Below, piece after piece: positions 1-64,000 of a stretch of DNA of 64,000 bases. Source of the DNA: Clostridia bacterium. GTDB lineage: Bacteria; Bacillota; Clostridia; Christensenellales; Aristaeellaceae. The position numbers and the translations under genes were made by a program. Location: contig JAFROK010000049.1 of assembly GCA_017429695.1 (NCBI GenBank), positions 80,587-144,586 of the forward strand. The letters run 5' to 3'. The notes below the pieces were generated by a model. That model ran no database searches. It was not told the origin of the DNA and saw only the letters and a program-made list of their open reading frames with translations. Position 1 is the stretch's first letter. Every line of letters begins with the position of its first letter.

Positions 1-6
1 TCCGGG

Positions 7-40
7 AAAAATCGGGATGCCGGTACGCTTCGGCATCCCG
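7..40 (-). terminator. Rho-independent terminator after the AraC gene
   Basis: A perfect 10-bp stem (13-22 with 31-40, arm CGGGATGCCG) has an 8-base loop and is followed on the minus strand by ATTTTT. It sits 29 bases past the stop of the AraC-type gene, so it most likely ends that transcript. Confidence 0.75.
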
Positions 41-68
41 CCCCTTTGGAGGTAAGGATCCTGGTATA

Positions 69-461
69 TCATTCGGGCTGCCCGACCCGATTGATACTAT
101 GCTCATCATCCCGTGTACGGAGCCTGTACTCAGTCGGCGAGCATCCTTCCGTACGCCGGAACACATGCGTAAAGTGTGCAGGGGATACAAACCCCGTTTC
201 CTCCCCGATGTCCGAAATGCTTTTCCGCGAATGTTCCAGCAGTTCCCTGGCCCTTTCGCAGCGGAGATGATTGTGATAGGCCAGCGGGGTGTAGCCTGTA
301 TGTTTTCTGAAAATCCGCACAAGATAACTTTCATTGAGAAACAGCGACCCTGCCATTGTCTGCAGGGAGAATTTTTCCCGGTAATGGGCCTCAATAAAGT
401 CTGCCACCGCATAAGCCGTACGTTCCCCGACGCTCAGCCGATCCGTTGTTTTCTGCTGCAT
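69..461 (-). CDS. AraC-family regulator consisting of the DNA-binding domain only
   Basis: This 130-residue protein is essentially just the double helix-turn-helix domain of the AraC/XylS family. The first helix-turn-helix spans about residues 30-60 (FSLQTMAGSLFLNESYLVRIF) in outline, and the second ends in the family signature region FVSPAHFTHVFRR. There is no cupin or other sensing domain, so it resembles the MarA/SoxS type, controlled by its own amount rather than by a ligand. The ATG at 461 was chosen because AGGGGG lies 8 bases upstream; an upstream in-frame ATG at 524 has no such site. It lies downstream of, and on the same strand as, an FtsX-type ABC exporter 75 bases away, which it might control; that link is inference from position. 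Confidence 0.85.
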   Translation of the reverse strand: MQQKTTDRLSVGERTAYAVADFIEAHYREKFSLQTMAGSLFLNESYLVRIFRKHTGYTPLAYHNHLRCERARELLEHSRKSISDIGEETGFVSPAHFTHVFRRTEGCSPTEYRLRTRDDEHSINRVGQPE

Positions 462-536
462 GCTTATTCCCCCTGCCTGGTCTGCTACTGTTCCCCTCTG
501 CCTGTATCGGAATGACCACGCCATGTCTTTATGATA

Positions 537-2831
537 TTACTCGGCTGTCTTCAGTGCCGCGACCATATCAATGTGCCGGTTCTTGCGGGCCACCATCAGG
601 CCAACGATCAGGGATACGCCGAAGGTCAGCAGGATGCTCACCAGCCAAGTGGGCAGGCCCAGTACCAGCTTCAGTTCATATTCGGACGCCAGCGCCGTCA
701 GCAGGTACTGCAGGACGCCGATGCCGGCCGGAACGCCGATCATGATACCGATGACCGTCAGCCACAGGTTCTGGCTGATCAGCAGCCGGCCGATCTTGGA
801 GTCCTTGAAGCCGACCACCTTCAGCGTTGCCATTTCCCGATAACGTTCCGTGTAGCTCATCACGCCCAGGTTGTACAGCACCACGATGCCCAGGATCACC
901 GCCGCGATCACCAGCAGCCAGATCATCTTGTTCATCAGGTCCATAAAGACGTCAAATGAATCCATGATGGACTGTTTGCTCTGCTTGTTCAGGATATGCG
1001 CGTCGTCCGGAATATTGGCGGCATCTGTAAACACGGAAGAAACCTTATAGGGAATCCCGGTCCGGTCCGCGCAGGCGGCTGTCATGAAGATCCCCTCCGT
1101 CATGGAATCCAGCACACCGGCCACGGGAATCGTATAATGCTCGTTGCTGTCATAGGGGGAGAAGGACAGCATATCCCCTTTCTTCAGGTTGTAATCCCGC
1201 GCAATCCTGGAACAGATATAAACGCCGTCGTCTGTCAGCGAAACGATCTTCATATCCGCATCCGCAAAACGGACCTTTTCCCGGGTAACGGAATAAATCT
1301 CCAGCGAGTATCCCTTGTCCCCGATCTGGATCGCCCGGGAAGCTGCCCAGTCCCCGTCCAGGGATTCCGCCAGGGCTTTCCCCTGCTCCAGGGTCATGTT
1401 CTCCTCATCGAGATTGACCCGGGTCGTATAATTGATCGCTTTCTCATAGAAAACGTCCAGGAACGCGTCCATCGTATCTTTCATACCAAGACCGCCCACC
1501 AGCAGGACCATGCAGCCGATAATACCGAAGAGCGTCATCAGGCTCCTGGCCTTATGGCGGACGCAGTCCCTCAGGTTCCATTTGGTACCGAAACCCAGCC
1601 GCTTGAAACGCTTCGTTTCTTCAAACCGCAGGTGTTTCATCCGCTTCGGGGAATAGGGACGCAGCGCGTCCGCCGCCGTACCCTGCAGCATCTTCCGTAC
1701 GGACAGAAAGCCGATAAACGTCAGGAAAGCGATAATTCCCAGGATCACAAACCAGGTGAAAAGCGGCGCGTGCAGCGTCCAGGAGGGAATATCGATATAA
1801 GTTGCCATGGCCCCGTCCGGATTCATGATGAACCATCCCAGGCCGTATCCGATTCCGATGCCCAGAATTGTACCCAGCAGGCCGATGATCAGCGCGTATG
1901 CAGCATAGTGAATCAGGATTCGGCGATCCTTGAAGCCAAGTGCTTTAAAGGTGCCGATCTGCGTTTTTTCACTGGCGCAGATCCGGTGCATGGTGGTCAC
2001 CATGGTCAGGATTGCGATCGCCAGGAAAAGCACCGGCAGTATTGACGCCATCGTCTTTCCCTCGTTGACCTCCCCCTGCGCCTCCGCCCAGGAAACCGTT
2101 TCATCCTTGGACATGATCAACCGGGTGGTTCCCAGCACCTGATCCGCCGCCTCGACAAACGCGGCTTTATCCAGCGCGGACTTCACGTTGATCTGGTGAT
2201 ACAAGGATCCGGTAAAGGCCTTGTAGATAGCAGGGATCGCATTATCCAGCATGGCCGGAGAGATATACACAAATCCATAGGTCGTATAGTCCGGCATCAT
2301 CTGCGTGGTATCCGGCAGGCAGATCATGTATTCACTGGCTTTCACCAGGCCTTTGATCTTCCCGGAAACAGTAATATTCTGGTAAACCAGTGTCAGCGGG
2401 TCCCCGACAGACAGGCCGTTTGCCTTCGCATAGGAATCTGAAAGCCAGAAGCCATCCGGATCCTTTTCATTGTACGGTTCTCCTTCCATCAGCAGGACAC
2501 CGGAGACGTTCATGTTCTCACTCACCGTCAGCGCCAGGGTGTCCATATCGTCCTTCACTGAAACGTTCAGGGACAGGAAACGGGTCGCGTCCTCCACGCC
2601 GCTGATTGACTTTACCTTGTCCAGGTCCTCCGGGGTAAACCCCTTGTCGTTATAGATCCGGAAATCCGCGAAACCGGTTGCGTCATAAACTTCCTTTGTA
2701 TTCACTTCCAGCGAATACCATTCCACATTGAAACCCAGGAAGACGCCGATACCCAGCGCCACCATGATGACCATGGAAATAAACTGGGCCTTGTACTGCC
2801 ACAGCGTCCTGAACAGTTTTTTGATCAGCAT
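537..2831 (-). CDS. FtsX-like ABC transporter permease with two FtsX domains
   Basis: A 764-residue membrane protein of the MacB/FtsX permease superfamily. It has an N-terminal membrane anchor (about residues 15-35), a large extracytoplasmic region, three membrane spans around residues 260-380, a fourth anchor near 430, a second extracytoplasmic region, and three C-terminal spans. Each membrane block carries the family's [12 protein letters not shown]-like or [12 protein letters not shown]-like coupling segment. Such proteins work by mechanotransmission rather than classical substrate transport and are used for antimicrobial peptide resistance, lipid or peptide export, or signalling. Its start codon overlaps the stop of the ATPase gene by one base, so the two are co-translated partners. 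The substrate cannot be read from the sequence. Confidence 0.9.
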
Positions 2832-3532
2832 TACCAGTCCACCTCTTCCACGGACAGCGGGTTATCCTGCTCCTCGCAGGACTTGATTTTCCCGTTCTTC
2901 ACCCGGATCACCACGTCCGCCATCTTCGCGATATTCTGGTTGTGGGTCACAATAATGATGGTTTTTCCCATATCCCGCGCCATGGAAAGCAGGAGCTTCA
3001 GCACCATGACGCCGGTTTCCGAATCCAGCGCGCCAGTCGGTTCGTCGCACAGGAGAATATGCGGATTCTTGGCCAGGGCCCGGGCAATGGAAACCCGCTG
3101 CTGTTCACCGCCGGAAAGCTCGGAGGGAAACTGATGAATATGGTCTTCAAGGCCGACAGCCCGCAGCATGTCATGGCTGGAAAGCGGATCCGGCGCGATC
3201 TCCTTGACCAGCGCCACGTTTTCAATTACGGTCAGCGTCGGGATCAGGTTGTAACTCTGGAATACAAAGCCGACGGAAGCCGCGCGGTACTCTGCCAGTT
3301 CATTGGGCGTAAGGGTAGAGATATCTTTTCCGTTCACAACAATGGTACCTTCCGTCGGGCTGTCCAGCCCGCCCAGCATATTCAGCAAGGTACTCTTTCC
3401 GGCGCCGCTGGGTCCCAGAATGACAATGAATTTCCCTTCCTCCAGGCTCAGGTTCACATGATCCAGCGCACGCTGTTCATGATCTCCGTTCCGGTAGACT
3501 CTCGATACGTCCCTGAATTCAACAATGGCCAT
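2831..3532 (-). CDS. ABC transporter ATP-binding protein (MacB/LolD type)
   Basis: A 233-residue ATPase of the MacB/LolD/YknY branch. Visible motifs in order are Walker A GPSGAGKS (about residue 40), the Q-loop in [14 protein letters not shown], the signature LSGGEQQR, Walker [13 protein letters not shown] with the branch-typical TGALD, and the H-loop in IIIVTHNQ. It should power the two-domain FtsX permease encoded immediately downstream, with a one-base overlap. A GGAG ribosome binding site lies upstream of the ATG. Length and motif set are normal for the family, so the function class is secure while the cargo is unknown. Confidence 0.93.
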
Positions 3533-3577
3533 AGTGATCTTTCTCCTCTGTTATATCTGGTTTGATTTGGAAACAGT

Positions 3578-3844
3578 TCATTCTTTTCTTCTCATAAAAA
3601 CAGAAAGCAATGATCGTTTCTGTTGCACTTCTTCGTCTGCCGAAAGCATGGTATAACCTGTCGCATTTACAACCCGCCTGATCGCTTCAATGTCAAGCGG
3701 CTTTTCAGACAGAATCACCGTTTCCCCTTTGGAACGGGAAGATGTTACTTTCTTCACCGGAAAAGCCGCCCGGATTACGTCATTCATATGTGTTTCACAC
3801 ATGCCGCATGTCATCCCGGCAACTTGTAGCGTAATTTTAATCAT
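3578..3844 (-). CDS. Small heavy-metal-associated (HMA) domain protein
   Basis: An 88-residue protein with a ferredoxin-like HMA fold. The metal-binding loop GMTCGMCETH places the CxxC cysteines at residues 13 and 16, and the fold closes with the typical segment AIRRVVNATGY. The family carries Cu+ or related soft metals to P-type ATPases or repressors. The last roughly 20 residues (EEVQQKRSLLSVFMRRKE) are a basic tail not needed for the fold. No copper ATPase is near. It lies between the iron-uptake operon, separated by a terminator, and the ABC pair, 45 bases downstream. A role in copper or iron handling is inference. Confidence 0.8.
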   Translation of the reverse strand: MIKITLQVAGMTCGMCETHMNDVIRAAFPVKKVTSSRSKGETVILSEKPLDIEAIRRVVNATGYTMLSADEEVQQKRSLLSVFMRRKE

Positions 3845-3860
3845 ACTGCCATTCCTCTCT

Positions 3861-3896
3861 GAAAGACGGAAGCACGGAAAATCTCCCGTGCTTCCG
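3861..3896 (-). terminator. Probable terminator of the feo operon
   Basis: A perfect 11-bp stem (3867-3877 with 3886-3896, arm CGGAAGCACGG) lies 4 bases after the Cys-rich gene stop and is followed on the minus strand by the short tract TCTTTC. The poor T-run suggests incomplete termination, so some readthrough into the HMA gene is possible. Confidence 0.6.
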
Positions 3897-3900
3897 AAGG

Positions 3901-4074
3901 TTATGATGATTTATGGCATGATCCAGCCATCGGACAACTGCCGCAGTTGCAACCACAGACAGATTTGCCCTGTTTCCTGTCTTTACGAAGCCGGATGATA
4001 ATCGCAGCCACCAGTCCGATCAGAATCAGGCTGATCAGAACAGTCCCCGCATTGTTACCGATCCATTGAAACAT
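3901..4074 (-). CDS. FeoB-associated Cys-rich membrane protein
   Basis: This 57-residue gene starts with MFQWIGNNAG, has one membrane span (about residues 11-28, TVLISLILIGLVAAIIIRL region) and ends in a cysteine cluster CGCNCGSCPMAGSC. That layout, a short N-terminal helix plus a Cys-rich cytoplasmic tail immediately after feoB, matches the FeoB-associated Cys-rich membrane protein family found in Firmicutes. It probably assists ferrous iron import at the membrane, for example by binding Fe2+ as it leaves FeoB, though the family's mechanism is not established. It begins 4 bases after the feoB stop and so is co-transcribed and probably translationally coupled. Confidence 0.85.
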   Translation of the reverse strand: MFQWIGNNAGTVLISLILIGLVAAIIIRLRKDRKQGKSVCGCNCGSCPMAGSCHKSS

Positions 4075-4078
4075 ATTC

Positions 4079-6541
4079 TCACACTTTCTGTGTCAATTTC
4101 GTCGCTTCCTGATACTTTTTGAAAAAAACCATATAGATCATCGCGCCAAGCACTGCAACTGCCGCAATCAGGCCAATGACGCTGACGTTCCCGCTAAACA
4201 CACCGCCGATCTGGTAGATCATCAATGCAACCGCATAGGCAAACCCGCATTGCCAAGCAATGGCAAACCATGTCCAGCCGGCATTGTTCATCTCCCGCCG
4301 GATGGCGCCGATCGCCGCAAAGCAAGGAGCACACAGGAGATTGAATACCAGGAACGCATAGGCAGCAATGCCGGTAAAGGAGGATGCCAGGTTGGCATAG
4401 GTTTCGGTACCGCCATACAGGATACCCATCGTGCCGACAATGTTTTCCTTGGCAATCAGGCCGGTGAAGGAAGCCACCGTCGCCTGCCATGTCCCAAAGC
4501 CCAGCGGCTTGAATATCCAGGCAATTGCGCCGCCGACCGCAGCCAGGATAGACATTTCCAGTTCTTCCTCTTCCAGCATCCTGAAGGTACCGTCCGCCAC
4601 ACCGAAGCGGCTCAGGAACCAGACCAGGATTGTAGACAGAAGGATGATTGTTCCGGCCTTTTTGATAAAGCTCCATCCTCGTTCCCACATAGACCGCAGA
4701 ACATTGCCGACAGTCGGCCAGTGATAGGCCGGCAGCTCCATCACAAACGGTGCAGGATCACCGGCAAAACGTTTCGTCTTCTTCAGGATGATGCCGCTGG
4801 TAATGATTGCCGCCATACCAATGAAGTATGCGCTTGTCGCTACCCACGCGGATTTATGGAAGATCGCACCGGCAATCATCGCAATGAACGGCACTTTCGC
4901 ACTGCAGGGGATGAATGTTGTCGTCATGATTGTCATTCGCCGGTCACGTTCATTTTCAATTGTCCGGGATGCCATGATACCGGGTACTCCGCAGCCTACA
5001 CCAATCAGCATGGGAATAAAAGACTTGCCGCTCAGACCGAACTTGCGGAAGATCCTGTCCAGAACAAAAGCGATCCGGGCCATATATCCACAGGCTTCCA
5101 GGAAAGCCAGCAGGAGAAACAGAACCAGCATCTGCGGAACAAATCCCAGCACTGCGCCGACTCCGGCAATAATTCCGTCCAGGATCAGGCCTTTCAGCCA
5201 TGGCGCGGCATTTGCATTGTCAAGACCCTGTTCCACCAATGCCGGAATACCCGGTACCCATGTGCCATAATTTGCCGGGTCCGGCGCACCGATATCGGAT
5301 TTATATCCTTCTTCTGTGCTCAGGTATTCATTAACTGCAGCTTTAAGATCTTCTTTCCCTGTATCAGGGTGTTCCTCTGTTTCCAGGGTTTCATCATCCT
5401 GTGTGATATATGTGATGCAGGCATCTTCCGGTGTGGCATCAATCAGCGCCTGCAGGGATTCTTCCGGATTTTCCTCATCAATTTCGATCTCATATTCTCC
5501 GGCGAATGCTTCAATAATTGCATCGGTATCACCGTAACGTTCCTCCGCTTCCTCAAATGCCGCTGCACCGTTTCCGAACAGATGATAACCGTCACCGAAG
5601 AGTCCGTCATTGGCCCAGTCCGTAGCAGGCGCACCGACGGCAACCATGGCAATCCAGTACACTGCAAACATAACTGCCGCAAAGATCGGCAGCCCCAGCC
5701 AGCGGTTGGTAACAACCCTGTCGATCCTGTCAGACGTGCTCAGACTGCCGGCATTATGCTTCCGGTAACAGGACTTGATCACCTCCGCTATATACACATA
5801 CCGCTCATTTGTGATAATGCTTTCTGCATCATCGTCCAGCTCCTTTTCAGCTGCTGCGATATCAGACTCAATATGCTTCATGGTTTCCGGATCGATCTTC
5901 AGCCGCTCCAGCACTTTGTCATCCCGCTCAAACACCTTAATCGCATACCAGCGCTGCTGCTCTTCAGGCAGGCTGTGCACTGCCGCCTCTTCAATATGCG
6001 CCAGCGCATGCTCCACAGGGCCGGAGAACGTATGCTGCGGAACGGTGCTCCCGCTCTTTGCCGCCTGAATGGCAGCTTCCGCCGCTTCCATTACACCGGT
6101 ACCTTTGAGCGCAGAGATCTCAACAACCTTGCATCCGAGCCGTTCAGACAGGTCCGATGTATTCAGCTTGTCACCGTTCTTCTTTACCACATCCATCATG
6201 TTGATGGCAATCACCACCGGAATACCCAGCTCCACCAGTTGAGTAGTCAGGTAAAGATTTCGCTCCAGGTTGGTGCCGTCAATAATGTTCAGGATTGCAT
6301 CCGGACGCTCGTTGATCAGGTAATTCCTGGCAACCACTTCCTCCAGCGTATAGGGAGACAGACTGTAAATACCAGGCAGGTCTGTAATCGTTACACCGTC
6401 ATGCTTTCTGAGCTTTCCTTCCTTCTTTTCCACCGTGACGCCGGGCCAGTTGCCAACAAACTGATTGGAACCGGTCAGTGAATTAAACAGGGTAGTTTTA
6501 CCGCTGTTCGGGTTGCCTGCCAGTGCAATACAAATGTCCAT
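4079..6541 (-). CDS. feoB: Ferrous iron transporter B
   Basis: An 820-residue FeoB. The N-terminal G domain shows G1 GNPNSGKT (residues 9-16), G3 DLPG (54-57) and G4 NMMD (114-117; the usual form is NxxD), followed by the helical GDP-dissociation-inhibitor region to about residue 270. The membrane part has two Gate segments, including the conserved GCGVPGIMASR and PCSAKVPF motifs that carry the cysteines implicated in transport. Between the first and second membrane spans (about residues 323-428) lies a very acidic insert rich in E and D, predicted outside the cell. It is encoded after two feoA genes and before a Cys-rich helper gene. The start has a GGAGG site. Confidence 0.96.
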   Translation of the reverse strand: MDICIALAGNPNSGKTTLFNSLTGSNQFVGNWPGVTVEKKEGKLRKHDGVTITDLPGIYSLSPYTLEEVVARNYLINERPDAILNIIDGTNLERNLYLTTQLVELGIPVVIAINMMDVVKKNGDKLNTSDLSERLGCKVVEISALKGTGVMEAAEAAIQAAKSGSTVPQHTFSGPVEHALAHIEEAAVHSLPEEQQRWYAIKVFERDDKVLERLKIDPETMKHIESDIAAAEKELDDDAESIITNERYVYIAEVIKSCYRKHNAGSLSTSDRIDRVVTNRWLGLPIFAAVMFAVYWIAMVAVGAPATDWANDGLFGDGYHLFGNGAAAFEEAEERYGDTDAIIEAFAGEYEIEIDEENPEESLQALIDATPEDACITYITQDDETLETEEHPDTGKEDLKAAVNEYLSTEEGYKSDIGAPDPANYGTWVPGIPALVEQGLDNANAAPWLKGLILDGIIAGVGAVLGFVPQMLVLFLLLAFLEACGYMARIAFVLDRIFRKFGLSGKSFIPMLIGVGCGVPGIMASRTIENERDRRMTIMTTTFIPCSAKVPFIAMIAGAIFHKSAWVATSAYFIGMAAIITSGIILKKTKRFAGDPAPFVMELPAYHWPTVGNVLRSMWERGWSFIKKAGTIILLSTILVWFLSRFGVADGTFRMLEEEELEMSILAAVGGAIAWIFKPLGFGTWQATVASFTGLIAKENIVGTMGILYGGTETYANLASSFTGIAAYAFLVFNLLCAPCFAAIGAIRREMNNAGWTWFAIAWQCGFAYAVALMIYQIGGVFSGNVSVIGLIAAVAVLGAMIYMVFFKKYQEATKLTQKV

Positions 6542-6599
6542 GAATCCTTACCTCCAGCTGGTTCAAAATATTAGATTCCGCTAACTTATGTGCAAAAAA

Positions 6600-6821
6600 T
6601 TATTCAACCTCGATGCTCTCTGCATCTGCCTTGCGCAGGGATAATTCATAGCCGCGCACAGTAATTTCGATAGGGTCACCCAGTGGCGCAACTTTTCGCA
6701 CATGGATTTCGACACCTCTGGTAATGCCCATGTCCATGATCCTGCGCTTGACTGCTCCCTCCCCATGAATCCTGACCACCTTGGCTGTTCCGCCCACCGG
6801 TACTTCCCTGAGATTATTCAT
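6600..6821 (-). CDS. feoA: FeoA-domain protein, second of two
   Basis: A 73-residue SH3-like FeoA protein with the family pattern VPVGGTAKVVRI, RRIMDMGITRGVEI and a C-terminal GYELSLRKADAESI. FeoA proteins bind the cytoplasmic part of FeoB and are needed for Fe2+ import, although their exact action is debated. It lies 58 bases upstream of feoB and 17 bases after the other feoA. Having two separate, clearly diverged FeoA proteins ahead of one FeoB is common in Clostridia. An AGG-rich ribosome binding site precedes the ATG. Confidence 0.93.
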   Translation of the reverse strand: MNNLREVPVGGTAKVVRIHGEGAVKRRIMDMGITRGVEIHVRKVAPLGDPIEITVRGYELSLRKADAESIEVE

Positions 6822-6838
6822 GACGACATCCTCCCTTG

Positions 6839-7051
6839 TCAGATCATAATTTTTCGGGCCATCTCATCATTGATAGCCACCCGGGCCTCCTTGACCTTGA
6901 CGATGACGTTTCCGTTCAGCGCTGTAATCACCATAACGTTTCCGCCAACCACAAACCCGAGATTCTCCAGATGCTTTTTGACCTCCGGACTTCCGCCGAT
7001 TTTCCGAATCACGGATTCTTCCCCCGGGTTTGCATAACTTAATGGTATCAT
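6839..7051 (-). CDS. feoA: FeoA-domain protein, first of two
   Basis: A 70-residue FeoA-family protein starting MIPLSYANPG, with IRKIGGSPEVKKHLENLGF in the position of the RR-LMDMG motif of classical FeoA and a C-terminal VAINDEMARKIMI. The ATG at 7051 is preferred because GGGAGG lies 7 bases upstream; the ATG at 7069 would put that ribosome binding site inside the gene. This is the first gene of the iron operon, directly behind the operator-bearing promoter. It differs from its neighbour by KHLENLG in place of RRIMDMG, suggesting the two FeoA copies are not interchangeable. Confidence 0.88.
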   Translation of the reverse strand: MIPLSYANPGEESVIRKIGGSPEVKKHLENLGFVVGGNVMVITALNGNVIVKVKEARVAINDEMARKIMI

Positions 7052-7092
7052 TCTTGCGCCTCCCAACAACTGCAGTAATACGCACAGCGAAT

Positions 7093-7110
7093 GGTTAGTA
7101 TTTGCTAACC
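7093..7110. promoter_or_regulatory. Palindromic operator candidate covering the feo transcription start
   Basis: A perfect inverted repeat GGTTAG-N6-CTAACC begins about 7 bases after the -10 box of the feo promoter, so it should cover the start of transcription. The half-site GTTAG is also found in a second palindrome exactly 30 bp upstream, centre to centre. A DtxR/IdeR-type iron repressor is a reasonable candidate because its sites contain GGTTAG/CTAACC-like arms, but the protein is not in this window. Confidence 0.65.
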
Positions 7111-7117
7111 GTCACAC

Positions 7118-7146
7118 AGTATAGTTATATATATCTAACTTGTCAA
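7118..7146 (-). promoter_or_regulatory. Sigma-A promoter of the feo operon
   Basis: On the minus strand TTGACA (7146-7141), a perfect -35 box, is followed by a 17-base spacer and TATACT (7123-7118). The first feoA starts 67 bases downstream of the -10 box. The spacer is itself an operator-like palindrome, so repression would block RNA polymerase directly. Confidence 0.8.
7123..7140. promoter_or_regulatory. Second operator candidate, inside the feo promoter spacer
   Basis: AGTTAT-N6-CTAACT is an 18-bp palindrome with one mismatched pair. It occupies the whole 17-base spacer between the -35 and -10 boxes. It shares the GTTAG/CTAAC half-site and the 6-base gap with the perfect palindrome at 7093-7110. 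Confidence 0.6.
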
Positions 7147-7189
7147 GCATTTTTTTCAGGACAAGATGTATGTACAAATGGAAGATCTG

Positions 7190-7198
7190 TGTTATACT
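7190..7198 (+). promoter_or_regulatory. Extended -10 promoter of the carboxylesterase gene
   Basis: TGT directly followed by TATACT (7193-7198) forms an extended -10 element; no good -35 box is present. The same CTGTGTTAT context, with the same 10-base spacing to a GGCAACT repeat start, is found before the acetyltransferase gene near 26545. Confidence 0.5.
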
Positions 7199-7237
7199 GA
7201 GAACCGGCAACTGACAACCGATAACAAACAACTGATT
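7196..7237 (+). repeat. Heptamer tandem array in the esterase leader
   Basis: Six 7-base units in strict phase: ACTGAGA, ACCGGCA, ACTGACA, ACCGATA, ACAAACA, ACTGATT. The array runs from the promoter almost to the GGGAGG ribosome binding site at 7241. It belongs to the same CTRAY heptamer family seen at several other gene borders in the window. Confidence 0.7.
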
Positions 7238-7255
7238 TCAGGGAGGAAAAACAAT

Positions 7256-8782
7256 ATGCTGCGCCAGGTCAAAACGGAAAACGGATGGATTCACGGAATT
7301 GAAGCCGCAGATCCGCGCATTACCGCTTTTAAAGGAATCCCCTTTGCCGCTCCGCCGGTGGATAAAAACCGCTGGCGCGCGCCGCAGCCCTGTGAAAACT
7401 GGGAGGGTGTCCGGGAAACGGTCCGCTTCGGACCAATCTCAATGCAGTGGGTTCCCGGGCTGGGCGATGATATCTACTGCCGGGAATGGCATGTTGATCC
7501 CGAAATTCCTATGAGCGAGGACTGCCTGTATCTGAACGTCTGGACCGGCGCCAAATCCGCGGATGAAAAGCGCCCAGTACTGGTCTGGTTCTTCGGCGGC
7601 GGACTACAGTGCGGCTATACGGCCGAGATGGAATTTGACGGGGAGCGCATCGCCCGCCGGGGAATTGTCGTGGTGACCGTCAATTACCGGGTCGGCGCGC
7701 TGGGTTTCCTGACACATCCGCAGATTACCGCCGAACAGCCGGAAGCACCGGCCAATTTCGGCAACCTGGACCAGCAGGCCGGCCTGCGCTGGGTGCAGCG
7801 CAACATCGCCGCCTTTGGCGGAGATCCGGCCAATGTCACCATTGCCGGGCAGTCTGCCGGCGGCGGCAGCGTGATGACCCAGCTGGCCTGCAAAGACAAC
7901 GCCGGGCTCTTCAGCAAAACGGTCGTGATGAGCGCCATGATTTTCGATCCCTATATGCGCCGTGAAATCGGCCGCCCCGAACTGCTGAAGGATGCGGAAA
8001 AGAAGGGCGAGGATTTCTTCGCGTTCCTGGGCGTAAAAACGCTGGAGGAAGCCCGGGCGATTGACGCCGTGACCCTCCAGCGCAGCTATGAACAATATAT
8101 GCAGTCCCACATTCCTTTCTTTACCGTTCAGGATGACCTGATCTGTACCGGGGATCCGATCGCACTGTATGTGAAAGGCGACTGCGTGGATGTGACCATG
8201 ATGGCCGGCAACACCGGTTCGGAATTTCCGAACAGCATTGACGCGGATTCCGAAGAGAAGCTGGCAGCCGATGCCCGGCGCCTCTTCGGTGACAAGGCCG
8301 ATGTGTTCCTTGCGATTCCGGAAGCAAAGCAAAAGACGGAAGGCCTGGGCTACGCGGTTGCCAGCGGCATCGAATGTTCTGTGAAGGGTGTCCTCACGCT
8401 GGCCGCTGAAACCGGCCGCAAAGGATACTGCTACTGCTTCGATCCGGATATTCCGGGCTGGGATCACCCCGGCACCTTCCATTCCTCTGACCTGTGGTTC
8501 TTCTTTGAGTCACTGGCCAAGTGCTGGCGTCCCTTTACCGGCCGGCATTATGACCTGGCCCGCCAGATGTGCGATTACTTCTGCAACTTTATCCGCACCG
8601 GCGATCCCAACGGGAAAGACCTGAACGGCGAACCCCTGCCGCTGTGGAACACCTGGTCCGCGGACGCTCCATGCACCATGCGCTTCCTGGGCGACGGCGC
8701 AAAAGCCTCCGCCGATCCGCTGCCGCCGCTCAAGCAGTTCCTGTCCGACCGGATCGTCGACCGCATCCGGACGCTCGGATAA
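7256..8782 (+). CDS. Type B carboxylesterase
   Basis: A 508-residue cytoplasmic alpha/beta hydrolase of the carboxylesterase type B (para-nitrobenzyl esterase) family. The oxyanion-hole loop WFFGGGLQ precedes the nucleophile elbow GQSAGGGS, where Gln replaces the more usual Glu before the catalytic serine; NLDQQAGLRWVQRNIAAFGGDP is a family hallmark. The acidic residue is probably the Glu of NTGSEFP, and the histidine that of GTFHSSDLWFFF. No signal peptide is visible, so an intracellular ester substrate is likely. The ATG at 7256 follows GGGAGG by 9 bases; earlier in-frame starts lack a site. It stands alone, transcribed toward serA. Confidence 0.9.
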   Translation: MLRQVKTENGWIHGIEAADPRITAFKGIPFAAPPVDKNRWRAPQPCENWEGVRETVRFGPISMQWVPGLGDDIYCREWHVDPEIPMSEDCLYLNVWTGAKSADEKRPVLVWFFGGGLQCGYTAEMEFDGERIARRGIVVVTVNYRVGALGFLTHPQITAEQPEAPANFGNLDQQAGLRWVQRNIAAFGGDPANVTIAGQSAGGGSVMTQLACKDNAGLFSKTVVMSAMIFDPYMRREIGRPELLKDAEKKGEDFFAFLGVKTLEEARAIDAVTLQRSYEQYMQSHIPFFTVQDDLICTGDPIALYVKGDCVDVTMMAGNTGSEFPNSIDADSEEKLAADARRLFGDKADVFLAIPEAKQKTEGLGYAVASGIECSVKGVLTLAAETGRKGYCYCFDPDIPGWDHPGTFHSSDLWFFFESLAKCWRPFTGRHYDLARQMCDYFCNFIRTGDPNGKDLNGEPLPLWNTWSADAPCTMRFLGDGAKASADPLPPLKQFLSDRIVDRIRTLG

Positions 8783-8816
8783 TCCGTGCGGCCGGATGTA
8801 GTCCGGATTATTTGTT
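8778..8816 (+). terminator. Terminator between esterase and serA
   Basis: An 8-bp stem (8778-8785 ATAATCCG with 8803-8810) encloses a second possible hairpin (8791-8795 with 8801-8805) and is followed by TTTGTTTT. It overlaps the esterase stop codon and the last codon of the convergent serA gene, so it may serve both strands. Confidence 0.55.
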
Positions 8817-9992
8817 TTCCACAATCCGGCGCACACGGATGACGCCGTCAATTTCCTTCAGCCGCTCCACGGTGTCGTGGGGCATCGGATGGCTGATATC
8901 CAGCAGCGTGTACGCAAAATCGCCCCGGCTCTTGTTTGCCAGGTTCTCAATGTTCAAGCCCTGGTTGCCGAAGAAAGTTGTAATCTGGCTCAGCATATTC
9001 GGGATGTTCCTGTGCAGGATGCCAACCCGGGCTTCCGTCTCGCAGATGCCGAGGTTGATCTCCGGATAGTTCACGGAATTATGGATATTGCCGTTGTCCA
9101 GGTAATCCTGCAGTTCCTTCACGGCCATGACAGCGCAGTTATCCTCCGCCTCTTCAGTGGAAGCACCGAGGTGCGGAATGATAATTGCGTTTTTCATGTG
9201 TGTGCTGGCAGGCGTGGGGAAATCGGATACGTAGCATTTTACGGCGCCGGTTTCCAGCGCGTCGGCCAGCGCTTTTTCGTCCACCAGGGTATCCCGGGCA
9301 AAGTTCAGCAGCACTGCGCCTTTTTTCATCTGGGCAATTGCTTCCGCGCTGATCATGCCCTTTGTGCTCGCCGTCGCGGGAACGTGAATGGTGATATAAT
9401 CGCTTACGGCGTAAATTTCATCAATCTTTTCCGCATGTTTCACCATTGGGGAAAGGTTCCAGGCGGAGCTGACGGACAGATAGGGATCAAAACCGTATAC
9501 ATTCATGCCGAGGGCTACCGCAGCGTTGGCAACCAGCACGCCGATGGCGCCCAAGCCGATGACGCCAAGCGTTTTGCCTGTCAGTTCGTTTCCGGCGAAA
9601 GCCTTTTTGGCTTTCTCCGTCGTTTTGGCAATATTCTCATCCGCCGCATTCTCGCGAACCCAGGCAATGCCGCCCGCCACGTCCCGCGCAGCCAGCAGCA
9701 TGCCGCAAAGCACCAGCTCTTTGACGGAGTTTGCATTGGCGCCGGGCGTGTTGAAAACAACGATGCCTTCCTCCGCACAGCGGTCCAGCGGGATATTGTT
9801 CACGCCGGCGCCGGCCCGGGCAATCGCCCGGAGTCCCGCAGGAAAGGCCATTTCCTTCATATCGGCAGAGCGGACCAGCACGCCGGCCGCTTCATCCATC
9901 GTATCAATCAGCGTATAGCCGGAACGGAATCCGTCCGTTCCAATTTTCGCGATATTGTTCAGGCAGTAAATTTTCCGTTCTTTCATACTCAT
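8808..9992 (-). CDS. serA: D-3-phosphoglycerate dehydrogenase
   Basis: A 394-residue NAD-dependent 2-hydroxyacid dehydrogenase of the short phosphoglycerate dehydrogenase type. It has a substrate-binding domain beginning with KIYCLNNIAKIG, a Rossmann domain with GLGAIG (about residue 152), the catalytic Arg in LNFARD, Glu and His in the later IIPHLGAST motif, and a C-terminal ACT domain (about 320-394) that usually senses serine. It makes 3-phosphohydroxypyruvate, the first step of serine synthesis. AAAGGA lies 5 bases upstream of the ATG. It begins 12 bases after the thioredoxin reductase stop, so the two are probably one transcript. No serB or serC is adjacent. Confidence 0.92.
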   Translation of the reverse strand: MSMKERKIYCLNNIAKIGTDGFRSGYTLIDTMDEAAGVLVRSADMKEMAFPAGLRAIARAGAGVNNIPLDRCAEEGIVVFNTPGANANSVKELVLCGMLLAARDVAGGIAWVRENAADENIAKTTEKAKKAFAGNELTGKTLGVIGLGAIGVLVANAAVALGMNVYGFDPYLSVSSAWNLSPMVKHAEKIDEIYAVSDYITIHVPATASTKGMISAEAIAQMKKGAVLLNFARDTLVDEKALADALETGAVKCYVSDFPTPASTHMKNAIIIPHLGASTEEAEDNCAVMAVKELQDYLDNGNIHNSVNYPEINLGICETEARVGILHRNIPNMLSQITTFFGNQGLNIENLANKSRGDFAYTLLDISHPMPHDTVERLKEIDGVIRVRRIVENK

Positions 9993-10004
9993 CCGTTTCC
10001 TTTC

Positions 10005-10922
10005 TCAGCCAAGTGAATCAATATACCGGCATGCTGCCAGCGCCGCCACTGCGCCGTCCGCGGCTGCCGTGGTCAGCTGCCGGATTGTTTTGCTCCGGCA
10101 GTCCCCTGCCACAAATACGCCAGGGGTCTTTGTATCGCATGTTTCGCCGCTGTCGAAATATCCCCACTTGTTCAGGTCGGCCAGTTTTTCAAAAGCGCCG
10201 TTTTCCGGAATCAGGCCGATGGCCACAAACAGTCCGTCACAGGCCACGTTTTCCGGTGCCCCGCCGTCCTGCGGTTCAACGGTCACGCTTCGGAGCGCAC
10301 CGCCTTCCGTGTTCAGCGCGGTAATCTTCACGCCGGTCCGCTTTTCGACGTTTGGCCGGGAAAACAGGATATCCTGCAGTTTCTTCTCCCCGGTAAACTC
10401 CGGCAGATCCTGCAGCATGATCACTTTTTCACACTTGCCCGCCAGCAGGATCGCCTCCTGCAGGGCGGAGTTTCCGCCGCCGGCCACGCAGACCGTCTGG
10501 CCGCTGTAGAAATCTCCGTCGCATACCGCACAGAAGCTGATTCCCTCGCCGACCAGTTCATTCTCACCGGGAAGCCCGAGCATCCGGTGCTTCACACCAG
10601 TCGCGATCACCACGGCTTTGGTGTCGTGCTGCCGGCCGTCATCGGTGTAAACCGTCTTCCGGTCTCCGTGATCCTCCACCTTCAGCGCTTCTGCCAGATC
10701 CACTTCCGCGCCTTGGGCCAGGATCTGCTCCACAAACGCATCGGCATACTCGTTGCCGCTCATCTGCGCGGTGCCCGGCCAGTTTTCCACCTTCGGACTG
10801 TAGGTAATCTGTCCGCCAAATCCGTGCTTTTCCAGCACCAGCACGCTCTTTCCGTTCCGCAGGGCATACAGCGCCGCAGTCATTCCAGCCGGGCCCCCGC
10901 CGATTACAATGATATCCGTCAT
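10005..10922 (-). CDS. trxB: Thioredoxin reductase-like flavoprotein
   Basis: A 305-residue FAD/NAD(P)H disulfide reductase. The N-terminal FAD motif is GGGPAGMTAALYA, the redox-active pair is CAVCDG (about residues 134-137), the NAD(P)H motif is GGGNSALQE, and the C-terminal FAD contact GVFVAGDCRSKTIRQL is conserved. Length and the CxxC placed in the nucleotide-binding domain match low-molecular-weight thioredoxin reductases. It lies directly downstream of nrdD, whose product carries a fused redoxin domain, so it is a plausible electron donor for ribonucleotide reduction as well as for general thiol balance. GGAGG precedes the ATG. Electron donor preference (NADPH, NADH or ferredoxin) cannot be told from sequence alone. 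Confidence 0.9.
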   Translation of the reverse strand: MTDIIVIGGGPAGMTAALYALRNGKSVLVLEKHGFGGQITYSPKVENWPGTAQMSGNEYADAFVEQILAQGAEVDLAEALKVEDHGDRKTVYTDDGRQHDTKAVVIATGVKHRMLGLPGENELVGEGISFCAVCDGDFYSGQTVCVAGGGNSALQEAILLAGKCEKVIMLQDLPEFTGEKKLQDILFSRPNVEKRTGVKITALNTEGGALRSVTVEPQDGGAPENVACDGLFVAIGLIPENGAFEKLADLNKWGYFDSGETCDTKTPGVFVAGDCRSKTIRQLTTAAADGAVAALAACRYIDSLG

Positions 10923-10953
10923 ACTTTCCTCCGTATAAAGGTGTCAGGGTTTT

Positions 10954-10987
10954 TAGGCGTCAGGTGTCAGATCTCAGGTGTCAGGAG
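10954..10987 (-). repeat. Heptamer tandem array upstream of trxB
   Basis: Five units in strict 7-base phase. Read on the minus strand they are CTGACAC, CTGAGAT, CTGACAC, CTGACGC and CTAAAAA. The array sits between nrdD and trxB on the 5' side of trxB, with CTR pointing toward trxB. Confidence 0.7.
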
Positions 10988-11046
10988 AACGATTCTATAG
11001 AATCAGATAAAATGTCATATTTCATGAAAATGAATTCGTGCCACTT

Positions 11047-11091
11047 GAAAAAGTATCAGGTATCAGGAGGACAAACTCCTGACACCTGATA
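11047..11091 (-). terminator. Terminator of nrdD built from heptamer repeats
   Basis: A 16-bp stem with one mismatch (11054-11069 with 11076-11091) and a 6-base loop is followed on the minus strand by CTTTTTC. Both arms consist of CTGAYAC heptamers, so the repeat family here forms a working-looking terminator 27 bases past the nrdD stop. Confidence 0.75.
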
Positions 11092-11113
11092 CCTGAGACC
11101 TGCTACCTAAAGA
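11054..11113 (+). repeat. Heptamer tandem array after nrdD
   Basis: On the plus strand, CTG or CTA triplets fall at 11079, 11086, 11093, 11100 and 11107, exactly 7 bases apart (CTGACAC, CTGATAC, CTGAGAC, CTGCTAC, CTAAAGA). Two inverted units lie at 11054-11069. The array ends 5 bases from the nrdD stop codon. Confidence 0.75.
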
Positions 11114-11118
11114 AACCA

Positions 11119-13542
11119 TCAGCCTGCCTGCCTCGCAGTCAGCATTCCCTTGATCTCGGAAACGCCGCGGAACTTCTCATAGTCCTCTCCGGCGCCCATC
11201 ACCACCAGCGTCGGCGCCTGCTTTACGCCGTACTTGTTGGTCAGCTCGATGTTCTCTGTCGCCAGCACTTTCTTGAACAGGAACCCGGCCTTTTCCAGCA
11301 TGCTGATGGCCAGCTTGCAGTTCGGGCAGGTCGCGCTGACAAAGAGCATCGCCCGGGCATTCTGGCACGCCGGCTTCTGGATTTCCGGCTCCGCAGGCGC
11401 TGCCTGTTCCGGCGCCTTCGGCGCTTCCTGTGCCGCGGGGGCAACCACCACAGGACCGCTGTGGGTCAGGTGGGAATGACCGATATCATAGACCTTCCGG
11501 TCTTTGAATTCCTGCGCCTTGCCGTCATTCCAGTTCTGCACGGGACGGTAGTAACCGGTGATCCGGCTGTACACTTCCGTCTTCTGTCCGCAATGAGGGC
11601 AGACGTACTGTTCGCCGGTCAGGTATCCGTGATCCTTGCAGACGGAATAGGTGGGGCTCATGGTGTAGTAGGGCAGCTTATAGTTCTCCGCAATCTTGCG
11701 AACCAGGTTCGCCGCAGCCTTCCAGTCCGGCAGCTTTTCGCCCAGGAACGCGTGGAATACGGTTCCGGAGGTATACAGCGTCTGCAGCTCATCCTGCACG
11801 TCCAGGGCGGAGAAGATATCCTCGCTGTAGCCGACGGGCAGGTGGCTGGAGTTGGTGTAGTAAGGCGTGCCGTTCATATTGGCAGTGATGATGTCCGGAT
11901 ACTGCTCCTTGTCGTGCTTGGCAAAGCGGTAGGAGGTGGATTCCGCCGGCGTTGCTTCCAGATTGTACAGGTCGCCGTACTGTTCCTGGTAGTCGCTCAG
12001 GCGTTCCCGCATGTGGTTCAGCACATCCTTGGCAAACTGCTGGGCTTCCGCGTTCGTCAGGTCCTTCCGCAGCCAGTTGGCGTTCTGCGCCGCTTCGTTC
12101 ATGCCCACCAGGCCGATGGTGCTGAAGTGGTTGTTGAAGGTGCCCAGGTACCGCTTGGTGTAGGGATACAGGCCGCCCTCCAGGAGCTTTGTGATGACCG
12201 TCCGCTTGGTCTTGAGGCTGCGGGCGGAGATGTCCATCAGGCGGTCCAGCTGGCGGTAGAAGTCCTTTTCGTCGGAAGATTCATAGGCCAGCCGGGGCAG
12301 GTTGATCGTCACAACGCCGATGCTGCCGGTGGATTCGCCGCTGCCGAAGAAGCCGCCGCTCTTTTTGCGCAGTTCCCGCAGGTCCAGCCGCAGGCGGCAG
12401 CACATGCTGCGCACGTCGTTCGGTTCCATATCGGAATTGATGTAGTTGCTGAAATAAGGCGTACCATACTTGGCGGTCATTTCGAACAGCAGCTTGTTGT
12501 TTTCGCTCTCGGACCAGTCAAAGTCCCGCGTAATGGAATAGGTCGGAATCGGATACTGGAATCCGCGGCCGTTGGCGTCGCCTTCGATCATGATTTCGAT
12601 GAAGGCCTTGTTGACCATATCCATTTCCTTCTGGCATTCGCCATAGGTGAAGTCCACTTCCTTGCCGCCGATGATAGCCGGCAGGTTTGCCAGGTCCTTC
12701 GGGCATACCCAGTCCAGCGTGATGTTGGAGAAGGGCGCCTGGGTGCCCCAGCGGCTGGGCGTATTCACGCCATAGATGAAGCTCTGGATGCACTGCTTGA
12801 CTTCTTTCTGGCTCAGGTTGTCGATCCGGACGAAAGGCGCCAGGTAGGTATCAAAGCTGGAGAACGCCTGGGCGCCGGCCCACTCGTTCTGCATGATGCC
12901 CAGGAAGTTGACCATCTGGTTGCACAGGGTGGACAGGTGGCTGGCCGGGGAACTGGTGATCTTTCCGGGAACGCCGCCCAGGCCTTCCTGAATCAGCTGT
13001 TTCAGGCTCCAGCCGGCGCAGTATCCGGTCAGCATGCTCAGGTCATGAATATGGATCGCGGCGCTGCGGTGCGCGTCTGCGATTTCGTTGTCATAGATTT
13101 CGCTCAGCCAGTAATTGGCCGTAATAGCGCCGGAATTGGACAGGATCAGTCCGCCCACCGAATAGGTCACGGTGGAGTTTTCCTTTACGCGCCAGTCGTT
13201 GATGCGCAGGTAGTTATCAACCAGGTCTTTATAGTTCAGCAGGGCGGAATTGACGTTGCGGACTTTCTCCCGTTGTTTGCGGTAGAGGATGTAGGCCTTG
13301 GCCACATCGGCATAGCCGGCCTCGGACAGCACCTTTTCAACGCAGTCCTGAATGCTTTCCACGGTGATTTTGTTGTCCCGGATCAGCGGCTCGTATTCCG
13401 CCGTTACCCGGAGGGCCAGCATGTCGATGACGCTGGGATGATACTGTTTGCCCAGCGCTTCAAATGCCTTTGTAATGGCTTTTGAAATTTTGCTGATTTC
13501 GAATTCTGTGACTTTGCCGTCACGTTTCACAACCTGATACAT
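11119..13542 (-). CDS. nrdD: Anaerobic ribonucleoside-triphosphate reductase with fused redoxin domain
   Basis: An 807-residue class III ribonucleotide reductase. An ATP-cone allosteric domain (residues 1 to about 95, VVKRDGKVTEFEISKIS) precedes the ten-stranded barrel. Near residue 640-665 are the zinc-site cysteines (CKDHG, CPHCG) and the glycyl-radical segment RITGYYRP (Gly about 663). After an Ala/Pro/Glu-rich linker the last 79 residues form a thioredoxin/glutaredoxin-like domain with ATCPNC (about 739-742) and the cis-proline KQAPTL. The fusion points to a redoxin-reduced rather than formate-using enzyme. The ATG at 13542 has GGGGAG 9 bases upstream; an earlier start at 13644 would run through the promoter. 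It is preceded by its own NrdR-type promoter. Confidence 0.95.
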   Translation of the reverse strand: MYQVVKRDGKVTEFEISKISKAITKAFEALGKQYHPSVIDMLALRVTAEYEPLIRDNKITVESIQDCVEKVLSEAGYADVAKAYILYRKQREKVRNVNSALLNYKDLVDNYLRINDWRVKENSTVTYSVGGLILSNSGAITANYWLSEIYDNEIADAHRSAAIHIHDLSMLTGYCAGWSLKQLIQEGLGGVPGKITSSPASHLSTLCNQMVNFLGIMQNEWAGAQAFSSFDTYLAPFVRIDNLSQKEVKQCIQSFIYGVNTPSRWGTQAPFSNITLDWVCPKDLANLPAIIGGKEVDFTYGECQKEMDMVNKAFIEIMIEGDANGRGFQYPIPTYSITRDFDWSESENNKLLFEMTAKYGTPYFSNYINSDMEPNDVRSMCCRLRLDLRELRKKSGGFFGSGESTGSIGVVTINLPRLAYESSDEKDFYRQLDRLMDISARSLKTKRTVITKLLEGGLYPYTKRYLGTFNNHFSTIGLVGMNEAAQNANWLRKDLTNAEAQQFAKDVLNHMRERLSDYQEQYGDLYNLEATPAESTSYRFAKHDKEQYPDIITANMNGTPYYTNSSHLPVGYSEDIFSALDVQDELQTLYTSGTVFHAFLGEKLPDWKAAANLVRKIAENYKLPYYTMSPTYSVCKDHGYLTGEQYVCPHCGQKTEVYSRITGYYRPVQNWNDGKAQEFKDRKVYDIGHSHLTHSGPVVVAPAAQEAPKAPEQAAPAEPEIQKPACQNARAMLFVSATCPNCKLAISMLEKAGFLFKKVLATENIELTNKYGVKQAPTLVVMGAGEDYEKFRGVSEIKGMLTARQAG

Positions 13543-13621
13543 ATTCGTCCGCTCCCCTGCCTGTTTTTTATGCTTTTTTGTCATGTCGGAGCAAGCGGTC
13601 TGCTTGTCCGCGTGCCTGCAT

Positions 13622-13651
13622 AATATATCACGCTGGGATTGCAAAAGTCAA
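13622..13651 (-). promoter_or_regulatory. Promoter of nrdD
   Basis: TTGACT (13651-13646), an 18-base spacer and TATATT (13627-13622) on the minus strand. The -35 box overlaps the proximal NrdR box, as expected for repression. Transcription would start about 70 bases before the nrdD ATG. Confidence 0.65.
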
Positions 13652-13661
13652 TATGTTGTAT
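13646..13661. promoter_or_regulatory. NrdR box, proximal
   Basis: The core CAACATATTG (minus strand) fits CWAnATnTWG, the invariant part of the known NrdR consensus. It overlaps the -35 box of the nrdD promoter and pairs with a second box 33 bp away, about three helical turns. Confidence 0.65.
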
Positions 13662-13678
13662 CAGAAAAAACTTTTTTT

Positions 13679-13694
13679 GTACTACATCTTGTGC
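13679..13694. promoter_or_regulatory. NrdR box, distal
   Basis: The core CAAGATGTAG (minus strand; plus CTACATCTTG) fits the NrdR consensus at all invariant positions. It abuts the stop codon of nrdG. Tandem boxes about three turns apart are the typical NrdR arrangement. Confidence 0.65.
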
Positions 13695-14389
13695 TAATCG
13701 GCCATTCCACGTAATTCCACCGAAGGCACATATTCCCGGGCAATTTCCGCGTATGCGCGCATTTCATTATCCGCCGGCGCATGGAATCCCCCGAAGGGAA
13801 CCGTATCCCGGTCGGTGAATTTCTGCAGGTAGTATCGCTTTGCGCCCCGAATCCATTCGCCGATGCCGCGGAAAGAATCTGCATCATGCAATTCCGCCAC
13901 CACCGTGGTCCGGAATTCATAATCCGTCCTGCCTTCCATCAGCAGGGAAACACTCTTCCGGATTTTTCCCATATCCAGCGTATCCACGCCGGCGGTCACT
14001 GCATACCGGTCCGGGCTGTTCTTGATATCCATGGCCACATAGGCCGCCAGACCCCGGTCAATGATTTCCCGCAGCCGGTCCGGATGCGTTCCGTTGGTAT
14101 CCAGCTTCATCGGGTACCCCAGGTCCCGGATTTTTTCCGCCAGGGAAATGATATCCGGCCGCAGCAGCGGTTCACCGCCGGTAATCGCAACGCCTTCGAG
14201 CAGTCCCTGCCGTTTCTTCAGGAAAGCCAGCAGTTCTTCTTCCTCCATCACGGGCGGCGCCGATCCGTCAATCAGTTCCGCGTTGTGGCAGAAAGGGCAC
14301 CGCATATCGCATCCGCCCAGGAAAACCGTGCATGCCACCCGTCCCGGAAAATCGAGCAGGGTCATTTTCTGCAACCCGTGAATTTTCAT
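13694..14389 (-). CDS. nrdG: Anaerobic ribonucleotide reductase activating protein
   Basis: A 231-residue radical SAM activase. The cluster motif is CDMRCPFCHN (CxxxCxxC, about residues 27-34), followed by the SAM-binding GGE motif in ITGGEPLLRPD and the LDTNGTHP segment. It uses a [4Fe-4S] cluster and S-adenosylmethionine to create the glycyl radical on NrdD. It precedes nrdD, the reverse of the common nrdD-nrdG order, and nrdD has its own promoter in the gap. A GAGGAG site lies 9 bases before the ATG. The length is longer than E. coli NrdG (about 155 residues) and matches the larger PflA-like NrdG2 form. Confidence 0.93.
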   Translation of the reverse strand: MKIHGLQKMTLLDFPGRVACTVFLGGCDMRCPFCHNAELIDGSAPPVMEEEELLAFLKKRQGLLEGVAITGGEPLLRPDIISLAEKIRDLGYPMKLDTNGTHPDRLREIIDRGLAAYVAMDIKNSPDRYAVTAGVDTLDMGKIRKSVSLLMEGRTDYEFRTTVVAELHDADSFRGIGEWIRGAKRYYLQKFTDRDTVPFGGFHAPADNEMRAYAEIAREYVPSVELRGMAD

Positions 14390-14410
14390 CCGTCCGTTCT
14401 CCTCTCGTTC

Positions 14411-14438
14411 AAAAGCCCGGCGGATCGCACCGCCGGGC
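14411..14438 (-). terminator. Terminator after the repeat-protein gene
   Basis: A 9-bp GC-rich stem (14415-14423 with 14430-14438, arm GCCCGGCGG), a 6-base loop and a TTTT tract on the minus strand, 19 bases past the stop of the LEA-like gene and just upstream of nrdG. Confidence 0.65.
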
Positions 14439-14456
14439 CGGTTACCGTAAATCTTT

Positions 14457-15758
14457 TTATTCTGCTTTGGTCACTTTTGTAATGTGCGGATTCGCGCCGT
14501 TGTACCAGTACAGGAAACCTTCCAGGTCGATCACATCGCCGACATTCAGCGCTTCCACCGCCTTGTAAACTTCGGTATCCTGGCCGCACAGGTAGAATTC
14601 CACGCAGAAATCATAAACCTGTCCGTCTTTGGAAACCTTGAAATACAGGTCATCCGTTTTGTTTTCGGCATTCTTGTAGGCAAAGGCTGCGCCGGTTTCA
14701 TCGTATGCTTCCACGGTCATTCCCTTAAAGGCAACCAGTTCATTCTGGCAGCTGATCAGTTCTTCCGTGCCCAGCTTTTCTGTCACATCCTCCGCTTCCG
14801 CAATGAAAGGATCGCCTTCGATGAATTCGAACTCAGCGCCATCCGCGACCTCAATTTCGCCGGACCATTCCGCTTTATAGCCTTTGACCCGGATCGCCGT
14901 GCCAGGGACCAGCTTTTCGGCATCCTCTTCGGAACACTTCATATTATATAGGAAGTAAGCGCCGTCCGGACTCTGGGCATAAACGGTAATCTTCCCGTCC
15001 CACCAGCTCTGCGTAGCCTGTACCCAGGTCTCGATGACGACCGGATCATCCACGGCAGCCGCGGCGTATTCATCATGCGTCATCACCTGCGGTCCGGCCG
15101 CTTCATCAGCGTTTTCCTGAACAGCCTCTGCGCTTTCTTCCACCGTTTCAGCCGCATCATTCACAACGCCTTCCACAGCATCTTTCATTTCATCCGTTTT
15201 TTCGGCAACCGCTTCCACCGTATCGCTTACAGCATTCTCCGCCGTTTCTTTCACTTCTTCGGTCGTTTCGGCAATCGATTCCGCCGTATCATTCACAGCA
15301 GTCTCGATCGTATCCTTTACTTCTCCAACCGCGTCAGCAACCGTTTCCGCTGTATCGCTTGCAGCATTCTCCGCCGTTTCTTTCACTTCTTCGGCCGTTT
15401 CAGCAACCGTTTCCGTCGCATCCCCGATATCAAAACCCAACGCCTGGGCAAGACCCTGGATGGTTTCCTTTACCTCCTTGTTTTGTTCTGCAAGAGACGT
15501 GTTCTCTTTCTCAAGCTGTTCTGCCGATTCCTTGTAACTGTCCCTTTCCTTCTCAGCCGCCTCCAGCAATTTTGCGCTGTCCACCGCTTTGGCTTCTGCC
15601 TCATCCTTCGCTTTCTGCATAGCGGCGATGCCATCCTGAGCTTCCTGGTGTTTCTTTTCCAGATCGGCAGCGCGGTTGTTCGCGCCGATAAAAAGGATCA
15701 GGAACACGACAGTCAGGATCGCCAATGCCGCCAATGCCAGGTTTTTCCAATTTTTCAT
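14457..15758 (-). CDS. Membrane-anchored LEA-like repeat protein with C-terminal OB-like domain
   Basis: A 433-residue protein that I cannot assign to a named function. It has an N-terminal membrane span (about residues 6-24), a coiled coil (30-115) rich in A, E and K, then 11- or 22-residue repeats of the type ETAEEVKETAENA (about 115-225) like those of group 3 LEA or apolipoprotein-type amphipathic helices. The C-terminal 200 residues look like one or two small beta domains, with WWDGKITVYAQ and LNVGDVIDLEGFLYWY, the latter resembling OB-fold tOB/DUF-type modules. Topology suggests a long helical stalk outside the membrane holding a beta domain. GGGAGG precedes the ATG. The codon-level repeats also produce an open but meaningless frame on the opposite strand. 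Confidence 0.75.
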   Translation of the reverse strand: MKNWKNLALAALAILTVVFLILFIGANNRAADLEKKHQEAQDGIAAMQKAKDEAEAKAVDSAKLLEAAEKERDSYKESAEQLEKENTSLAEQNKEVKETIQGLAQALGFDIGDATETVAETAEEVKETAENAASDTAETVADAVGEVKDTIETAVNDTAESIAETTEEVKETAENAVSDTVEAVAEKTDEMKDAVEGVVNDAAETVEESAEAVQENADEAAGPQVMTHDEYAAAAVDDPVVIETWVQATQSWWDGKITVYAQSPDGAYFLYNMKCSEEDAEKLVPGTAIRVKGYKAEWSGEIEVADGAEFEFIEGDPFIAEAEDVTEKLGTEELISCQNELVAFKGMTVEAYDETGAAFAYKNAENKTDDLYFKVSKDGQVYDFCVEFYLCGQDTEVYKAVEALNVGDVIDLEGFLYWYNGANPHITKVTKAE

Positions 15759-15802
15759 TTTATTCTGCCTCCCGGTCCAGTATGGTTGTGGAGTTTTTTC
15801 TT

Positions 15803-15831
15803 ATTATAGCATGATTTTTTCCAAATGAACA
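15803..15831 (-). promoter_or_regulatory. Possible promoter of the LEA-like gene
   Basis: TATAAT (15808-15803) on the minus strand is a perfect -10 box 45 bases before the start codon. The -35 candidate TGTTCA at 17-base spacing is weak. Confidence 0.4.
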
Positions 15832-16073
15832 GGGCATATTCCGTCTGTTTTTGTGCCTTCCGGTGCTGTGCACATTTTGCTTCTTCCTGCCATACAAAAT
15901 ACAGGGATAAGGACAAAAGTTGAGCACAATTTATGGCGGTTGTTTTCTCAAAACTGTACATTTAGCCAGAAAAATCTGAACAACACCAAAAATCAGGTTT
16001 GTTTTTCAGATGCATTTTTATGTCTGTTTATGGTATGAAAACGGCCAAAAAGTCCATATATCGCAAATTTTGA
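15832..16073. other. AT-rich intergenic stretch without a recognised gene
   Basis: Together with the flanking promoter elements this makes a 424-base gap between two divergent genes. Apart from those promoters I see no gene, structured RNA or repeat; it is markedly more AT-rich than the surroundings, as expected for upstream regulatory DNA of a strongly expressed transporter. Confidence 0.5.
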
Positions 16074-16102
16074 TTGACATATGAGCAATAAATGAGTAGA
16101 TT
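16074..16102 (+). promoter_or_regulatory. Promoter of the sugar importer operon
   Basis: TTGACA (16074-16079), a 17-base spacer and TAGATT (16097-16102). An alternative -10, TATAAT at 16121-16126, lacks a -35 partner. A small hairpin (16137-16142 with 16150-16155, GAGCAG/CTGCTC) lies in the leader just before the GGGAGG ribosome binding site. Confidence 0.55.
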
Positions 16103-16182
16103 TAATCTGTACGGACAATTTATAATGATCACAAACGAGCAGCCGTTGACTGCTCAAAATTAAATCATAGGGAGGATAAAAC

Positions 16183-17898
16183 ATGAGAAAGTTCCTGGCT
16201 GCACTGTTGGTACTCTGCATGGTTGCTTCCTTCGCGACGGCGTTCGCGGAAGCAAGAACCCTGACCCTCTTCAAAGGCGATCCCGGCGATCAGCCCACCG
16301 AAGACAACAAGATCTACAAGCTGATTGAGGAGAAGTTTGGTGTAAACTTCGGCATCACCTTCCTCACCGGCGACCTGGATGAGACCCTGGGCCTGAAGAT
16401 CATCGGCAAGGACTATCCGGATCTGTTTGACGGCGGCAACAGCGCAGACCTGATCATCCAGGGCGGCGCGCTGCGCAACCTGATGGAGTTCATCTCCCCC
16501 GAGAAGACCCCCAACATCTGGAAGCACATCGAGCCCCAGAAGGCCCGCCTGATCGAAAAGGATGAGAACGGCAACGACGTGCTCTACATCATCCCGAACA
16601 ACGGCCTGCTGGAAGACAGCCCCCAGATCGTTCTGAGCGTCGGCGGCCCCGCCTTCTTCGTTCAGAAGCAGGTTCTTGCCTGGGCTGACTATCCGGAAAT
16701 CAACACCCTGAATGAGTACTTCGATCTGCTGGAGCGCTTCATCGCTTCCAACCCCACCGATGAGAACGGCACCCCCTACATCGGATTTGCCATCCTGTGC
16801 GAAGACTGGCGTCATTTCTGCCTGATCAACCCCGTACAGCACCTGATGGGCCGTCCGAACGATGGTGAAGTTTACATCTGCGTGGAGCCGCAGAACTACG
16901 AAGTGACCGGCAACGATCCTTCTGAAGAGTTCAAGACCGAAACCTTCATCGAGAAGCCCTACGCCAAAGCTTACTACAAGAAGCTGAACGAAGTGTATCA
17001 GGCCGGCCTGATCAAGTCCAGCACCTTCACCCTCAGCTACAACGACTACATCGCGGACATCTCCAACGGCATCGTCCTGGGCATGTTCGACCAGACCTGG
17101 GACTTCGGTTCCGGCACCTCTGCCCTGCTGGATGCCGGCAAGTATGACCGCACCTACGTCGCGCTGGACCTGGTATACGATCCGGAATATGTGAACGGCG
17201 TTGAAATCGAGCCCAACTACGTCAATGGTTCCCTGCCGAACGTCCGCCGCGGCTTCGGTATCTCCGTGACCGCCGAAGATCCGGAATTCATCATCAGCAT
17301 GATCGAAGAAATGCTGTCTGATGAGTGGCAGATCATCTTCAACTGGGGTATTGAAGGCGAAGATTACTACGTGGAAGACGGCCGCCTGCTGATGACCGAA
17401 GAGCAGTATGCCAACACCCAGGATGCTGCCTGGAAGCTCGCCAACAAGGCTGACGCTCTCTTCTCTTCCGCTCCCAAGAAGCAGGGCTACATCATGAACG
17501 ACATCACCCTGTCCAGCGGCACCGTCATCAAGGCCGGCAACTGCTGGGAGCCCGGCAACCAGCCCGAAATCGTCTTCGGTCTGATGAACGACTATGACAA
17601 GGCCTTCCTGGCTGCTTACGGCTACCAGACCTGGGCTGACTTCGTGGAAGATCCGATCGAACTGGCTCCCTACGGCGAAGCTTGGCAGATCGACTACACG
17701 CCCGTTGAAACCGCTCACGACAACTTCCTGAAGGTTCAGGATGTCCGCCTGCCCGAGCTGATCATGTGCGATCCGGCTGAGTTCGACGCCAAGTGGGATG
17801 CTTTCGTTGAAGAAATCAAGCCCTACTGCGACGAGTTCGGCGCCTACATGCAGGAAGCGGTTATCAAGGAAGCCCACAAGGTCCTCGATAACGAATAA
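16183..17898 (+). CDS. Extracellular solute-binding protein of a carbohydrate ABC importer
   Basis: A 571-residue binding protein of the large family 1 type (LplA/YtcQ-like), preceding two LplB/YtcP-like permeases. Residues 1-22 form a Sec signal peptide ending in ATAFA-E; the only cysteine there (Cys13, in LVLC) lacks the Gly, Ala or Ser required before it in a lipobox, so it may not be a lipoprotein. The mature part begins RTLTLFKGDPGD, typical of the family. Codon use is sharply biased to C-ending codons compared with neighbours, indicating high expression. GGGAGG sits 8 bases before the ATG. Substrate is probably an oligosaccharide, but cannot be named. A strong terminator follows the gene. 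Confidence 0.9.
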   Translation: MRKFLAALLVLCMVASFATAFAEARTLTLFKGDPGDQPTEDNKIYKLIEEKFGVNFGITFLTGDLDETLGLKIIGKDYPDLFDGGNSADLIIQGGALRNLMEFISPEKTPNIWKHIEPQKARLIEKDENGNDVLYIIPNNGLLEDSPQIVLSVGGPAFFVQKQVLAWADYPEINTLNEYFDLLERFIASNPTDENGTPYIGFAILCEDWRHFCLINPVQHLMGRPNDGEVYICVEPQNYEVTGNDPSEEFKTETFIEKPYAKAYYKKLNEVYQAGLIKSSTFTLSYNDYIADISNGIVLGMFDQTWDFGSGTSALLDAGKYDRTYVALDLVYDPEYVNGVEIEPNYVNGSLPNVRRGFGISVTAEDPEFIISMIEEMLSDEWQIIFNWGIEGEDYYVEDGRLLMTEEQYANTQDAAWKLANKADALFSSAPKKQGYIMNDITLSSGTVIKAGNCWEPGNQPEIVFGLMNDYDKAFLAAYGYQTWADFVEDPIELAPYGEAWQIDYTPVETAHDNFLKVQDVRLPELIMCDPAEFDAKWDAFVEEIKPYCDEFGAYMQEAVIKEAHKVLDNE

Positions 17899-17920
17899 TT
17901 CCTTGTAAAACCAAATCAGG

Positions 17921-17956
17921 TCAGAGGGGAGAGGGGCTCTCTCCCCTCTGATTTTT
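17921..17956 (+). terminator. Intra-operon terminator after the binding-protein gene
   Basis: A perfect 13-bp stem (17921-17933 with 17939-17951, TCAGAGGGGAGAG) with a 5-base loop and TTTTT. It lies between the binding-protein gene and the first permease gene, so it should make most transcripts stop here while a fraction continues, giving excess binding protein. Confidence 0.85.
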
Positions 17957-17974
17957 CGGAAAGGGGTATTGGAC

Positions 17975-18964
17975 ATGACCAGTGTCACGAACGGCCTCGG
18001 AACGCAGAGGCCTCTGAACCGGAAAAAGGGAGGCTTTTTCAGCACGCTCGGCAAGCAGTGGCAGCTGATGCTGATGTCCGTGCCCATGCTGCTTTATGTG
18101 CTCCTTTTCAACTATGCCCCCATGTGGGGCTGGGTCAACGCCTTCAAGGATATCAGTAAGGAACGGGGCACCTTGCAGCCTTTCCTGGACGGCACCGGCG
18201 CCGCCTCCTATGGATTCAAAAACTTTACGGATCTGTTTGATCCCCTGAGTCAGCCCACGTTTGTTTCCAGCATCCGGAACACGATCGCCATGAGCATCAT
18301 CAACCTGGTGTTCGGCACCGTATCCGCGATCATTCTGGCGCTCCTGCTGAATGAAGTCCGTAACAAGGCCTTCAAGCGGACCGTCCAGACCGTTACCTAC
18401 CTGCCACACTTCCTGTCCATGGTAATCGTCGTCGGTATCGCGAAGATCATCTTCTCCAATGACGGCGTCATCACCGAGCTGCTGCACGGCATGGGTTTTG
18501 CGCCCCGGTCTGTGGACTGGCTCGGCACAAAGCAATATTTCTGGTGGATCGTCGGTGTGGTCAACGTTTGGAAGGAAGTCGGCTGGGGTACCATCATCTA
18601 TATCTCCGCCATGACCGGCATCGATCCCAGCCTGTACGAGGCGGCCGCCATTGACGGCGCCGGCCGCTTCCAGCGTATCCTGCACGTCACCCTCCCCGGC
18701 ATCAAATCCACCTTTATCATCCTGCTGATTATGAATATCGGCCACCTGCTGGATACCGGTTTCGAAATCCAGTACCTGCTGGGACCGGAAATTATTAACG
18801 AAGTCAGATATACGATCGACCTGTACGTCCTGGATTACGGCACGCAGAAAACCAATATCGGCCTGGCTACCGCCGCCGGTATCTTCAAGAGCGTCATCGC
18901 TGTGATCCTGCTCACAGCCGCTAACCTCATCGCCAGGAAGCTCGGCGAAGACTCGCTGATGTGA
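17975..18964 (+). CDS. Carbohydrate ABC transporter permease (LplB type)
   Basis: A 329-residue inner-membrane permease with six membrane spans, belonging to the LplB/UgpA branch. The coupling (EAA) loop is visible as EAAAIDGAGRFQRILHVTLPGI (first 20 residues suffice: EAAAIDGAGRFQRILHVTLP), which contacts the ATPase. The ATG at 17975 is preferred because AGGGG lies 8 bases upstream; a TTG two codons earlier would be too close to that site. It pairs with the second permease, which starts 25 bases later. No ATP-binding gene is in this cluster, as is usual for importers in Firmicutes that share an MsmX-type ATPase. Confidence 0.92.
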   Translation: MTSVTNGLGTQRPLNRKKGGFFSTLGKQWQLMLMSVPMLLYVLLFNYAPMWGWVNAFKDISKERGTLQPFLDGTGAASYGFKNFTDLFDPLSQPTFVSSIRNTIAMSIINLVFGTVSAIILALLLNEVRNKAFKRTVQTVTYLPHFLSMVIVVGIAKIIFSNDGVITELLHGMGFAPRSVDWLGTKQYFWWIVGVVNVWKEVGWGTIIYISAMTGIDPSLYEAAAIDGAGRFQRILHVTLPGIKSTFIILLIMNIGHLLDTGFEIQYLLGPEIINEVRYTIDLYVLDYGTQKTNIGLATAAGIFKSVIAVILLTAANLIARKLGEDSLM

Positions 18965-18989
18965 CGACGGTGAAAGGAGGATAAACGTT

Positions 18990-21461
18990 ATGAGCAAAAA
19001 GATTAAGGCGGACGCACCGATCGAGTTCGAAAAAGATAAACGCGGCCTGAAGGATATCCCGGATACCCTGCGCCGCCACGCGCGGATGAGCAAGCGCCAG
19101 ATCCGCTGGTCGCTGATCATCGCCGGCCTGCTGATTGTCCTGCTGGCGGCGGTGATGGCCGTGACTGATAAGCTGGCCACCGACCCGCTGGAAGCGTATG
19201 AAAGCGCCGAGCTCATGAAAGAAGCCGCCGGCGCCGAATACGTCGACATTATTAACAAAAGTACCAGTATCAAGCTCCGGCCTTCTGAAAGCGGAGAACC
19301 CGTCATGCTGGACGGCCGGCGGCTGATCCTGCTGCGCCGTTCCGGCGTCACTGCGGACGATTACTGGTTCACCGTCGTAAATAAGACAGACATCGATAAA
19401 ATCCACGGCCTGAAAAACAACGACACAAAGAGCCTCGACGAAGGCACAGCGGACATTATCCCCCTGGCCAGCGATGGGGACCGGATGCTCTTCGTTTTCA
19501 AAGCCCAGCAGGTCGATATCGACAACACCCTGGCCGCCTGGCCTGAGAATGCCGGATACACGCCGGAGTTCATCAGCTACAACAGCAAAGCCGCAGATTT
19601 CTTCACGGATACCGGTGCTGCTGAGGCGGACGAATCAAACGAATACTCCGTGTTGCTCCACCAGATGCTGAGCAAGTTCACCTTCATCCAGTATACGCTG
19701 AACGGTGGTTCATCTCAGCTCAGCCTTTTCCGGGGCACAGACGCGGACCTGAAAAAGGCGGATGACAACCTTTCCCGGCTCCAGATTATCCGGATCGTTT
19801 TCATCCTGCTGCTGGTCATCGCCCTCGGCGTTCTGGCCTATACCCTGAAAGCGCAGAAAATCCTGACCTTGGAAAAAGCGAAACAACGCCTGATCCGTCT
19901 GGTGGTGCTGTGCGTAGCAGGTGCGCTGACCGCCTGCCTGGTCTTCCTGACCATACAGATTTCCAATCAGAACGACGCGATGATCCGCATCAATCCCAGA
20001 ATCTTCCCCTACGAAGTCGATCATTCGGAAAAGACCATGACCGTTGTGAATGACTTTGACCAGTTCGCAGCGGAAATACGGGAAAAGCCGGTCAACGCTC
20101 CCGCCCCGTCCGGTTACGACGATAAAACCAAAGAAGTCCTGTATGATGAAAATCCGGTCGTCGTCGATATCGGCGCGGTGAAATCGTATATTGAAACGGA
20201 AGAAAGCGAACGGGACGGCACGGACGCCGGCGAAACCGAATCTTCTGCCGAAGAAGCCTCAGGCAGCGCCGCCAAAGGTGTTTCCGGTCTTGCGGACGGA
20301 GTTATTTCGTTCTACTTTGAAACGAGCGATACCGATATCATCTGGACTCCCCTGATCCAGGCGGACAAGATCACGCAGGAAGAAGGCCTGAACCAAAATC
20401 CGTCCGTCCTGCGGAAAAAGAGCGGCGGCAGCGTCTCCTCCACCGTCGCGACCTTCATGCACGCCACGGTCGAAGATGCCGCGATTCCGGGCAGCAATTT
20501 TATCTGGCGGATCCTGCATTACGCAGCCCTGGCCCTGATCGTGGTGCTGTTCGTCACGCTCCTGTATTACTTCCGGTATGAGCGGGACCTGGGCTTCCCG
20601 ATTATCAACACCATCATCCTGATTGTGCTGATGATCATCACGCTCTATCCCGTGCTGAACACCGTAGCCTACTCCTTCTCCAGCGGCAACGCCGCCAGCC
20701 GGGGCAAGGTCGGTCTGATCCCGCAGGAATTCACCACCAAGAGTTACCGGGATATCCTGGACAGCTATATGCTCGGCGCCGGGTGGATTTCCATCTCCAA
20801 GACAATCATTACCACGATCCTGAACCTGTTCTGGACCGGTATGCTGGCCTTCACCCTGACCCGGAAGGAATATAAACTTGGCAAGCCGATCACCCTGATC
20901 ATGGTGCTGACCATGTACGTGAACGCCGGCCTGATCCCGAACTTCCTGCTGATCAGCCAGACCCTGGGCCTGCGGAATACGTACTGGGTCTACATCATCC
21001 CGACGATGTACTCCTGCTTCAACATGATCATCATCCGGACCTATATTGCATCCCTGCCGGGCGAGCTGGTGGAATCCGCCCGGATCGACGGTGCCGGGGA
21101 TATCCGGATCTACTGGCAGATCATCTTCCCGCTGTGCGCGCCGGTGCTGGCCACCGTGGCCCTGTTCATCGCGGTCGGCAGCTGGAACTCCTGGTTCGAC
21201 ACCATGCTGTATAACGACAGCGTCAAGAGCCTGCATACCCTGCAATACGTGCTGAAGGGCAAGATCGCCACAGCCAGCATGACCGCCAGCCTGGCCCAGA
21301 CCAGCTCCGCGGCTGCCACCGAGCTGGCCAAAACCACCGTCAACTCCCGGACCGTGCAGTGCGCTACCACCGTGGTTACCGCTCTGCCGATCCTGGTGGT
21401 CTATCCCTTCCTGCAGAAGTATTTTGTCACCGGTATGGCGCTGGGCAGCGTAAAGGGCTGA
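18990..21461 (+). CDS. Carbohydrate ABC permease (LplC/YtcP type) with ~530-residue N-terminal extension
   Basis: An 823-residue protein whose last 290 residues are an ordinary LplC/YtcP-like permease, including the EAA loop ESARIDGAGDIRIYWQIIFP (about 695-714) and the usual C-terminal GMALGSVKG. Ahead of it is an extension never needed for transport: a basic cytoplasmic start, membrane span 1 (about 40-58), an extracytoplasmic domain (60-265), spans 2 and 3 (about 267-286 and 302-322), a second extracytoplasmic domain (325-505) with an acidic low-complexity stretch at 400-430, and span 4 (508-527). Normal relatives are about 300 residues. AGGAGG precedes the ATG, and the reading frame is continuous with normal codon use, so this is not an assembly fusion on its face. 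Confidence 0.88.
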   Translation: MSKKIKADAPIEFEKDKRGLKDIPDTLRRHARMSKRQIRWSLIIAGLLIVLLAAVMAVTDKLATDPLEAYESAELMKEAAGAEYVDIINKSTSIKLRPSESGEPVMLDGRRLILLRRSGVTADDYWFTVVNKTDIDKIHGLKNNDTKSLDEGTADIIPLASDGDRMLFVFKAQQVDIDNTLAAWPENAGYTPEFISYNSKAADFFTDTGAAEADESNEYSVLLHQMLSKFTFIQYTLNGGSSQLSLFRGTDADLKKADDNLSRLQIIRIVFILLLVIALGVLAYTLKAQKILTLEKAKQRLIRLVVLCVAGALTACLVFLTIQISNQNDAMIRINPRIFPYEVDHSEKTMTVVNDFDQFAAEIREKPVNAPAPSGYDDKTKEVLYDENPVVVDIGAVKSYIETEESERDGTDAGETESSAEEASGSAAKGVSGLADGVISFYFETSDTDIIWTPLIQADKITQEEGLNQNPSVLRKKSGGSVSSTVATFMHATVEDAAIPGSNFIWRILHYAALALIVVLFVTLLYYFRYERDLGFPIINTIILIVLMIITLYPVLNTVAYSFSSGNAASRGKVGLIPQEFTTKSYRDILDSYMLGAGWISISKTIITTILNLFWTGMLAFTLTRKEYKLGKPITLIMVLTMYVNAGLIPNFLLISQTLGLRNTYWVYIIPTMYSCFNMIIIRTYIASLPGELVESARIDGAGDIRIYWQIIFPLCAPVLATVALFIAVGSWNSWFDTMLYNDSVKSLHTLQYVLKGKIATASMTASLAQTSSAAATELAKTTVNSRTVQCATTVVTALPILVVYPFLQKYFVTGMALGSVKG

Positions 21462-21500
21462 TATTCAAAAACACGTAACACGATGGAGGAGGTGAGAGAA

Positions 21501-22424
21501 GTGGCCGTACAGACGATCATCCGGAACCAGCCGCGCAAAGCGCGCTTTCCGGACGGATTCCGCGTCATGCAGGGACAGCAGGAATTCATCACCTATCCGG
21601 ATCACTCCTCCATCCGTGTCTGGCCCTCTGATGAAAGTTCCCATTTTGACGCGCATATCCATTCCGCGGTGGAGATTATCATGCCCAGCCAGGGCGTTTC
21701 CGTTGTCCGCCTGCCGGACCGGGAATACCATGTCAAAGCGGATGAGATCCTGATTATTCCCTCCAACACCCTGCATGAACTGAGCGAGGATGAGGATATT
21801 CTCCGTTATCTGATCCTGTTTGAGCCGGCGCCGCTTTTCAGCCTGGTCGACATGCAGCAGGCCTATCTGGTTGCCCAGCATCCGATTTACCTGCAGGGCC
21901 AGTCTGAGATCCACCGGGAAATCACATCATTGCTCCATGAACTGGTGGACTGCTATTTCCAGCAGCGGGCCATGTGGAACACCCGGTGTTATGCCTGTCT
22001 CCTGCAGGTCTACGCTCTCCTGGCAGAAGAATTCACCGCAAGTACCGCAGCCATAACAGAGGAAGATCGCCGGCTCATTGATCCGCAGATCATGAACATG
22101 GCTGTCAGCTATATCGGTGAGCATTATATGGAGGAAATATCGCTGGAGCAGGTGGCTGCCTTTACCGGATATTCCAGATACTATTTCTCCCGGGCATTCA
22201 AGAATTACTTCGGTATTTCCTACTCCAACTACCTGATGGTCAAACGGGTGAACGAAGCGGTAAACCTGCTCGTCAATACGGATAAGCCCATCGGGGAGGT
22301 TGCCACCGAAGCCGGCTTCGGAAGCATCGCCACCTTCAACCGCGTCTTCCGGAACCACAAAAACTGTACTCCCACTCGCTACCGCTCCCTGTACGGGCGC
22401 CAAAAAGGCAGCGAACAAGATTAA
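21501..22424 (+). CDS. AraC-family regulator with cupin sensing domain
   Basis: A 307-residue regulator. The N-terminal cupin domain shows HFDAHIHSAVEII and the paired metal/sugar-site region IIPSNTLHEL; the C-terminal 100 residues hold two helix-turn-helix motifs (ISLEQVAAFTGYSRYYFSRAF and PIGEVATEAGFGSIATFNRVF in outline). The GTG at 21501 is the likely start: AGGAGGTGA lies 5 bases before it, and the ATG at 21483 would overlap that ribosome binding site. Placed right after the sugar permeases, it most likely senses the imported sugar and activates the operon; this is inference from position. Confidence 0.88.
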   Translation: MAVQTIIRNQPRKARFPDGFRVMQGQQEFITYPDHSSIRVWPSDESSHFDAHIHSAVEIIMPSQGVSVVRLPDREYHVKADEILIIPSNTLHELSEDEDILRYLILFEPAPLFSLVDMQQAYLVAQHPIYLQGQSEIHREITSLLHELVDCYFQQRAMWNTRCYACLLQVYALLAEEFTASTAAITEEDRRLIDPQIMNMAVSYIGEHYMEEISLEQVAAFTGYSRYYFSRAFKNYFGISYSNYLMVKRVNEAVNLLVNTDKPIGEVATEAGFGSIATFNRVFRNHKNCTPTRYRSLYGRQKGSEQD

Positions 22425-22452
22425 CCAGAACAGGCAGAAAGGAACTGAGAAA

Positions 22453-23076
22453 ATGGAAATGTTCAGAAAAGCGCTTGCCATGCTGCTCCTGATGGTTCTG
22501 GCCGCAGCCCTGCTGCCGGCCGCCGGCTTTGGTGAGGAAGAAGTAGAAGAAGCGGATTCGGCTTTCGAGGCCCTGCGGGTGTTGATGGAAACACAGTTCT
22601 CAGCGGATATCCCAGTCGCGAAAGGCGAGTCCTTTACGACTTTTGTGATTGACGACGATTATATCGCCAAGCGCGTTGCTGAAAATCCCAAGCGGAATAA
22701 GGAAAGCTCCTATAACAAAACACCGGACGGCATTCTCTGCCAGATTCTGTTTGAAAACAAACAGAACAGCAAGCGAAAAGACGTCAAGGACCAGGACGGA
22801 AATCCCGTGCAGGAGTATAAAATTATCAACTCCGCCATCAACAGCAATTATGAATATGAGGCCGTCCGGTACAGCAACCTGACCACAGAGCAGATGCTCT
22901 ATTACGCGTACCTGCTCAGCGCCAATTACAGCGACATCCAGGACAAGCTGCCCGCGGGCGAAACCTTCTCCCTCGTCATCAAATACGGGGAGAACCTCCT
23001 GCTGATCAACGACAAGGAAAGCGCGAAGGACTTCGCCGCGCACGTAATCGACGCCGTCGCCAAGCTCGCCGAATAA
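22453..23076 (+). CDS. Secreted protein of unknown function
   Basis: A 207-residue protein with a clear signal peptide (residues 3-27, a run of hydrophobic L, M and A ending PAAGFG-EE) and no recognised domain. The mature part is charged, without cysteine apart from one, and contains IINSAINSNYEYEAVRYSNLTTEQMLYYAYLLSANY in its middle, suggesting an alpha/beta fold. It begins 28 bases after the AraC gene, with AAGGAA as ribosome binding site, and is followed by a strong terminator, so it closes the sugar importer operon. A role in binding or sensing the transported glycan is possible but not shown. Confidence 0.7.
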   Translation: MEMFRKALAMLLLMVLAAALLPAAGFGEEEVEEADSAFEALRVLMETQFSADIPVAKGESFTTFVIDDDYIAKRVAENPKRNKESSYNKTPDGILCQILFENKQNSKRKDVKDQDGNPVQEYKIINSAINSNYEYEAVRYSNLTTEQMLYYAYLLSANYSDIQDKLPAGETFSLVIKYGENLLLINDKESAKDFAAHVIDAVAKLAE

Positions 23077-23099
23077 CCCTCCCCCCCAAAACTTCCCGA

Positions 23100-23134
23100 G
23101 GGGCTGTGATCAAACTCACAGCCCCCCCGTTTTT
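23100..23134 (+). terminator. Terminator of the sugar importer operon
   Basis: A perfect 10-bp stem (23100-23109 with 23116-23125, GGGGCTGTGA), a 6-base loop, then CCCG and TTTTT. It lies 24 bases after the secreted-protein stop. Confidence 0.8.
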
Positions 23135-23144
23135 ATCTATTCCC

Positions 23145-23186
23145 CTAACCACTATCTTCTAATTCCTGACTCCTCATTTCTCACTT
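23145..23186 (+). repeat. Heptamer tandem array at the 3' end of ddh
   Basis: Six units in exact 7-base phase: CTAACCA, CTATCTT, CTAATTC, CTGACTC, CTCATTT, CTCACTT. The array runs from just after a terminator to the first base of the ddh stop codon, with CTR pointing toward ddh. Confidence 0.75.
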
Positions 23187-24163
23187 TAAAGCAGCTTTTT
23201 CCTCATCTCTTCCGGTTCCATCGCCGCCAGGTCCGCCGGCGCGATATCGAACAGCGTCTTGCAGCCGAAGATATTCCGGGCATGCATCCGTCCGATGGCC
23301 CGCGCGCAGGCCACCAATACCGATGCGGTGAACTCCGGATTGGAATCCAGTTTCAGGGAGAACTCCATCACGTGCCGGTGGCCGTTGTCCTTCCCGGTAT
23401 TGCCGCAGCGGATCACCTGGCCGCCGTGAGGCAGCTCCATATGGTCCCGCTTCATTTCATCTTCCGTGATAAAGGTCACGGTGGTGTCGTAATCCGCGAA
23501 GTAATTCGGCATTTCCTTGATCTGCTTCTCGATCAGCGCCTTGTCCGCTCCGTCTTCCGCCACCACATAGCATTCCCGGGTGTGCTTCTGCCGGGTGGTC
23601 AGCTCGGGATTCTCGCCGCTGCGGACACGGTTCAGCGCATCCTCCACCGGCACAGTGTATTGCCGTGCGTCTTTGACGCCGGGAATCCGGCGGATTGCGT
23701 CGCTGTGGCCCTGGCTCACGCCCCGGCCCCAGAAGGTATAGTCCTTCCCGTCCGGCAGTACTGCATTCATCAGCAGCCGGGCCAGGGAAAACAGGCCGGG
23801 ATCCCAGCCGGCACTGATCAACGCCGTATGGCCGGTCTGGAACGCCGCCCGGTCGACGTTCGTGAAATGCTCCGGAATCCGGGCATGGGTATCGAAGGAA
23901 TCAATCACATTGAAATTCCTTGCCAGCATGGGCGTCATCACCGGCAGGTCAGACGCGCTGCCACCGCAGATGATCATCACATCAATTTCCGTTTCAAAAT
24001 CTACAGCGGTTTCCGCAGCATATACCGGCGCGCCGGTCAGCGTTTTCACCGTTGCCGGATCCCGGCGGGTAAACACGCCGGCCAGTTCCATATCGGGATT
24101 CTGGCGGATGGCCAGTTCCACGCCGCGCCCCAGGTTACCGTATCCGTAAATACCGATCTTCAT
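23186..24163 (-). CDS. ddh: meso-Diaminopimelate dehydrogenase
   Basis: A 325-residue NADPH-dependent enzyme that converts tetrahydrodipicolinate and ammonia straight to meso-diaminopimelate, bypassing the acylated branch of the lysine pathway. Evidence is the N-terminal KIGIYGYGNLGRGVE nucleotide-binding start, VMIICGGSASDLP, the conserved SAGWDPGLFSLAR and WGRGVSQGHSDAIR segments that shape the active site, and the C-terminal catalytic-domain end. ATG 24163 was chosen because GGGAG lies 7 bases upstream; ATG 24169 overlaps the dapB stop as ATGA and remains possible. With dapA and dapB it forms one compact operon supplying diaminopimelate for peptidoglycan and lysine. Confidence 0.94.
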   Translation of the reverse strand: MKIGIYGYGNLGRGVELAIRQNPDMELAGVFTRRDPATVKTLTGAPVYAAETAVDFETEIDVMIICGGSASDLPVMTPMLARNFNVIDSFDTHARIPEHFTNVDRAAFQTGHTALISAGWDPGLFSLARLLMNAVLPDGKDYTFWGRGVSQGHSDAIRRIPGVKDARQYTVPVEDALNRVRSGENPELTTRQKHTRECYVVAEDGADKALIEKQIKEMPNYFADYDTTVTFITEDEMKRDHMELPHGGQVIRCGNTGKDNGHRHVMEFSLKLDSNPEFTASVLVACARAIGRMHARNIFGCKTLFDIAPADLAAMEPEEMRKKLL

Positions 24164-24165
24164 TT

Positions 24166-24909
24166 TCATTCTCCCTCTCTCAGCAAATCTTTCATATCAT
24201 AGATCCCGGGCTGTTTTCCGATCATGAACGCCGCCGCTTTCAGGCTGCCTTCCGCGAATACGCCCCGGCTGAAGGCTTCATGCTTCAGGGTGATCCGCTC
24301 ATTCTGCGTGCCGATCATCACCTCATGCACACCGACAATATTTCCCATCCGGATGGCGTGCATCCCCACCTCGTCCGGCGTCCGCTTTCCCTGGCCGGAG
24401 CGGCCCATATTGGCCGTTGCCGCGGGCCGGACATCTTTCACGGCGTTGAACAGCGACAGCGCTGTGCCGCTGGGAGCATCCAGTTTCCGGTCGTGATGCT
24501 GCTCCACAATTTCGATTTCCCCGTCGGGATACAGCGCTGCCGCCCGTTTGACCAGATCCGTCAGCACAGCAATCCCCAGGCTGTAGTTGGCCGCCAGGAA
24601 AATCGGAATTTTCTTCGCCGCAGCCTGGATCCGGACTTTCTCTTCGTCCGTCTGTCCCGTTGTGGCCAGCACAACCGGCAGGTTCCGCTTTTCCGCAAAG
24701 TCCAGCATGGCGTCTGTCATGCTGTGGTGGCTGAAATCGATGATCACTTCCGCCTCCGCAGTACATTCATCAAAGGAGCGGACGCATACGCCTTCCGGCT
24801 CCGCTATCGGATCCACGCCGGCAACAATTTCGCACCCGGCCACCCGGGAGGCGCTTTCCCGGACCTCCCGACCCATATGTCCCGCGTATCCGCAAAGAAT
24901 CACTTTCAT
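24166..24909 (-). CDS. dapB: 4-Hydroxy-tetrahydrodipicolinate reductase
   Basis: A 247-residue reductase of the lysine/diaminopimelate pathway. It carries an N-terminal nucleotide-binding start ILCGYAGHMGREV, the family signature EIVEQHHDRKLDAPSGTAL with the catalytic His and Lys, and the Cys-free C-terminal GSLKAAAFMIGKQPGIYDM. It reduces the DapA product with NAD(P)H. Its ATG overlaps the dapA stop in ATGA and its TGA overlaps a possible ddh start, showing translational coupling on both sides. No independent ribosome binding site of strength is seen. Confidence 0.95.
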   Translation of the reverse strand: MKVILCGYAGHMGREVRESASRVAGCEIVAGVDPIAEPEGVCVRSFDECTAEAEVIIDFSHHSMTDAMLDFAEKRNLPVVLATTGQTDEEKVRIQAAAKKIPIFLAANYSLGIAVLTDLVKRAAALYPDGEIEIVEQHHDRKLDAPSGTALSLFNAVKDVRPAATANMGRSGQGKRTPDEVGMHAIRMGNIVGVHEVMIGTQNERITLKHEAFSRGVFAEGSLKAAAFMIGKQPGIYDMKDLLREGE

Positions 24910-25793
24910 ACCCGTAACCCCATCTCTCTCATCATTTCAAGCAGCTTCAGCCGGTTGCCCTCTTCCATCGGTACCAGCGGCAGCCTGACCCGGTTCTCCC
25001 CGAAGCCCATGGCCGCGCAGGCCGCTTTGGCTGGAATCGGATTGGTTTCAATCATCAGCTGGTTCATGAGCTGCAGCAGCTTCAGCTGCAGTTCCGCGGC
25101 ACCCTGCACATCTCCCCGGAAGAACCGTGCGCAGATCTCCGCCGTTTCCGCCGGCAGGATATTCGCAACAACGGAAATCAGGCCCTTGCCGCCCAGGCTC
25201 ATCGTTGGCACCACCTGATCGTCACATCCGGAATAGATGTCCAGGCTGTCCCCGCACAGCAGGCGTTCCTTCGCAATCTGGCTCAGGTTCCCGCAGGCTT
25301 CCTTCACGCCGGTAATCCGCTCGTGCTTTGCCAGTTCAGCCAGCGTCTCCGGCAGCATATTCATACCGGTCCGTGAAGGCACATTGTACAGAATGCAGGG
25401 CACGCTGCTTTCATTCGCAATCGCGGTAAAGCTGGCAATCAGGCCCCTTTGTGTGGTTTTATTGTAATATGGCGTCACCAGCAGCACCGCGTCCGCACCA
25501 GCGCCGCAGGCTGTCTTCGTCCGCTCAATGGCATGCGCGGTATCGTTGGATCCTGTACCGGCAACCAGCGGAACCCGTCCGGCAATTCGTTTGGCGCAGA
25601 AAGCAATCACGTCCTCATGCTCCCTGTCCGTCAGGGTGCTGCCCTCACCGGTAGTTCCGGCAGCAACAATCGCATTGATTCCGTTTTCGATCTGGAAATC
25701 AATCAGCCGCCCGAATGCGTCATAATCCACACCGTCCGCAGTGAACGGTGTGATAATCGCACTCGCCGCACCTGTGAATACCGTCTTCTTCAT
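24906..25793 (-). CDS. dapA: 4-Hydroxy-tetrahydrodipicolinate synthase
   Basis: A 295-residue class I aldolase-type barrel. The pyruvate Schiff-base lysine is in RITGVKEACG, the catalytic tyrosine in LYNVPSRTG, and the substrate loop in GTTGEGSTL. It condenses pyruvate with aspartate semialdehyde, the first dedicated step toward diaminopimelate and lysine. A GGGGGAGG ribosome binding site and a good promoter (TTGACG-17-TAAACT) precede it, so it heads the dapA-dapB-ddh operon. No lysine riboswitch fits in the 68-base upstream gap. Confidence 0.95.
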   Translation of the reverse strand: MKKTVFTGAASAIITPFTADGVDYDAFGRLIDFQIENGINAIVAAGTTGEGSTLTDREHEDVIAFCAKRIAGRVPLVAGTGSNDTAHAIERTKTACGAGADAVLLVTPYYNKTTQRGLIASFTAIANESSVPCILYNVPSRTGMNMLPETLAELAKHERITGVKEACGNLSQIAKERLLCGDSLDIYSGCDDQVVPTMSLGGKGLISVVANILPAETAEICARFFRGDVQGAAELQLKLLQLMNQLMIETNPIPAKAACAAMGFGENRVRLPLVPMEEGNRLKLLEMMREMGLRV

Positions 25794-25822
25794 GCCTGGT
25801 TCCTCCCCCGTTATACGGGTTC

Positions 25823-25851
25823 AGTTTACTCTTTGTACGAACAACCGTCAA
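25823..25851 (-). promoter_or_regulatory. Promoter of the dapA-dapB-ddh operon
   Basis: TTGACG (25851-25846), a 17-base spacer and TAAACT (25828-25823) on the minus strand, in the short gap after the folate ligase gene. Confidence 0.65.
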
Positions 25852-25861
25852 TAGGCGGCCG

Positions 25862-26428
25862 TCATTCTGAAATCACCCGGTCCATCCACCGGTCCATGGG
25901 CCCCATGGGAATATCCGCCCGGATCATCCGCCGGAAACAGAGGCAAACCGTTTCCGTTTCCCGTCCCGCCAGGAAGCGGTCGTAATATCCGGCCCCGTGG
26001 CCCAGCCGTTTTCCATCGGATGACGCTGCCACACACGGCACAATGATCAGATCCGGTTCCGGAATCTCCATACCTTCATCCGGTTGGCGCGGTTCCTGAA
26101 TCCCCAGCCAGCCGTTTTCCATCTCTTCCCATCCGCTGAATGGCAGTGCCACCATCTTCTCCGGGCTGATACACCGGGGCAGCAGCACGATTTTTCCGTT
26201 TTCCACGGCATCCCGGATAATTTCCCGGGTGTCCGGCTCCTCCGGCAGGCTCGCGTATACCATTACGGTACCGGCATTTTGATATGCCTCAAGCAACAGC
26301 ACCTTCTCCGCAATCCGCCGGGAAGCCCATAAACGGTAATCTTCAGGCAACGCCGCTTCCGTCCGTATTTCCCGGCGCAGCTGCTGTTTCAGCTGCTGCA
26401 GTTCTTCCGGATTCGTATTTTCCGGCAT
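25862..26428 (-). CDS. 5-Formyltetrahydrofolate cyclo-ligase
   Basis: A 188-residue enzyme of the MTHFS family, which uses ATP to turn 5-formyltetrahydrofolate into methenyltetrahydrofolate and so recycles the inactive folate. Conserved features are the N-terminal basic LKQQLRREIR, the central PEPDLIIVPCVAASSDGKRLGHGAGYYDR block (key part GHGAGYYDRFL), and normal length. ATG 26428 is chosen although AAGGAGG lies 12 bases upstream; a TTG at 26431 or the ATG at 26452 are alternatives, the last placing the site inside the gene. It lies upstream of dapA but is separated by a promoter. Confidence 0.92.
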   Translation of the reverse strand: MPENTNPEELQQLKQQLRREIRTEAALPEDYRLWASRRIAEKVLLLEAYQNAGTVMVYASLPEEPDTREIIRDAVENGKIVLLPRCISPEKMVALPFSGWEEMENGWLGIQEPRQPDEGMEIPEPDLIIVPCVAASSDGKRLGHGAGYYDRFLAGRETETVCLCFRRMIRADIPMGPMDRWMDRVISE

Positions 26429-26462
26429 CAAACGCAAAACCCTCCTTTGCATCGGATGGATT

Positions 26463-26471
26463 ATTGTAGCA
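26463..26471 (-). promoter_or_regulatory. Possible extended -10 promoter of the folate ligase gene
   Basis: TGC immediately followed by TACAAT on the minus strand; no clear -35 box. Confidence 0.35.
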
Positions 26472-26541
26472 TATTCCGCAATATACCAGTTGTTTTCCGC
26501 TTGTTTTTCATCCTGTTGCCGTTCTTATTCCCCTGCTTCTG

Positions 26542-26550
26542 TGTTATGAT
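26542..26550 (+). promoter_or_regulatory. Extended -10 promoter of the acetyltransferase gene
   Basis: TGT followed directly by TATGAT, in the context CTGTGTTAT, the same as at the esterase promoter near 7193, and likewise followed after 10 bases by GGCAACT and a heptamer array. Confidence 0.5.
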
Positions 26551-26555
26551 AGCTT

Positions 26556-26597
26556 CTGGCAACTAATCACTGACCGCTAACCACTATCCACTGAACA
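26556..26597 (+). repeat. Heptamer tandem array in the acetyltransferase leader
   Basis: Six units in exact 7-base phase: CTGGCAA, CTAATCA, CTGACCG, CTAACCA, CTATCCA, CTGAACA. The array fills the leader between the extended -10 promoter and the GGAGGTG ribosome binding site. Confidence 0.75.
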
Positions 26598-26612
26598 ATG
26601 GAGGTGTCTCCC

Positions 26613-27077
26613 ATGATACGACGCGCGGAAGAAAAAGACCTGGCCGGTATCAGAAAGCTTCTGTTCCAGGTCAATCAGCTGCATGCGGACGGGCGGCCGG
26701 ATCTCTTCAAGTCCGGCGGCATCAAATATACCGATGCGGAACTGACGGAAATCCTGGCGGATGATCACCGTCCCGTATTTGTTTTTGCCCCGGCGGATCA
26801 GGTGCTGGGCTATGTGTTCTGCGTCTTTGAGGAAACAAAGGAGACTTCATCCCTCCGGGCAGTCCGGACACTGTATATCGACGATCTGTGCGTAGATGAA
26901 ACCGCCCGGGGACAGCATATCGGTCAGCAGCTGTATGACCGGGCGGTTCAGCTGGCCCGGGACAGCGGATGTACCCGGGTTACGCTGCATGCGTGGAATT
27001 TTAATGAAAAAGCCTTCGGTTTCTATCAGAAGCTGGGCATGTCACCGCTGTATACCACCATGGAGCAGCGTTTATGA
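26613..27077 (+). CDS. GNAT-family N-acetyltransferase
   Basis: A 154-residue acyltransferase. The acetyl-CoA binding motif A is seen as LYIDDLCVDETARGQHIGQQLYDRA (core ARGQHIGQQL, the R/Q-x-x-G-x-G/A pattern), with strand beta-5 VTLHAWNFNEKAFGFYQKLGM after it. Substrate cannot be inferred; close relatives act on amino groups of small molecules or ribosomal proteins. ATG 26613 has GGAGGTG 6 bases upstream, so the upstream ATG at 26598 is inside that site. Its end overlaps the convergent aminopeptidase gene by 6 bases. Confidence 0.88.
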   Translation: MIRRAEEKDLAGIRKLLFQVNQLHADGRPDLFKSGGIKYTDAELTEILADDHRPVFVFAPADQVLGYVFCVFEETKETSSLRAVRTLYIDDLCVDETARGQHIGQQLYDRAVQLARDSGCTRVTLHAWNFNEKAFGFYQKLGMSPLYTTMEQRL

Positions 27078-28331
27078 ATACAGCGTTTCCAGGGCTGTAA
27101 TCAGCATCGGCAGATCCTTTGTACCGGCAGTTTCATAGACGGAATGCATCGCCAGCTGCGCCAGGCCGATATCCACACATTCCACGGATACATGGGTTCC
27201 GGAAATATGCCCCAATGTGGATCCGCCGGCAATATCCGACCGGTTCGCAAAATGCTGCACCGGCACCCCGGCTTTTTCACATATCAGGGCAAACCGGGCG
27301 GAAGCAATCGCGTCCGTTGTGTATTTCAGGTTGGCGTTGTGCTTGATCACGACGCCTTTGTTCATATAGGTCCGGTTCTGTTTGTCATATTTTTCCGGAT
27401 GATTGGGATGCACCGCGTGCGCGTTGTCCGCGGATACCATGAAACTGCCGGCCATGGCCGCCCGGATCTCCCCGTCGGATGCGCCCAGCGCAAATCCCAG
27501 CCGGGTCAGCGTATCATACAGGAATCCGGAATCCGCTCCCTGGCGGCTGCCGGATCCGACTTCCTCGTTGTCAAACACCGCACAGACATTCACCGCATCC
27601 CGGGGCGCAGCCTGGATCATAGCCGTCACCGCCGCAAAAGCGCATTCCAGGTCGTCAATCCGGCCGCAGGAGAAATATGCATCTCCGGCGCCCCATATGC
27701 TGGCGCTCTGCCGGCTGTACAGGAACAGATCATGGCTCAGGATGTTTTCCGGCGCCGTCCCGGCTGCCCCCGCGATTTCCTTCATCAATCCGCCGGCGCT
27801 TTCGCCGTCCCCGTACAGTGCCATCATATCCGTCTGCGCATCAAAGGCATACCCTGAGTTGACTTCCCGGTTAAAGTGAATCGGCATATTCGGAATCAGC
27901 AGCGCGTCCCGATCCAGGTTCATCAGCCGGGTCACCACCGTATCCCCTTCCCGGACGGCCAGGCGCCCGGCCACGGACAGCGGCCGGTCCATCCACGTGG
28001 ACATGATCATCCCGCCGTATTTTTCGACGTTTACCCGGACATATGCCTCGGACTTGTCCTCAAAGAATTCCTTCAGTTTGAAGGCCGGCGAATCCCCGTG
28101 GGCGGCCACGATCCGGAAGGAAGCAAACCCTGTTTCCGGCACAGCAAAAGCAATCACCGCCGAATCGTTCCGGACCACAAAATATCTGCCGCCGGCATCC
28201 ACCAGCCAGGGATCCGTTTCCCGCAGTTCCGTATATCCGGCCTCCCGCAGCATCTCTGCCAGGTTTGCCGCTGCGTGGAACGCCGTGGGGCTCTGTTCCG
28301 CAAAATTCAGAAATTTCTCCAGAACATCCAT
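27072..28331 (-). CDS. M18 family aminopeptidase
   Basis: A 419-residue cytoplasmic zinc aminopeptidase of the ApeB/Lap4 (M18) family, normally cutting acidic or hydrophobic N-terminal residues. Zinc and catalytic motifs appear in order: AAHGDSP, CGRIDDLE, CAVFDNEEVGSGSRQGA, SADNAHAVHPN and the final GHISGTH. The N-terminus LEKFLNFAEQSPTAFHA is also typical. A GGAGAG site precedes the ATG. It lies just downstream of the ATP synthase terminator and has no obvious promoter of its own within the 25-base gap to that hairpin, so readthrough may contribute. Confidence 0.93.
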   Translation of the reverse strand: MDVLEKFLNFAEQSPTAFHAAANLAEMLREAGYTELRETDPWLVDAGGRYFVVRNDSAVIAFAVPETGFASFRIVAAHGDSPAFKLKEFFEDKSEAYVRVNVEKYGGMIMSTWMDRPLSVAGRLAVREGDTVVTRLMNLDRDALLIPNMPIHFNREVNSGYAFDAQTDMMALYGDGESAGGLMKEIAGAAGTAPENILSHDLFLYSRQSASIWGAGDAYFSCGRIDDLECAFAAVTAMIQAAPRDAVNVCAVFDNEEVGSGSRQGADSGFLYDTLTRLGFALGASDGEIRAAMAGSFMVSADNAHAVHPNHPEKYDKQNRTYMNKGVVIKHNANLKYTTDAIASARFALICEKAGVPVQHFANRSDIAGGSTLGHISGTHVSVECVDIGLAQLAMHSVYETAGTKDLPMLITALETLYS

Positions 28332-28354
28332 CTGTTTTTCTCTCCAATCTGAAC

Positions 28355-28383
28355 AAAAAACAGCGGACAGGAATCCGCTGTTT
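28355..28383 (-). terminator. Terminator of the ATP synthase operon
   Basis: A 10-bp stem (28358-28367 with 28374-28383) with a 6-base loop; on the minus strand it runs into TTTTTT. It lies 8 bases beyond the atpC stop. Confidence 0.8.
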
Positions 28384-28390
28384 CGTTTAA

Positions 28391-30075
<1,685 letters not shown>

Positions 30076-30110
30076 CTATAATCCGCATCCCGCAACCTTA
30101 ATCGGCGTGA

Positions 30111-30188
30111 CTCCCCACTGGGGAGCTCGCTTGTTTCGGTTGAGAGCGATCTTTGAGAAATTTCCGCCACTGGCGGTCTCAAAGACCG
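30111..30188. repeat. Hairpin-rich insert between atpG and atpD
   Basis: Two hairpins fill this gap: a perfect 6-bp stem CTCCCC-ACT-GGGGAG (30111-30125), and a longer one whose 9-bp outer stem TCTTTGAGA/TCTCAAAGA (30150-30158 with 30177-30185) encloses CCGCC-ACT-GGCGG. The outer arm includes the atpG stop codon. No other gap in this operon exceeds about 60 bases. It may be a small mobile or REP-like element or a processing or attenuation site. Confidence 0.55.
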
Positions 30189-30988
30189 CTCCCCGCGACA
30201 ATCTCCGTAATCTCCTGCGTAATGGAGCTCTGGCGTGCCCGGTTATACTGCAGCTGCAGCTTGTCGATCATTTCCTGCGCGTTCTTGCCGGCGGAATCCA
30301 TCGCCATCCGGCGTGCCGCCACTTCGCAGGCGTAGCTTTCCCGGATGCAGGCCGTCAGCAGGCCGCTCACATAAGTGGGTACCGCAGCCCCCAGCACGGT
30401 CCGCTCATCCGGTTCAAACACCGGAGCAGCTCCGGCGCTATCCCCGTTCTTCTCCTTCTTTTCCAGCGGCAGCACCCACAGCAGGGTCGCCTCCTGGCTC
30501 ATCATGGAGCGGTACTTCGTATACAGAATACCCATCCGGCCGAACTTTCCTTCCTGAAAGTCCCGGCACAGTTCATCCGCCAGTTCCTGGGCCTGCGCTG
30601 CCGTATATTTCTCGGAAGAAACAACCGGCCTGCCCCAGCGCTCACACGCGCGCTTTCCGACCGGAATGATCTCCGCATCCGGTTCAGTCGCCGCCAGTCG
30701 GAACACATTGGCATTATAACCGCCCGCCAGGCCCCGGTCGCCCGCAATCACAATCAGCCGGGTGCCCTCACCCTTCGGCTGCATGTACGGCGTCCGCTCA
30801 CACTCCGGCGAAGCGCTCAGCACGGAAATCACATCATCCATGGCGGACGCATATTCCCGGCTCTGGTTCATGGTCCGGGTTGCCCGGCGGATTTTGGAAG
30901 CCGCCACCAGCCCCATGGCCTTGGTCAGATGCAGGGTGGAGTCTACGCTGCGGATGCGGATCCGTAATGATTTGATATCAGAGCCCAT
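30179..30988 (-). CDS. atpG: ATP synthase gamma subunit
   Basis: A 269-residue central-stalk subunit. The N-terminal helix contains LRIRIRSVDSTLHLTKAMGLVAASKIR, the middle holds VIAGDRGLAGGYNANV, and the C-terminal helix ends KLQLQYNRARQSSITQEITEIVAG, all standard. It turns inside the alpha/beta hexamer and connects to the c-ring. The stop codon lies inside an inverted repeat of the downstream hairpin element. It begins 3 bases after the atpA stop. Confidence 0.96.
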   Translation of the reverse strand: MGSDIKSLRIRIRSVDSTLHLTKAMGLVAASKIRRATRTMNQSREYASAMDDVISVLSASPECERTPYMQPKGEGTRLIVIAGDRGLAGGYNANVFRLAATEPDAEIIPVGKRACERWGRPVVSSEKYTAAQAQELADELCRDFQEGKFGRMGILYTKYRSMMSQEATLLWVLPLEKKEKNGDSAGAAPVFEPDERTVLGAAVPTYVSGLLTACIRESYACEVAARRMAMDSAGKNAQEMIDKLQLQYNRARQSSITQEITEIVAGSGL

Positions 30989-30991
30989 CCG

Positions 30992-32485
30992 TTACCCCCT
31001 GAAGCCTGCCAGCGCCTGCTTCATCTCTTCGATCTCAGCATCTTCCCACTTGCCCTGTTCAATCCGCGCCAGCAGATCGGCATACCGGGCACGCAGGTAT
31101 TCATACAGTTTTTCTTCCCAGGCTGCAACATCCTTCGGTTCCACATCGTTCAGGTAACCGTTGATGACGGCGTAAACGATCGCCACCTGGCAGGCAACAT
31201 CCACCGGCGCGGAGCGCTTCTGTTTCAGCACTTCCACAATCCGGGCACCCAGTGCCAGGCGGGCTTTGGTATCCGCGTCCAGGTCACTGCCGAACTGGGC
31301 AAATGCCTGCAGTTCGCGATACTGGGCATACAGCAGTTTCAGCTCGCCGGCCACTTTCTTCATGCCCTTGATCTGGGCGGAACCGCCGACGCGGCTGACC
31401 GAGATACCGGGGTTGATGGCCGGGCGGATACCGCTGTGGAACAGTTCGGTTTCCAGGAAGATCTGGCCGTCAGTGATTGAAATCACGTTCGTGGGAATAT
31501 AGGCGGAAACGTCACCCGCCTGGGTCTCAATGATCGGCAGGGCGGTGATGGAACCTCCGCCGTATTCCGGCGCAATGCAGACCGCTCGTTCCAGCAGCCG
31601 GCTGTGGAGGTAGAACACGTCGCCGGGATACGCTTCACGTCCCGGAGGCCGGCGGATCAGCAGGCTCAGGGCGCGATAGGCCACCGCGTGCTTGCTCAGG
31701 TCGTCATAGATGATCAGCACATCCTGGCCCTTTTCGCGGAAATACTCCGCCATGGCGCATCCGGAATACGGCGCGATGTACTGCAGCGGAGCGCTCTCCG
31801 CCGCTGTGGCGGACACGATGATCGTATAGGGCATCGCGCCGGCCTTTTCCAGTTCCTGCGCAATCTGCACAACGCTCGTCCGCTTCTGGCCGATGGCCAC
31901 ATAGATGCAGAGAACGCCCTTGCCCTTCTGGTTGATAATCGTATCAACAGCAATGGTGGTCTTTCCGGTCTGCCGGTCGCCAATGATCAGCTCGCGCTGG
32001 CCGCGGCCAATCGGAATCATACTGTCGATGGCCTTAATGCCCGTCTGCAGCGGAACGCTGACGCCTTTGCGGCGGATAATGCCGGCGGCAATGGCTTCCA
32101 CCGGGCGGATCTCCGTGGTCTCAATCGGACCTTTGCCGTCGATCGGCGCACCCAGTGCATTCACCACGCGGCCCAGCAGGTTTTCGCCTACCGGAACAGA
32201 CAGGGCCTCGCCGGTCCGGAACACGGTGCTGCCTTCCTGGATGTTGTCCTTGTCGCTCAGGATGGCGACGGAGACCGTTTCCTCTTCCAGGTTCTGGGCC
32301 ACACCGAAGCTGCCGTCTTCAAACCGGAGCAGTTCGTTGGCCATGCAGGAACGCAGCCCGTACACCGTCGCGATACCGTCGCCGACGGTGATGACCGTGC
32401 CGTTCTCCTTCATTTCGATTTTGGATTCGTATTGTTTGATCTGCTCTTTAATGATACTGCTGATCTCGCCCGCCTTGGAGCTCAT
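30992..32485 (-). CDS. atpA: ATP synthase alpha subunit
   Basis: A 497-residue nucleotide-binding F1 subunit. The Walker A motif is GDRQTGKT (about residue 168), followed by [43 protein letters not shown] (arginine finger region [17 protein letters not shown] later) and a normal C-terminal helical domain. It is non-catalytic but completes each catalytic site. Its ATG overlaps the atpH stop as ATGA. Confidence 0.98.
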
Positions 32486-33012
32486 GCGTTCATCACTTCC
32501 TTGATCTCATCAAGCTTATTCCGGATACTGCCGTCAATCACACGGCCGTCCACTTCCACACGGATCCCGCCGATCAGGTCAGGATCCACTACGCACTGCA
32601 GCATGATCTGCCTTCCCAGCTTCTTTTCCAGCCTGGTACGCAAAGTCACCGCCTCCGCCTCCTTCAGCGGAACAGCGCTCTTCACGACAGCCATCGACTC
32701 GCCCCGGTATCCCCGGGCCAGCTCCTCGTAATCCCTGGCCATCCCGTTCAGCGCCGAAATCTGGCCCCGGGATATCATCATCCGCAGAATCGCCAGCAGG
32801 ATATCCGGGATCTTACCGCGGAAAGCCGTGTCCAGTGCGGCCAGCCGCTCCTCCTTGGCAATCGCCGGGCTGGCAAGCAGCGCCCGGTATTCCGGCATCT
32901 GCAAAAGCGCGCTGACAACGGTTTCCAGCCCTTCGGAGGTCTCCGTCGTCACGTTTCCCTGAACCGCCAGCTCAAACAGCGCCTCGGCGTATTCCCTACT
33001 TGTCGTCGTCAT
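32482..33012 (-). CDS. atpH: ATP synthase delta subunit
   Basis: A 176-residue peripheral-stalk subunit of the OSCP/delta family, with an N-terminal helical domain starting [16 protein letters not shown] and the C-terminal signature [28 protein letters not shown]. It joins the top of F1 to subunit b. ATG 33012 is chosen because AGGAG lies 7 bases upstream; a TTG at 33033 would overlap the atpF end and place the site inside the gene. Confidence 0.94.
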
Positions 33013-33025
33013 CGTCTGTCTCCTG

Positions 33026-33520
33026 TCAGTCAAGATCGTTCAGGAAGGAATCAATCAGCTTCCGATGATCCTCCTCGTTGATCTCACGCTGCAGCAGTTT
33101 GCCGGTCAGCTGGGTCGACACATCGGCAATCTCGTGCTTCATCTCATCCTCAGCCTTCTTGCGTTCCAGAATGGCATCCTGCTCTGCCTGGCGGCGGATT
33201 TCAGACGCTTTTTCCCGGGCCTGGGCAACGATCTCATGGCTCCGGTATTCCGCTGTACGGGAAGCGTCCGCAATAATCTGGTCGCCCGTGATCTTCGCGG
33301 CCGCCATGGCTTCGTCATAGTTCCGCCGGGTCTGTTCCGCTTCGTCCCGGGCAATCTTCGCCTGGGCATAGTCCTCGTCAATCGCCGCCCTGCGGCTGTC
33401 CACGATCTTCTTGACCGGTTTGAAGAGGAACTTCTTCAAGATGCACGTCAAAATAAGCAGATTCGCCAGCGAGGCCAGAATCGCCCATACATTGACGGAA
33501 ATAACATCCAAGCTCTGCAT
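33026..33520 (-). CDS. atpF: ATP synthase b subunit
   Basis: A 164-residue peripheral-stalk subunit. One N-terminal membrane span (about residues 9-28, VWAILASLANLLILTCILKK in outline) is followed by a long, highly charged helix with KPVKKIVDSRRAAIDEDYAQAK and a right-handed coiled coil to the end. It dimerises and holds F1 still against the rotor. CGGGAG lies before the ATG. Confidence 0.95.
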   Translation of the reverse strand: MQSLDVISVNVWAILASLANLLILTCILKKFLFKPVKKIVDSRRAAIDEDYAQAKIARDEAEQTRRNYDEAMAAAKITGDQIIADASRTAEYRSHEIVAQAREKASEIRRQAEQDAILERKKAEDEMKHEIADVSTQLTGKLLQREINEEDHRKLIDSFLNDLD

Positions 33521-33575
33521 AAAAAACTCCCGTTATCTTGATTGACAAATCCCCAGTAAACGAAGGTTTCCCGCC

Positions 33576-33887
<312 letters not shown>

Positions 33888-34820
33888 TTACGCGACCAAG
33901 TTTTGAATTTCAGGTTTGTTCCGTTTTTTTCGCCGGGCGTTCCAGTCATCCCACGGAACCGCACCGGCCACATTCAGCATCGTCAGCATGGCGAAGATAA
34001 ACGCCTGCATCACCCCGCTGAATACATCGAAGTAAACGCTCAGCACCGCCGGCAGGCCGACCCGGAGCAGCGGCATATCCGACAGCACGCCTGGCAGCCA
34101 TCCCAGCAGTGATTTGCTCAGCCCCGTCAGCGCCGATCCGATCAGCGCGGAAATCACTGCGCCGCTCAGAATGTTGCCGTAGTGACGGAAGGCCATGCTC
34201 ACCGGGGTTGCAAACTCCCCGATCAGGTTCATCGGTGCAAACACGGGAATCGGGCTGAACAGGCCTTTGGTGTAGTTCCACAGTCCGCCCCGGAACTTGT
34301 AGTACATGATCATGAAGAACACGAGGATCGCCCAGCCGAAGGTGACGTTGACGTCGCCCGTCGGGGAGAACAGTCCGACCAGACAGATCAGGCTGCTGAA
34401 CGCACTCAGTCCCATGATGGCTGCCACAAACGGCGCCCATTCCCGGAAGAAGCCGCCCATGTTGTTCTTCACCAGGGTTTCGCACTTCTCCACAATCCAC
34501 TCTGCCGCCAGCTGCCGCTTCAGCACAGCCTTCTCGCTCAGCCCGTGGGTCATATAGAGGCACAGCCCCAGGATGGAGATCATCACCGCCCAGGTGTTCA
34601 CCTGGGATTCAGAGATGTAGAGCGATGTCATGGATGTGTTCTCTCCCAGGAAAATCATCGCCCCGGAAATCTGAACCCCGCCGTCTCCGGCCGGTGTGAA
34701 CAGCACCTTCAGTACGATGCACGCCAGAATCGGGAGGATCATCATCGCGAAATACAACCGGTCTTTCCGGCGGAACTTCGCGCTCTTCACATCCACTTCC
34801 GGCGCAGCTTTCTCAGTCAA
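33888..34820 (-). CDS. atpB: ATP synthase a subunit
   Basis: A 310-residue membrane stator subunit with an unusually long N-terminal part and a charged loop (SEKAVLKRQLAAEWIVEKCE). The essential arginine is in MAFRHYGNILSG, and helix 4-5 motifs SMAFRHYGN and FSGVMQAFIFAMLTM are conserved. It forms the ion half-channels next to the c-ring. The likely start is a TTG (34820) with AGGAAG 8 bases upstream, overlapping atpI by 8 bases; no ATG occurs in the next 24 codons. The C-terminus is lysine- and arginine-rich. Confidence 0.93.
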   Translation of the reverse strand: MTEKAAPEVDVKSAKFRRKDRLYFAMMILPILACIVLKVLFTPAGDGGVQISGAMIFLGENTSMTSLYISESQVNTWAVMISILGLCLYMTHGLSEKAVLKRQLAAEWIVEKCETLVKNNMGGFFREWAPFVAAIMGLSAFSSLICLVGLFSPTGDVNVTFGWAILVFFMIMYYKFRGGLWNYTKGLFSPIPVFAPMNLIGEFATPVSMAFRHYGNILSGAVISALIGSALTGLSKSLLGWLPGVLSDMPLLRVGLPAVLSVYFDVFSGVMQAFIFAMLTMLNVAGAVPWDDWNARRKKRNKPEIQNLVA

Positions 34821-35241
34821 TCAGATCACTTCCTTCCGAATCCCCGGTGGTTACTCCGCGCTTCCGGTCGATCATCGGACGGAAGAGCAGGCCAATCCGG
34901 GGGAAAAGCAACGGGATCAGCGTTGCGAATACATTGGTTTTAAATACGCCGATCAGTAAAGCACACAATGCGCCCATGCCGATCAGCCGCAGGCCGGCGG
35001 ACGCCTTCACCCGGGCTGCCGCCTTGTCCGGCTGTCCCTGGGCGACTGCCTTACTGACCACAAGCGCCAGCAGGAAGAAATTGCCGACCACGATCACGGC
35101 GCCGCCCAGATTCCCGAACAGCACGGAAAGATCCCACTGCCCGATAATCAGGAACACCGCTTCCATCAGCAGGCTCAGCAGCACCACCCAGACGGCAATA
35201 TACCCGGTTTCCTTTTTAACCGCCGGATCCATCCCCGCCAA
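34813..35241 (-). CDS. atpI: ATP synthase subunit I-like protein
   Basis: A 142-residue membrane protein with four predicted spans, placed as the first gene of the ATP synthase operon. It is weakly conserved, but position, length and topology (two hairpins, one per half: AVWVVLLSLLMEAVFLIIGQ and LRLIGMGALCALLIGVF) fit AtpI, thought to help c-ring assembly or carry Mg2+. The probable start is TTG with AGGAGG 8 bases upstream; an ATG three codons later is 13 bases from any purine-rich site. Confidence 0.75.
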   Translation of the reverse strand: MAGMDPAVKKETGYIAVWVVLLSLLMEAVFLIIGQWDLSVLFGNLGGAVIVVGNFFLLALVVSKAVAQGQPDKAAARVKASAGLRLIGMGALCALLIGVFKTNVFATLIPLLFPRIGLLFRPMIDRKRGVTTGDSEGSDLID

Positions 35242-35276
35242 AGCGCTCCCCTCCTGTTGACAAAACCTAACACCTT

Positions 35277-35305
35277 ATTTTATCAAATCCATCCCGGATT
35301 TGCAA
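35277..35305 (-). promoter_or_regulatory. Promoter of the ATP synthase operon
   Basis: TTGCAA (35305-35300), a 17-base spacer and TAAAAT (35282-35277) on the minus strand, 36 bases before the atpI start. Confidence 0.6.
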
Positions 35306-35330
35306 TCCCGATGTCCTATGAAAACAGTAC

Positions 35331-35373
35331 AAAAAACCGTAAACTTTATACTGCCGACCGATAAAACTTACGG
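35331..35373 (-). terminator. Terminator after the GLUG-like protein gene
   Basis: A 13-bp stem with two non-canonical pairs (35337-35349 with 35361-35373) is followed on the minus strand by TTTTTT. The upstream arm contains the gene's stop codon. Confidence 0.75.
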
Positions 35374-36480
35374 CGCCGTATAATGATCCCGCCAGCTGTA
35401 GCCGCACTTTGTGCACACATGCTCAGTATAGCCCCATTCCCCTTCTGATGGCAGGTTGACCAGAAGCTCATATTCCGGATTATCACAGGTTTCCGGCAGC
35501 AGCACCACCTCATATCTGATGCCCGCTTTTCTCCGTTTTTTGGCCTCTTCCTTATTTTCTTTCAGTTCCTTGCGTTCAAAGCCTTTCGTGTCGTTTTTGA
35601 AAAGGTTGAGTTTCATCTTTTTCTTGAAGGGTTCCCCGATATCGCCGCTGCAATATGCCCTGCGGTCCGGATTGTCCTCAAAGAAGTAAATTCGCCCAGT
35701 AACAGTATTGCGGGTAACCGTACGTTTGGCATCCCGCAGGAAATTCTTCTTGCCGCAGTGCCAGTACATGCCCACCAGGCCGCCGTTGTGCACGTACCCG
35801 TGGCACGAATCGTATCCGTCGATCTCCACAGTGCAGTCCAGGATCCGGCAAAAGCCGCAGGCCAGAATTCCGCCCAGGAACTGTTCGCATCTGGAATCAA
35901 AATTCCGGTCCTCAAAAATCAGTTCTGCCCGCACCTGGCATTCATTCACAGCCGTCCATCCGAACCCGGCCAGCCCGCCGACGCCGGTCATCACCGCATA
36001 GTTGTTCAGCCGGGCCCGGCCGTCCACCGTTACATTGGTAAAGTCCACATTATCCGCATATCCGGCCACGATCGCCGCGAAGCAATGGGTTTCCGCGTCA
36101 ATCTCCACATGGGCACCGATAACTTTCAGGTCGTGGATATTCGCGTTTTCAGCCACCGAAAACAGTCCTGCGAATACGGAATCGTATTTCTTCATATTGC
36201 CGTCTATGGTTGTCCGGACGTCCCCGCCGACCCGGGTGACCTCCAGGTTGTAAATGCCGTATCCGCCGCCGTCCAGTTCTCCCGAGAAGGGAATCGGCGT
36301 CCAGTCCTCATCCTGCAGGTCCAGGTCGTTCATCAGCCTGAAATGGGCGCCGGGGTGATTGACCACATCCTTCAGCTCCGCGATATCACGGATCTCAATG
36401 ATCGTTTCATCCTCTGCCATACCCGGTGCCAATCCCATCACCAGCATCAGTATCAGCAGCAGCGCCGTCAATCTCCTCAT
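35368..36480 (-). CDS. Secreted beta-helix (GLUG-like) protein with C-terminal CxxC
   Basis: A 370-residue exported protein. Residues 1-20 are a signal peptide (LTALLLILMLVMGLAPGMA-ED). Then come parallel beta-helix repeats of GLUG type, e.g. HFRLMNDLDLQDEDWTPIPF in outline with GELDGGGYGIYNL, followed by NVTVDGRARLNNYAVMTGVGGLAGFGW. A basic middle region (about 290-325, rich in K, R and E) precedes a short C-terminal HVCTKCGYSWRDHY module, a CxxC motif often seen at the end of Clostridial surface proteins. The function is probably adhesion or cell-surface binding. ATG 36480 has AAGGAGG 8 bases upstream; the upstream ATG at 36546 does not. Confidence 0.8.
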   Translation of the reverse strand: MRRLTALLLILMLVMGLAPGMAEDETIIEIRDIAELKDVVNHPGAHFRLMNDLDLQDEDWTPIPFSGELDGGGYGIYNLEVTRVGGDVRTTIDGNMKKYDSVFAGLFSVAENANIHDLKVIGAHVEIDAETHCFAAIVAGYADNVDFTNVTVDGRARLNNYAVMTGVGGLAGFGWTAVNECQVRAELIFEDRNFDSRCEQFLGGILACGFCRILDCTVEIDGYDSCHGYVHNGGLVGMYWHCGKKNFLRDAKRTVTRNTVTGRIYFFEDNPDRRAYCSGDIGEPFKKKMKLNLFKNDTKGFERKELKENKEEAKKRRKAGIRYEVVLLPETCDNPEYELLVNLPSEGEWGYTEHVCTKCGYSWRDHYTAP

Positions 36481-36564
36481 ATGCCCGTCCTCCTTGTTTC
36501 CCAAAGCCGGAAGAATATGTCTGAAATCCCTGTCAGCATACCACATTTACCTCAAAATAACCAG

Positions 36565-36593
36565 TGGAAAAACGGCCTGAAATGCGATACAAT
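36565..36593 (+). promoter_or_regulatory. Possible promoter of the zinc-ribbon protein gene
   Basis: TGGAAA, a 17-base spacer and TACAAT (36588-36593), 32 bases before the start codon. Confidence 0.45.
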
Positions 36594-36625
36594 ACGTTGG
36601 AGTATTGATTGAAGGGTGTTGCTTT

Positions 36626-37744
36626 ATGGGAAGACTTGTGATGAATTACTGGGATTGCCCAGTCTGCGGAAACAAAGAAATCCGCGGTGATGTGGTAAAG
36701 TGCCCTTCCTGCGGCCGGGCTCGTGGCGATGATATACAATTCTATATTAAGGGATATACCGAAGGTACCGTTCTGAGCAAAGACGAAGCTGCTGCACTTG
36801 GCGCCGAGGAAGTCGACGCCGGGAAAGCCGCGGAAATCGGCAAAAACCCGGACTGGTACTGCTCCTTCTGCAATTCCCTGAACAACGACAAACTGCAAGT
36901 TTGCGGAACCTGCGGCGCAAGCCGGGCGGATTCAGAAGCCAATTATTTCCAGATGCTGGAAAAGAACAAGGCCAAGGAAGCTGCCGAACTTGCCGCCCAG
37001 CCCCATCCGGATGAGCCCCAAAAGAAACGCCCGAAGTGGCTCCTGTTCGCCGCACTTGCCGTTGTTGCGCTGTTGGTTTATCTCCTCTGGCCAAAAACCA
37101 TTAAGGGACAGATTACTGCGGTTAACTGGACGCGAAGCATTTCGATCGAGGAATATAAGCAGGTCCCTGAATCATGCTGGGATCAGCCACCGGCCGGTGC
37201 AGAGTCCATAACCACCAAACGGGAAATGCGTACCCGCTACCGCAGGGAATTGGTCACCAGGGAAGTTACCCGTCGGGAAAAGGTTCAGGTTGGCACTCAG
37301 ACAAAAGTAAAATATGTCAATCTCGGAAACGGGATGAGTGAAGAAGTCGAATACGAAGAACCTGTTTATGACTGGGTTGAACGTCGCGAGAATGTTCAGC
37401 AATGGGAGAATGTTCCTTATACGGAGCTTGATACCAAATATTATTACTACATGTGGCGATGGTCCCCGGGACGGGAAGTTACCGCCTCCGGCGATGACCA
37501 GAATCCGTACTGGCCGGAATATGAGCTCGGCGAGAAGGAACGGGAAGGCACCCACACCGCGGTATACCGCTTCACCGCAACGGATGAAAAGGGCAACCCC
37601 ACCACCTACCGCATCGTCGAAAGCAACCATGCGGAGAGCGACTGGATAAAGCTTCCCGTCGGCACCGAGGTAAAGATCAACAACAAAAAGACAGTATCCG
37701 ATATGTCGGGCAATAAGATCGCAGATATTAAAGTAGATCAGTAA
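36626..37744 (+). CDS. Membrane protein with two N-terminal zinc ribbons
   Basis: A 372-residue protein of unknown function. Two zinc-binding motifs precede the membrane: CPVC...CPSC at Cys11, 14, 26 and 29, and CSFC...CGTC at Cys79, 82, 93 and 96, the second resembling a RanBP2-type finger. One membrane span follows (about 138-155, LLFAALAVVALLVYLLW), then an outside domain with a striking charged stretch (about 200-245, RYRRELVTREVTRREKVQVG) and aromatic strands YYYYMWRWSPG. The zinc part would be inside the cell. ATG 36626 has AAGGG 9 bases upstream. The organisation suggests a membrane-linked adaptor. Confidence 0.75.
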   Translation: MGRLVMNYWDCPVCGNKEIRGDVVKCPSCGRARGDDIQFYIKGYTEGTVLSKDEAAALGAEEVDAGKAAEIGKNPDWYCSFCNSLNNDKLQVCGTCGASRADSEANYFQMLEKNKAKEAAELAAQPHPDEPQKKRPKWLLFAALAVVALLVYLLWPKTIKGQITAVNWTRSISIEEYKQVPESCWDQPPAGAESITTKREMRTRYRRELVTREVTRREKVQVGTQTKVKYVNLGNGMSEEVEYEEPVYDWVERRENVQQWENVPYTELDTKYYYYMWRWSPGREVTASGDDQNPYWPEYELGEKEREGTHTAVYRFTATDEKGNPTTYRIVESNHAESDWIKLPVGTEVKINNKKTVSDMSGNKIADIKVDQ

Positions 37745-37747
37745 AAA

Positions 37748-37784
37748 ACGAACGGCGTGATTTCGGTCACGCCATTCGTTTTGC
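37748..37784. terminator. Bidirectional terminator between convergent genes
   Basis: A stem (AACGAACGGCGTGA with TCACGCCATTCGTT, one mismatch) with loop TTTCGG lies between the convergent zinc-ribbon and GGDEF genes, with A-runs on one side and T-runs on the other, so it can work for both strands. Confidence 0.75.
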
Positions 37785-37790
37785 CTTCTT

Positions 37791-38873
37791 TTATTCCCGT
37801 TCCTGCCTGCGGTTCCGGCCATGCTGGCGGTAGTATTCCGCTTTCTCTTTGGACATCGCCTGGTTGGCCCGGCGGATCAGGTGTTGAACCGGTTCATCCC
37901 GGTCCTCCCGCATCACATACCCGGCAGAAATGCTGTATCCTTTTTCCCGGGCAATTTCGTGCAGCAGTTCCATGGTATCCTTTACGGCCTGCTCATCCTT
38001 CCGGATAAACAGCAGCGCAAATTCATCCGCCCCGATCCGGTATGCCTGGATCTGTTTGTCGCTTACCTGCCGCAGGCTGTCGCTGATGGCTTTGATCGCC
38101 CTGTCGCCCGCGTCATGCCCGTAATCCTCATTCAGCTTCTTCAGGCCGTTGATATCGAGCATTACCACCGCGCTGACAGACCCGTCATACTGTTCATAAT
38201 CCTCATAGAAGCACAACCGGTTCCGGAGCTTCGTCATCGGATCCCGGTTCATGTCGAAGGATCTCAGGAAGATATACAGGAAGATGCTGCTCATCATCAC
38301 CGTTGCGTTGATATGGGAGCTTTCCTGGTAATAGTCAATCACCGCCGCCGCAACGCACAGTACCGCGCAAAGGTACAGTACCGTTCCTTCCTTAGCTCCG
38401 CTGTGGAAGCGCTTATGCTTCAGCCACAGGATGCAGACGATATAGAAGAAGGAAACAATCAGCACGCTGAATCCCAGCGGTCCCCGCTGAATCACATTGT
38501 TCTCATCAATATGGAACGCAATCGGGGAGAAGAACGCCGTCAGGTAAATCAGGACATTGACAAGCGCCGGAATCCAGATAAACCGCGGCCGGTGAAATCC
38601 GGGATAAACAACCAGCGTGATGCTGAGCGCTGCAATGGGCCGGAAGGAATATCCGATCACCGCAAACAGCGTTCTCCAGAAAACCCGGTCAGCGGATTGC
38701 TGCGCCCAGTATTCCAGGCTTTCCGCCGCCACCAGCACCAGTGTGCTGATCACCGTCAGCCAGAAATACTTCAGCTGCGCGTCCCCGGCTGATTTCTGGG
38801 TCCGGAGTTTCAGCATAAAGCCGATCGTCAGCCCCAGGGTGATAAAATGCCTGCCCAGTAAATATCCGATCAT
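37791..38873 (-). CDS. Membrane protein with degenerate GGDEF domain
   Basis: A 360-residue protein with six or seven predicted membrane spans (residues 1 to about 200) and a C-terminal diguanylate-cyclase-like domain. The domain begins PMTKLRNRLCFYEDY, contains MLDINGLKKLNEDYGHDAGD and the signature RIGADEF, so the second glycine of GGDEF is alanine; activity may be reduced but the catalytic Asp and Glu remain. ATG 38873 is used because GGAG lies 9 bases upstream; it starts two bases after the lepB stop. It is the last gene of a five-gene operon that includes lepB and the repair genes mrfA and mrfB. Confidence 0.88.
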   Translation of the reverse strand: MIGYLLGRHFITLGLTIGFMLKLRTQKSAGDAQLKYFWLTVISTLVLVAAESLEYWAQQSADRVFWRTLFAVIGYSFRPIAALSITLVVYPGFHRPRFIWIPALVNVLIYLTAFFSPIAFHIDENNVIQRGPLGFSVLIVSFFYIVCILWLKHKRFHSGAKEGTVLYLCAVLCVAAAVIDYYQESSHINATVMMSSIFLYIFLRSFDMNRDPMTKLRNRLCFYEDYEQYDGSVSAVVMLDINGLKKLNEDYGHDAGDRAIKAISDSLRQVSDKQIQAYRIGADEFALLFIRKDEQAVKDTMELLHEIAREKGYSISAGYVMREDRDEPVQHLIRRANQAMSKEKAEYYRQHGRNRRQERE

Positions 38874-38874
38874 A

Positions 38875-39915
38875 TTATTCGACTCCGCGCCAGTTCGCAA
38901 AGGGGAATACGACGCTGCGGGCGTGCCCGATAATCGCGCTGCGCTCCAGCGCGCCGACGCTCCGGCTGTCATTGGAGTTGTTCCGGTGATCGCCCATCAC
39001 AAAATAGTAATCCTCATTCACCGTCAGTTCCTTATTGAACAGTTCGGAATGTGCCGCATAGAACTCAGACGGCGTGTAAATTTTGCCGTCGTAGGATACC
39101 ACCGGCTCCAGGCTGATCTTGCTTGAATCAGTTTCCTTGCTGCTGTCATCCGTGTTCCGGTGATAGATCTTCAGGGTTTTCCCGTCCGCGTTAATTACCA
39201 GGCAGGTCCGTCCGCGGGTCCACGCTGCTCCATTTATCTCCAGGGAAATGTCATCCGACAGAACATAGTTATAATCCAGCAGTTGCAATGTTTTGTCCAC
39301 GCCTGTAAGTTTCACGGTATCGCCTTTTTGGGGCACATAATACGGACCAAATGTATATGCTATTCCGCCTTTACGATAATCGTCGGTAATTCCCTTGATT
39401 TTACTTTCTTCCTCGACCTTCGTTCCATTAATGTACAGATATCCGTTTCTCAGCTCCACATATTCACCTGGTTTGCCAACCACCCGCTTGACGAAGTTCA
39501 CACCACCCCGTCCCGGATACCGGCAGATGACCACATCCAGCCGTTTCGGATCGCCGAAGGTAATCCGCGGCGCGCTTTCCACGGCATTATTGCCGGCAAA
39601 CGGCAGGCTCAGCCATGTGCTGGAATAGTCGAACTTGCTGACAAACATGATTTCGCCGTCGTTCAGCGTGTTGTCCATGGATCCGCCGTCCACCCGCACC
39701 AGTTCAAACACAAACGAACGGATAATCAGCGCGGCCACAACCGCCACCAGAATGGTCAGCACCCATTCCAGGATCTCGCGTCCCAGTGATTTTTTGACCT
39801 TCTCCTTTTTTGCCTTCTTTTTCCTGCCGCCGGATACTTCTTCCTTCGGCTCTTCTTTTGGCTCTTCTTTCAATTCTTCCTTCAGTTCTTCCTGAACCGT
39901 CTCCTGCTCACTCAT
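38875..39915 (-). CDS. lepB: Signal peptidase I with charged N-terminal repeat
   Basis: A 346-residue type I signal peptidase with one N-terminal membrane span (about 47-66). The catalytic serine is in GGSMDNTL (Ser79) and the lysine in FVKRVVGKPG (Lys143); the C-terminal GDHRNNSNDSRSVG box is present. It removes signal peptides on the outer face of the membrane. Two oddities: residues 9-27 are an acidic repeat of the type KEELKEEPKEEPKEE before a Lys-rich stretch, and a roughly 100-residue insertion separates the Lys box from the final box. Its ATG overlaps the TPR gene stop (ATGA). Confidence 0.94.
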   Translation of the reverse strand: MSEQETVQEELKEELKEEPKEEPKEEVSGGRKKKAKKEKVKKSLGREILEWVLTILVAVVAALIIRSFVFELVRVDGGSMDNTLNDGEIMFVSKFDYSSTWLSLPFAGNNAVESAPRITFGDPKRLDVVICRYPGRGGVNFVKRVVGKPGEYVELRNGYLYINGTKVEEESKIKGITDDYRKGGIAYTFGPYYVPQKGDTVKLTGVDKTLQLLDYNYVLSDDISLEINGAAWTRGRTCLVINADGKTLKIYHRNTDDSSKETDSSKISLEPVVSYDGKIYTPSEFYAAHSELFNKELTVNEDYYFVMGDHRNNSNDSRSVGALERSAIIGHARSVVFPFANWRGVE

Positions 39916-40850
39916 GCCTGTGCCTCTCCTTTCAGCCGGTCAATTTCCGCTGTCACCTTTTCCTTGTTGCAGTAGTTCAGCGGAGAGAACCTGCCCTCAG
40001 CCGCCTCTTTCAGCTTTTCCAAGGCGCCCTGGGTGTTTCCCGCTTCCAGGTCATACCGGCTCTGGAACCAGAGCGTATCAATCTGCTGGGGCTTCAGGGC
40101 AATCGCCTTGTCAAACCACGGCTTTGCCGCATCCTTGTCCCCAAGCACCCGGTATACAAACTGCCCCATATTATCCAGGCAGATGGCGTCTTCGTCGTCA
40201 TACTCCAGGGACTTTTGGATAAATGCTTCCGCTTTTTTCCGGCCCTCGTCCCAGATCTCTTCCGGCGCCTTTTCAGCAGCCTTCGGATCCCCCGGAGTTG
40301 CTTTGGTTTCCGGACGAGGATCACTTTCCGAATCATGGGCAGCATCCGCATCGGGATCAGCATCCGGTTCCGTTCCGTTTTCCACTGTTGTCTCTTCAAC
40401 CTCTGCCGGTTCAGCCGGGGCCTGCCAGGCACCCGCCAGGATCGCGGCATAATCCAGGTCCGGATAACGCGCCTGGTCGAGCTGTTCTACATACAGGTAT
40501 CCCAGCGTCTGGTAAATCAGCCCGGTCTCCGTTTTCCGGAACTGCTGCTCCAGCGTGCTCACGCCCTTATCCACCTGTCCCAGGCGGAAGCAGCATACCG
40601 CGTAATATACCATCAGCTCCACCCGCTGCTGGGGCATCATGCCCGGCGCCTTCTGGTGTTCCACCAGGAAATCCTTGGCTTTCTGGAACTGTCCGTCCCG
40701 GATGATCAGCAGTGCGTAAGGCAGGAGGAAACGGGGATCGTTCAGTCCCCCGGCAAAAGCTTCTTCATACAGGCGGATTGCCTCTTCCTTCTGTCCCTTT
40801 TTCTGTAGTTTGATTGCTTTGGAACCCTTCAGATATGATCCGATTCCCAT
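39912..40850 (-). CDS. Tetratricopeptide-repeat protein
   Basis: A 312-residue protein built of TPR-like helical pairs, e.g. AIRLYEEAFAGGLNDPRFLLPYA, VDKGVSTLEQQFRKTE and AKPWFDKAIALKPQQIDTLWF in outline, with an acidic, Pro- and Asp-rich linker in the middle (about residues 155-200). TPRs are docking platforms; the partner is unknown. Its start lies inside the 3' end of mrfB (86-base overlap) with its own GGAG site, so both are translated from one message. Its stop overlaps lepB by four bases. It appears cytoplasmic. Confidence 0.82.
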   Translation of the reverse strand: MGIGSYLKGSKAIKLQKKGQKEEAIRLYEEAFAGGLNDPRFLLPYALLIIRDGQFQKAKDFLVEHQKAPGMMPQQRVELMVYYAVCCFRLGQVDKGVSTLEQQFRKTETGLIYQTLGYLYVEQLDQARYPDLDYAAILAGAWQAPAEPAEVEETTVENGTEPDADPDADAAHDSESDPRPETKATPGDPKAAEKAPEEIWDEGRKKAEAFIQKSLEYDDEDAICLDNMGQFVYRVLGDKDAAKPWFDKAIALKPQQIDTLWFQSRYDLEAGNTQGALEKLKEAAEGRFSPLNYCNKEKVTAEIDRLKGEAQA

Positions 40851-41994
40851 GGTTTTCCGTCTCCTTCATCCTGCGCCGAAGGCGCTCATAGCGGTATTGT
40901 AACTCATTTTGCGTCTGTTGTACAGTTTCTTCCGCCCGGAGCGTCATTTCACTGCAAAGCGCCATGGCGCGTTCCGTCATTTCCAGCGCGGCCGGAATGT
41001 TCCGCCGGATATGTTCCTCATACTTGGCCAGTTCGATATACGGCGTGATGCCGCCCTTCCGATCCCGGATCATTTCGCGCCAGACTTCGGCCGCCTGTTC
41101 CCTTTCCCCGGTCCGCCGGTAGCTGACCGCCAGGGCCTGCCCAGCCAGGTCGCCCGCCCGGCCGCGCCGCGCCAGCCGGTAGCAGTGCCGCGCGTTCTCC
41201 GTCCGGTTCAGCTTTTCCAGTGCGCGGCCCATGGAATAAACATCCTCGCTGAACCGGATCTTTTCGGGATGCAGATACAGCTCGGCCATATGGTTCAGCA
41301 GGACACACAGGCTGGCGATATCCTGCGCGTTATGCTTCAGGATATCCTCCAGCAGCTCTATCCGCTTGGTTTTCAGATAAGTGAAATACCGCTGGGGTAC
41401 CTCGCTTCCGGGCAGGTCATCTGTCCGGGGCTTTCCCAGGATCACTTCCTCCAGCCGGCCCAGGTTGCACCGGCCCAGCCGCAGTTTCCACAGCCGCCGG
41501 CACATATGCAGCAGGTCCAGGTGCGGTATTTCCAGGCAGCTCCGGTCCATCCGGTTCATCAGAAACCGGCTTTCCAGCAGCGGCACATCAAAGGTTGTTC
41601 CGTTGAAGGTGCACAGAACGTCGAACTTTCCGAGCCCCGCTGCCACATGCTTCAGCAGGTACGGTTCTTCCGGATAGTCCCGCATCAGGAACTGGTGCAC
41701 CTCGAAGCCGTGATCGGTCAGGTATCCCATTCCGACCAGGAATGCCACAGTGCCGCTTCCGCCGAGCCCGGTGGTCTCCGTGTCCAGATACAGGATCTTC
41801 CGGGGATCCAGTATTTCCGGCAGCTCCAGGTCGCTCATCAGCTGCAGCGTTTCCCGGGTCAGGTCGTATGCCCCGGGAAACTCCTCCGCTTCCCGGTACA
41901 CCGCAAAATGGCGGCAGTCGGTTGTCGCTTCGCCCGCAGGGCGGGGCTGGCCGCCGGTTCCGCCCACCGCACGCAGTTTGTCCCGCAGATTCAT
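40765..41994 (-). CDS. mrfB: MrfB-like exonuclease (YprB family)
   Basis: A 409-residue protein with an RNase H-like exonuclease domain (KILYLDTETTGLGG carries the DEDD-type DxE, followed by TFNGTTFDVPLLESRF and IASLCVLLNHMAE) and C-terminal TPR-like helices (YRLARRGRAGDLAGQALAVSYRR). This is the YprB family; with the helicase YprA it forms MrfAB, which repairs mitomycin C damage in Bacillus subtilis by a UvrABC-independent route. Its ATG overlaps mrfA by four bases. Its last 28 codons are also read in a second frame as the start of the TPR gene. Confidence 0.88.
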   Translation of the reverse strand: MNLRDKLRAVGGTGGQPRPAGEATTDCRHFAVYREAEEFPGAYDLTRETLQLMSDLELPEILDPRKILYLDTETTGLGGSGTVAFLVGMGYLTDHGFEVHQFLMRDYPEEPYLLKHVAAGLGKFDVLCTFNGTTFDVPLLESRFLMNRMDRSCLEIPHLDLLHMCRRLWKLRLGRCNLGRLEEVILGKPRTDDLPGSEVPQRYFTYLKTKRIELLEDILKHNAQDIASLCVLLNHMAELYLHPEKIRFSEDVYSMGRALEKLNRTENARHCYRLARRGRAGDLAGQALAVSYRRTGEREQAAEVWREMIRDRKGGITPYIELAKYEEHIRRNIPAALEMTERAMALCSEMTLRAEETVQQTQNELQYRYERLRRRMKETENHGNRIISEGFQSNQTTEKGTEGRGNPPV

Positions 41995-44261
41995 TTTGTC
42001 AGCTCCCGCAGCAGGCGGATTGCCGTCCGCTTGCCGTCCTCCCCGACTTCGCCCACCGGGCCCACGCAGCTGGGACAGCCGTATTCACATGGACAGTCCT
42101 CCGCCACCTGCAGTGCTTTCTCCAGCAGCAGCTGTTTCATGCCGTAAGCCTTATGGGCCAGCCCGATTCCGCCGGGGCAGTTGTCATAGAAAATCACGGT
42201 CGGCTTGTCCGTAATGGGGCTCCGCACCTGGTATACCACCGCGATATCCTGCGGCGCGCACATCAGGTACAGCGGACATACGATCCGAAGCAGGTTCGCA
42301 ATGCCCATCATGCCGTTTTTCAGCCGGTCGCTCGGAATCTTCTCCGCCAGTTCGTCCGGCAGCGTCCACCACATGGCGGTGGTATGCATATCCGTTTCCG
42401 GCAGCCGCACATGCCCGAACCCGAGGGTTTCATGGGTGTCGAATTTAATCTTCTTGAACATCGTCACCAGCGCGGTTACCTTGATTTCGCCCAGGGCGGC
42501 CACCGCCGTTCCCGCAAACGGTTCTTCCTTCTCAATATCCAACAGGCTCAGGTTGATGTTCAGATCCGCGTCCGTGTAGTATCCGACATCCACAGCCCGG
42601 ATAAACGCCTTGCAGGCGTCAAAGTCCAGCTTCTCCACCTGGAACTGGCGGCCTTCGTGCATATAGATCGCGTTCTCATGCAGCAGCATCGGCGCCGTAA
42701 ACCGGTCCATCTCCCCGACCACCCGGTGATGCGCCGGATCGGAGATATCCACAATAATGAAGTTTTCCGCCGCAGCAGACCGCAGGGAAATCTCGCTGGC
42801 CGGGAAATCCTCCGCGCTCCAGTGGTATTTCCCTTCCACATGGTGCAGGATGCCTTCCTCGCTCAGGTAATCCAGCAGTTCCTCCGGCCCCGGGGCATTC
42901 CCGAATCCGTCCCCGTCCTCAAAGGGCAGTTCAAATGCCGCGCACTTGAAATGGCTCAGCAGGATATACAGGTTGTCCGGATTCAGCAGCGCATTTTCCG
43001 GGCTCTGGTGCAGGAAGTAGTCCGGATGATTCACAATATACTGGTCAATCGCCGCGCTGCTCGCCACAAAGAATACAATGCTCGTTCCCTGCCGGCGCCC
43101 GGCACGACCTGCCTGCTGCCAGGCGCTGGCGATCGTTCCCGGATATCCACACAGCACGCAGGCATCCAGCGCGCCGATGTCAATCCCCAATTCCAGCGCG
43201 TTGGTAGACACCACGGCATCCACCTGTCCGGCCCGCAGGCCGCGTTCAATCTCCCGGCGTTCCCCGGGCAGGTATCCGCCCCGGTATCCCCGGACCCGGC
43301 CGGCATTTCCCAGTGGATCCCGCACCATATCCTTCAGGTACCGGGTCAGCACTTCCACCGTCAGCCGGGAACGGGCAAAGGTAATCGCCTGGATCCCGTT
43401 TTTCAGCAGCATGCCGGAAATCGACCGGACCACGGGAATCGCGCCTTTCCGGATGCCCAGCTGCCGGTTCACCACCGGTGGATTGTAAAACACAAAATGC
43501 CGCTCGCCCATCGGCGCGCCGTTGTCATCAATCAGCGTGACCGGCCGGCCGATCAGCGTTTCCGCCAGTTCCCGGGGATTCGCAATCGTCGCGCTGCACA
43601 GGATATACTGCGGATGGCTGCCGTAGAATTCGCACAGGCGCATCAGCCGGCGCAGTACGTTGGCCAGGTTGCTTCCGAACACGCCGCGGTAGCTGTGGAT
43701 TTCGTCGATCACGATATACTGCAGGTTTTCAAACAGTTTCACCCATTTGGTATGGTGAGGCAGGATTCCGGAATGCAGCATATCCGGATTCGTCACCACA
43801 ATATGTCCCGCCTGGCGCACCGCTTTCCGGGCGGCAGCGGGCGTATCTCCGTCGTAGGTATAGGTTTTGATGTCCACGCCCATCTCTTCGATCATGTCAT
43901 ACAGCTCGCTGACCTGGTCGGCGGACAGGGCCTTGGTCGGAAACAGGTAGAGCGCCCGGGCATCCGGATTTTTCAGGATTGCGGAAAGCACCGGCAGGTT
44001 GTAGCACATGGTTTTGCCGGAAGCCGTCGGCGTAACCACGGTCACATCCTCGCCCCGGGCCGTCGCTTCCAGGCTCTTGGCCTGGTGCGTGTAGAGCTCG
44101 TAGATCCCGCGTTTGGCCAGCGCCGGCTTAATCCGCTCATCCATGCAGGCGGGAAAAGGCAAAGTCCGTGCCTTCCGCGCGGGAATCACTTCCCACCGGG
44201 TCACGTCTTTCATGAACATATGATCCTGTCTGAGCTGTTCTGCCAGCTGCGATACGTTCAT
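41991..44261 (-). CDS. mrfA: MrfA-like DEAD/DEAH helicase with C-terminal zinc-like cysteines
   Basis: A 756-residue superfamily 2 helicase of the YprA/MrfA type. Motif I is PTASGKT, motif II DEIH, motif III CSATIANP and motif VI QQAGRAGRRQG. The C-terminal region (DUF1998-like) has the cysteine cluster ending DCPCEYGCPSCVGP, thought to bind zinc. MrfA unwinds and, with MrfB, excises mitomycin-type lesions in B. subtilis. ATG 44261 has a GGGGG tract upstream; an earlier ATG at 44342 lacks support. It is the first gene of the operon, 180 bases from the divergent glgA start. Confidence 0.93.
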   Translation of the reverse strand: MNVSQLAEQLRQDHMFMKDVTRWEVIPARKARTLPFPACMDERIKPALAKRGIYELYTHQAKSLEATARGEDVTVVTPTASGKTMCYNLPVLSAILKNPDARALYLFPTKALSADQVSELYDMIEEMGVDIKTYTYDGDTPAAARKAVRQAGHIVVTNPDMLHSGILPHHTKWVKLFENLQYIVIDEIHSYRGVFGSNLANVLRRLMRLCEFYGSHPQYILCSATIANPRELAETLIGRPVTLIDDNGAPMGERHFVFYNPPVVNRQLGIRKGAIPVVRSISGMLLKNGIQAITFARSRLTVEVLTRYLKDMVRDPLGNAGRVRGYRGGYLPGERREIERGLRAGQVDAVVSTNALELGIDIGALDACVLCGYPGTIASAWQQAGRAGRRQGTSIVFFVASSAAIDQYIVNHPDYFLHQSPENALLNPDNLYILLSHFKCAAFELPFEDGDGFGNAPGPEELLDYLSEEGILHHVEGKYHWSAEDFPASEISLRSAAAENFIIVDISDPAHHRVVGEMDRFTAPMLLHENAIYMHEGRQFQVEKLDFDACKAFIRAVDVGYYTDADLNINLSLLDIEKEEPFAGTAVAALGEIKVTALVTMFKKIKFDTHETLGFGHVRLPETDMHTTAMWWTLPDELAEKIPSDRLKNGMMGIANLLRIVCPLYLMCAPQDIAVVYQVRSPITDKPTVIFYDNCPGGIGLAHKAYGMKQLLLEKALQVAEDCPCEYGCPSCVGPVGEVGEDGKRTAIRLLRELTK

Positions 44262-44373
44262 TTTCCTGCCCCCTGCCACGGCCGCAGCCGCGAAATCTCT
44301 TCTCATTATAAAATCATCATTCTCCCGTGACAAGGGGAACAAAATCTTTTTGTTCCCATCCGGCCCCTTTTTA

Positions 44374-44382
44374 TGTTATACT
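44374..44382 (+). promoter_or_regulatory. Extended -10 promoter of glgA
   Basis: TGT directly followed by TATACT (44377-44382), with no good -35 box; glgA starts 58 bases downstream. Confidence 0.5.
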
Positions 44383-44440
44383 GTTTTCATCCAGAAAAAC
44401 GCCCCATAAAACCCATTCAACTTTTCGGAGGAAACTGCAC

Positions 44441-45886
44441 ATGAAAATCGCATTTATCGGTTCCGAATGTTATCCCTTCGTCAAAACCGGCGGCCTTGGC
44501 GACGTGATGTACGCCCTTCCCCGCGCCCTGAAGCGCGAAGGGGATGAAGTCCGCGTCATTCTCCCCCTTTACCAGTGCATTCCCGCCAAATACAAGGAAA
44601 ACCTCGTCTGGAAGGGTTCCTTCATGATGGACCTGACCATGGAAGGCCGCACCTTCTTCGTCGGCATCATGGAAACCGTCCTGGACGGCGTAACGTACGA
44701 CTTCATCGACAACAAGGAATTCTTTGATTGGGGCAATCCCTACACCGGCCTCTGGGAAGATATTCCGAAATACTGCTATTTCTCCAAGGCCTCCCTGGCC
44801 ATCCTGAATTATATGGAGTGGATTCCGGACGTGATCCACTGCCACGACTGGCAGGCCGCCCTCGTTCCGCTGTACCTGCGCACCCGTTTCTGGGGCACCC
44901 CGATTGAGAAGGCCAAAACCGTCCTCACCATCCATAACCTCCGCTTCCAGGGCATCTGCAGCATTGACCACCTGAAATACTGGTCCGGCCTGCCGGACGG
45001 CCTGTTCGATTATCCCGTTCTCAAACAGAATGAAAATGAATCCAACATGTTCAAGGGCGGCCTCGCCTATGCCGACCGGATCACCACCGTCAGTGCCACC
45101 TACGCCCGGGAAATCCAGACGCCGGACTACGGTGAAGGCCTGGATGCCCACCTGCGGTATCACAGCGGCAAGCTCAGCGGCATCGTCAACGGCATCGATG
45201 TGGACCTGTGGAACAGCGATACGGACCAGCTCCTCGCCGCCCGCTATAACGAAGAAAACGTCCTCCAGAAAAAAGCACTCAACAAGCGCGCCCTGCAGCA
45301 GAGCCTGGGCCTGGAAGAGGATGAGGGCAAAATGGTCCTCGGCCTGGTCTCCCGCCTGACCGACCAGAAGGGCCTGGACCTGGTAGACGCCGTGCTGCCC
45401 CAGCTGATTGACGGCAGAACCCAGGTGGTTGTCCTGGGTACCGGTGATCCCCGATATGAAAACGCCTTCCGGTATTACGAAGGCCAGTTCCCCGGCAGCG
45501 TCTGCGCATACATCTCCTATAACGAAGGCCTGGCGCACCAGATTTACGCCGGTTCCGACGCGCTCCTCGTTCCGAGTCTCTTCGAGCCCTGCGGCCTGAC
45601 CCAGCTGATTGCCATGCGCTACGGTGCGGTTCCGATCGTCCGCGAAACCGGCGGCCTCAAGGACACGGTCATGCCCTACAATGCGGAAGAAAATTCCGGC
45701 AACGGCTTCACCTTCAACTGGTACGATTCCGGCCTCCTCCTGCAGGCCATCACCAGCGCCAGGTCCCTGTATTTCGAAGACCGCGCCCGCTGGGACGAAA
45801 TGGTCCGGCGCAACATGCGCAAGGACGTCTCCTGGGAGCAGTCAGCCGCTCAGTATGAGGACCTGTACCGCACATTAGTCAGATAA
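44441..45886 (+). CDS. glgA: Glycogen synthase (GT5)
   Basis: A 481-residue ADP-glucose-dependent glycogen synthase. The N-terminal KTGGLGDVMYALPRAL carries the substrate-binding KTGGLGDV motif; NIVNGIDVDLW-type VNGIDVDLW and the C-terminal RYGAVPIVRETGGLKDTV (the second phosphate-binding loop region) are conserved. It extends alpha-1,4 glucan. ATG 44441 has GGAGG 10 bases upstream and matches the family start MKIAFIGSECYPFVKTGG. No glgB, glgC or glgD gene is next to it, unlike many Firmicutes. A long terminator follows. Confidence 0.95.
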   Translation: MKIAFIGSECYPFVKTGGLGDVMYALPRALKREGDEVRVILPLYQCIPAKYKENLVWKGSFMMDLTMEGRTFFVGIMETVLDGVTYDFIDNKEFFDWGNPYTGLWEDIPKYCYFSKASLAILNYMEWIPDVIHCHDWQAALVPLYLRTRFWGTPIEKAKTVLTIHNLRFQGICSIDHLKYWSGLPDGLFDYPVLKQNENESNMFKGGLAYADRITTVSATYAREIQTPDYGEGLDAHLRYHSGKLSGIVNGIDVDLWNSDTDQLLAARYNEENVLQKKALNKRALQQSLGLEEDEGKMVLGLVSRLTDQKGLDLVDAVLPQLIDGRTQVVVLGTGDPRYENAFRYYEGQFPGSVCAYISYNEGLAHQIYAGSDALLVPSLFEPCGLTQLIAMRYGAVPIVRETGGLKDTVMPYNAEENSGNGFTFNWYDSGLLLQAITSARSLYFEDRARWDEMVRRNMRKDVSWEQSAAQYEDLYRTLVR

Positions 45887-45913
45887 ACTTGAATCCGTAG
45901 ATACATGCAAAGA

Positions 45914-45967
45914 CCCGGGAACCATTTTCAGCCGAAGCATCGGCCGGATACGATTCCCGGGCTTTTT
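45914..45967 (+). terminator. Terminator after glgA
   Basis: An 8-bp CCCGGGAA/TTCCCGGG stem (45914-45921 with 45954-45961) encloses an inner hairpin GCCGA-AGCA-TCGGC and is followed by CTTTTTATC on the plus strand. Confidence 0.75.
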
Positions 45968-46011
45968 ATCTGTTTTTCAGCCGGCCTGCTGATCTTTCCT
46001 TTCCTCATCGG

Positions 46012-48102
46012 TCAGTCCGGCAGAGCATCCTCCTCCGGGCCGAAATAGGTAAAACCAAGCATCGTGATATCGTCAAACTGGTCGGCGTTTCCTGTGAAAG
46101 CACTCAGATTCCTGCTCACAGAAGGCAGGATATGATCAATCTGCTCGTCCTTCACGGCATTCAGCGCCTGAACCAGGCGATCCGTCCCGTACTGTTCCAC
46201 CTGTTCATTGATGGCTTCCGGAATCCCGTCCGTATAAACAAACAGCTTGTCGCCGGGGCTGAACTGCAGTTCATATTCCCTGTACTTCATGTCCGGCATG
46301 GCCGCCAATGCCAGGCCGTGTTTGTCCCTGACCAGCTCAAACGCACCGCCGTCCTTCATCATGACCGGGTATTCATGGCCGGCGCTGGCGCACTGCATCG
46401 TGCCGGTCAGCAGGTCGATAATCCCGATCCAGACGGTCACGAACATTTCCGCGTCATTTCCCTCACACAGAATGTTGTTGGATCGCTGAAGGATCTCATT
46501 CGCGTTCCCGCCGGATTCAGCCAGGCCGCGGATCGCCGTCTTGGCCCGCATCATAAACAGGGCTGCCGGGATTCCCTTCCCCGATACGTCTGCGATTACC
46601 AGCGCCACCTTGTGCTGATCCACAAAGAAAAAATCGTAAAAATCCCCGCCCACGACTTTCGCGGGCTTCATCGTCGCGTACAGTTCAAACTCGTGCCGCG
46701 GAAAATTGAAGTTCTTGGGCAGTGCGGAATCCTGGATCGTCCGGGCGAATTCCAGCTCCTGTTCAATCCGCCGTTCCGCCGCGTCAATATATCCCTTCAG
46801 GACGTTCACCGTCTGGTTAATGTCGTTGGACAGCGAAACAAATTCCGAGGATTCCCGGACGTCCACGACTTCGTTCAGGTCGCCTTCTGTAATCCTGGCC
46901 AGGGATGCGTTGACCATCTGCAGGTTTTTGACGACAATCTGTTGCACCAGCATGGAAATCAGCATATAGATCACGGTGAACAGCAGGATATCCGCCAGCG
47001 CGGTTTCATAAGCCTGTGCGTCCCGGTCGGCATATACTTCGGCTGTCGGCATCAGCGTCATCAGCGTCAGTCCGTCCCCCAGATCGGTCAGTTTGCCGAT
47101 GGCGTTTTCATCAAACACTGTTTCGGTAAAATACCCGGTCTTTGCTGCGCTTTCCGCATACATCCGGACAGGTTTTGTGAGAATTTGCCCTTCATGGGCG
47201 CCGGCAGTCACCCGGTTGCCCGAATTGATCAGATCCACCGTGCCCGTGCTGCCGACCCGGAATCCATTCAGGATCTCCCCGACTGCTTCGATATCGCCGT
47301 GATTTTCTTTTTCAATCCGAACCGCCTGCAGGATGTCCGCTGAAATCTGATCCAGTTCCTTCCTGGCGGACTGCACCGCGCTTTGGGTCTGAATCAGGAA
47401 CGCAAACCCGGAATTCACCAGCAGCACTGTCAGTGTCACCGCAAACAGCCACCGCTGAAATTTCGTGGAAACCGGTGTTTCCTCCTTCGGCGCACGATGG
47501 AACGGGTTCCGCCATTCCCCGGCAATCGCCCGCAGCACTTCGGAAGCCGTCGCCATGCCCAGGCCGGTGAAAATCACCATCGGCGGCGCGCAGACCTTGA
47601 CCACATCCAGCGCCCTGGCCATATCATCCCGGTGCGTGATAAACACCACGTACATATGGAATACTTCCATCACTGCGCCCATAAAAAAGGCATAGACCGC
47701 GGAAGGCTTCTTCCCTTTAAAGAGCCATTTGCGCATTGCGGCAGCCACAAAACCCGCCAGGCAGGTGGAAACGCTGCACGCAATCCGCGTATATGCGCCG
47801 ATGCTCCAGTAAGTGCCGGCAATATATCGCTCAATGCCGCCGATCAGGCCAGCCAGAATCCCGGAAAACGGATCAAAATACAATCCTGCCGCCAGCGGGC
47901 CGATGTCCCGCAGGTTCAGCACCGATCCGGCATACTGAATGCCGAAATGGGTGGACAGCACGGAACACCCGCCGTATACCAGCCCGATCAGGATCCGGAC
48001 CGGCCAGGTCATCTTCCGGCCGTCCATGATCTTCCAAAGTATAACGGTCAGCAAAACATACAGCGCCGCTACGCCCGTCATGGTCAGAATCATCTGCAGC
48101 AT
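46012..48102 (-). CDS. Membrane serine phosphatase (SpoIIE/RsbU-type PP2C) with LytS-like sensor
   Basis: A 696-residue signalling protein. Residues 1 to about 200 form a 5TM receptor of the LytS/YhcK kind (e.g. RDIGPLAAGLYFDPFSGILAGLIGG region), then a span at about 218, an extracytoplasmic sensor domain (240-370), a span at about 375-395, a HAMP-like linker with coiled coil, and a C-terminal PP2C/SpoIIE phosphatase with GGDFYDFF, IADVSGKGIPAALFM and the metal-binding DG of VYTDGIPEA. Such proteins dephosphorylate anti-sigma antagonists (STAS proteins); no STAS partner is next to it. A GGGGG site precedes the ATG. Confidence 0.9.
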   Translation of the reverse strand: MLQMILTMTGVAALYVLLTVILWKIMDGRKMTWPVRILIGLVYGGCSVLSTHFGIQYAGSVLNLRDIGPLAAGLYFDPFSGILAGLIGGIERYIAGTYWSIGAYTRIACSVSTCLAGFVAAAMRKWLFKGKKPSAVYAFFMGAVMEVFHMYVVFITHRDDMARALDVVKVCAPPMVIFTGLGMATASEVLRAIAGEWRNPFHRAPKEETPVSTKFQRWLFAVTLTVLLVNSGFAFLIQTQSAVQSARKELDQISADILQAVRIEKENHGDIEAVGEILNGFRVGSTGTVDLINSGNRVTAGAHEGQILTKPVRMYAESAAKTGYFTETVFDENAIGKLTDLGDGLTLMTLMPTAEVYADRDAQAYETALADILLFTVIYMLISMLVQQIVVKNLQMVNASLARITEGDLNEVVDVRESSEFVSLSNDINQTVNVLKGYIDAAERRIEQELEFARTIQDSALPKNFNFPRHEFELYATMKPAKVVGGDFYDFFFVDQHKVALVIADVSGKGIPAALFMMRAKTAIRGLAESGGNANEILQRSNNILCEGNDAEMFVTVWIGIIDLLTGTMQCASAGHEYPVMMKDGGAFELVRDKHGLALAAMPDMKYREYELQFSPGDKLFVYTDGIPEAINEQVEQYGTDRLVQALNAVKDEQIDHILPSVSRNLSAFTGNADQFDDITMLGFTYFGPEEDALPD

Positions 48103-48120
48103 ATGCGTCCCCCGTTTTCT

Positions 48121-48798
48121 TTATCCCTTCTGTTCCGCCGCCGTCGCAGCCGAACGGTAAAGCAGGTAAAGGCCCGCGCTGAGGATCACCGAAGCAATAA
48201 TGTCTGTCAGCCAGTGAACGCCGGAGATCAGCCGGCCGATGACCATGAACGCCGAAAACAGCACCGCCGTGATGACGACTGCTTTCCGGATGGTTGTGTT
48301 TTTCATACGCCGGTTTGCCTGGAAAACCAGGGTCGGCATAACGCTCAGCACCAGCAGCGTCGTGGATGACGGATAGGATGACTCCGGTTTCGTCATGCCG
48401 TCAACCAGTACAGGCCGATAATTGATCGGGATCATCTCAAAGGCCAGATATGCGGCGATCACGATGATATAATACACGCCCAGAATCATAATATCCCGGT
48501 CCACCTTCTTCAGGCTCTTCCGCTGAATCAGCTGGACCAGCCCGAGAATTCCGAAGCACACGCAGACCGCGATCGGAACCAGTCCCAGCCAGTCGGTAAT
48601 CTTATACAGCGTCATATTTGCGCCGGTCAGTTCATGAAACCAGACGTTGATCCCCGCGAAGCCGACGTTTTTCTGCGGTTCGTAATCACCGGCCGGCTGC
48701 ACGTCCACCTTCTGGATCAGAACCGTCCACAGTGCGAAGCATAGCAGCAGCACAATGGCCGCGATCATCCCTTTTTTCCAGTTGTTTTTCCTGTCCAT
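48121..48798 (-). CDS. PAP2-family phosphatase
   Basis: A 225-residue membrane phosphatase with about six spans. The three PAP2 motifs are visible: the first as NYRPVLVDGMTKPE, the second as SYPSSTT (usual PSGH), and the third as GRLISGVHWLTDI with the catalytic histidine. Substrates in the family are lipid phosphates such as undecaprenyl or phosphatidic phosphate; the PSST variant adds doubt. ATG 48798 has AAGGA 6 bases upstream; an ATG at 48861 would overlap the alanine dehydrogenase terminator. That terminator lies 20 bases upstream, so its own promoter is not evident. Confidence 0.85.
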   Translation of the reverse strand: MDRKNNWKKGMIAAIVLLLCFALWTVLIQKVDVQPAGDYEPQKNVGFAGINVWFHELTGANMTLYKITDWLGLVPIAVCVCFGILGLVQLIQRKSLKKVDRDIMILGVYYIIVIAAYLAFEMIPINYRPVLVDGMTKPESSYPSSTTLLVLSVMPTLVFQANRRMKNTTIRKAVVITAVLFSAFMVIGRLISGVHWLTDIIASVILSAGLYLLYRSAATAAEQKG

Positions 48799-48818
48799 TT
48801 TCTGTCCTTCCTTCCGTG

Positions 48819-48854
48819 AAAAAGAACCTGCCGGCAGCCTCCGCTGCCGACAGG
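48819..48854 (-). terminator. Terminator after alanine dehydrogenase
   Basis: A 12-bp stem with one mismatch (48827-48838 with 48843-48854, CCTGCCGGCAGC), a 4-base loop and TTCTTTTT on the minus strand. It lies 18 bases past the ald stop and immediately before the PAP2 gene. Confidence 0.75.
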
Positions 48855-48872
48855 CAGTCATTTTGTATTCTT

Positions 48873-49985
48873 TCAGATCAGGTCCGCCAGCGCCGTATAT
48901 TCATATCCGTGCGCTGCGGCCACGTTCCGGTTCGTCAGTTTGCCAAGATAGCAGTTAACGCCGGATGTGATCACTTCGCTCTTTTGGCATGCTTCCTCCA
49001 GCCCGGCTTCCGCAATCTGAAGGCCGTACTTCAGCGTCGCGTTGGTCAGGGCAATGGTGCTGGTCCGCGGAACCGCACCCGGCATATTGCCGACGCAGTA
49101 GTGCACAACGCCGTCCTCAACAAACACCGGATCGTCATGCGTGGTCACATGGGAGGATTCGCCACAGCCGCCCTGGTCGATGGCCACGTCCACAAACACC
49201 GCACCGTCCTTCATCTCCGGCAGATATTTTTTCTTGAACAGTTTCGGGGTGGAACCGCCGGGAATCAGCACGGAACCGATCACCAGGTCCGCGTCCTTCA
49301 CCACGCGCTCCACGTTGCTGTCGTTGGACACCAGCGTCTGGATATGCGCGCCGAACATATTGTCCAGTTCTTCCAGCCGCTTCAGGTTCACGTCCAGGAT
49401 GGTGACATTGGCGCCCATACCCACGGCGATCTTGCAGGCGTTCATGCCCACGGTGCCGCCGCCCAGGATCACCACGTTCGCCTTCGGGGTGCCGGGTACG
49501 CCGGCCAGCAGGATGCCTTCCCCGCCGAATTTCTTTTCCAGGTATTTGGCCCCTTCCTGGATGGACAGCCGCCCGGCGATCTGGCTCATCGGGGCCAGGC
49601 ACGGCAGGGACCGGTCCTTTTCCTGGATCGTTTCATAGGCTACCGCCTTGACCTTGCCTTCCAGCAGCGCGTCCATCTGTTCCTTGTCGGCCGCCAGGTG
49701 CAGGTAGGTATAAAGGATCAGGCCGTCATGAAACAGCGGATATTCCTCCGGCAGCGGTTCCTTGACCTTGACCATCATATCCACCAGGTGCCATACGTCC
49801 GCGGCGTTGTCGATCAGGGAAGCGCCTGCGTCCACATATTCGTTGTCCGAGAATCCGGAACCGATCCCGGCACCTTTTTCCATGTACACATGATGTCCCG
49901 CCGCCACATACGCCTTCACATTGTCCGGCGTCAGCCCGACGCGGAACTCGTTGTTTTTGATTTCCTTTACGCAGCCGATCTTCAT
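48873..49985 (-). CDS. ald: Alanine dehydrogenase
   Basis: A 370-residue NAD-dependent enzyme interconverting L-alanine and pyruvate plus ammonia. Conserved marks are the start MKIGCVKEIKNNEFRVGLTP, the pyruvate-site KVKEPLPEE, NAD motif GGGTVGMNACKIAVGMGA, IDQGGCGESS and the closing HGYEYTAL. The ATG at 49985 follows AAGGAAG; the frame is open to 50033 but with no better start. A near-perfect promoter lies just upstream. It may supply nitrogen assimilation or alanine for peptidoglycan, next to the PAP2 gene. Confidence 0.95.
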   Translation of the reverse strand: MKIGCVKEIKNNEFRVGLTPDNVKAYVAAGHHVYMEKGAGIGSGFSDNEYVDAGASLIDNAADVWHLVDMMVKVKEPLPEEYPLFHDGLILYTYLHLAADKEQMDALLEGKVKAVAYETIQEKDRSLPCLAPMSQIAGRLSIQEGAKYLEKKFGGEGILLAGVPGTPKANVVILGGGTVGMNACKIAVGMGANVTILDVNLKRLEELDNMFGAHIQTLVSNDSNVERVVKDADLVIGSVLIPGGSTPKLFKKKYLPEMKDGAVFVDVAIDQGGCGESSHVTTHDDPVFVEDGVVHYCVGNMPGAVPRTSTIALTNATLKYGLQIAEAGLEEACQKSEVITSGVNCYLGKLTNRNVAAAHGYEYTALADLI

Positions 49986-50018
49986 ACTGATCTTCCTTCC
50001 GTTTGATGGATTTCTTTC

Positions 50019-50047
50019 ATTATACGGCGGCAAAGTGTTTCATACAA
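50019..50047 (-). promoter_or_regulatory. Promoter of ald
   Basis: TTGTAT (50047-50042), a 17-base spacer and a perfect TATAAT (50024-50019) on the minus strand, in the gap after lacZ, so ald is transcribed independently of the sigma-lacZ operon. Confidence 0.7.
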
Positions 50048-50053
50048 GTTTTT

Positions 50054-53000
50054 TCAGATTCCGCGGAAGGAGAATTTGAATTCCAGCGGTCTGGAAACAT
50101 CCAGCAGGTATTCCGGATGCGTCCGCGCTCCCCAGCTGTCATCCCCGCCGACGCCCATCTGCCGCATGCTCATTTTCACCACGGTATATTCCGCCCGGGG
50201 CAGCTCAAATCCATGGGCCGCGTTTTCCAGCTCGTGCGGCGTACAGGGCAGGGCGGAAAACTCCCCGCCGTTCAGCCACAGCTTCAGCCCGCGTCCCTTC
50301 GCGTCGGTAATCTCCACCCACCGGATACCCGTGCGATTGCCGCATTCCTGCGGCAGCAGGTACGGCGTCACATTCTCCTCCGCCCGGTATTCCCATATTC
50401 CAAGCCGTGCGCCTTCCCGGCGGTCAATATAGTTTTCCTCCGGTCCGAGGCCAAAGAACCGCACCCGGTTGTAATCCGCGTCCAGTTTTGTGATCATGCC
50501 GAATTCCGGCATATCTCCCAGCTCCGCCACCGGATCATACCGGAGGATCACATCCACTTTCCCGCAGGGATGAATCCGGTATGTCGCCCGGCAGGAAGCC
50601 GCCGGCGACGTCGGCAAGTCAAAGGTCATCGTAAAGGAGACGCTGCCGTCCGCTTCCCGTTCCGGACGCACCGTGCTGTTCGCCCGGGCGCTTTCCTCCC
50701 GGTATCCGGCCGCGCCGTACATGGACGCGATCTTCCACTGGGCATATCGCTGCGGCATCCGGTTGCCGTAATCATTGTTGGTCGGTGCCCGCCAGAAGTT
50801 CGGCAGCAGCGGCGCCTTCAGCATCTCCCGGCCGCCCCAGCGGTAGGAGGTCAGCGCGCCGGTACTCCGGGCCAGCATCACCTCAAAGGATTCCCCGGCC
50901 ACGCCGATATTCCACAGGCTTTCCGTCACCCGCAGTTCCGGCATGGAACCCTGCACCTCCCAGCCTTCCCGCTTCCAGGTGCCCTGGCCGAAGGCGATCT
51001 CGTATCCGGCGTCCGCCCATGCGCTGTCAGTTTTCGTCAGGAAACTGACTGTCAATGCGTATTCTCCCGGCGCATCCGGTACTTCAAAGGGCAGCGGATA
51101 CGTTCCGGAAGACAGCGGCGGAATGTCCGTTTCAATGTCCGCTTTCCGGATGGTTTTCCCGTCCCGCTCCAGTTTCACAACACAGCGGTAGGCGGATGTC
51201 GGCGTAAACATATGCCGGTTGATGATCTCTATCTTTTCCGCATCCGGCTTCACCACGATGTTCTGGTAACAGTATTTGACCTCCTGCAGTTTCGGCGTGC
51301 CCTTTCCGTCGGCAAACACAATGCCGTTGCCGCAGAAAATACCGTCGTTCGGCCGGTCACCCCAGTCCCCGCCATACAGCAGCGTTTCCCTGCCGAACCG
51401 GTCCCGGGCGGTCATCGCCTGGTCAATAAAGTCCCAGATGAATCCGCCCTGGTACAGTTCCTCCTCGTAAGCCAGCTCCGTATACTTGTGCATGGCGCCG
51501 TTGGAATTACCCATGGAGTGGGTGTATTCACACAGGATAAACGGTTTCTCCCGGTGGATCTTCAGGAATTCCCGCACCCGGGCTGCCGGTGTATACATTT
51601 CGGTTTCGATATCCGTAATCTCCCGAATCCGCATGTCTTCCGGTGCGTGCATATCTCCTTCGTAATGCACGGGGCGGGTGGAATCCAGCCGGTGCAGTTC
51701 CCGGCTCATCGCCAGGATCACCTGCCCGGTCAGGCTCTCATTGCCGCAGCTCCAGATCAGGATGCACGGATGATTCCGGTCCCGTCCGACCATGGAACGG
51801 ATCCGGTCCAGCAAAAGCGGTTCCCATTCCTTCCGGTTGCCCGGGAACATCTCATCTTTCCCGATTCGCCCGTTCCACCACATGTCCCACATGCCGTGGC
51901 TTTCCATGTTGTTTTCGTCGATCACATACAGTCCCAGCTCGTCGCACAGGCGGTACAGCGCGCTGGAGTTCGGATAATGGCTGGTGCGCACCGCGTTGAT
52001 GTTGTTCCGCTTCATCAGGATCAGGTCCCGGCGGATCTTTTCCTCCGTCACTGCCCTGCCGGTTTCCCCGCAGAAATCATGGCGGTTGGTGCCTTTGAAC
52101 ACCACGCGCACGCCGTTGACGCGGATGACGCTGTTCCGGATCTCAATCTTCCGGAATCCGACCCGCTCCCGGACATACTCCTGCGTGCCTTCCGGCCCGC
52201 AAAGCTCCGCTTCCAGATCGTACAGGTACGGATCCTCTGCTGACCAGAGCCGGGGGCAGTCGATCGTCAGCGTTCCTGAAACCGTCATGTCCCCGGATAC
52301 GGTTCCTTTTCCCGCTGCCAGCGTTTCCCCGTCCTGTTTCAGTCGGATCTGCAGCTCCGTTCCGGCGGGCGCCGTAACCTCCGCCTGCCAGGCCAGGATC
52401 CCGCGGGTCATGGTTTCATCCGGTTCGGCATTCAGCTGCAAATCCCGGATATGCGCCTTCGGAACCGCATACAGTTCCACGTCCCGGTACAGCCCGGAAA
52501 AGCGCAGGAAATCCTGGTCCTCCAGCCAGCTGCCGGCACACCAGCGGTATACCCGGCAGGCCAACTTGTTTTCGCCTTCCCGCAGCGCCTGCGTCAGTTC
52601 AAACTCATGGGGAGTGAAACTGTCGGATGAAAAACCGATATACTGTCCGTTCAGCCACACCGCAACGCAGCTTTCAGCGCCCTGGAACGAAATAAACAGC
52701 CGTTTTCCTTTCATTTCCTCCGGCAGGCGGAAAGAGCGGACGTAGCAGGCCACGGGATTAAACCGCTCCGGCAGCTGTCCGGGCAGCAGGCTTTCATGCC
52801 CGTCCCAGGGATACTGCGTATTGCAGTATTGCGGACTGCCGTATCCTTCGGTCTGGATATGGGCCGGCACAGTAATATCTGCCCATCCGCTGCAGTCAAA
52901 TTCCGGCTGTTCAAAGCCGGGGATCACCTGCTGCGGATTCCGGGCATGGAAAAATTTCCACTGCCCGTTCAGGCTCATCCGGAGCGGATTCCGTCCGGTT

Positions 53001-53101
53001 TCATATTTTGCTTTGGATGGATAAAACGCGTGGTCCGTATGGGCATCCAGCCGGTTCTCCCGGAAATATCCGGGATCATTCAGCCTGCTGACATCAAACA
53101 T
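50054..53101 (-). CDS. lacZ: Beta-galactosidase (GH2)
   Basis: A 1,015-residue glycoside hydrolase family 2 enzyme of the long LacZ type. It shows the sugar-binding domain with VWLNGQYIGFSSDSFTPHEF (about residue 140), NINAVRTSHYPN before the active site, the acid/base glutamate in SCGNES and the nucleophile in ILCEYTHSMGNSNG, and a C-terminal small-chain-like domain with MSMRQMGVGGDDSWGARTHP. It splits beta-galactosides; no signal peptide is seen, so it works inside the cell. The start overlaps the anti-sigma gene by 8 bases and the ribosome binding site is weak, so translation is probably coupled. Confidence 0.95.
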   Translation of the reverse strand: MFDVSRLNDPGYFRENRLDAHTDHAFYPSKAKYETGRNPLRMSLNGQWKFFHARNPQQVIPGFEQPEFDCSGWADITVPAHIQTEGYGSPQYCNTQYPWDGHESLLPGQLPERFNPVACYVRSFRLPEEMKGKRLFISFQGAESCVAVWLNGQYIGFSSDSFTPHEFELTQALREGENKLACRVYRWCAGSWLEDQDFLRFSGLYRDVELYAVPKAHIRDLQLNAEPDETMTRGILAWQAEVTAPAGTELQIRLKQDGETLAAGKGTVSGDMTVSGTLTIDCPRLWSAEDPYLYDLEAELCGPEGTQEYVRERVGFRKIEIRNSVIRVNGVRVVFKGTNRHDFCGETGRAVTEEKIRRDLILMKRNNINAVRTSHYPNSSALYRLCDELGLYVIDENNMESHGMWDMWWNGRIGKDEMFPGNRKEWEPLLLDRIRSMVGRDRNHPCILIWSCGNESLTGQVILAMSRELHRLDSTRPVHYEGDMHAPEDMRIREITDIETEMYTPAARVREFLKIHREKPFILCEYTHSMGNSNGAMHKYTELAYEEELYQGGFIWDFIDQAMTARDRFGRETLLYGGDWGDRPNDGIFCGNGIVFADGKGTPKLQEVKYCYQNIVVKPDAEKIEIINRHMFTPTSAYRCVVKLERDGKTIRKADIETDIPPLSSGTYPLPFEVPDAPGEYALTVSFLTKTDSAWADAGYEIAFGQGTWKREGWEVQGSMPELRVTESLWNIGVAGESFEVMLARSTGALTSYRWGGREMLKAPLLPNFWRAPTNNDYGNRMPQRYAQWKIASMYGAAGYREESARANSTVRPEREADGSVSFTMTFDLPTSPAASCRATYRIHPCGKVDVILRYDPVAELGDMPEFGMITKLDADYNRVRFFGLGPEENYIDRREGARLGIWEYRAEENVTPYLLPQECGNRTGIRWVEITDAKGRGLKLWLNGGEFSALPCTPHELENAAHGFELPRAEYTVVKMSMRQMGVGGDDSWGARTHPEYLLDVSRPLEFKFSFRGI

Positions 53102-54221
53102 GTTTCTCGTCCGCCTTTCCGCTTTGCTTTTTCCTGCGCTGTTTCGCCCGAATCACATAAGTAACCAGGAACAGCACAACGACGATGATTCCCAGCGCCC
53201 ACGGCGTAACCTGCAGGAACTTGTTCCACAGGCGCTGCAGGAAAGACGGCTCGCCTTCCTCCGCTGCCTGGTTTCCATTCTCCGCTGCTGCGGGAACCGC
53301 TTCCGGAACAGCCGCCTCTTCCGTTTCCGGCGCCGCGGTCGGTTCCGGCATCGGCTCAGCTGTCGGCTCAACGGTTGGCTCAGGTGTCGGTACGGATGTG
53401 GGCTCAGGTGTCACGGTCGCTTCTTCTGCCGCGTATTCTTCCGCTTCAGCGTCCTCTGCCGCCTCCGAATCTGCTGCCATACCGTCCGCCGGCGAGGATG
53501 CGGATTCATGTGCCGCCATGAATCCCGCAAACAATGGCTGCGGGCTGTTCCCTTCCGGCTCATCCCGCTCCACAGCGCTGTCCGTCTCTTCAGCATAATC
53601 ATAGGAAACAGCTGCATTTCCCAGAGCTTCATCCGCGATCATGACGGGTTCCGCTGCATCGGCTGTCTTCACGGCCGTCTTATAGGATGCTTCTCCGGCT
53701 GTGCCACCCGCGCCGGCCGCATCCATCTGTCCCGTTGCGGAATCCTTCGCGCCGGAAACCGTTCCGCCGGCATCAGCGTCCGGTGCTGCCGCAGCTTCTT
53801 CCATGCCTGCAACAGCTTCCGGCACCGTGTCGGTTTCGGGTACGGAAATATCCTCCACCTGAACCACAGACGCAGCGTCAGTTTTCACCCGGCTGAACGG
53901 ATTGTCGTTGGAGAGTTTTTTCAGCTCGTCCCCGCCCAGCAGCCATACGCCTCCGATGATCAGCACAAACGCCGCCGCCGCGCTGAGAATATACCGGCGC
54001 TGCTTCCGCACGTCCGTTCTCTTCCCTTCCGTACTGATGGTATCCGGAAGCTCTTTTTCATCCTGCCGGGCCGCCGCCTCTCTGCGGATTGCCTGCGTCC
54101 ATTTTTCGTGGAAGTCTTCAGGCATATCCGGCGTTTCCTCCGCCAGCTGTGCCAGTTCCGTCTCCAGCGCGGAGAAATCCATGTCAACAGTCCGGTCTTT
54201 TTTCTGTTCATTCTGACTCAT
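53094..54221 (-). CDS. Anti-sigma-factor-like membrane protein
   Basis: A 375-residue protein with an N-terminal cytoplasmic domain (1 to about 75), a membrane span (77-96), a large outside region of low complexity rich in A, E and P (with PTPEPTSVPTPEPTVEPT-type repeats around 300), and a second span at about 340-358 with a basic tail. The layout and its place immediately after an ECF sigma gene (ATGA overlap) identify it as the likely anti-sigma factor. No zinc HxxxCxxC motif is seen. ATG 54221 has AGGAGG 8 bases upstream. The sigma factor regulon is unknown. Confidence 0.82.
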   Translation of the reverse strand: MSQNEQKKDRTVDMDFSALETELAQLAEETPDMPEDFHEKWTQAIRREAAARQDEKELPDTISTEGKRTDVRKQRRYILSAAAAFVLIIGGVWLLGGDELKKLSNDNPFSRVKTDAASVVQVEDISVPETDTVPEAVAGMEEAAAAPDADAGGTVSGAKDSATGQMDAAGAGGTAGEASYKTAVKTADAAEPVMIADEALGNAAVSYDYAEETDSAVERDEPEGNSPQPLFAGFMAAHESASSPADGMAADSEAAEDAEAEEYAAEEATVTPEPTSVPTPEPTVEPTAEPMPEPTAAPETEEAAVPEAVPAAAENGNQAAEEGEPSFLQRLWNKFLQVTPWALGIIVVVLFLVTYVIRAKQRRKKQSGKADEKHV

Positions 54222-54814
54222 GACAGATCCCTCCTTTCGCTTTTTTGGACGCTTCCCGGTGCGGAAAGTTCCCCGCTGTCTGTCAACCATTCCTTCAGTT
54301 TCGCTTTGGCCCGGTTTACCCGGCTCTTGATCGTGCCTTCCGATACGTCCAGCCTTCGGGCAGCGTCTTCGTATGACATACCCTCCAGCTGCGTCATCAC
54401 CAGCGCGTCACGCTGGTCCTCCGGCAGCCGGGTGATGCATTCCCGCAGCTGCCGTTTCCGTTCGGCGGCAATCACTTTTTCTTCGGTGCCGGGTTCCGGA
54501 TCCGCCGGGTCAAACCCGGCTTCCTTCAGCGGCTCAATGGATTCGCTCCTGTCCCGTTTCTTTTTTCGCATGGCATCCATGCTGCAGTTTGCGGCGATCC
54601 GGTATACCCAGCTTTCAAATGCGCAGTCTCCCCGGTAGCTGTCCAGCGACCGCCAAATTTTGATCATGGCCTCCTGCGCGCAGTCAGACGCGGTTTCGCG
54701 CTGCCCGGTATAGTGCCAGCACACGCGCCATATCAGCTTTTCCAGCGGCGTCATCAGCTGTTCAAACGCGTCGGCATCCCCCTGCCGGGCGCGTCTGAGC
54801 AAAAGCTCATCCAT
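54218..54814 (-). CDS. ECF RNA polymerase sigma factor
   Basis: A 198-residue sigma-70 family factor with only regions 2 and 4: region 2 as FEQLMTPLEKLIWRVCWHYTGQRETASDCAQEAMIKIWRSL (core DCAQEAMIKIW), region 4 as LPEDQRDALVMTQLEGMSYEDAARRLDVSEGTIKSRVNRAKAKL. It should direct polymerase to a dedicated set of promoters. ATG 54814 has GGAGGAGG 8 bases upstream; a GTG at 54838 would cover that site. It heads the sigma, anti-sigma, lacZ operon, so lacZ itself is probably one of its targets or is under the same control. Confidence 0.92.
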   Translation of the reverse strand: MDELLLRRARQGDADAFEQLMTPLEKLIWRVCWHYTGQRETASDCAQEAMIKIWRSLDSYRGDCAFESWVYRIAANCSMDAMRKKKRDRSESIEPLKEAGFDPADPEPGTEEKVIAAERKRQLRECITRLPEDQRDALVMTQLEGMSYEDAARRLDVSEGTIKSRVNRAKAKLKEWLTDSGELSAPGSVQKSERRDLS

Positions 54815-54936
54815 GCCTGCTTCCTCCTCCGTCCGCACAAGGAAAAAACGTATTGATCCTTGCTTTCTGTGTATCCATATGATAGCATAGCTTCAGATTT
54901 TCGCCAACACCCTTGGAAAAAAGTGAGGCCTTTCCG

Positions 54937-55668
54937 ATGATCCAGACAGAGAATACCGCCATCGTCCTCCGCTTCGTCAATTACCGGGACAACGACCGGA
55001 TGGTCACCCTGCTCAGCCCGTCCCGGGGGCGGATTGACGCCATGATCCGCGGCTGCCGGAAGCCGAATTCCCATAACCTGAACGCCGGGGAGCTTTTTGC
55101 CCTGGGCGATTATATGCTGCATGAAGCCGACGGCCGGGCATCCGTCACCTCTGTGAAACTGATTGAGACTTTTTATCCCCTGCGGAGTGATTATACCCGC
55201 CTCACCTGCGGCGTTTACCTCCTGAACCTGGCGGAAGCCGCCGCGGAGCCGGAACAGGAGCAGCGGGAGCTGTTTATGCTGCTGGTGCATACCCTGTCCC
55301 GCCTGACCTTCTCCGATCAGCCGTGGAAGCCCCTGCTGGCCGGTTTCCTGCTGCACTTCTCCGCCTGCCAGGGATTCCGTCCCCGCCTGAACCACTGCGT
55401 CCACTGCGGAAAAGCCATTCCGGAGGAAGGGCCCTTCTGGTTTGACGCGGCGGAAGGCGGCGTCTGCTGCCGCGACTGCAGAAAAGAAAAGAGCCAGATT
55501 CCTCTGGCTCCCGAACAGGTCCGCTGGATGCGCGAAGCCCTGAAATCCGGCTCTGCTTCCTGGGTGGATTCCCCGTCTGCCTACGCCCCGTTCCCGCTCC
55601 TCCGCGATTATGTGGAGCAGCGGATGGGGCGCCGCATCAAAAGCGCCGCCATGCTCCCCGCAGACTGA
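54937..55668 (+). CDS. recO: DNA repair protein RecO
   Basis: A 243-residue RecO. The N-terminal OB domain starts TENTAIVLRFVNYRDNDRMVTLLS, typical of the family, followed by the helical domain and the zinc cysteines CVHCGK and CCRDC (about residues 155-190). RecO anneals single strands and helps load RecA during gap repair. ATG 54937 has GTGAGG 8 bases upstream. It stands between the divergent sigma gene and the convergent htpG, near recA, which fits a repair neighbourhood. Confidence 0.94.
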   Translation: MIQTENTAIVLRFVNYRDNDRMVTLLSPSRGRIDAMIRGCRKPNSHNLNAGELFALGDYMLHEADGRASVTSVKLIETFYPLRSDYTRLTCGVYLLNLAEAAAEPEQEQRELFMLLVHTLSRLTFSDQPWKPLLAGFLLHFSACQGFRPRLNHCVHCGKAIPEEGPFWFDAAEGGVCCRDCRKEKSQIPLAPEQVRWMREALKSGSASWVDSPSAYAPFPLLRDYVEQRMGRRIKSAAMLPAD

Positions 55669-55690
55669 TACTAACCACTAATCGAATCGC

Positions 55691-57589
55691 TCATTTTACA
55701 ATCTTACTCAGAATCTTCCGGCTTCTCTCGAGGAAAGCCGTAATCTCCTCTGCTTCCAGTGGCTGCGCAGCCATCCGCGCCAGGTCATACACCTGGCAGC
55801 AGATCATCTTTGTCTCCTCATCCTCCGGATCCCGAGCGGCCAGCGCCTGCACGGTTTCATTCCGGCGGTTCAGCACCAGCGTGAAGCTGTCCGGCATCGG
55901 GAAGCTCTGGCCGTAGATCCGGCTCATTTCCTTGTACCGCCGCATCTGTTCGTCTTCCGTCACCATGGCGGTCATCTCCGGATCGCCCAGCGATTCCAGT
56001 TTGACTTCCAGTTCCTCCTTGCCCAGCGCACCGCGGAACAGGGCCTGCATCTTCTCCGCGTCCAGCTCCTTGCCTTCCTCAGATTCCTCTTTCAGGCCGT
56101 CAATATCCGCGTCCACCCGGGCAAAGGTCACCCGGTCTTCTTCCTTGCCCTGGTATTCCATGAAGGACATAAAGTTTCCGTCGATCAGGGTGTTCATCAC
56201 CGCAACTTCAATGCCGCGGTCTGTATACAACTTCACGGAAGCCGCCTGGCGTTTTTCATCGTTGGTATAGTAAACCTTCTTGTCCGTCTTGTCGAAGTTG
56301 GCCGCCTTGTATTCCTCAATCGTTTCATACTTGCCGTCCGTCTTCTTCATCAGGATAGCGCCTTTCACCATGTCGTAGAACTTGTTGTCCTTGATGGCGC
56401 CGTATTTCACGAAGGGGGCAATATCATCCCAATAGCCTTCATAGGTCTCCCGTTCCGTGTTCATCAGGCCGTTCAGCTTGTCCGCCACCTTCTTGGTGAT
56501 ATGCGCACTGATCTTTTTCACATACCCATCGTTCTGCAGGAAGGAACGGCTGACGTTCAGCGGCAGGTCGGGACAGTCGATCACGCCCTTGAGCAGCATC
56601 AGGAATTCCGGAATCACCTCTTTGATATTGTCCGCCACAAACACCTGGCCCGCAAACAGTTTGATCTGGCCCTCATGGGTGCCGAAATCATTCTTCAGTT
56701 TCGGAAAATACAGGATGCCTTTCAGGTTGAACGGATAGTCCACGTTCAGGTGAATCCAGAACAGCGGCTCCTCAAAGTCCATAAAGACTTTGCGGTAGAA
56801 CGCCTTGTATTCCTCATCGGTGCAGTCCGCCGGCTTCTTCAGCCACAGCGGCGCCGTGTCGTTGATCTGCTGGGGCTTGGGCAGCTCCATCACCTTTTCA
56901 GTCTTCGGCGTGCCGTCTTCGTTCTTTTCATCCCCGACCGGAACATCCTTCTCCACCGGTTTGGCGTTCGCATCTTCCAGCATCACCGGATAGGACATAT
57001 AGCCGCAGTAGCGGTTCAGCACTTCCCGCACCCGCCAGGTATCCAGGAATTCCTTTTCTTCCTCGGAGATGTGCAGAATCACGTCCGTCCCATGGACCGT
57101 CCGGCTGCCTTCCGAGATCTCATAGCCCATGCCGTCCTCGCTGACCCAGTGAACCGGCTCCGCGCCTTCCTCGCTGCTCAGGCTCTCAATCTCCACCTTT
57201 TCGCTGACCATGAACACGGAATAGAAGCCCAGGCCGAAATGGCCGATAATGTCCGCCTTCTCTTCCGGCTTGTCCTCAAACTGCTTCATGAATTCCGTCG
57301 CGCCGGAAAATGCTACCTGGTTGATGTATTTGCGCACCTCATCCGCCGTCATGCCGATACCGGTATCGGAAATGCGGATCGTTTTCTTTTCCTTGTCTAC
57401 GGAGACTATCACGGACATTTCCTCTTCGCTGTCCGGATGCAGCATCTTATACTTGGTGATTGCGTCGCAGGCATTGGAAACTTCTTCCCGCAGGAAAATA
57501 TCCTTATCCGAATACAGCCAGCGTTTGATCACCGGCATAATATTCTGCGCATCAATCGATACGGAACCGTTCTCTTTCTGAATTGCCAT
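55691..57589 (-). CDS. htpG: Chaperone HtpG (Hsp90)
   Basis: A 632-residue bacterial Hsp90. The N-terminal ATPase shows REEVSNACDAITKYK, DTGIGM and GHFGLGFYSVFMVS; the middle domain has the catalytic-loop region PLNVSRSFLQND. It is a dimeric ATP-driven chaperone. The start MAIQKENG at 57589 is preferred, since GGGGAGGAG lies 9 bases upstream, over ATG codons at 57595 and 57616. A promoter and a perfect CIRCE element lie upstream, so HrcA is expected to control it; in Bacillus subtilis htpG is not in the HrcA regulon. Confidence 0.97.
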   Translation of the reverse strand: MAIQKENGSVSIDAQNIMPVIKRWLYSDKDIFLREEVSNACDAITKYKMLHPDSEEEMSVIVSVDKEKKTIRISDTGIGMTADEVRKYINQVAFSGATEFMKQFEDKPEEKADIIGHFGLGFYSVFMVSEKVEIESLSSEEGAEPVHWVSEDGMGYEISEGSRTVHGTDVILHISEEEKEFLDTWRVREVLNRYCGYMSYPVMLEDANAKPVEKDVPVGDEKNEDGTPKTEKVMELPKPQQINDTAPLWLKKPADCTDEEYKAFYRKVFMDFEEPLFWIHLNVDYPFNLKGILYFPKLKNDFGTHEGQIKLFAGQVFVADNIKEVIPEFLMLLKGVIDCPDLPLNVSRSFLQNDGYVKKISAHITKKVADKLNGLMNTERETYEGYWDDIAPFVKYGAIKDNKFYDMVKGAILMKKTDGKYETIEEYKAANFDKTDKKVYYTNDEKRQAASVKLYTDRGIEVAVMNTLIDGNFMSFMEYQGKEEDRVTFARVDADIDGLKEESEEGKELDAEKMQALFRGALGKEELEVKLESLGDPEMTAMVTEDEQMRRYKEMSRIYGQSFPMPDSFTLVLNRRNETVQALAARDPEDEETKMICCQVYDLARMAAQPLEAEEITAFLERSRKILSKIVK

Positions 57590-57640
57590 AACCATTCTCC
57601 TCCCCGGAAAAAACATCTTTGATCATTTCTGACCAAACAT

Positions 57641-57669
57641 ATTTTACCACCCTCCTCCCCCAAAATCAA
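57641..57669 (-). promoter_or_regulatory. Promoter of htpG
   Basis: TTGATT (57669-57664), a 17-base spacer and TAAAAT (57646-57641) on the minus strand, 51 bases before the htpG ATG and 7 bases downstream of the CIRCE element. Confidence 0.6.
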
Positions 57670-57676
57670 CACAAAA

Positions 57677-57703
57677 TTAGCACTCGTCACTTCCGAGTGC
57701 TAA
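57677..57703. promoter_or_regulatory. CIRCE element (HrcA operator)
   Basis: TTAGCACTC-N9-GAGTGCTAA matches the CIRCE consensus at every position, including the 9-base spacer. It lies upstream of the htpG promoter. Confidence 0.95.
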
Positions 57704-57715
57704 TCCTGATGATTC

Positions 57716-57757
57716 CTTTCTCCTGCCACCTGAAACCTGAAACCTGATACCTGCTCA
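57716..57757 (+). repeat. Heptamer tandem array at the 3' end of recA
   Basis: Units in exact 7-base phase with CTG at 57723, 57730, 57737, 57744 and 57751 (CTGCCAC, CTGAAAC, CTGAAAC, CTGATAC, CTGCTCA), plus a weaker unit at 57716. The last unit contains the recA stop codon. CTR points toward recA. Confidence 0.75.
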
Positions 57758-58882
57758 GATATCCTCATCCAGCAGCGCCAGGTCGTCCTCTTCCTCCGCG
57801 GCCTGCGCGTTCACAGCATTCTGCTCTTCCGGCGTCAGGTCCTTTGGGGCAAAAAGTTCCGCCCGGATTTTTTTGTCGATCTCCGCGGTCAGTTCCGGAT
57901 GATCCTTCAGGTACTGGCGGGCATTATCCCGGCCCTGGGCCAGGCGTTGATCCTGATAGGAGAAGAACGCGCCGCTCTTGTGGATAATATCCCGTTCCAC
58001 CGCCAGGTCCAGCAGCGTTCCCTCGGTGCTGATGCCCTCGCCGTAGATGATATCGAATTCTGCCACCCGGAAGGGCGGAGCCACTTTATTCTTGACTACC
58101 TTGACCTTGGTGCGGTTGCCGATCACTTCGCTGCCGTTTTTCAGCTGTTCGCCCTTGCGGACATCCAGCCGCACGGAGGAATAGAACTTCAGCGCACGGC
58201 CGCCGGGCGTTGTTTCCGGATTGCCGTACATCACGCCGACCTTCTCGCGCAGCTGGTTGATAAACACGGCAACACACCCGGTTTTGTTGATCACGCCGGT
58301 TAGTTTGCGCAGTGCCTGGCTCATCAGCCGGGCCTGCAGGCCGACAAAGGAATCGCCCATTTCGCCGTCGATTTCCGCCTTCGGCACCAGCGCAGCCACC
58401 GAGTCGATCACCACCACGTCCAGCGCGCCGCTGCGCACCAGCGCTTCGGTAATTTCCAGCGCCTGCTCGCCGGTATCCGGCTGGGATACGTACAGATCGT
58501 CAATATTCACGCCGAGCTTTTTGGCATACAGGGGATCCAGCGCATGCTCCGCGTCGACAAACGCTGCGATGCCGCCGGCTTTCTGCGCCTCCGCCACAAT
58601 ATGCAGCGCCACCGTTGTTTTACCGGAGGATTCCGGCCCGTATATTTCAACAATACGTCCCCGGGGAATTCCGCCTACGCCAAGCGCATAATCCAGCGTC
58701 AGGCACCCGGTGGGGATCACAGGGATATCGCGGTTCACCGCGTCTGCGCCCATTTTCATTACAGCGCCTTTGCCGAACTGTTTGTCCAGGTCGGCCAGGG
58801 CATGTTCCAATGCTTTCAGTTTTTCAGCCTGCACATCGCTGACCGGTTCTTTTTCCTGTTTTGCGGGTTTCTTCGTCGCCAT
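57755..58882 (-). CDS. recA: Recombinase RecA
   Basis: A 375-residue RecA. Walker A is GPESSGKT (about 80-87), the L1/L2 region includes [19 protein letters not shown] and [29 protein letters not shown], and the C-terminus is the usual acidic tail [13 protein letters not shown]. It forms filaments on single-stranded DNA and drives recombination and SOS. ATG 58882 has AAAGGA 8 bases upstream. I find no GAAC-N4-GTTC LexA site in the 106-base gap to the methyltransferase gene. Its 3' end abuts a heptamer array. Confidence 0.98.
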
Positions 58883-58941
58883 ATCATTCATCCTTTCAAT
58901 CCACAAATCTCATCGCCCGCAGGCAACCGTTCCGTACGGAT

Positions 58942-58970
58942 ATTCTACCGCCGGTCCCCCGAAAACACAA
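58942..58970 (-). promoter_or_regulatory. Promoter of recA
   Basis: TTGTGT (58970-58965), a 17-base spacer and TAGAAT (58947-58942) on the minus strand, in the gap after the methyltransferase gene. Confidence 0.55.
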
Positions 58971-58988
58971 GGGGAACAAAAACATTTT

Positions 58989-60209
58989 CTATGCTTCCCC
59001 GGTCCGCTGCCAGGCCCGGCGGATACCGGCTGCATCCGTCGTCATGATGGCTTTTACTGCCTGCGGATCCATCTTCAGGGAGCGCACCAGTTCCGGATAC
59101 CGGAAGGAACGCCGGAAGCTCTGCTCCACCCGGAAAACGCCGTCCTCAATCCGTCCGATTTCCCAGGATTCCAGGTTGTCCGCCGGATTCGCCTTTGCCG
59201 GAAACGCAGGATGTTCCATCTCCAGCCCGCCCATTTCAAAGCGTCCTTCTTCCTCCCCGGTCAGCAGTTCCGCCTTTCCTTTTCCCGTCGGGCAGATCAC
59301 CGTCAGGTTTTCCGGCTTCAGCCGGTTCGCGGTCACCGCCACCGCTTCGGGATTTACATCCATTCCCGCAAACCGGCATCCCAGCTGGCCGGCCGCTTCC
59401 ATCGTTGTTCCGCTTCCGCAGCACAGGTCCGCCACCAGGTCACCCGGATTGGTTACCGGCAGCAGCAGCCGTTCCAGCAGCTTCAGCGGTTTCTGGGTCG
59501 CGTATCCTGTCCGTTCCGGATCCCGCTGCTGCAGGTAGCCGATGTCTGTCCATACGTCGCTGGGATAAACCGGTTCGTCGTCATAATACCGGTATTCCTT
59601 TCCGTTGGAGGTAATCCGGGAGAACATCCGGCCCTGTTCGTCCACGCCGCGGGCCATATGGTTCCGGCGTTTATCCCCACGCAGCAGCGGCACCCGGGTC
59701 AGGTCAAAAAAGTATTTCTGGCTTTTCGCGTAAAGCAGGATCACGTCGTGCTTCCGGGAAAAATAACGCCGGGAGCGTCCGCCGCTTTCATAGGTCCAGA
59801 TGATTTCATTCAGGAAACGGGTCTTTCCGAACACCTTGTCGCACATAATCCGGGCCGGTGCCGCCATCCGCCAGTCCAGGTGCAGGTAAAACACGCCGGT
59901 TTCCTGCAGCAGGTCCCGGGACGCGCCGACCAGCCGGCGTAAAAGGCGCAGGTATTCCTTTTCGCTGGTATAGCGGTCCTCGTAGGCCGGATACCGGGGA
60001 GCCGGCGTGCCGGTCTTCCATCCCGCTTCCCCGTAGGGCCGCCGGCGCATGAATTTTTCCCCCGTCATAAACGGCGGATCCAGGTATACGCACTGTGCCT
60101 TTCCGGCCAGGTTCCGGAATTCCGGCGGCAGCGCCATCACATTGCCGCGCATCAGCAGGTTTTCCCCGTTTCCGAATACTTCCCGTTCGATATTCACCTG
60201 TTCAAACAT
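58989..60209 (-). CDS. Orphan DNA methyltransferase (N6-adenine or N4-cytosine, beta class)
   Basis: A 406-residue methyltransferase. The catalytic motif IV DPPF (44-47) comes before the S-adenosylmethionine-binding region ADLCCGSGTT near residue 270, the order of the beta group, and the linker YATQKPLKLLERLLLPVTNPGD is highly typical of that group. A C-terminal extension of about 90 residues may help recognise DNA. No restriction enzyme or specificity gene is nearby, so it is probably a solitary enzyme used for regulation or repair marking. The ATG has GGGAGG upstream and overlaps the Cys-rich gene by 8 bases. Confidence 0.88.
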   Translation of the reverse strand: MFEQVNIEREVFGNGENLLMRGNVMALPPEFRNLAGKAQCVYLDPPFMTGEKFMRRRPYGEAGWKTGTPAPRYPAYEDRYTSEKEYLRLLRRLVGASRDLLQETGVFYLHLDWRMAAPARIMCDKVFGKTRFLNEIIWTYESGGRSRRYFSRKHDVILLYAKSQKYFFDLTRVPLLRGDKRRNHMARGVDEQGRMFSRITSNGKEYRYYDDEPVYPSDVWTDIGYLQQRDPERTGYATQKPLKLLERLLLPVTNPGDLVADLCCGSGTTMEAAGQLGCRFAGMDVNPEAVAVTANRLKPENLTVICPTGKGKAELLTGEEEGRFEMGGLEMEHPAFPAKANPADNLESWEIGRIEDGVFRVEQSFRRSFRYPELVRSLKMDPQAVKAIMTTDAAGIRRAWQRTGEA

Positions 60210-60702
60210 GGCTGCCTCCCAGTTTTTCCCTCAGCTGCCTGAGCTCGTCCTGCTGTGCTGTCAGCATTTCCACCATCCGGCGCTGCGCTTCATCGGCCAT
60301 CAGGATCTCCCCGGCCTCCCGCACCGCGTCAGCAAAAGCCGGATCCATCGCCCGGATCCCCTGCCGTGCCAGCGGGCATACCGCCCGGGCCCGCAGGTCC
60401 ACCACTGCCCGGATGCAATCCTTCCGGATCACCGGCAGCAGCGGAAATATCCGGCAGGCCAGTGGCCGCTCATCCCGGTCGCACGTGCCGGGACAGATGA
60501 CAATTTTTCCGCCTGCCGTGTCGAGTATTTTCCAGTTTTCCTTTTCCCGGTACAGTTTTTCCTCTCCCGGAAAAAGCAGCATGCCGGTCTCCTCGCCTTC
60601 GCAGGACCGGCAGCAGCGCGAACCGCACACCCGCCCGCAGTCGCGTTTCAGCGGGGTGATATCTTTCAGTTTTTCCCGGGCGGAAAAAAGAGCATCGTCC
60701 AT
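60202..60702 (-). CDS. Cys-rich protein, YkgJ-like
   Basis: A 166-residue protein with eight or more cysteines arranged as CGRVCGSRCCRSC, then CPGTC and CRIF...CPLA, and the conserved FPGEE and LACRIFPLLP blocks, resembling the YkgJ family of putative zinc- or iron-chelating proteins. The C-terminal half is helical. ATG 60702 is supported by GGAGG 9 bases upstream; an ATG at 60777 would run into the MATE gene. It overlaps the methyltransferase gene by 8 bases, so they may act together, but the function of the family is unknown. Confidence 0.7.
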   Translation of the reverse strand: MDDALFSAREKLKDITPLKRDCGRVCGSRCCRSCEGEETGMLLFPGEEKLYREKENWKILDTAGGKIVICPGTCDRDERPLACRIFPLLPVIRKDCIRAVVDLRARAVCPLARQGIRAMDPAFADAVREAGEILMADEAQRRMVEMLTAQQDELRQLREKLGGSHV

Positions 60703-60773
60703 ATGCGGCGTCCTCCGTAAAGGTCCGTCCTGTCTATCCGATGCTCCCATCATAAAGGGGTTTATTTGATTTG

Positions 60774-62180
60774 TCAATCATTCTGGCGCCTGGCGCCTGA
60801 AACCTGCTTCAGCTTCTTTTTGGCGATCAGCTGATAGCACATCATATGCGCAGCAAATGTCATCCCCCATGAAATCGGGTAGGACATATACAGCACATGC
60901 TGGGCGGCATCCGGCTCGGTCTGGGCCGCGAATATCGTCAGGATCCAGATAATCCGGTATACGCAGACGCCGACCAAAGAAACGATCATCGGCATAATGG
61001 AATAGCCGATGCCCCGCAACTGACCGACCATCACGTCCATCAGTCCGCACAGGAAATAGGTGGGCAGGATCACGCTCATCCGCACCAGTCCGGCCGCGAT
61101 TACATCCGGATCGGAATTGTACAGGCCCATCAGCTGCGAACCGAAAAGGAGAATCAGCAGGCCCATGCTCAGGCCGATTACCGTCACCGTTCCCAGGCAG
61201 TACCACATGGTCTTTTTCACCCGGTCGTATTTTCCGGCGCCGTAGTTCTGGCTGGCAAAGGTCATATCCGCCTGGTGCTGGGCGTTCATCGCCACATAGA
61301 CAAAGCCTTCAATGTTGCAGGCCACGCCGTTCCCAGCCATGACAACAGATCCCAGGGAATTGATGGAAGACTGTATCATCACATTGGAAATGGAAAACAG
61401 GCTCCCCTGCAGACCGGCCGGCAGGCCGATCCGGATCATCTGCCTCGCACTCTTCCAGTCCACCCGGCATTCGCTGAGCACCAGCTGCGTCACGCCGCGG
61501 GTCCGGAACAGGCACATCAGCACCAGCGCCGCGCTGATCACCTGGCTCGCCACGGTGGCGATGGCAACACCCTCCACATCCAGGTGGAACGCAATCACCA
61601 GCAGCAGGTTCAGCAGCACATTCACCAGCCCGGAAATCATCAGGTAGATCATGGGCCGTCGGGTATCGCCCACTGCCCGGAGGGTTGCCGCGCCGAAATT
61701 GTAAAGCATGTTCGCCGGCATCCCCAGAAAGTAGATTTTCACATAGATCGTGGCTTTGTCAATCACATCCGCCGGAGATCCCATCATCTCCAGCAGCGGC
61801 CGGGCCATCAGGAAACCGAATATTCCGACGCCGATTCCCATAAACAGCGCCAGCGTCATGCCGGTATGCTCCGCTTTTCTCATACCGACCACATCCCGGG
61901 CACCGTAGCAGCGGGCAATCACCACGCTGGCCCCGACACTCAGGCCCATAAACAGGTTCACCAGCAGGTTGATCAGCGACCCGGTGGAAGATACCGCCGC
62001 CAGCGGTTCATGGCCGTCGGCAAACCGGCCGACGACAATCACGTCCGCCGCGTTATACAGCAGCTGCAGGATACCGGTCAGGATCAGGGGAACAGAAAAC
62101 GCAATAATCTTCGGAAGGAGCGGTCCTTCCGTCATATCGATCTCATATCTTTTTCCGCGTTTCTGCAAACTCCTGAGCAT
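60774..62180 (-). CDS. MATE-family efflux transporter
   Basis: A 468-residue, 12-span Na+- or H+-driven multidrug exporter of the MATE family (DinF/NorM-like branch). Typical segments are PLILTGILQLLYNAADVIVVGRFADG at the N-terminus and VSSTGSLINLLVNLFMGLSVGASVVIAR. AGGAGG precedes the ATG, 19 bases after the metallophosphoesterase stop, so both are in one transcript. Its last codons (KQVSGARRQND) are encoded by a heptamer-repeat array, meaning the repeat has become coding here. Confidence 0.93.
   Translation of the reverse strand: MLRSLQKRGKRYEIDMTEGPLLPKIIAFSVPLILTGILQLLYNAADVIVVGRFADGHEPLAAVSSTGSLINLLVNLFMGLSVGASVVIARCYGARDVVGMRKAEHTGMTLALFMGIGVGIFGFLMARPLLEMMGSPADVIDKATIYVKIYFLGMPANMLYNFGAATLRAVGDTRRPMIYLMISGLVNVLLNLLLVIAFHLDVEGVAIATVASQVISAALVLMCLFRTRGVTQLVLSECRVDWKSARQMIRIGLPAGLQGSLFSISNVMIQSSINSLGSVVMAGNGVACNIEGFVYVAMNAQHQADMTFASQNYGAGKYDRVKKTMWYCLGTVTVIGLSMGLLILLFGSQLMGLYNSDPDVIAAGLVRMSVILPTYFLCGLMDVMVGQLRGIGYSIMPMIVSLVGVCVYRIIWILTIFAAQTEPDAAQHVLYMSYPISWGMTFAAHMMCYQLIAKKKLKQVSGARRQND
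60783..60810 (+). repeat. Heptamer array inside the 3' end of the MATE gene
   Basis: Four units in exact 7-base phase: CTGGCGC, CTGGCGC, CTGAAAC, CTGCTTC (CTG at 60783, 60790, 60797, 60804). They lie within the last codons of the MATE gene and CTR points into the gene. Confidence 0.65.
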
Positions 62181-62199
62181 GCGGTTCCTCCTGTTTTGT

Positions 62200-63291
62200 T
62201 CAGCGTCCCTGCTGGTCCACCCGCGTCAGTGTAATTTTCGTAATCACCGGACTGTTGAACAGCCGTCCTGGCTGCCATTTGTACTGGGGAGCGGACCCAA
62301 GTCCCGGACTGATATACTGCGGCGTTTCCCGGATATAATTCAGTCCCATAATTTCCGAATCCGCCGGGAACCAGCCTTTTTCCGGCACATAAACCGCTCC
62401 GCCGAAAGGAATCCGCCACTGGCCCCCGTTATAATGTCCGGCCAGGATCAGCCGGGCATAGCGGATGGAAAACACGTCTTCCTTATCCGTCCAGGAAAAG
62501 GTCTGGTTCACATATCCCTTTTCCAGCGGTTTGTGGGTCACAACAACCTGGACGTCTCCCGTCGTGAATTGTTTCATGCTCTCCCGGATTGCTGCAATCC
62601 GTTCCAGCTGGTATTCCAGCACGCGCATCCGGGCAGCGTCATCCGCCGTCAGGGAGGTTGCCCGCGCGTTCAGCGTTTTCATCTGCTGGGTATAATTCCA
62701 TTCCAGCATATCCAGGTCCGTGTTGTACAGCTCTTCGGGAATAAACCAGATGGTTCCCTTTCCCCTCGTTTCCGATATCGGCCGGTCCAGGATCGTAATG
62801 CCCGCGTCCATCAGGCGGATCGCCCAGTCCGTATATACCGACAGGCTGCTGTGCGCCCGGTCGTCAATAAAGCTGCCGTCCGAATCGCCGGGAATATAAT
62901 ATTTCGGGGTGTCCTCCGGCATCAGGGCAATCAGCTCCATCAGCGGCTCCGTGTCATGGTTCTCCCCGAGCATATCCCCTGTCATCACCACACAGGAATA
63001 CCGGGTATTGTCCAGGGCATTGGCAATGGCCTTCTGCTTTTCCCCGTACCGCGCGCCATGGAGATCGCTGATATGCAGGATGGAATACTGTTCCAGGTCC
63101 GCCGGCAGGTCCAGGATGGTGATCTTCCGTTCCTCCAGGATCACGCGCCGGGAAATCAGGAAATTGGAAAGGAAGAAAGCCACCACAATCAGCAGCAGCA
63201 CCAGCAGGATCACGGTGCGCCGTTTCCGGTGGCGCTGATGCCGGCGCGAAATTTCCGATGAAAAGATATACCGGTTCGAATCCCGTCGCAT
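62200..63291 (-). CDS. Metallophosphoesterase with altered metal-binding motifs
   Basis: A 363-residue, membrane-anchored protein (basic residues 1-25, one span about 27-45) with a calcineurin-like fold. The first motif ISDLHG and GD of MTGDM are intact, but the usual GNHD is GDSD (YIPGDSDG) and the usual GHTHGG is GHYNGG, each replacing a metal-binding histidine or asparagine; VVTHKPL remains. It may have changed substrate or lost activity. ATG 63291 has AGGAGG 7 bases upstream. Related proteins act on outside nucleotides or lipids. Confidence 0.85.
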   Translation of the reverse strand: MRRDSNRYIFSSEISRRHQRHRKRRTVILLVLLLIVVAFFLSNFLISRRVILEERKITILDLPADLEQYSILHISDLHGARYGEKQKAIANALDNTRYSCVVMTGDMLGENHDTEPLMELIALMPEDTPKYYIPGDSDGSFIDDRAHSSLSVYTDWAIRLMDAGITILDRPISETRGKGTIWFIPEELYNTDLDMLEWNYTQQMKTLNARATSLTADDAARMRVLEYQLERIAAIRESMKQFTTGDVQVVVTHKPLEKGYVNQTFSWTDKEDVFSIRYARLILAGHYNGGQWRIPFGGAVYVPEKGWFPADSEIMGLNYIRETPQYISPGLGSAPQYKWQPGRLFNSPVITKITLTRVDQQGR

Positions 63292-63370
63292 CCCGCTTCC
63301 TCCTTCCGCTGCGATATGGAACATATTATATGAGTTTGCCCGTCAAATGGCAAGGTTATGAAAAAGTCCC

Positions 63371-63418
63371 GGATTCCACAAAAAAACCTGATCTTTCGAT
63401 CAGGTTTATGTGGAATCC
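63371..63418 (-). terminator. rRNA operon terminator
   Basis: A 10-bp stem AAACCTGATC/GATCAGGTTT with a TTTC loop (63384-63393 with 63398-63407) is followed on the minus strand by a T-run, and is enclosed by a second 10-bp stem GGATTCCACA/TGTGGAATCC (63371-63380 with 63409-63418). Confidence 0.85.
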
Positions 63419-63531
63419 GGCGGCGACCTACTCTCCCGGACCGTTACCAGTCAAGTACCATCGGCACTGAAGGGCTTAACTTCTGTGTTCGGTATGGGAA
63501 CAGGTGGAACCCCTTCGTCATTGCCACCGGA
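63416..63531 (-). rRNA. rrf: 5S ribosomal RNA
   Basis: About 116 bases on the minus strand, starting TCCGGTGGCAATGACGAAGG and ending CGCCGCCGGA, with the conserved core CCGAACACAGAAGTTAAGC and the closing terminal stem TCCGG/CCGGA. It is the last gene of the ribosomal operon (23S then 5S on the minus strand). Both ends are placed to within a few bases. Confidence 0.97.
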
Positions 63532-63753
63532 AATGGTGAGCTGAAATTTGTGACTTAAGAAACCTTCCAATAAGAAACCAGATGATACCCAAAGTCACAC
63601 CGTTCCATCGAAGTGGAACGTTCGGTTCGCTCGGTCGTCCTTTTCTTCCTCCTCACGAACCCCCGGGATGCTTGCGCATCCTGACAACTGCACAGCCTCA
63701 TATGATTCAGTTCATTGACCGTTCTCTTTATTGATCTCATTCTCACGCGTAAA
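63532..63753 (-). other. Spacer between 23S and 5S rRNA
   Basis: About 220 bases with small hairpins such as CGTTCCA/TGGAACG (near 63600) and GGATGC-TTGC-GCATCC (near 63667), probably rRNA processing structures. I find no tRNA cloverleaf in it. Confidence 0.6.
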
Positions 63754-64000
63754 ATCAAGCCCTCGACCTATTAGTATCATCAAGCTCCATGCGTTACCGC
63801 ACTTCCACCGATGACCTATCTACCCGGTCGTCTTCCGGGGGTCTTACCAGCTTACGCTGTGGGAGTCTTATTCTTGAGGTGGGCTTCACGCTTAGATGCC
63901 TTCAGCGTTTATCCCATCCGCATTTCGCTTCCCTGCTGTGCCGTTGGCACGACAACAGTTGCACCAGTGATGCGTCCATTCCGGTCCTCTCGTACTAGGA
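63754..64000 (-). rRNA. rrl: 23S ribosomal RNA, 3' end
   Basis: The 3' end of 23S rRNA on the minus strand, cut by the window edge. Its last part reads GAAGACGACCGGGTAGATAG, GTGGAAGTGCGGTAACGCAT and ends near GGTCGAGGGCTTGA, as in Firmicutes 23S. The true 3' end lies within a few bases of 63754. Confidence 0.95.

Follow-up and report, generated by a model that had tools for sequence, protein, structure and literature searches.

Polar arrays of degenerate heptamers at gene borders in a genome of the Clostridia

A 64,000-nucleotide window of a Clostridia bacterium genome (contig JAFROK010000049.1, positions 80,587–144,586) carries short tandem arrays of a 7-base unit beginning with CTR, and these raise the question of what makes heptamer arrays and why they face genes. 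Gapless runs of at least four CTR units in 7-base phase occur six times in the window (marked 'gapless run' below), against a mean of 0.02 expected from 50 Markov-1 resamplings (maximum 1) and none in the reversed window sequence; sequence of the same composition, resampled or reversed, does not give as many phased arrays. The arrays of the window are:

7197–7238, plus strand: degenerate CTGANAA-type array of 6 units, found by eye and sub-threshold, facing a carboxylesterase start (called at 7256)
10950–10984, minus strand: CTGANAC-type array of 5 units with CTR on the minus strand, facing the start of a thioredoxin-reductase-like gene; gapless run
11053–11067, minus strand: two extra units on the opposite strand, forming an inverted repeat with 11079–11113
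11079–11113, plus strand: CTGANAC-type array of 5 units, facing the nrdD stop (11119); gapless run
23145–23172, plus strand: four CTR units, the next two steps CTC, facing the diaminopimelate dehydrogenase stop (23186); gapless run
26556–26597, plus strand: array of 6 units, mostly CTAAYCA-like, at the GNAT acetyltransferase start (26613); gapless run
55665–55684, plus strand: weak array, CTGATA and two phased units, facing the htpG stop (55691)
57723–57757, plus strand: CTGANAC-type array of 5 units, facing and overlapping the recA stop codon (57755–57757); gapless run
60783–60810, plus strand: four units (CTGGCGC twice, CTGAAAC, CTGCTTC) within a MATE gene (60774–62180), at its end; gapless run

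The initial annotation had listed seven phased arrays and a weaker candidate. Six stand as gapless CTR runs, while 7197–7238 has CTR in three of its six units, the others reading CCG or CAA. CTR had been traced every 7 bases from 23145 to 23180, which holds for the first four units but not at 23173 and 23180, where CTC is read, and the recA array, with the recA stop on one side and an inverted repeat that precedes htpG on the other, begins at 57723 rather than 57716 because the latter reads CTTTCTC. The weak candidate at 55665–55684 has only two units in phase, its first step being 6 bases and not 7; its first TGA doubles as the stop of the gene at 54937–55668. The head (3′ end of the CTR strand) of 10950–10984 lies 27 bases upstream of the thioredoxin-reductase-like gene (10005–10922), and this array stands tail to tail with 11079–11113. 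That of 26556–26597 lies 15 bases ahead of the acetyltransferase start, directly before ATGGAGG, and 60783–60810 is within the MATE reading frame, coding for residues close to its end. An Rfam scan of the window at gathering score gave two rRNA matches only and none to an array.

Genome-wide, (CTRN4)x4 matches 214 times and the reversed pattern 17 times, and CTRAN3 x4 matches 102 times against none reversed, which bears out the dispersed, strictly phased family first proposed. Over 1,268,800 bases of genome scanned, 82 arrays lie at gene borders and none deep in genes (reversed control over the same bases, 8 arrays); in the congener G012, one array of 12 lies deep in a gene. The arrays are tandem and mostly intergenic, near or overlapping starts and stops. 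Gapless calling and calling with one missing unit allowed led to the same conclusions; the looser caller overlooked one G012 array.

Three unit families are present in the genome, CTAAYCA, CTGANAC and CTGANAA. Position 5 is the most variable, a result partly circular for families typed with that position left free, with which an untyped count agrees; the other six positions mostly hold one or two letters. CTGATAA accounts for 29 of 449 units and shows no G-C imbalance. Most words here, and the Xanthomonas word GGGANTN, are C-rich on the inward strand. The consensus words have GG at most on either strand, and no G-tract of three or more. The head unit of CTGANAC arrays starts with CTA in 14 of 27 cases, against 7 of 118 for other units, and 4 of the 14 face starts. 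In mixed arrays CTAAYCA is nearer the head in seven of nine, an order that is not significant (p=0.18).

Polarity towards the gene is real, yet not absolute. Within the window, once borders are corrected, all seven arrays fit it, six also in the table of array-to-gene distances. Where the spacer leaves 30 bases or more to spare, 29 of the 30 stop-side arrays of this genome have CTR towards the stop codon, and 8 of the 13 start-side arrays have it towards the start codon; three of the five start-side exceptions fall in one cluster (C1:36172–36315). Genome-wide orientation to genes is thus non-random, but the original wording, that arrays always point into the adjoining gene, is too strong: it nearly fits the stop side (29:1), but not the start side (8:5) or divergent gene pairs, which follow no rule (head nearer in three of eight, tail nearer in five). 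Over the 864 kb whose position was not set by arrays, the start-side count was 2:4. A congener shows polarity as well, and so do three sets of other contigs (64:5 and 34:15 when pooled). One strand runs into the ORF from both sides, weakly on the start side of this genome.

Between tandem genes, all families together, 47 of 65 arrays face the upstream stop and 18 the start. Among the 47, the head is within 30 bases of the stop in 42 and the tail within 30 bases of the next start in 15; among the 18, the head is within 30 bases of the start in 17 and the tail within 30 bases of the stop in 11. For convergent pairs the head is nearer in seven and the tail in two, and one array touches stops at both its ends; other sets gave 3:0 (CTGAYAA) and 0:2 (CTAAYCA). 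TAG terminates 62 of the 908 genes called; among the 46 that a stop-facing head touches, it terminates 31.

The heptanucleotide repeats of Calothrix are named STRR. Three such Calothrix words and GTGATTA of Helicobacter pylori are cited in the available text of PMC4692102; GTGATTA is CTAATCA on the opposite strand, a likeness of word only. The same text (Rehm 2015) describes heptamer repeats GGGAATC/GGGGAYT in Xanthomonas and Nostoc that share with the present arrays a dispersed, mostly intergenic 7-base unit, overlap with stop codons, inverted pairs, arrays most frequently of four units, and degenerate positions (GGGANTN). Polarity is also the same: upstream of ORFs the G-rich strand is antisense, downstream of stops it is sense, and it is thus the C-rich strand that runs into the gene. 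Two Xanthomonas species have most of those repeats between the same ORFs, whereas here the words are others, three word families share one genome and congeners differ at one border; with no runs of three G, no ordinary G-quadruplex is expected here. TAACTGA repeats, reported by MacGregor 2015 (PMC4679880, available part) from Beggiatoaceae, cyanobacteria and Bacteroidetes, are the CTGATAA word of the present genome, one of its three families. They are likewise mostly intergenic, run forward towards start codons, often directly upstream, and in some cases in reverse near stops. Of the TAACTGA sets, 147 of 170 face starts and 36 hold a related word, whereas here stop-facing arrays dominate (47 versus 18) and position 5 varies freely instead of mostly keeping to TAACTGA. 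The view that the family was unknown outside cyanobacteria is overturned by these two reports (PMC4679880; PMC4692102, the latter with the same polarity). Clostridia are not named among the hosts in the available part of PMC4679880, and a literature search found no account of arrays of this kind from Clostridia.

These heptamer arrays are dispersed and specific to lineages, and their kind is already on record from other phyla, as polar arrays in Xanthomonas, Nostoc and Beggiatoaceae. What the present genome adds is that G-quadruplex tracts are not needed, that several words coexist and that border words differ among congeners. Polar placement of this sort was published for G-quadruplex heptamers but does not require the G-quadruplex, and with Clostridia added the scattered reports become one testable question.

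At recA, nrdD and other borders, different congeners carry arrays of different words; the nrdD border holds arrays in four congeners, and the nearest relatives have none at recA or, where readable, at nrdD. G012 has a clear array at 4 of the 16 array borders of this genome that are readable there (p=1.8e-4). Between minD and rodA, CTGAAGGAGG is read in 11 out of 24 congeners, among them the three nearest, and in this genome, read by eye, the array sits between CTGAA and GGGAGG. At another border (L091:3952), 26 relatives lack a CTR array, and 24 of these have TGA or TAA.

Heads lie at stop codons or just ahead of the ribosome site, and the recurrence of identical words at unrelated loci speaks against duplication that is purely local. 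The reading tentatively favoured, on sequence comparison, is that border sequences similar to the unit core receive arrays by copying in trans, and that the arrays grow outward. A 3′ end of border DNA resembling that core (a stop codon, or CTRA beside AGGAGG) would be the starting point, extended by template switching onto an array elsewhere in the genome, and units would be added outward from the gene. Arrays might persist where they are tolerated, from stop to terminator and from promoter to ribosome site, and the word in use would turn over as one family spreads. Border-adjacent heads, the TAG excess, CTA head units, the minD–rodA site and border reuse by congeners speak for trans copying, which requires neither RVT_1 nor Ku; the TAG enrichment may be effect rather than cause, because arrays bring their own stops. 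Speaking against it are TGA or TAA in the array-less relatives at L091:3952, the family order, the weak start side and the CTGAYAA contigs, where just 12 of the 23 heads that face a stop come within 36 bases of it. A wider version, in which an RT- and Ku-independent DNA-writing process common to many bacteria adds lineage-specific heptamers outward from borders and swaps words genome-wide on short evolutionary time, with G-quadruplex, TAACTGA and CTR arrays all its products, seems rather unlikely.

The main rival to trans copying, possible though doubtful, is orientation-blind insertion anywhere followed by selection on the transcript, which would remove G-rich RNA or AGG/GTG/ATG before starts and C-rich (Rho-site-like) untranslated RNA after stops. 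The C-rich inward strand of most words here and of GGGANTN would fit, as would avoidance of gene interiors (0 of 82 arrays here, 1 of 12 in G012). AATTCAT, a non-CTR word with ATG on its other strand, is biased before starts (6:0) and shows no polarity on the stop side (5:6), which suits selection and runs counter to universal outward growth. Counting against selection, CTGAYAA contigs are 17:0 on the stop side although CTGATAA lacks G-C imbalance, 8 of 10 heads between convergent genes, with no downstream gene to suffer, are within 13 bases of a stop, and many heads sit at the border despite a long spacer.

That the heptamers near starts and ends are regulatory sites, recognised by an RNA- or DNA-binding protein or acting through a G-quadruplex, as proposed in the available parts of MacGregor 2015 (PMC4679880) and Rehm 2015 (PMC4692102), is unlikely. 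The arrays do adjoin starts and stops, with six positions largely constrained, but RNA from a 5′ border carries the strand opposite to that at a 3′ border, the nearest relatives do without arrays at recA and nrdD (where readable), one border carries differing words among congeners, and none of the words contains GGG.

Mrazek's proposal for heptanucleotides, local slippage of the polymerase on single seeds (cited in the available text of PMC4679880 and PMC4692102), is quite improbable: period 7 does top a scan of periods 4 to 15 in intergenic segments (10; period 14, 7), but slippage alone would neither put identical words at unrelated loci nor favour a single position for variation. Still less probable is that arrays mark the borders of an inserted mobile or filler segment, joined to the chromosome via arrays pointing outward from it. 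Tail-to-tail pairs (trxB–nrdD; C20:73425/73462) have that form, and arrays lead away from a second repeat, GTCATTCTGAGCGAAGCGAAGAATCTC, at L073, L089, L101, L098 and L099, but only 5 of 83 arrays are within 120 bases of a copy. All-against-all comparison of 150-base flanks found nothing shared beyond units, this second repeat and a small number of short matches, and a larger mobile element around the arrays was rejected; a literature search on GTCATTCTGAGCGAAGCGAAGAATCTC found nothing related.

A telomerase- or DRT10-like reverse transcriptase writing repeats from an RNA template is the least probable origin. DRT10 makes short tandem-repeat DNA whose motif and length vary between systems (PMC12632851, available part), and a template would be in keeping with word turnover and a single degenerate position; the DRT10 motif is 9 bases in the system shown, its synthesis is RT-dependent and its second strand barely detected (same source). 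RVT_1 (PF00078) is above cut-off in 9 of 31 genus genomes but in only two of the seven that bear arrays, and was not found in array-bearing G022 (1 contig, 97% complete) or G002 (2 contigs, 98%); the match in the present genome is a fragment at a contig edge. Of the replication-, insertion- or RNA-linked origin first suggested, this disfavours reverse transcription, while replication or insertion are possible. Ku end joining was rejected, Ku being found in 0 of 31 genus genomes searched.

Two functional readings were also set aside. A resemblance between CTGANAA and anticodon loops was considered and dropped because CTAAYCA, CTGAATT and CTAACTT do not fit. Stop-codon insulation fails as a common function: CTR strands have stops in all frames, but the Xanthomonas word GATTCCC has none, and six of nine other strands tested are free of any stop.

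Gapless series of four or more CTR triplets, each starting seven bases after the one before, occur six times in the window, compared with a mean of 0.02 in 50 Markov-1 resamplings and none in the reversed window sequence, bearing out the strict phase proposed in the initial annotation. The array coordinates it gave were mostly right, with small errors, and the neighbouring genes it named agree with Pfam (carboxylesterase, trxB-like pyridine-nucleotide oxidoreductase, NrdD, diaminopimelate dehydrogenase, GNAT acetyltransferase, RecA, MatE), which identifies an Hsp90 gene as an additional neighbour. The genome under study (G000; 3.03 Mb searched, 60 contigs, 88% complete) has 82 forward and 132 reverse matches to (CTRN4)x4 (reversed control, 9 and 8) and 41+61 to CTRAN3 x4 (control, 0). 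Gapless runs in a sample of 1,268,800 bases (42% of G000; 32% of the sample picked for arrays matched there) gave 82 border arrays, 8 in the reversed control and none deep in a gene; the initial array caller gave 83. When 864 kb was scanned for tandem periods, 10 intergenic segments and one coding segment showed period 7 and seven intergenic segments period 14, with at most three intergenic segments for each remaining period between 4 and 15; periods 6 and 12 were common in coding sequence only (13 and 26 segments). The minus strand at window 63415-64000 carries 5S and the end of 23S rRNA genes.

Array words in the sample sort into three families, with letters fixed (80% or more) at all positions but 5; as position 5 was left free in defining the families, its variability within them is partly circular.

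Unit families in the G000 sample, with position-5 counts
CTAAYCA: CTAA[C54 T39]CA
CTGANAC: CTGA[C31 T21 A14 G11]AC
CTGANAA: CTGA[T28 C24 A17]AA

Without families, 266 inner units have A at position 4 in 240, A or C at position 6 in 254 and at position 7 in 246, and C123, T97, A32 and G14 at position 5. Adjacent CTAAYCA units are identical at position 5 in 20/67 cases (47% expected, p=0.005), with the same trend, not significant, in CTGANAC and CTGANAA. The head unit (the head being the 3′ end of the CTR strand) starts CTA in 14 of 27 CTGANAC arrays, compared with 7/118 other units.

The initial annotation had arrays always pointing into the adjoining gene. Of the arrays between tandem genes in G000, 47 are directed at the stop of the upstream gene and 18 at the start of the downstream one; a further 10 are flanked by convergent genes and 8 by divergent genes. 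Where the spacer leaves 30 or more bases to spare, arrays facing and not facing the nearest border number 29:1 at stops and 8:5 at starts (Fisher 7e-5). Gene borders here and in the sets below are from a simple custom gene caller, so that start positions carry error. An 864 kb subset of G000, taken regardless of array position on contigs holding some arrays (19 arrays), gave 9:1 and 2:4, not significant, and the congener G012 gave 5:0 and 2:0 (790 kb; 11 border arrays, one deep in a gene). IMG/VR contigs were selected solely for containing an array, with exact repeats removed.

Arrays facing : not facing the nearest border in IMG/VR sets
CTAAYCA: stop 5:3, start 10:2 (28 arrays placed, 34 loci)
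CTGAYAA: stop 17:0, start 9:6 among the matches listed (47 arrays, at least 120 loci)
CTRACTT: stop 8:1, start 5:2 (23 arrays, 42 loci)
AATTCAT, a non-CTR word: stop 5:6, start 6:0 (26 arrays, 29 loci)

The first (CTAAYCA) set, called by the run finder with exact repeats still in, gave 23:6 and 23:6. Five CTR sets pooled gave 64:5 at stops (p=4e-14) and 34:15 at starts (p=0.009), counting CTGAYAA matches listed; these p values are too small, since evident relatives are present among the contigs (one head distance, 262, is seen five times).

Stop-facing heads in G000 mostly overlap the stop codon. TAG ends 62/908 called genes versus 31/46 touched by a stop-facing head, an enrichment that could be cause or effect because arrays themselves contain TAG. 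By eye, seven array-touched genes (nrdD, recA, L084:2574, L091:7044, L091:3952, L101:4056 and L110:7428) encode proteins that end at the same residue as in G012, while minD and L109:3768 encode proteins shorter than in G012, with the stop supplied by the array; the others gave no clear reading. Start-facing heads stop directly before the ribosome site, some running CTRA into (A)GGAGG. Between minD and rodA, the G000 array sits between CTGAA and GGGAGG, and 11/24 congeners, including the three nearest, have CTGAAGGAGG at this position, the closest approach to an exact empty site among the relatives compared. Several border judgements were made by eye. The mre/minD/rodA region lies in L110 (G000 C58:43000-57000), a stretch with six border arrays, none of whose borders carries an array in G012.

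The genomes compared are draft assemblies. CTRAN3 x4 arrays occur in 7/25 genomes of the genus, with differing words (CTGAATT in G002, G007 and G022; CTAAYAA in G012); by eye, those on two G007 pieces (L353, L354) also appear stop-facing. Class-wide, 39/291 genomes in scattered families have matches, with words including CTAACYT, CTAAYGT and CTGAGYT; in some genomes the reversed control matches too. One of the same class, G136, has 75 forward and 88 reverse matches to the reversed control, probably another abundant heptamer word.

In the htpG tree, G000 groups with G014, G334 and G019, and G012 with G011. The recA end carries an array in 2/22 readable congeners (coding strand GTNTCAG in G000, TTRTTAG in G012). 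Five of 28 have one at the nrdD end (G000, G012, G011, G001, G022), all after the stop in one orientation (TGGWTAG in G011; GWRGTAG in G001 and G022); G007 is doubtful. The L091:3952 border has CTR arrays in 2/28 and, by eye, heptamer-like runs of other words in six more. These runs, read by eye 3′ of the L091:2405-3958 orthologue (L281-L308), are ATGCACA (G007), ATGCAGA (G002), ACTGAAR (G001), ACTTAAR (G022), ATTCATA (G016) and ATTCTGA (G015). Four of 16 G000 array borders read in G012 have a clear array and one a weak one (0.3 expected from 11 arrays on 597 borders, p=1.8e-4). Because closer relatives are without these arrays, sharing means either that arrays were inserted independently at borders they favour or that they are old, with later losses and changes of word.

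That unrelated loci carry identical words requires copying in trans. RVT_1 was not found in five of seven array-bearing genomes of the genus (two nearly complete), nor Ku in any of 31 genomes searched. We tentatively prefer template-switch copying onto core-like borders: existing arrays would be copied by template switching, the copy landing on border sequences resembling the unit core, and the array would then grow outward. This would cover head adjacency, the special CTA head unit and border reuse. Orientation-blind insertion followed by selection on transcripts, the main rival, seems only somewhat less likely. The AATTCAT set, which lacks stop-side bias, speaks for it; against it, CTGAYAA reaches its stop-side ratio, among matches listed, despite little strand imbalance, and between convergent genes the head is nearer in seven cases and the tail in two, with one tie.

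The polar heptamer phenomenon is already known. Rehm et al. (PMC4692102) described GGGANTN heptamers of two Xanthomonas species, most of them lying between ORFs that correspond in the two, and a related repeat in Nostoc. Upstream of ORFs, within 50 bases, the G-rich strand is antisense, and within 50 bases of stops it is sense, a placement rule identical to that of CTR arrays, with stop overlap and inverted pairs. TAACTGA repeats in Beggiatoaceae face starts, as reported by MacGregor (PMC4679880). New here are the Clostridial multi-word variant, G-tract independence and differing words at one border in congeners, for which a literature search gave no earlier report.

A 300-base composite spacer (G000 C1:36007-36315) holds four arrays in a single direction, broken by 8-base interruptions (e.g. 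CTCGTCCC). The core of a second dispersed repeat, GTCATTCTGAGCGAAGCGAAGAATCTC, has 22 matches (at most 2 mismatches) in the G000 sample, 7 within called genes, and 5 when reversed.

Copies of GTCATTCTGAGCGAAGCGAAGAATCTC, among others
L073:3114-3127
L089:3900-3913
L101:4092-4105
L098:14525-14538
L099:7758-7771

Adjoining arrays point away from it. Exact copies occur in 41 stretches of IMG/VR contigs, at times near inverted copies; a literature search returned unrelated papers only. Just beyond the recA array, upstream of htpG, lies an inverted repeat, TTAGCACTC-N9-GAGTGCTAA (window 57677-57703), which we take to be a CIRCE-like element.
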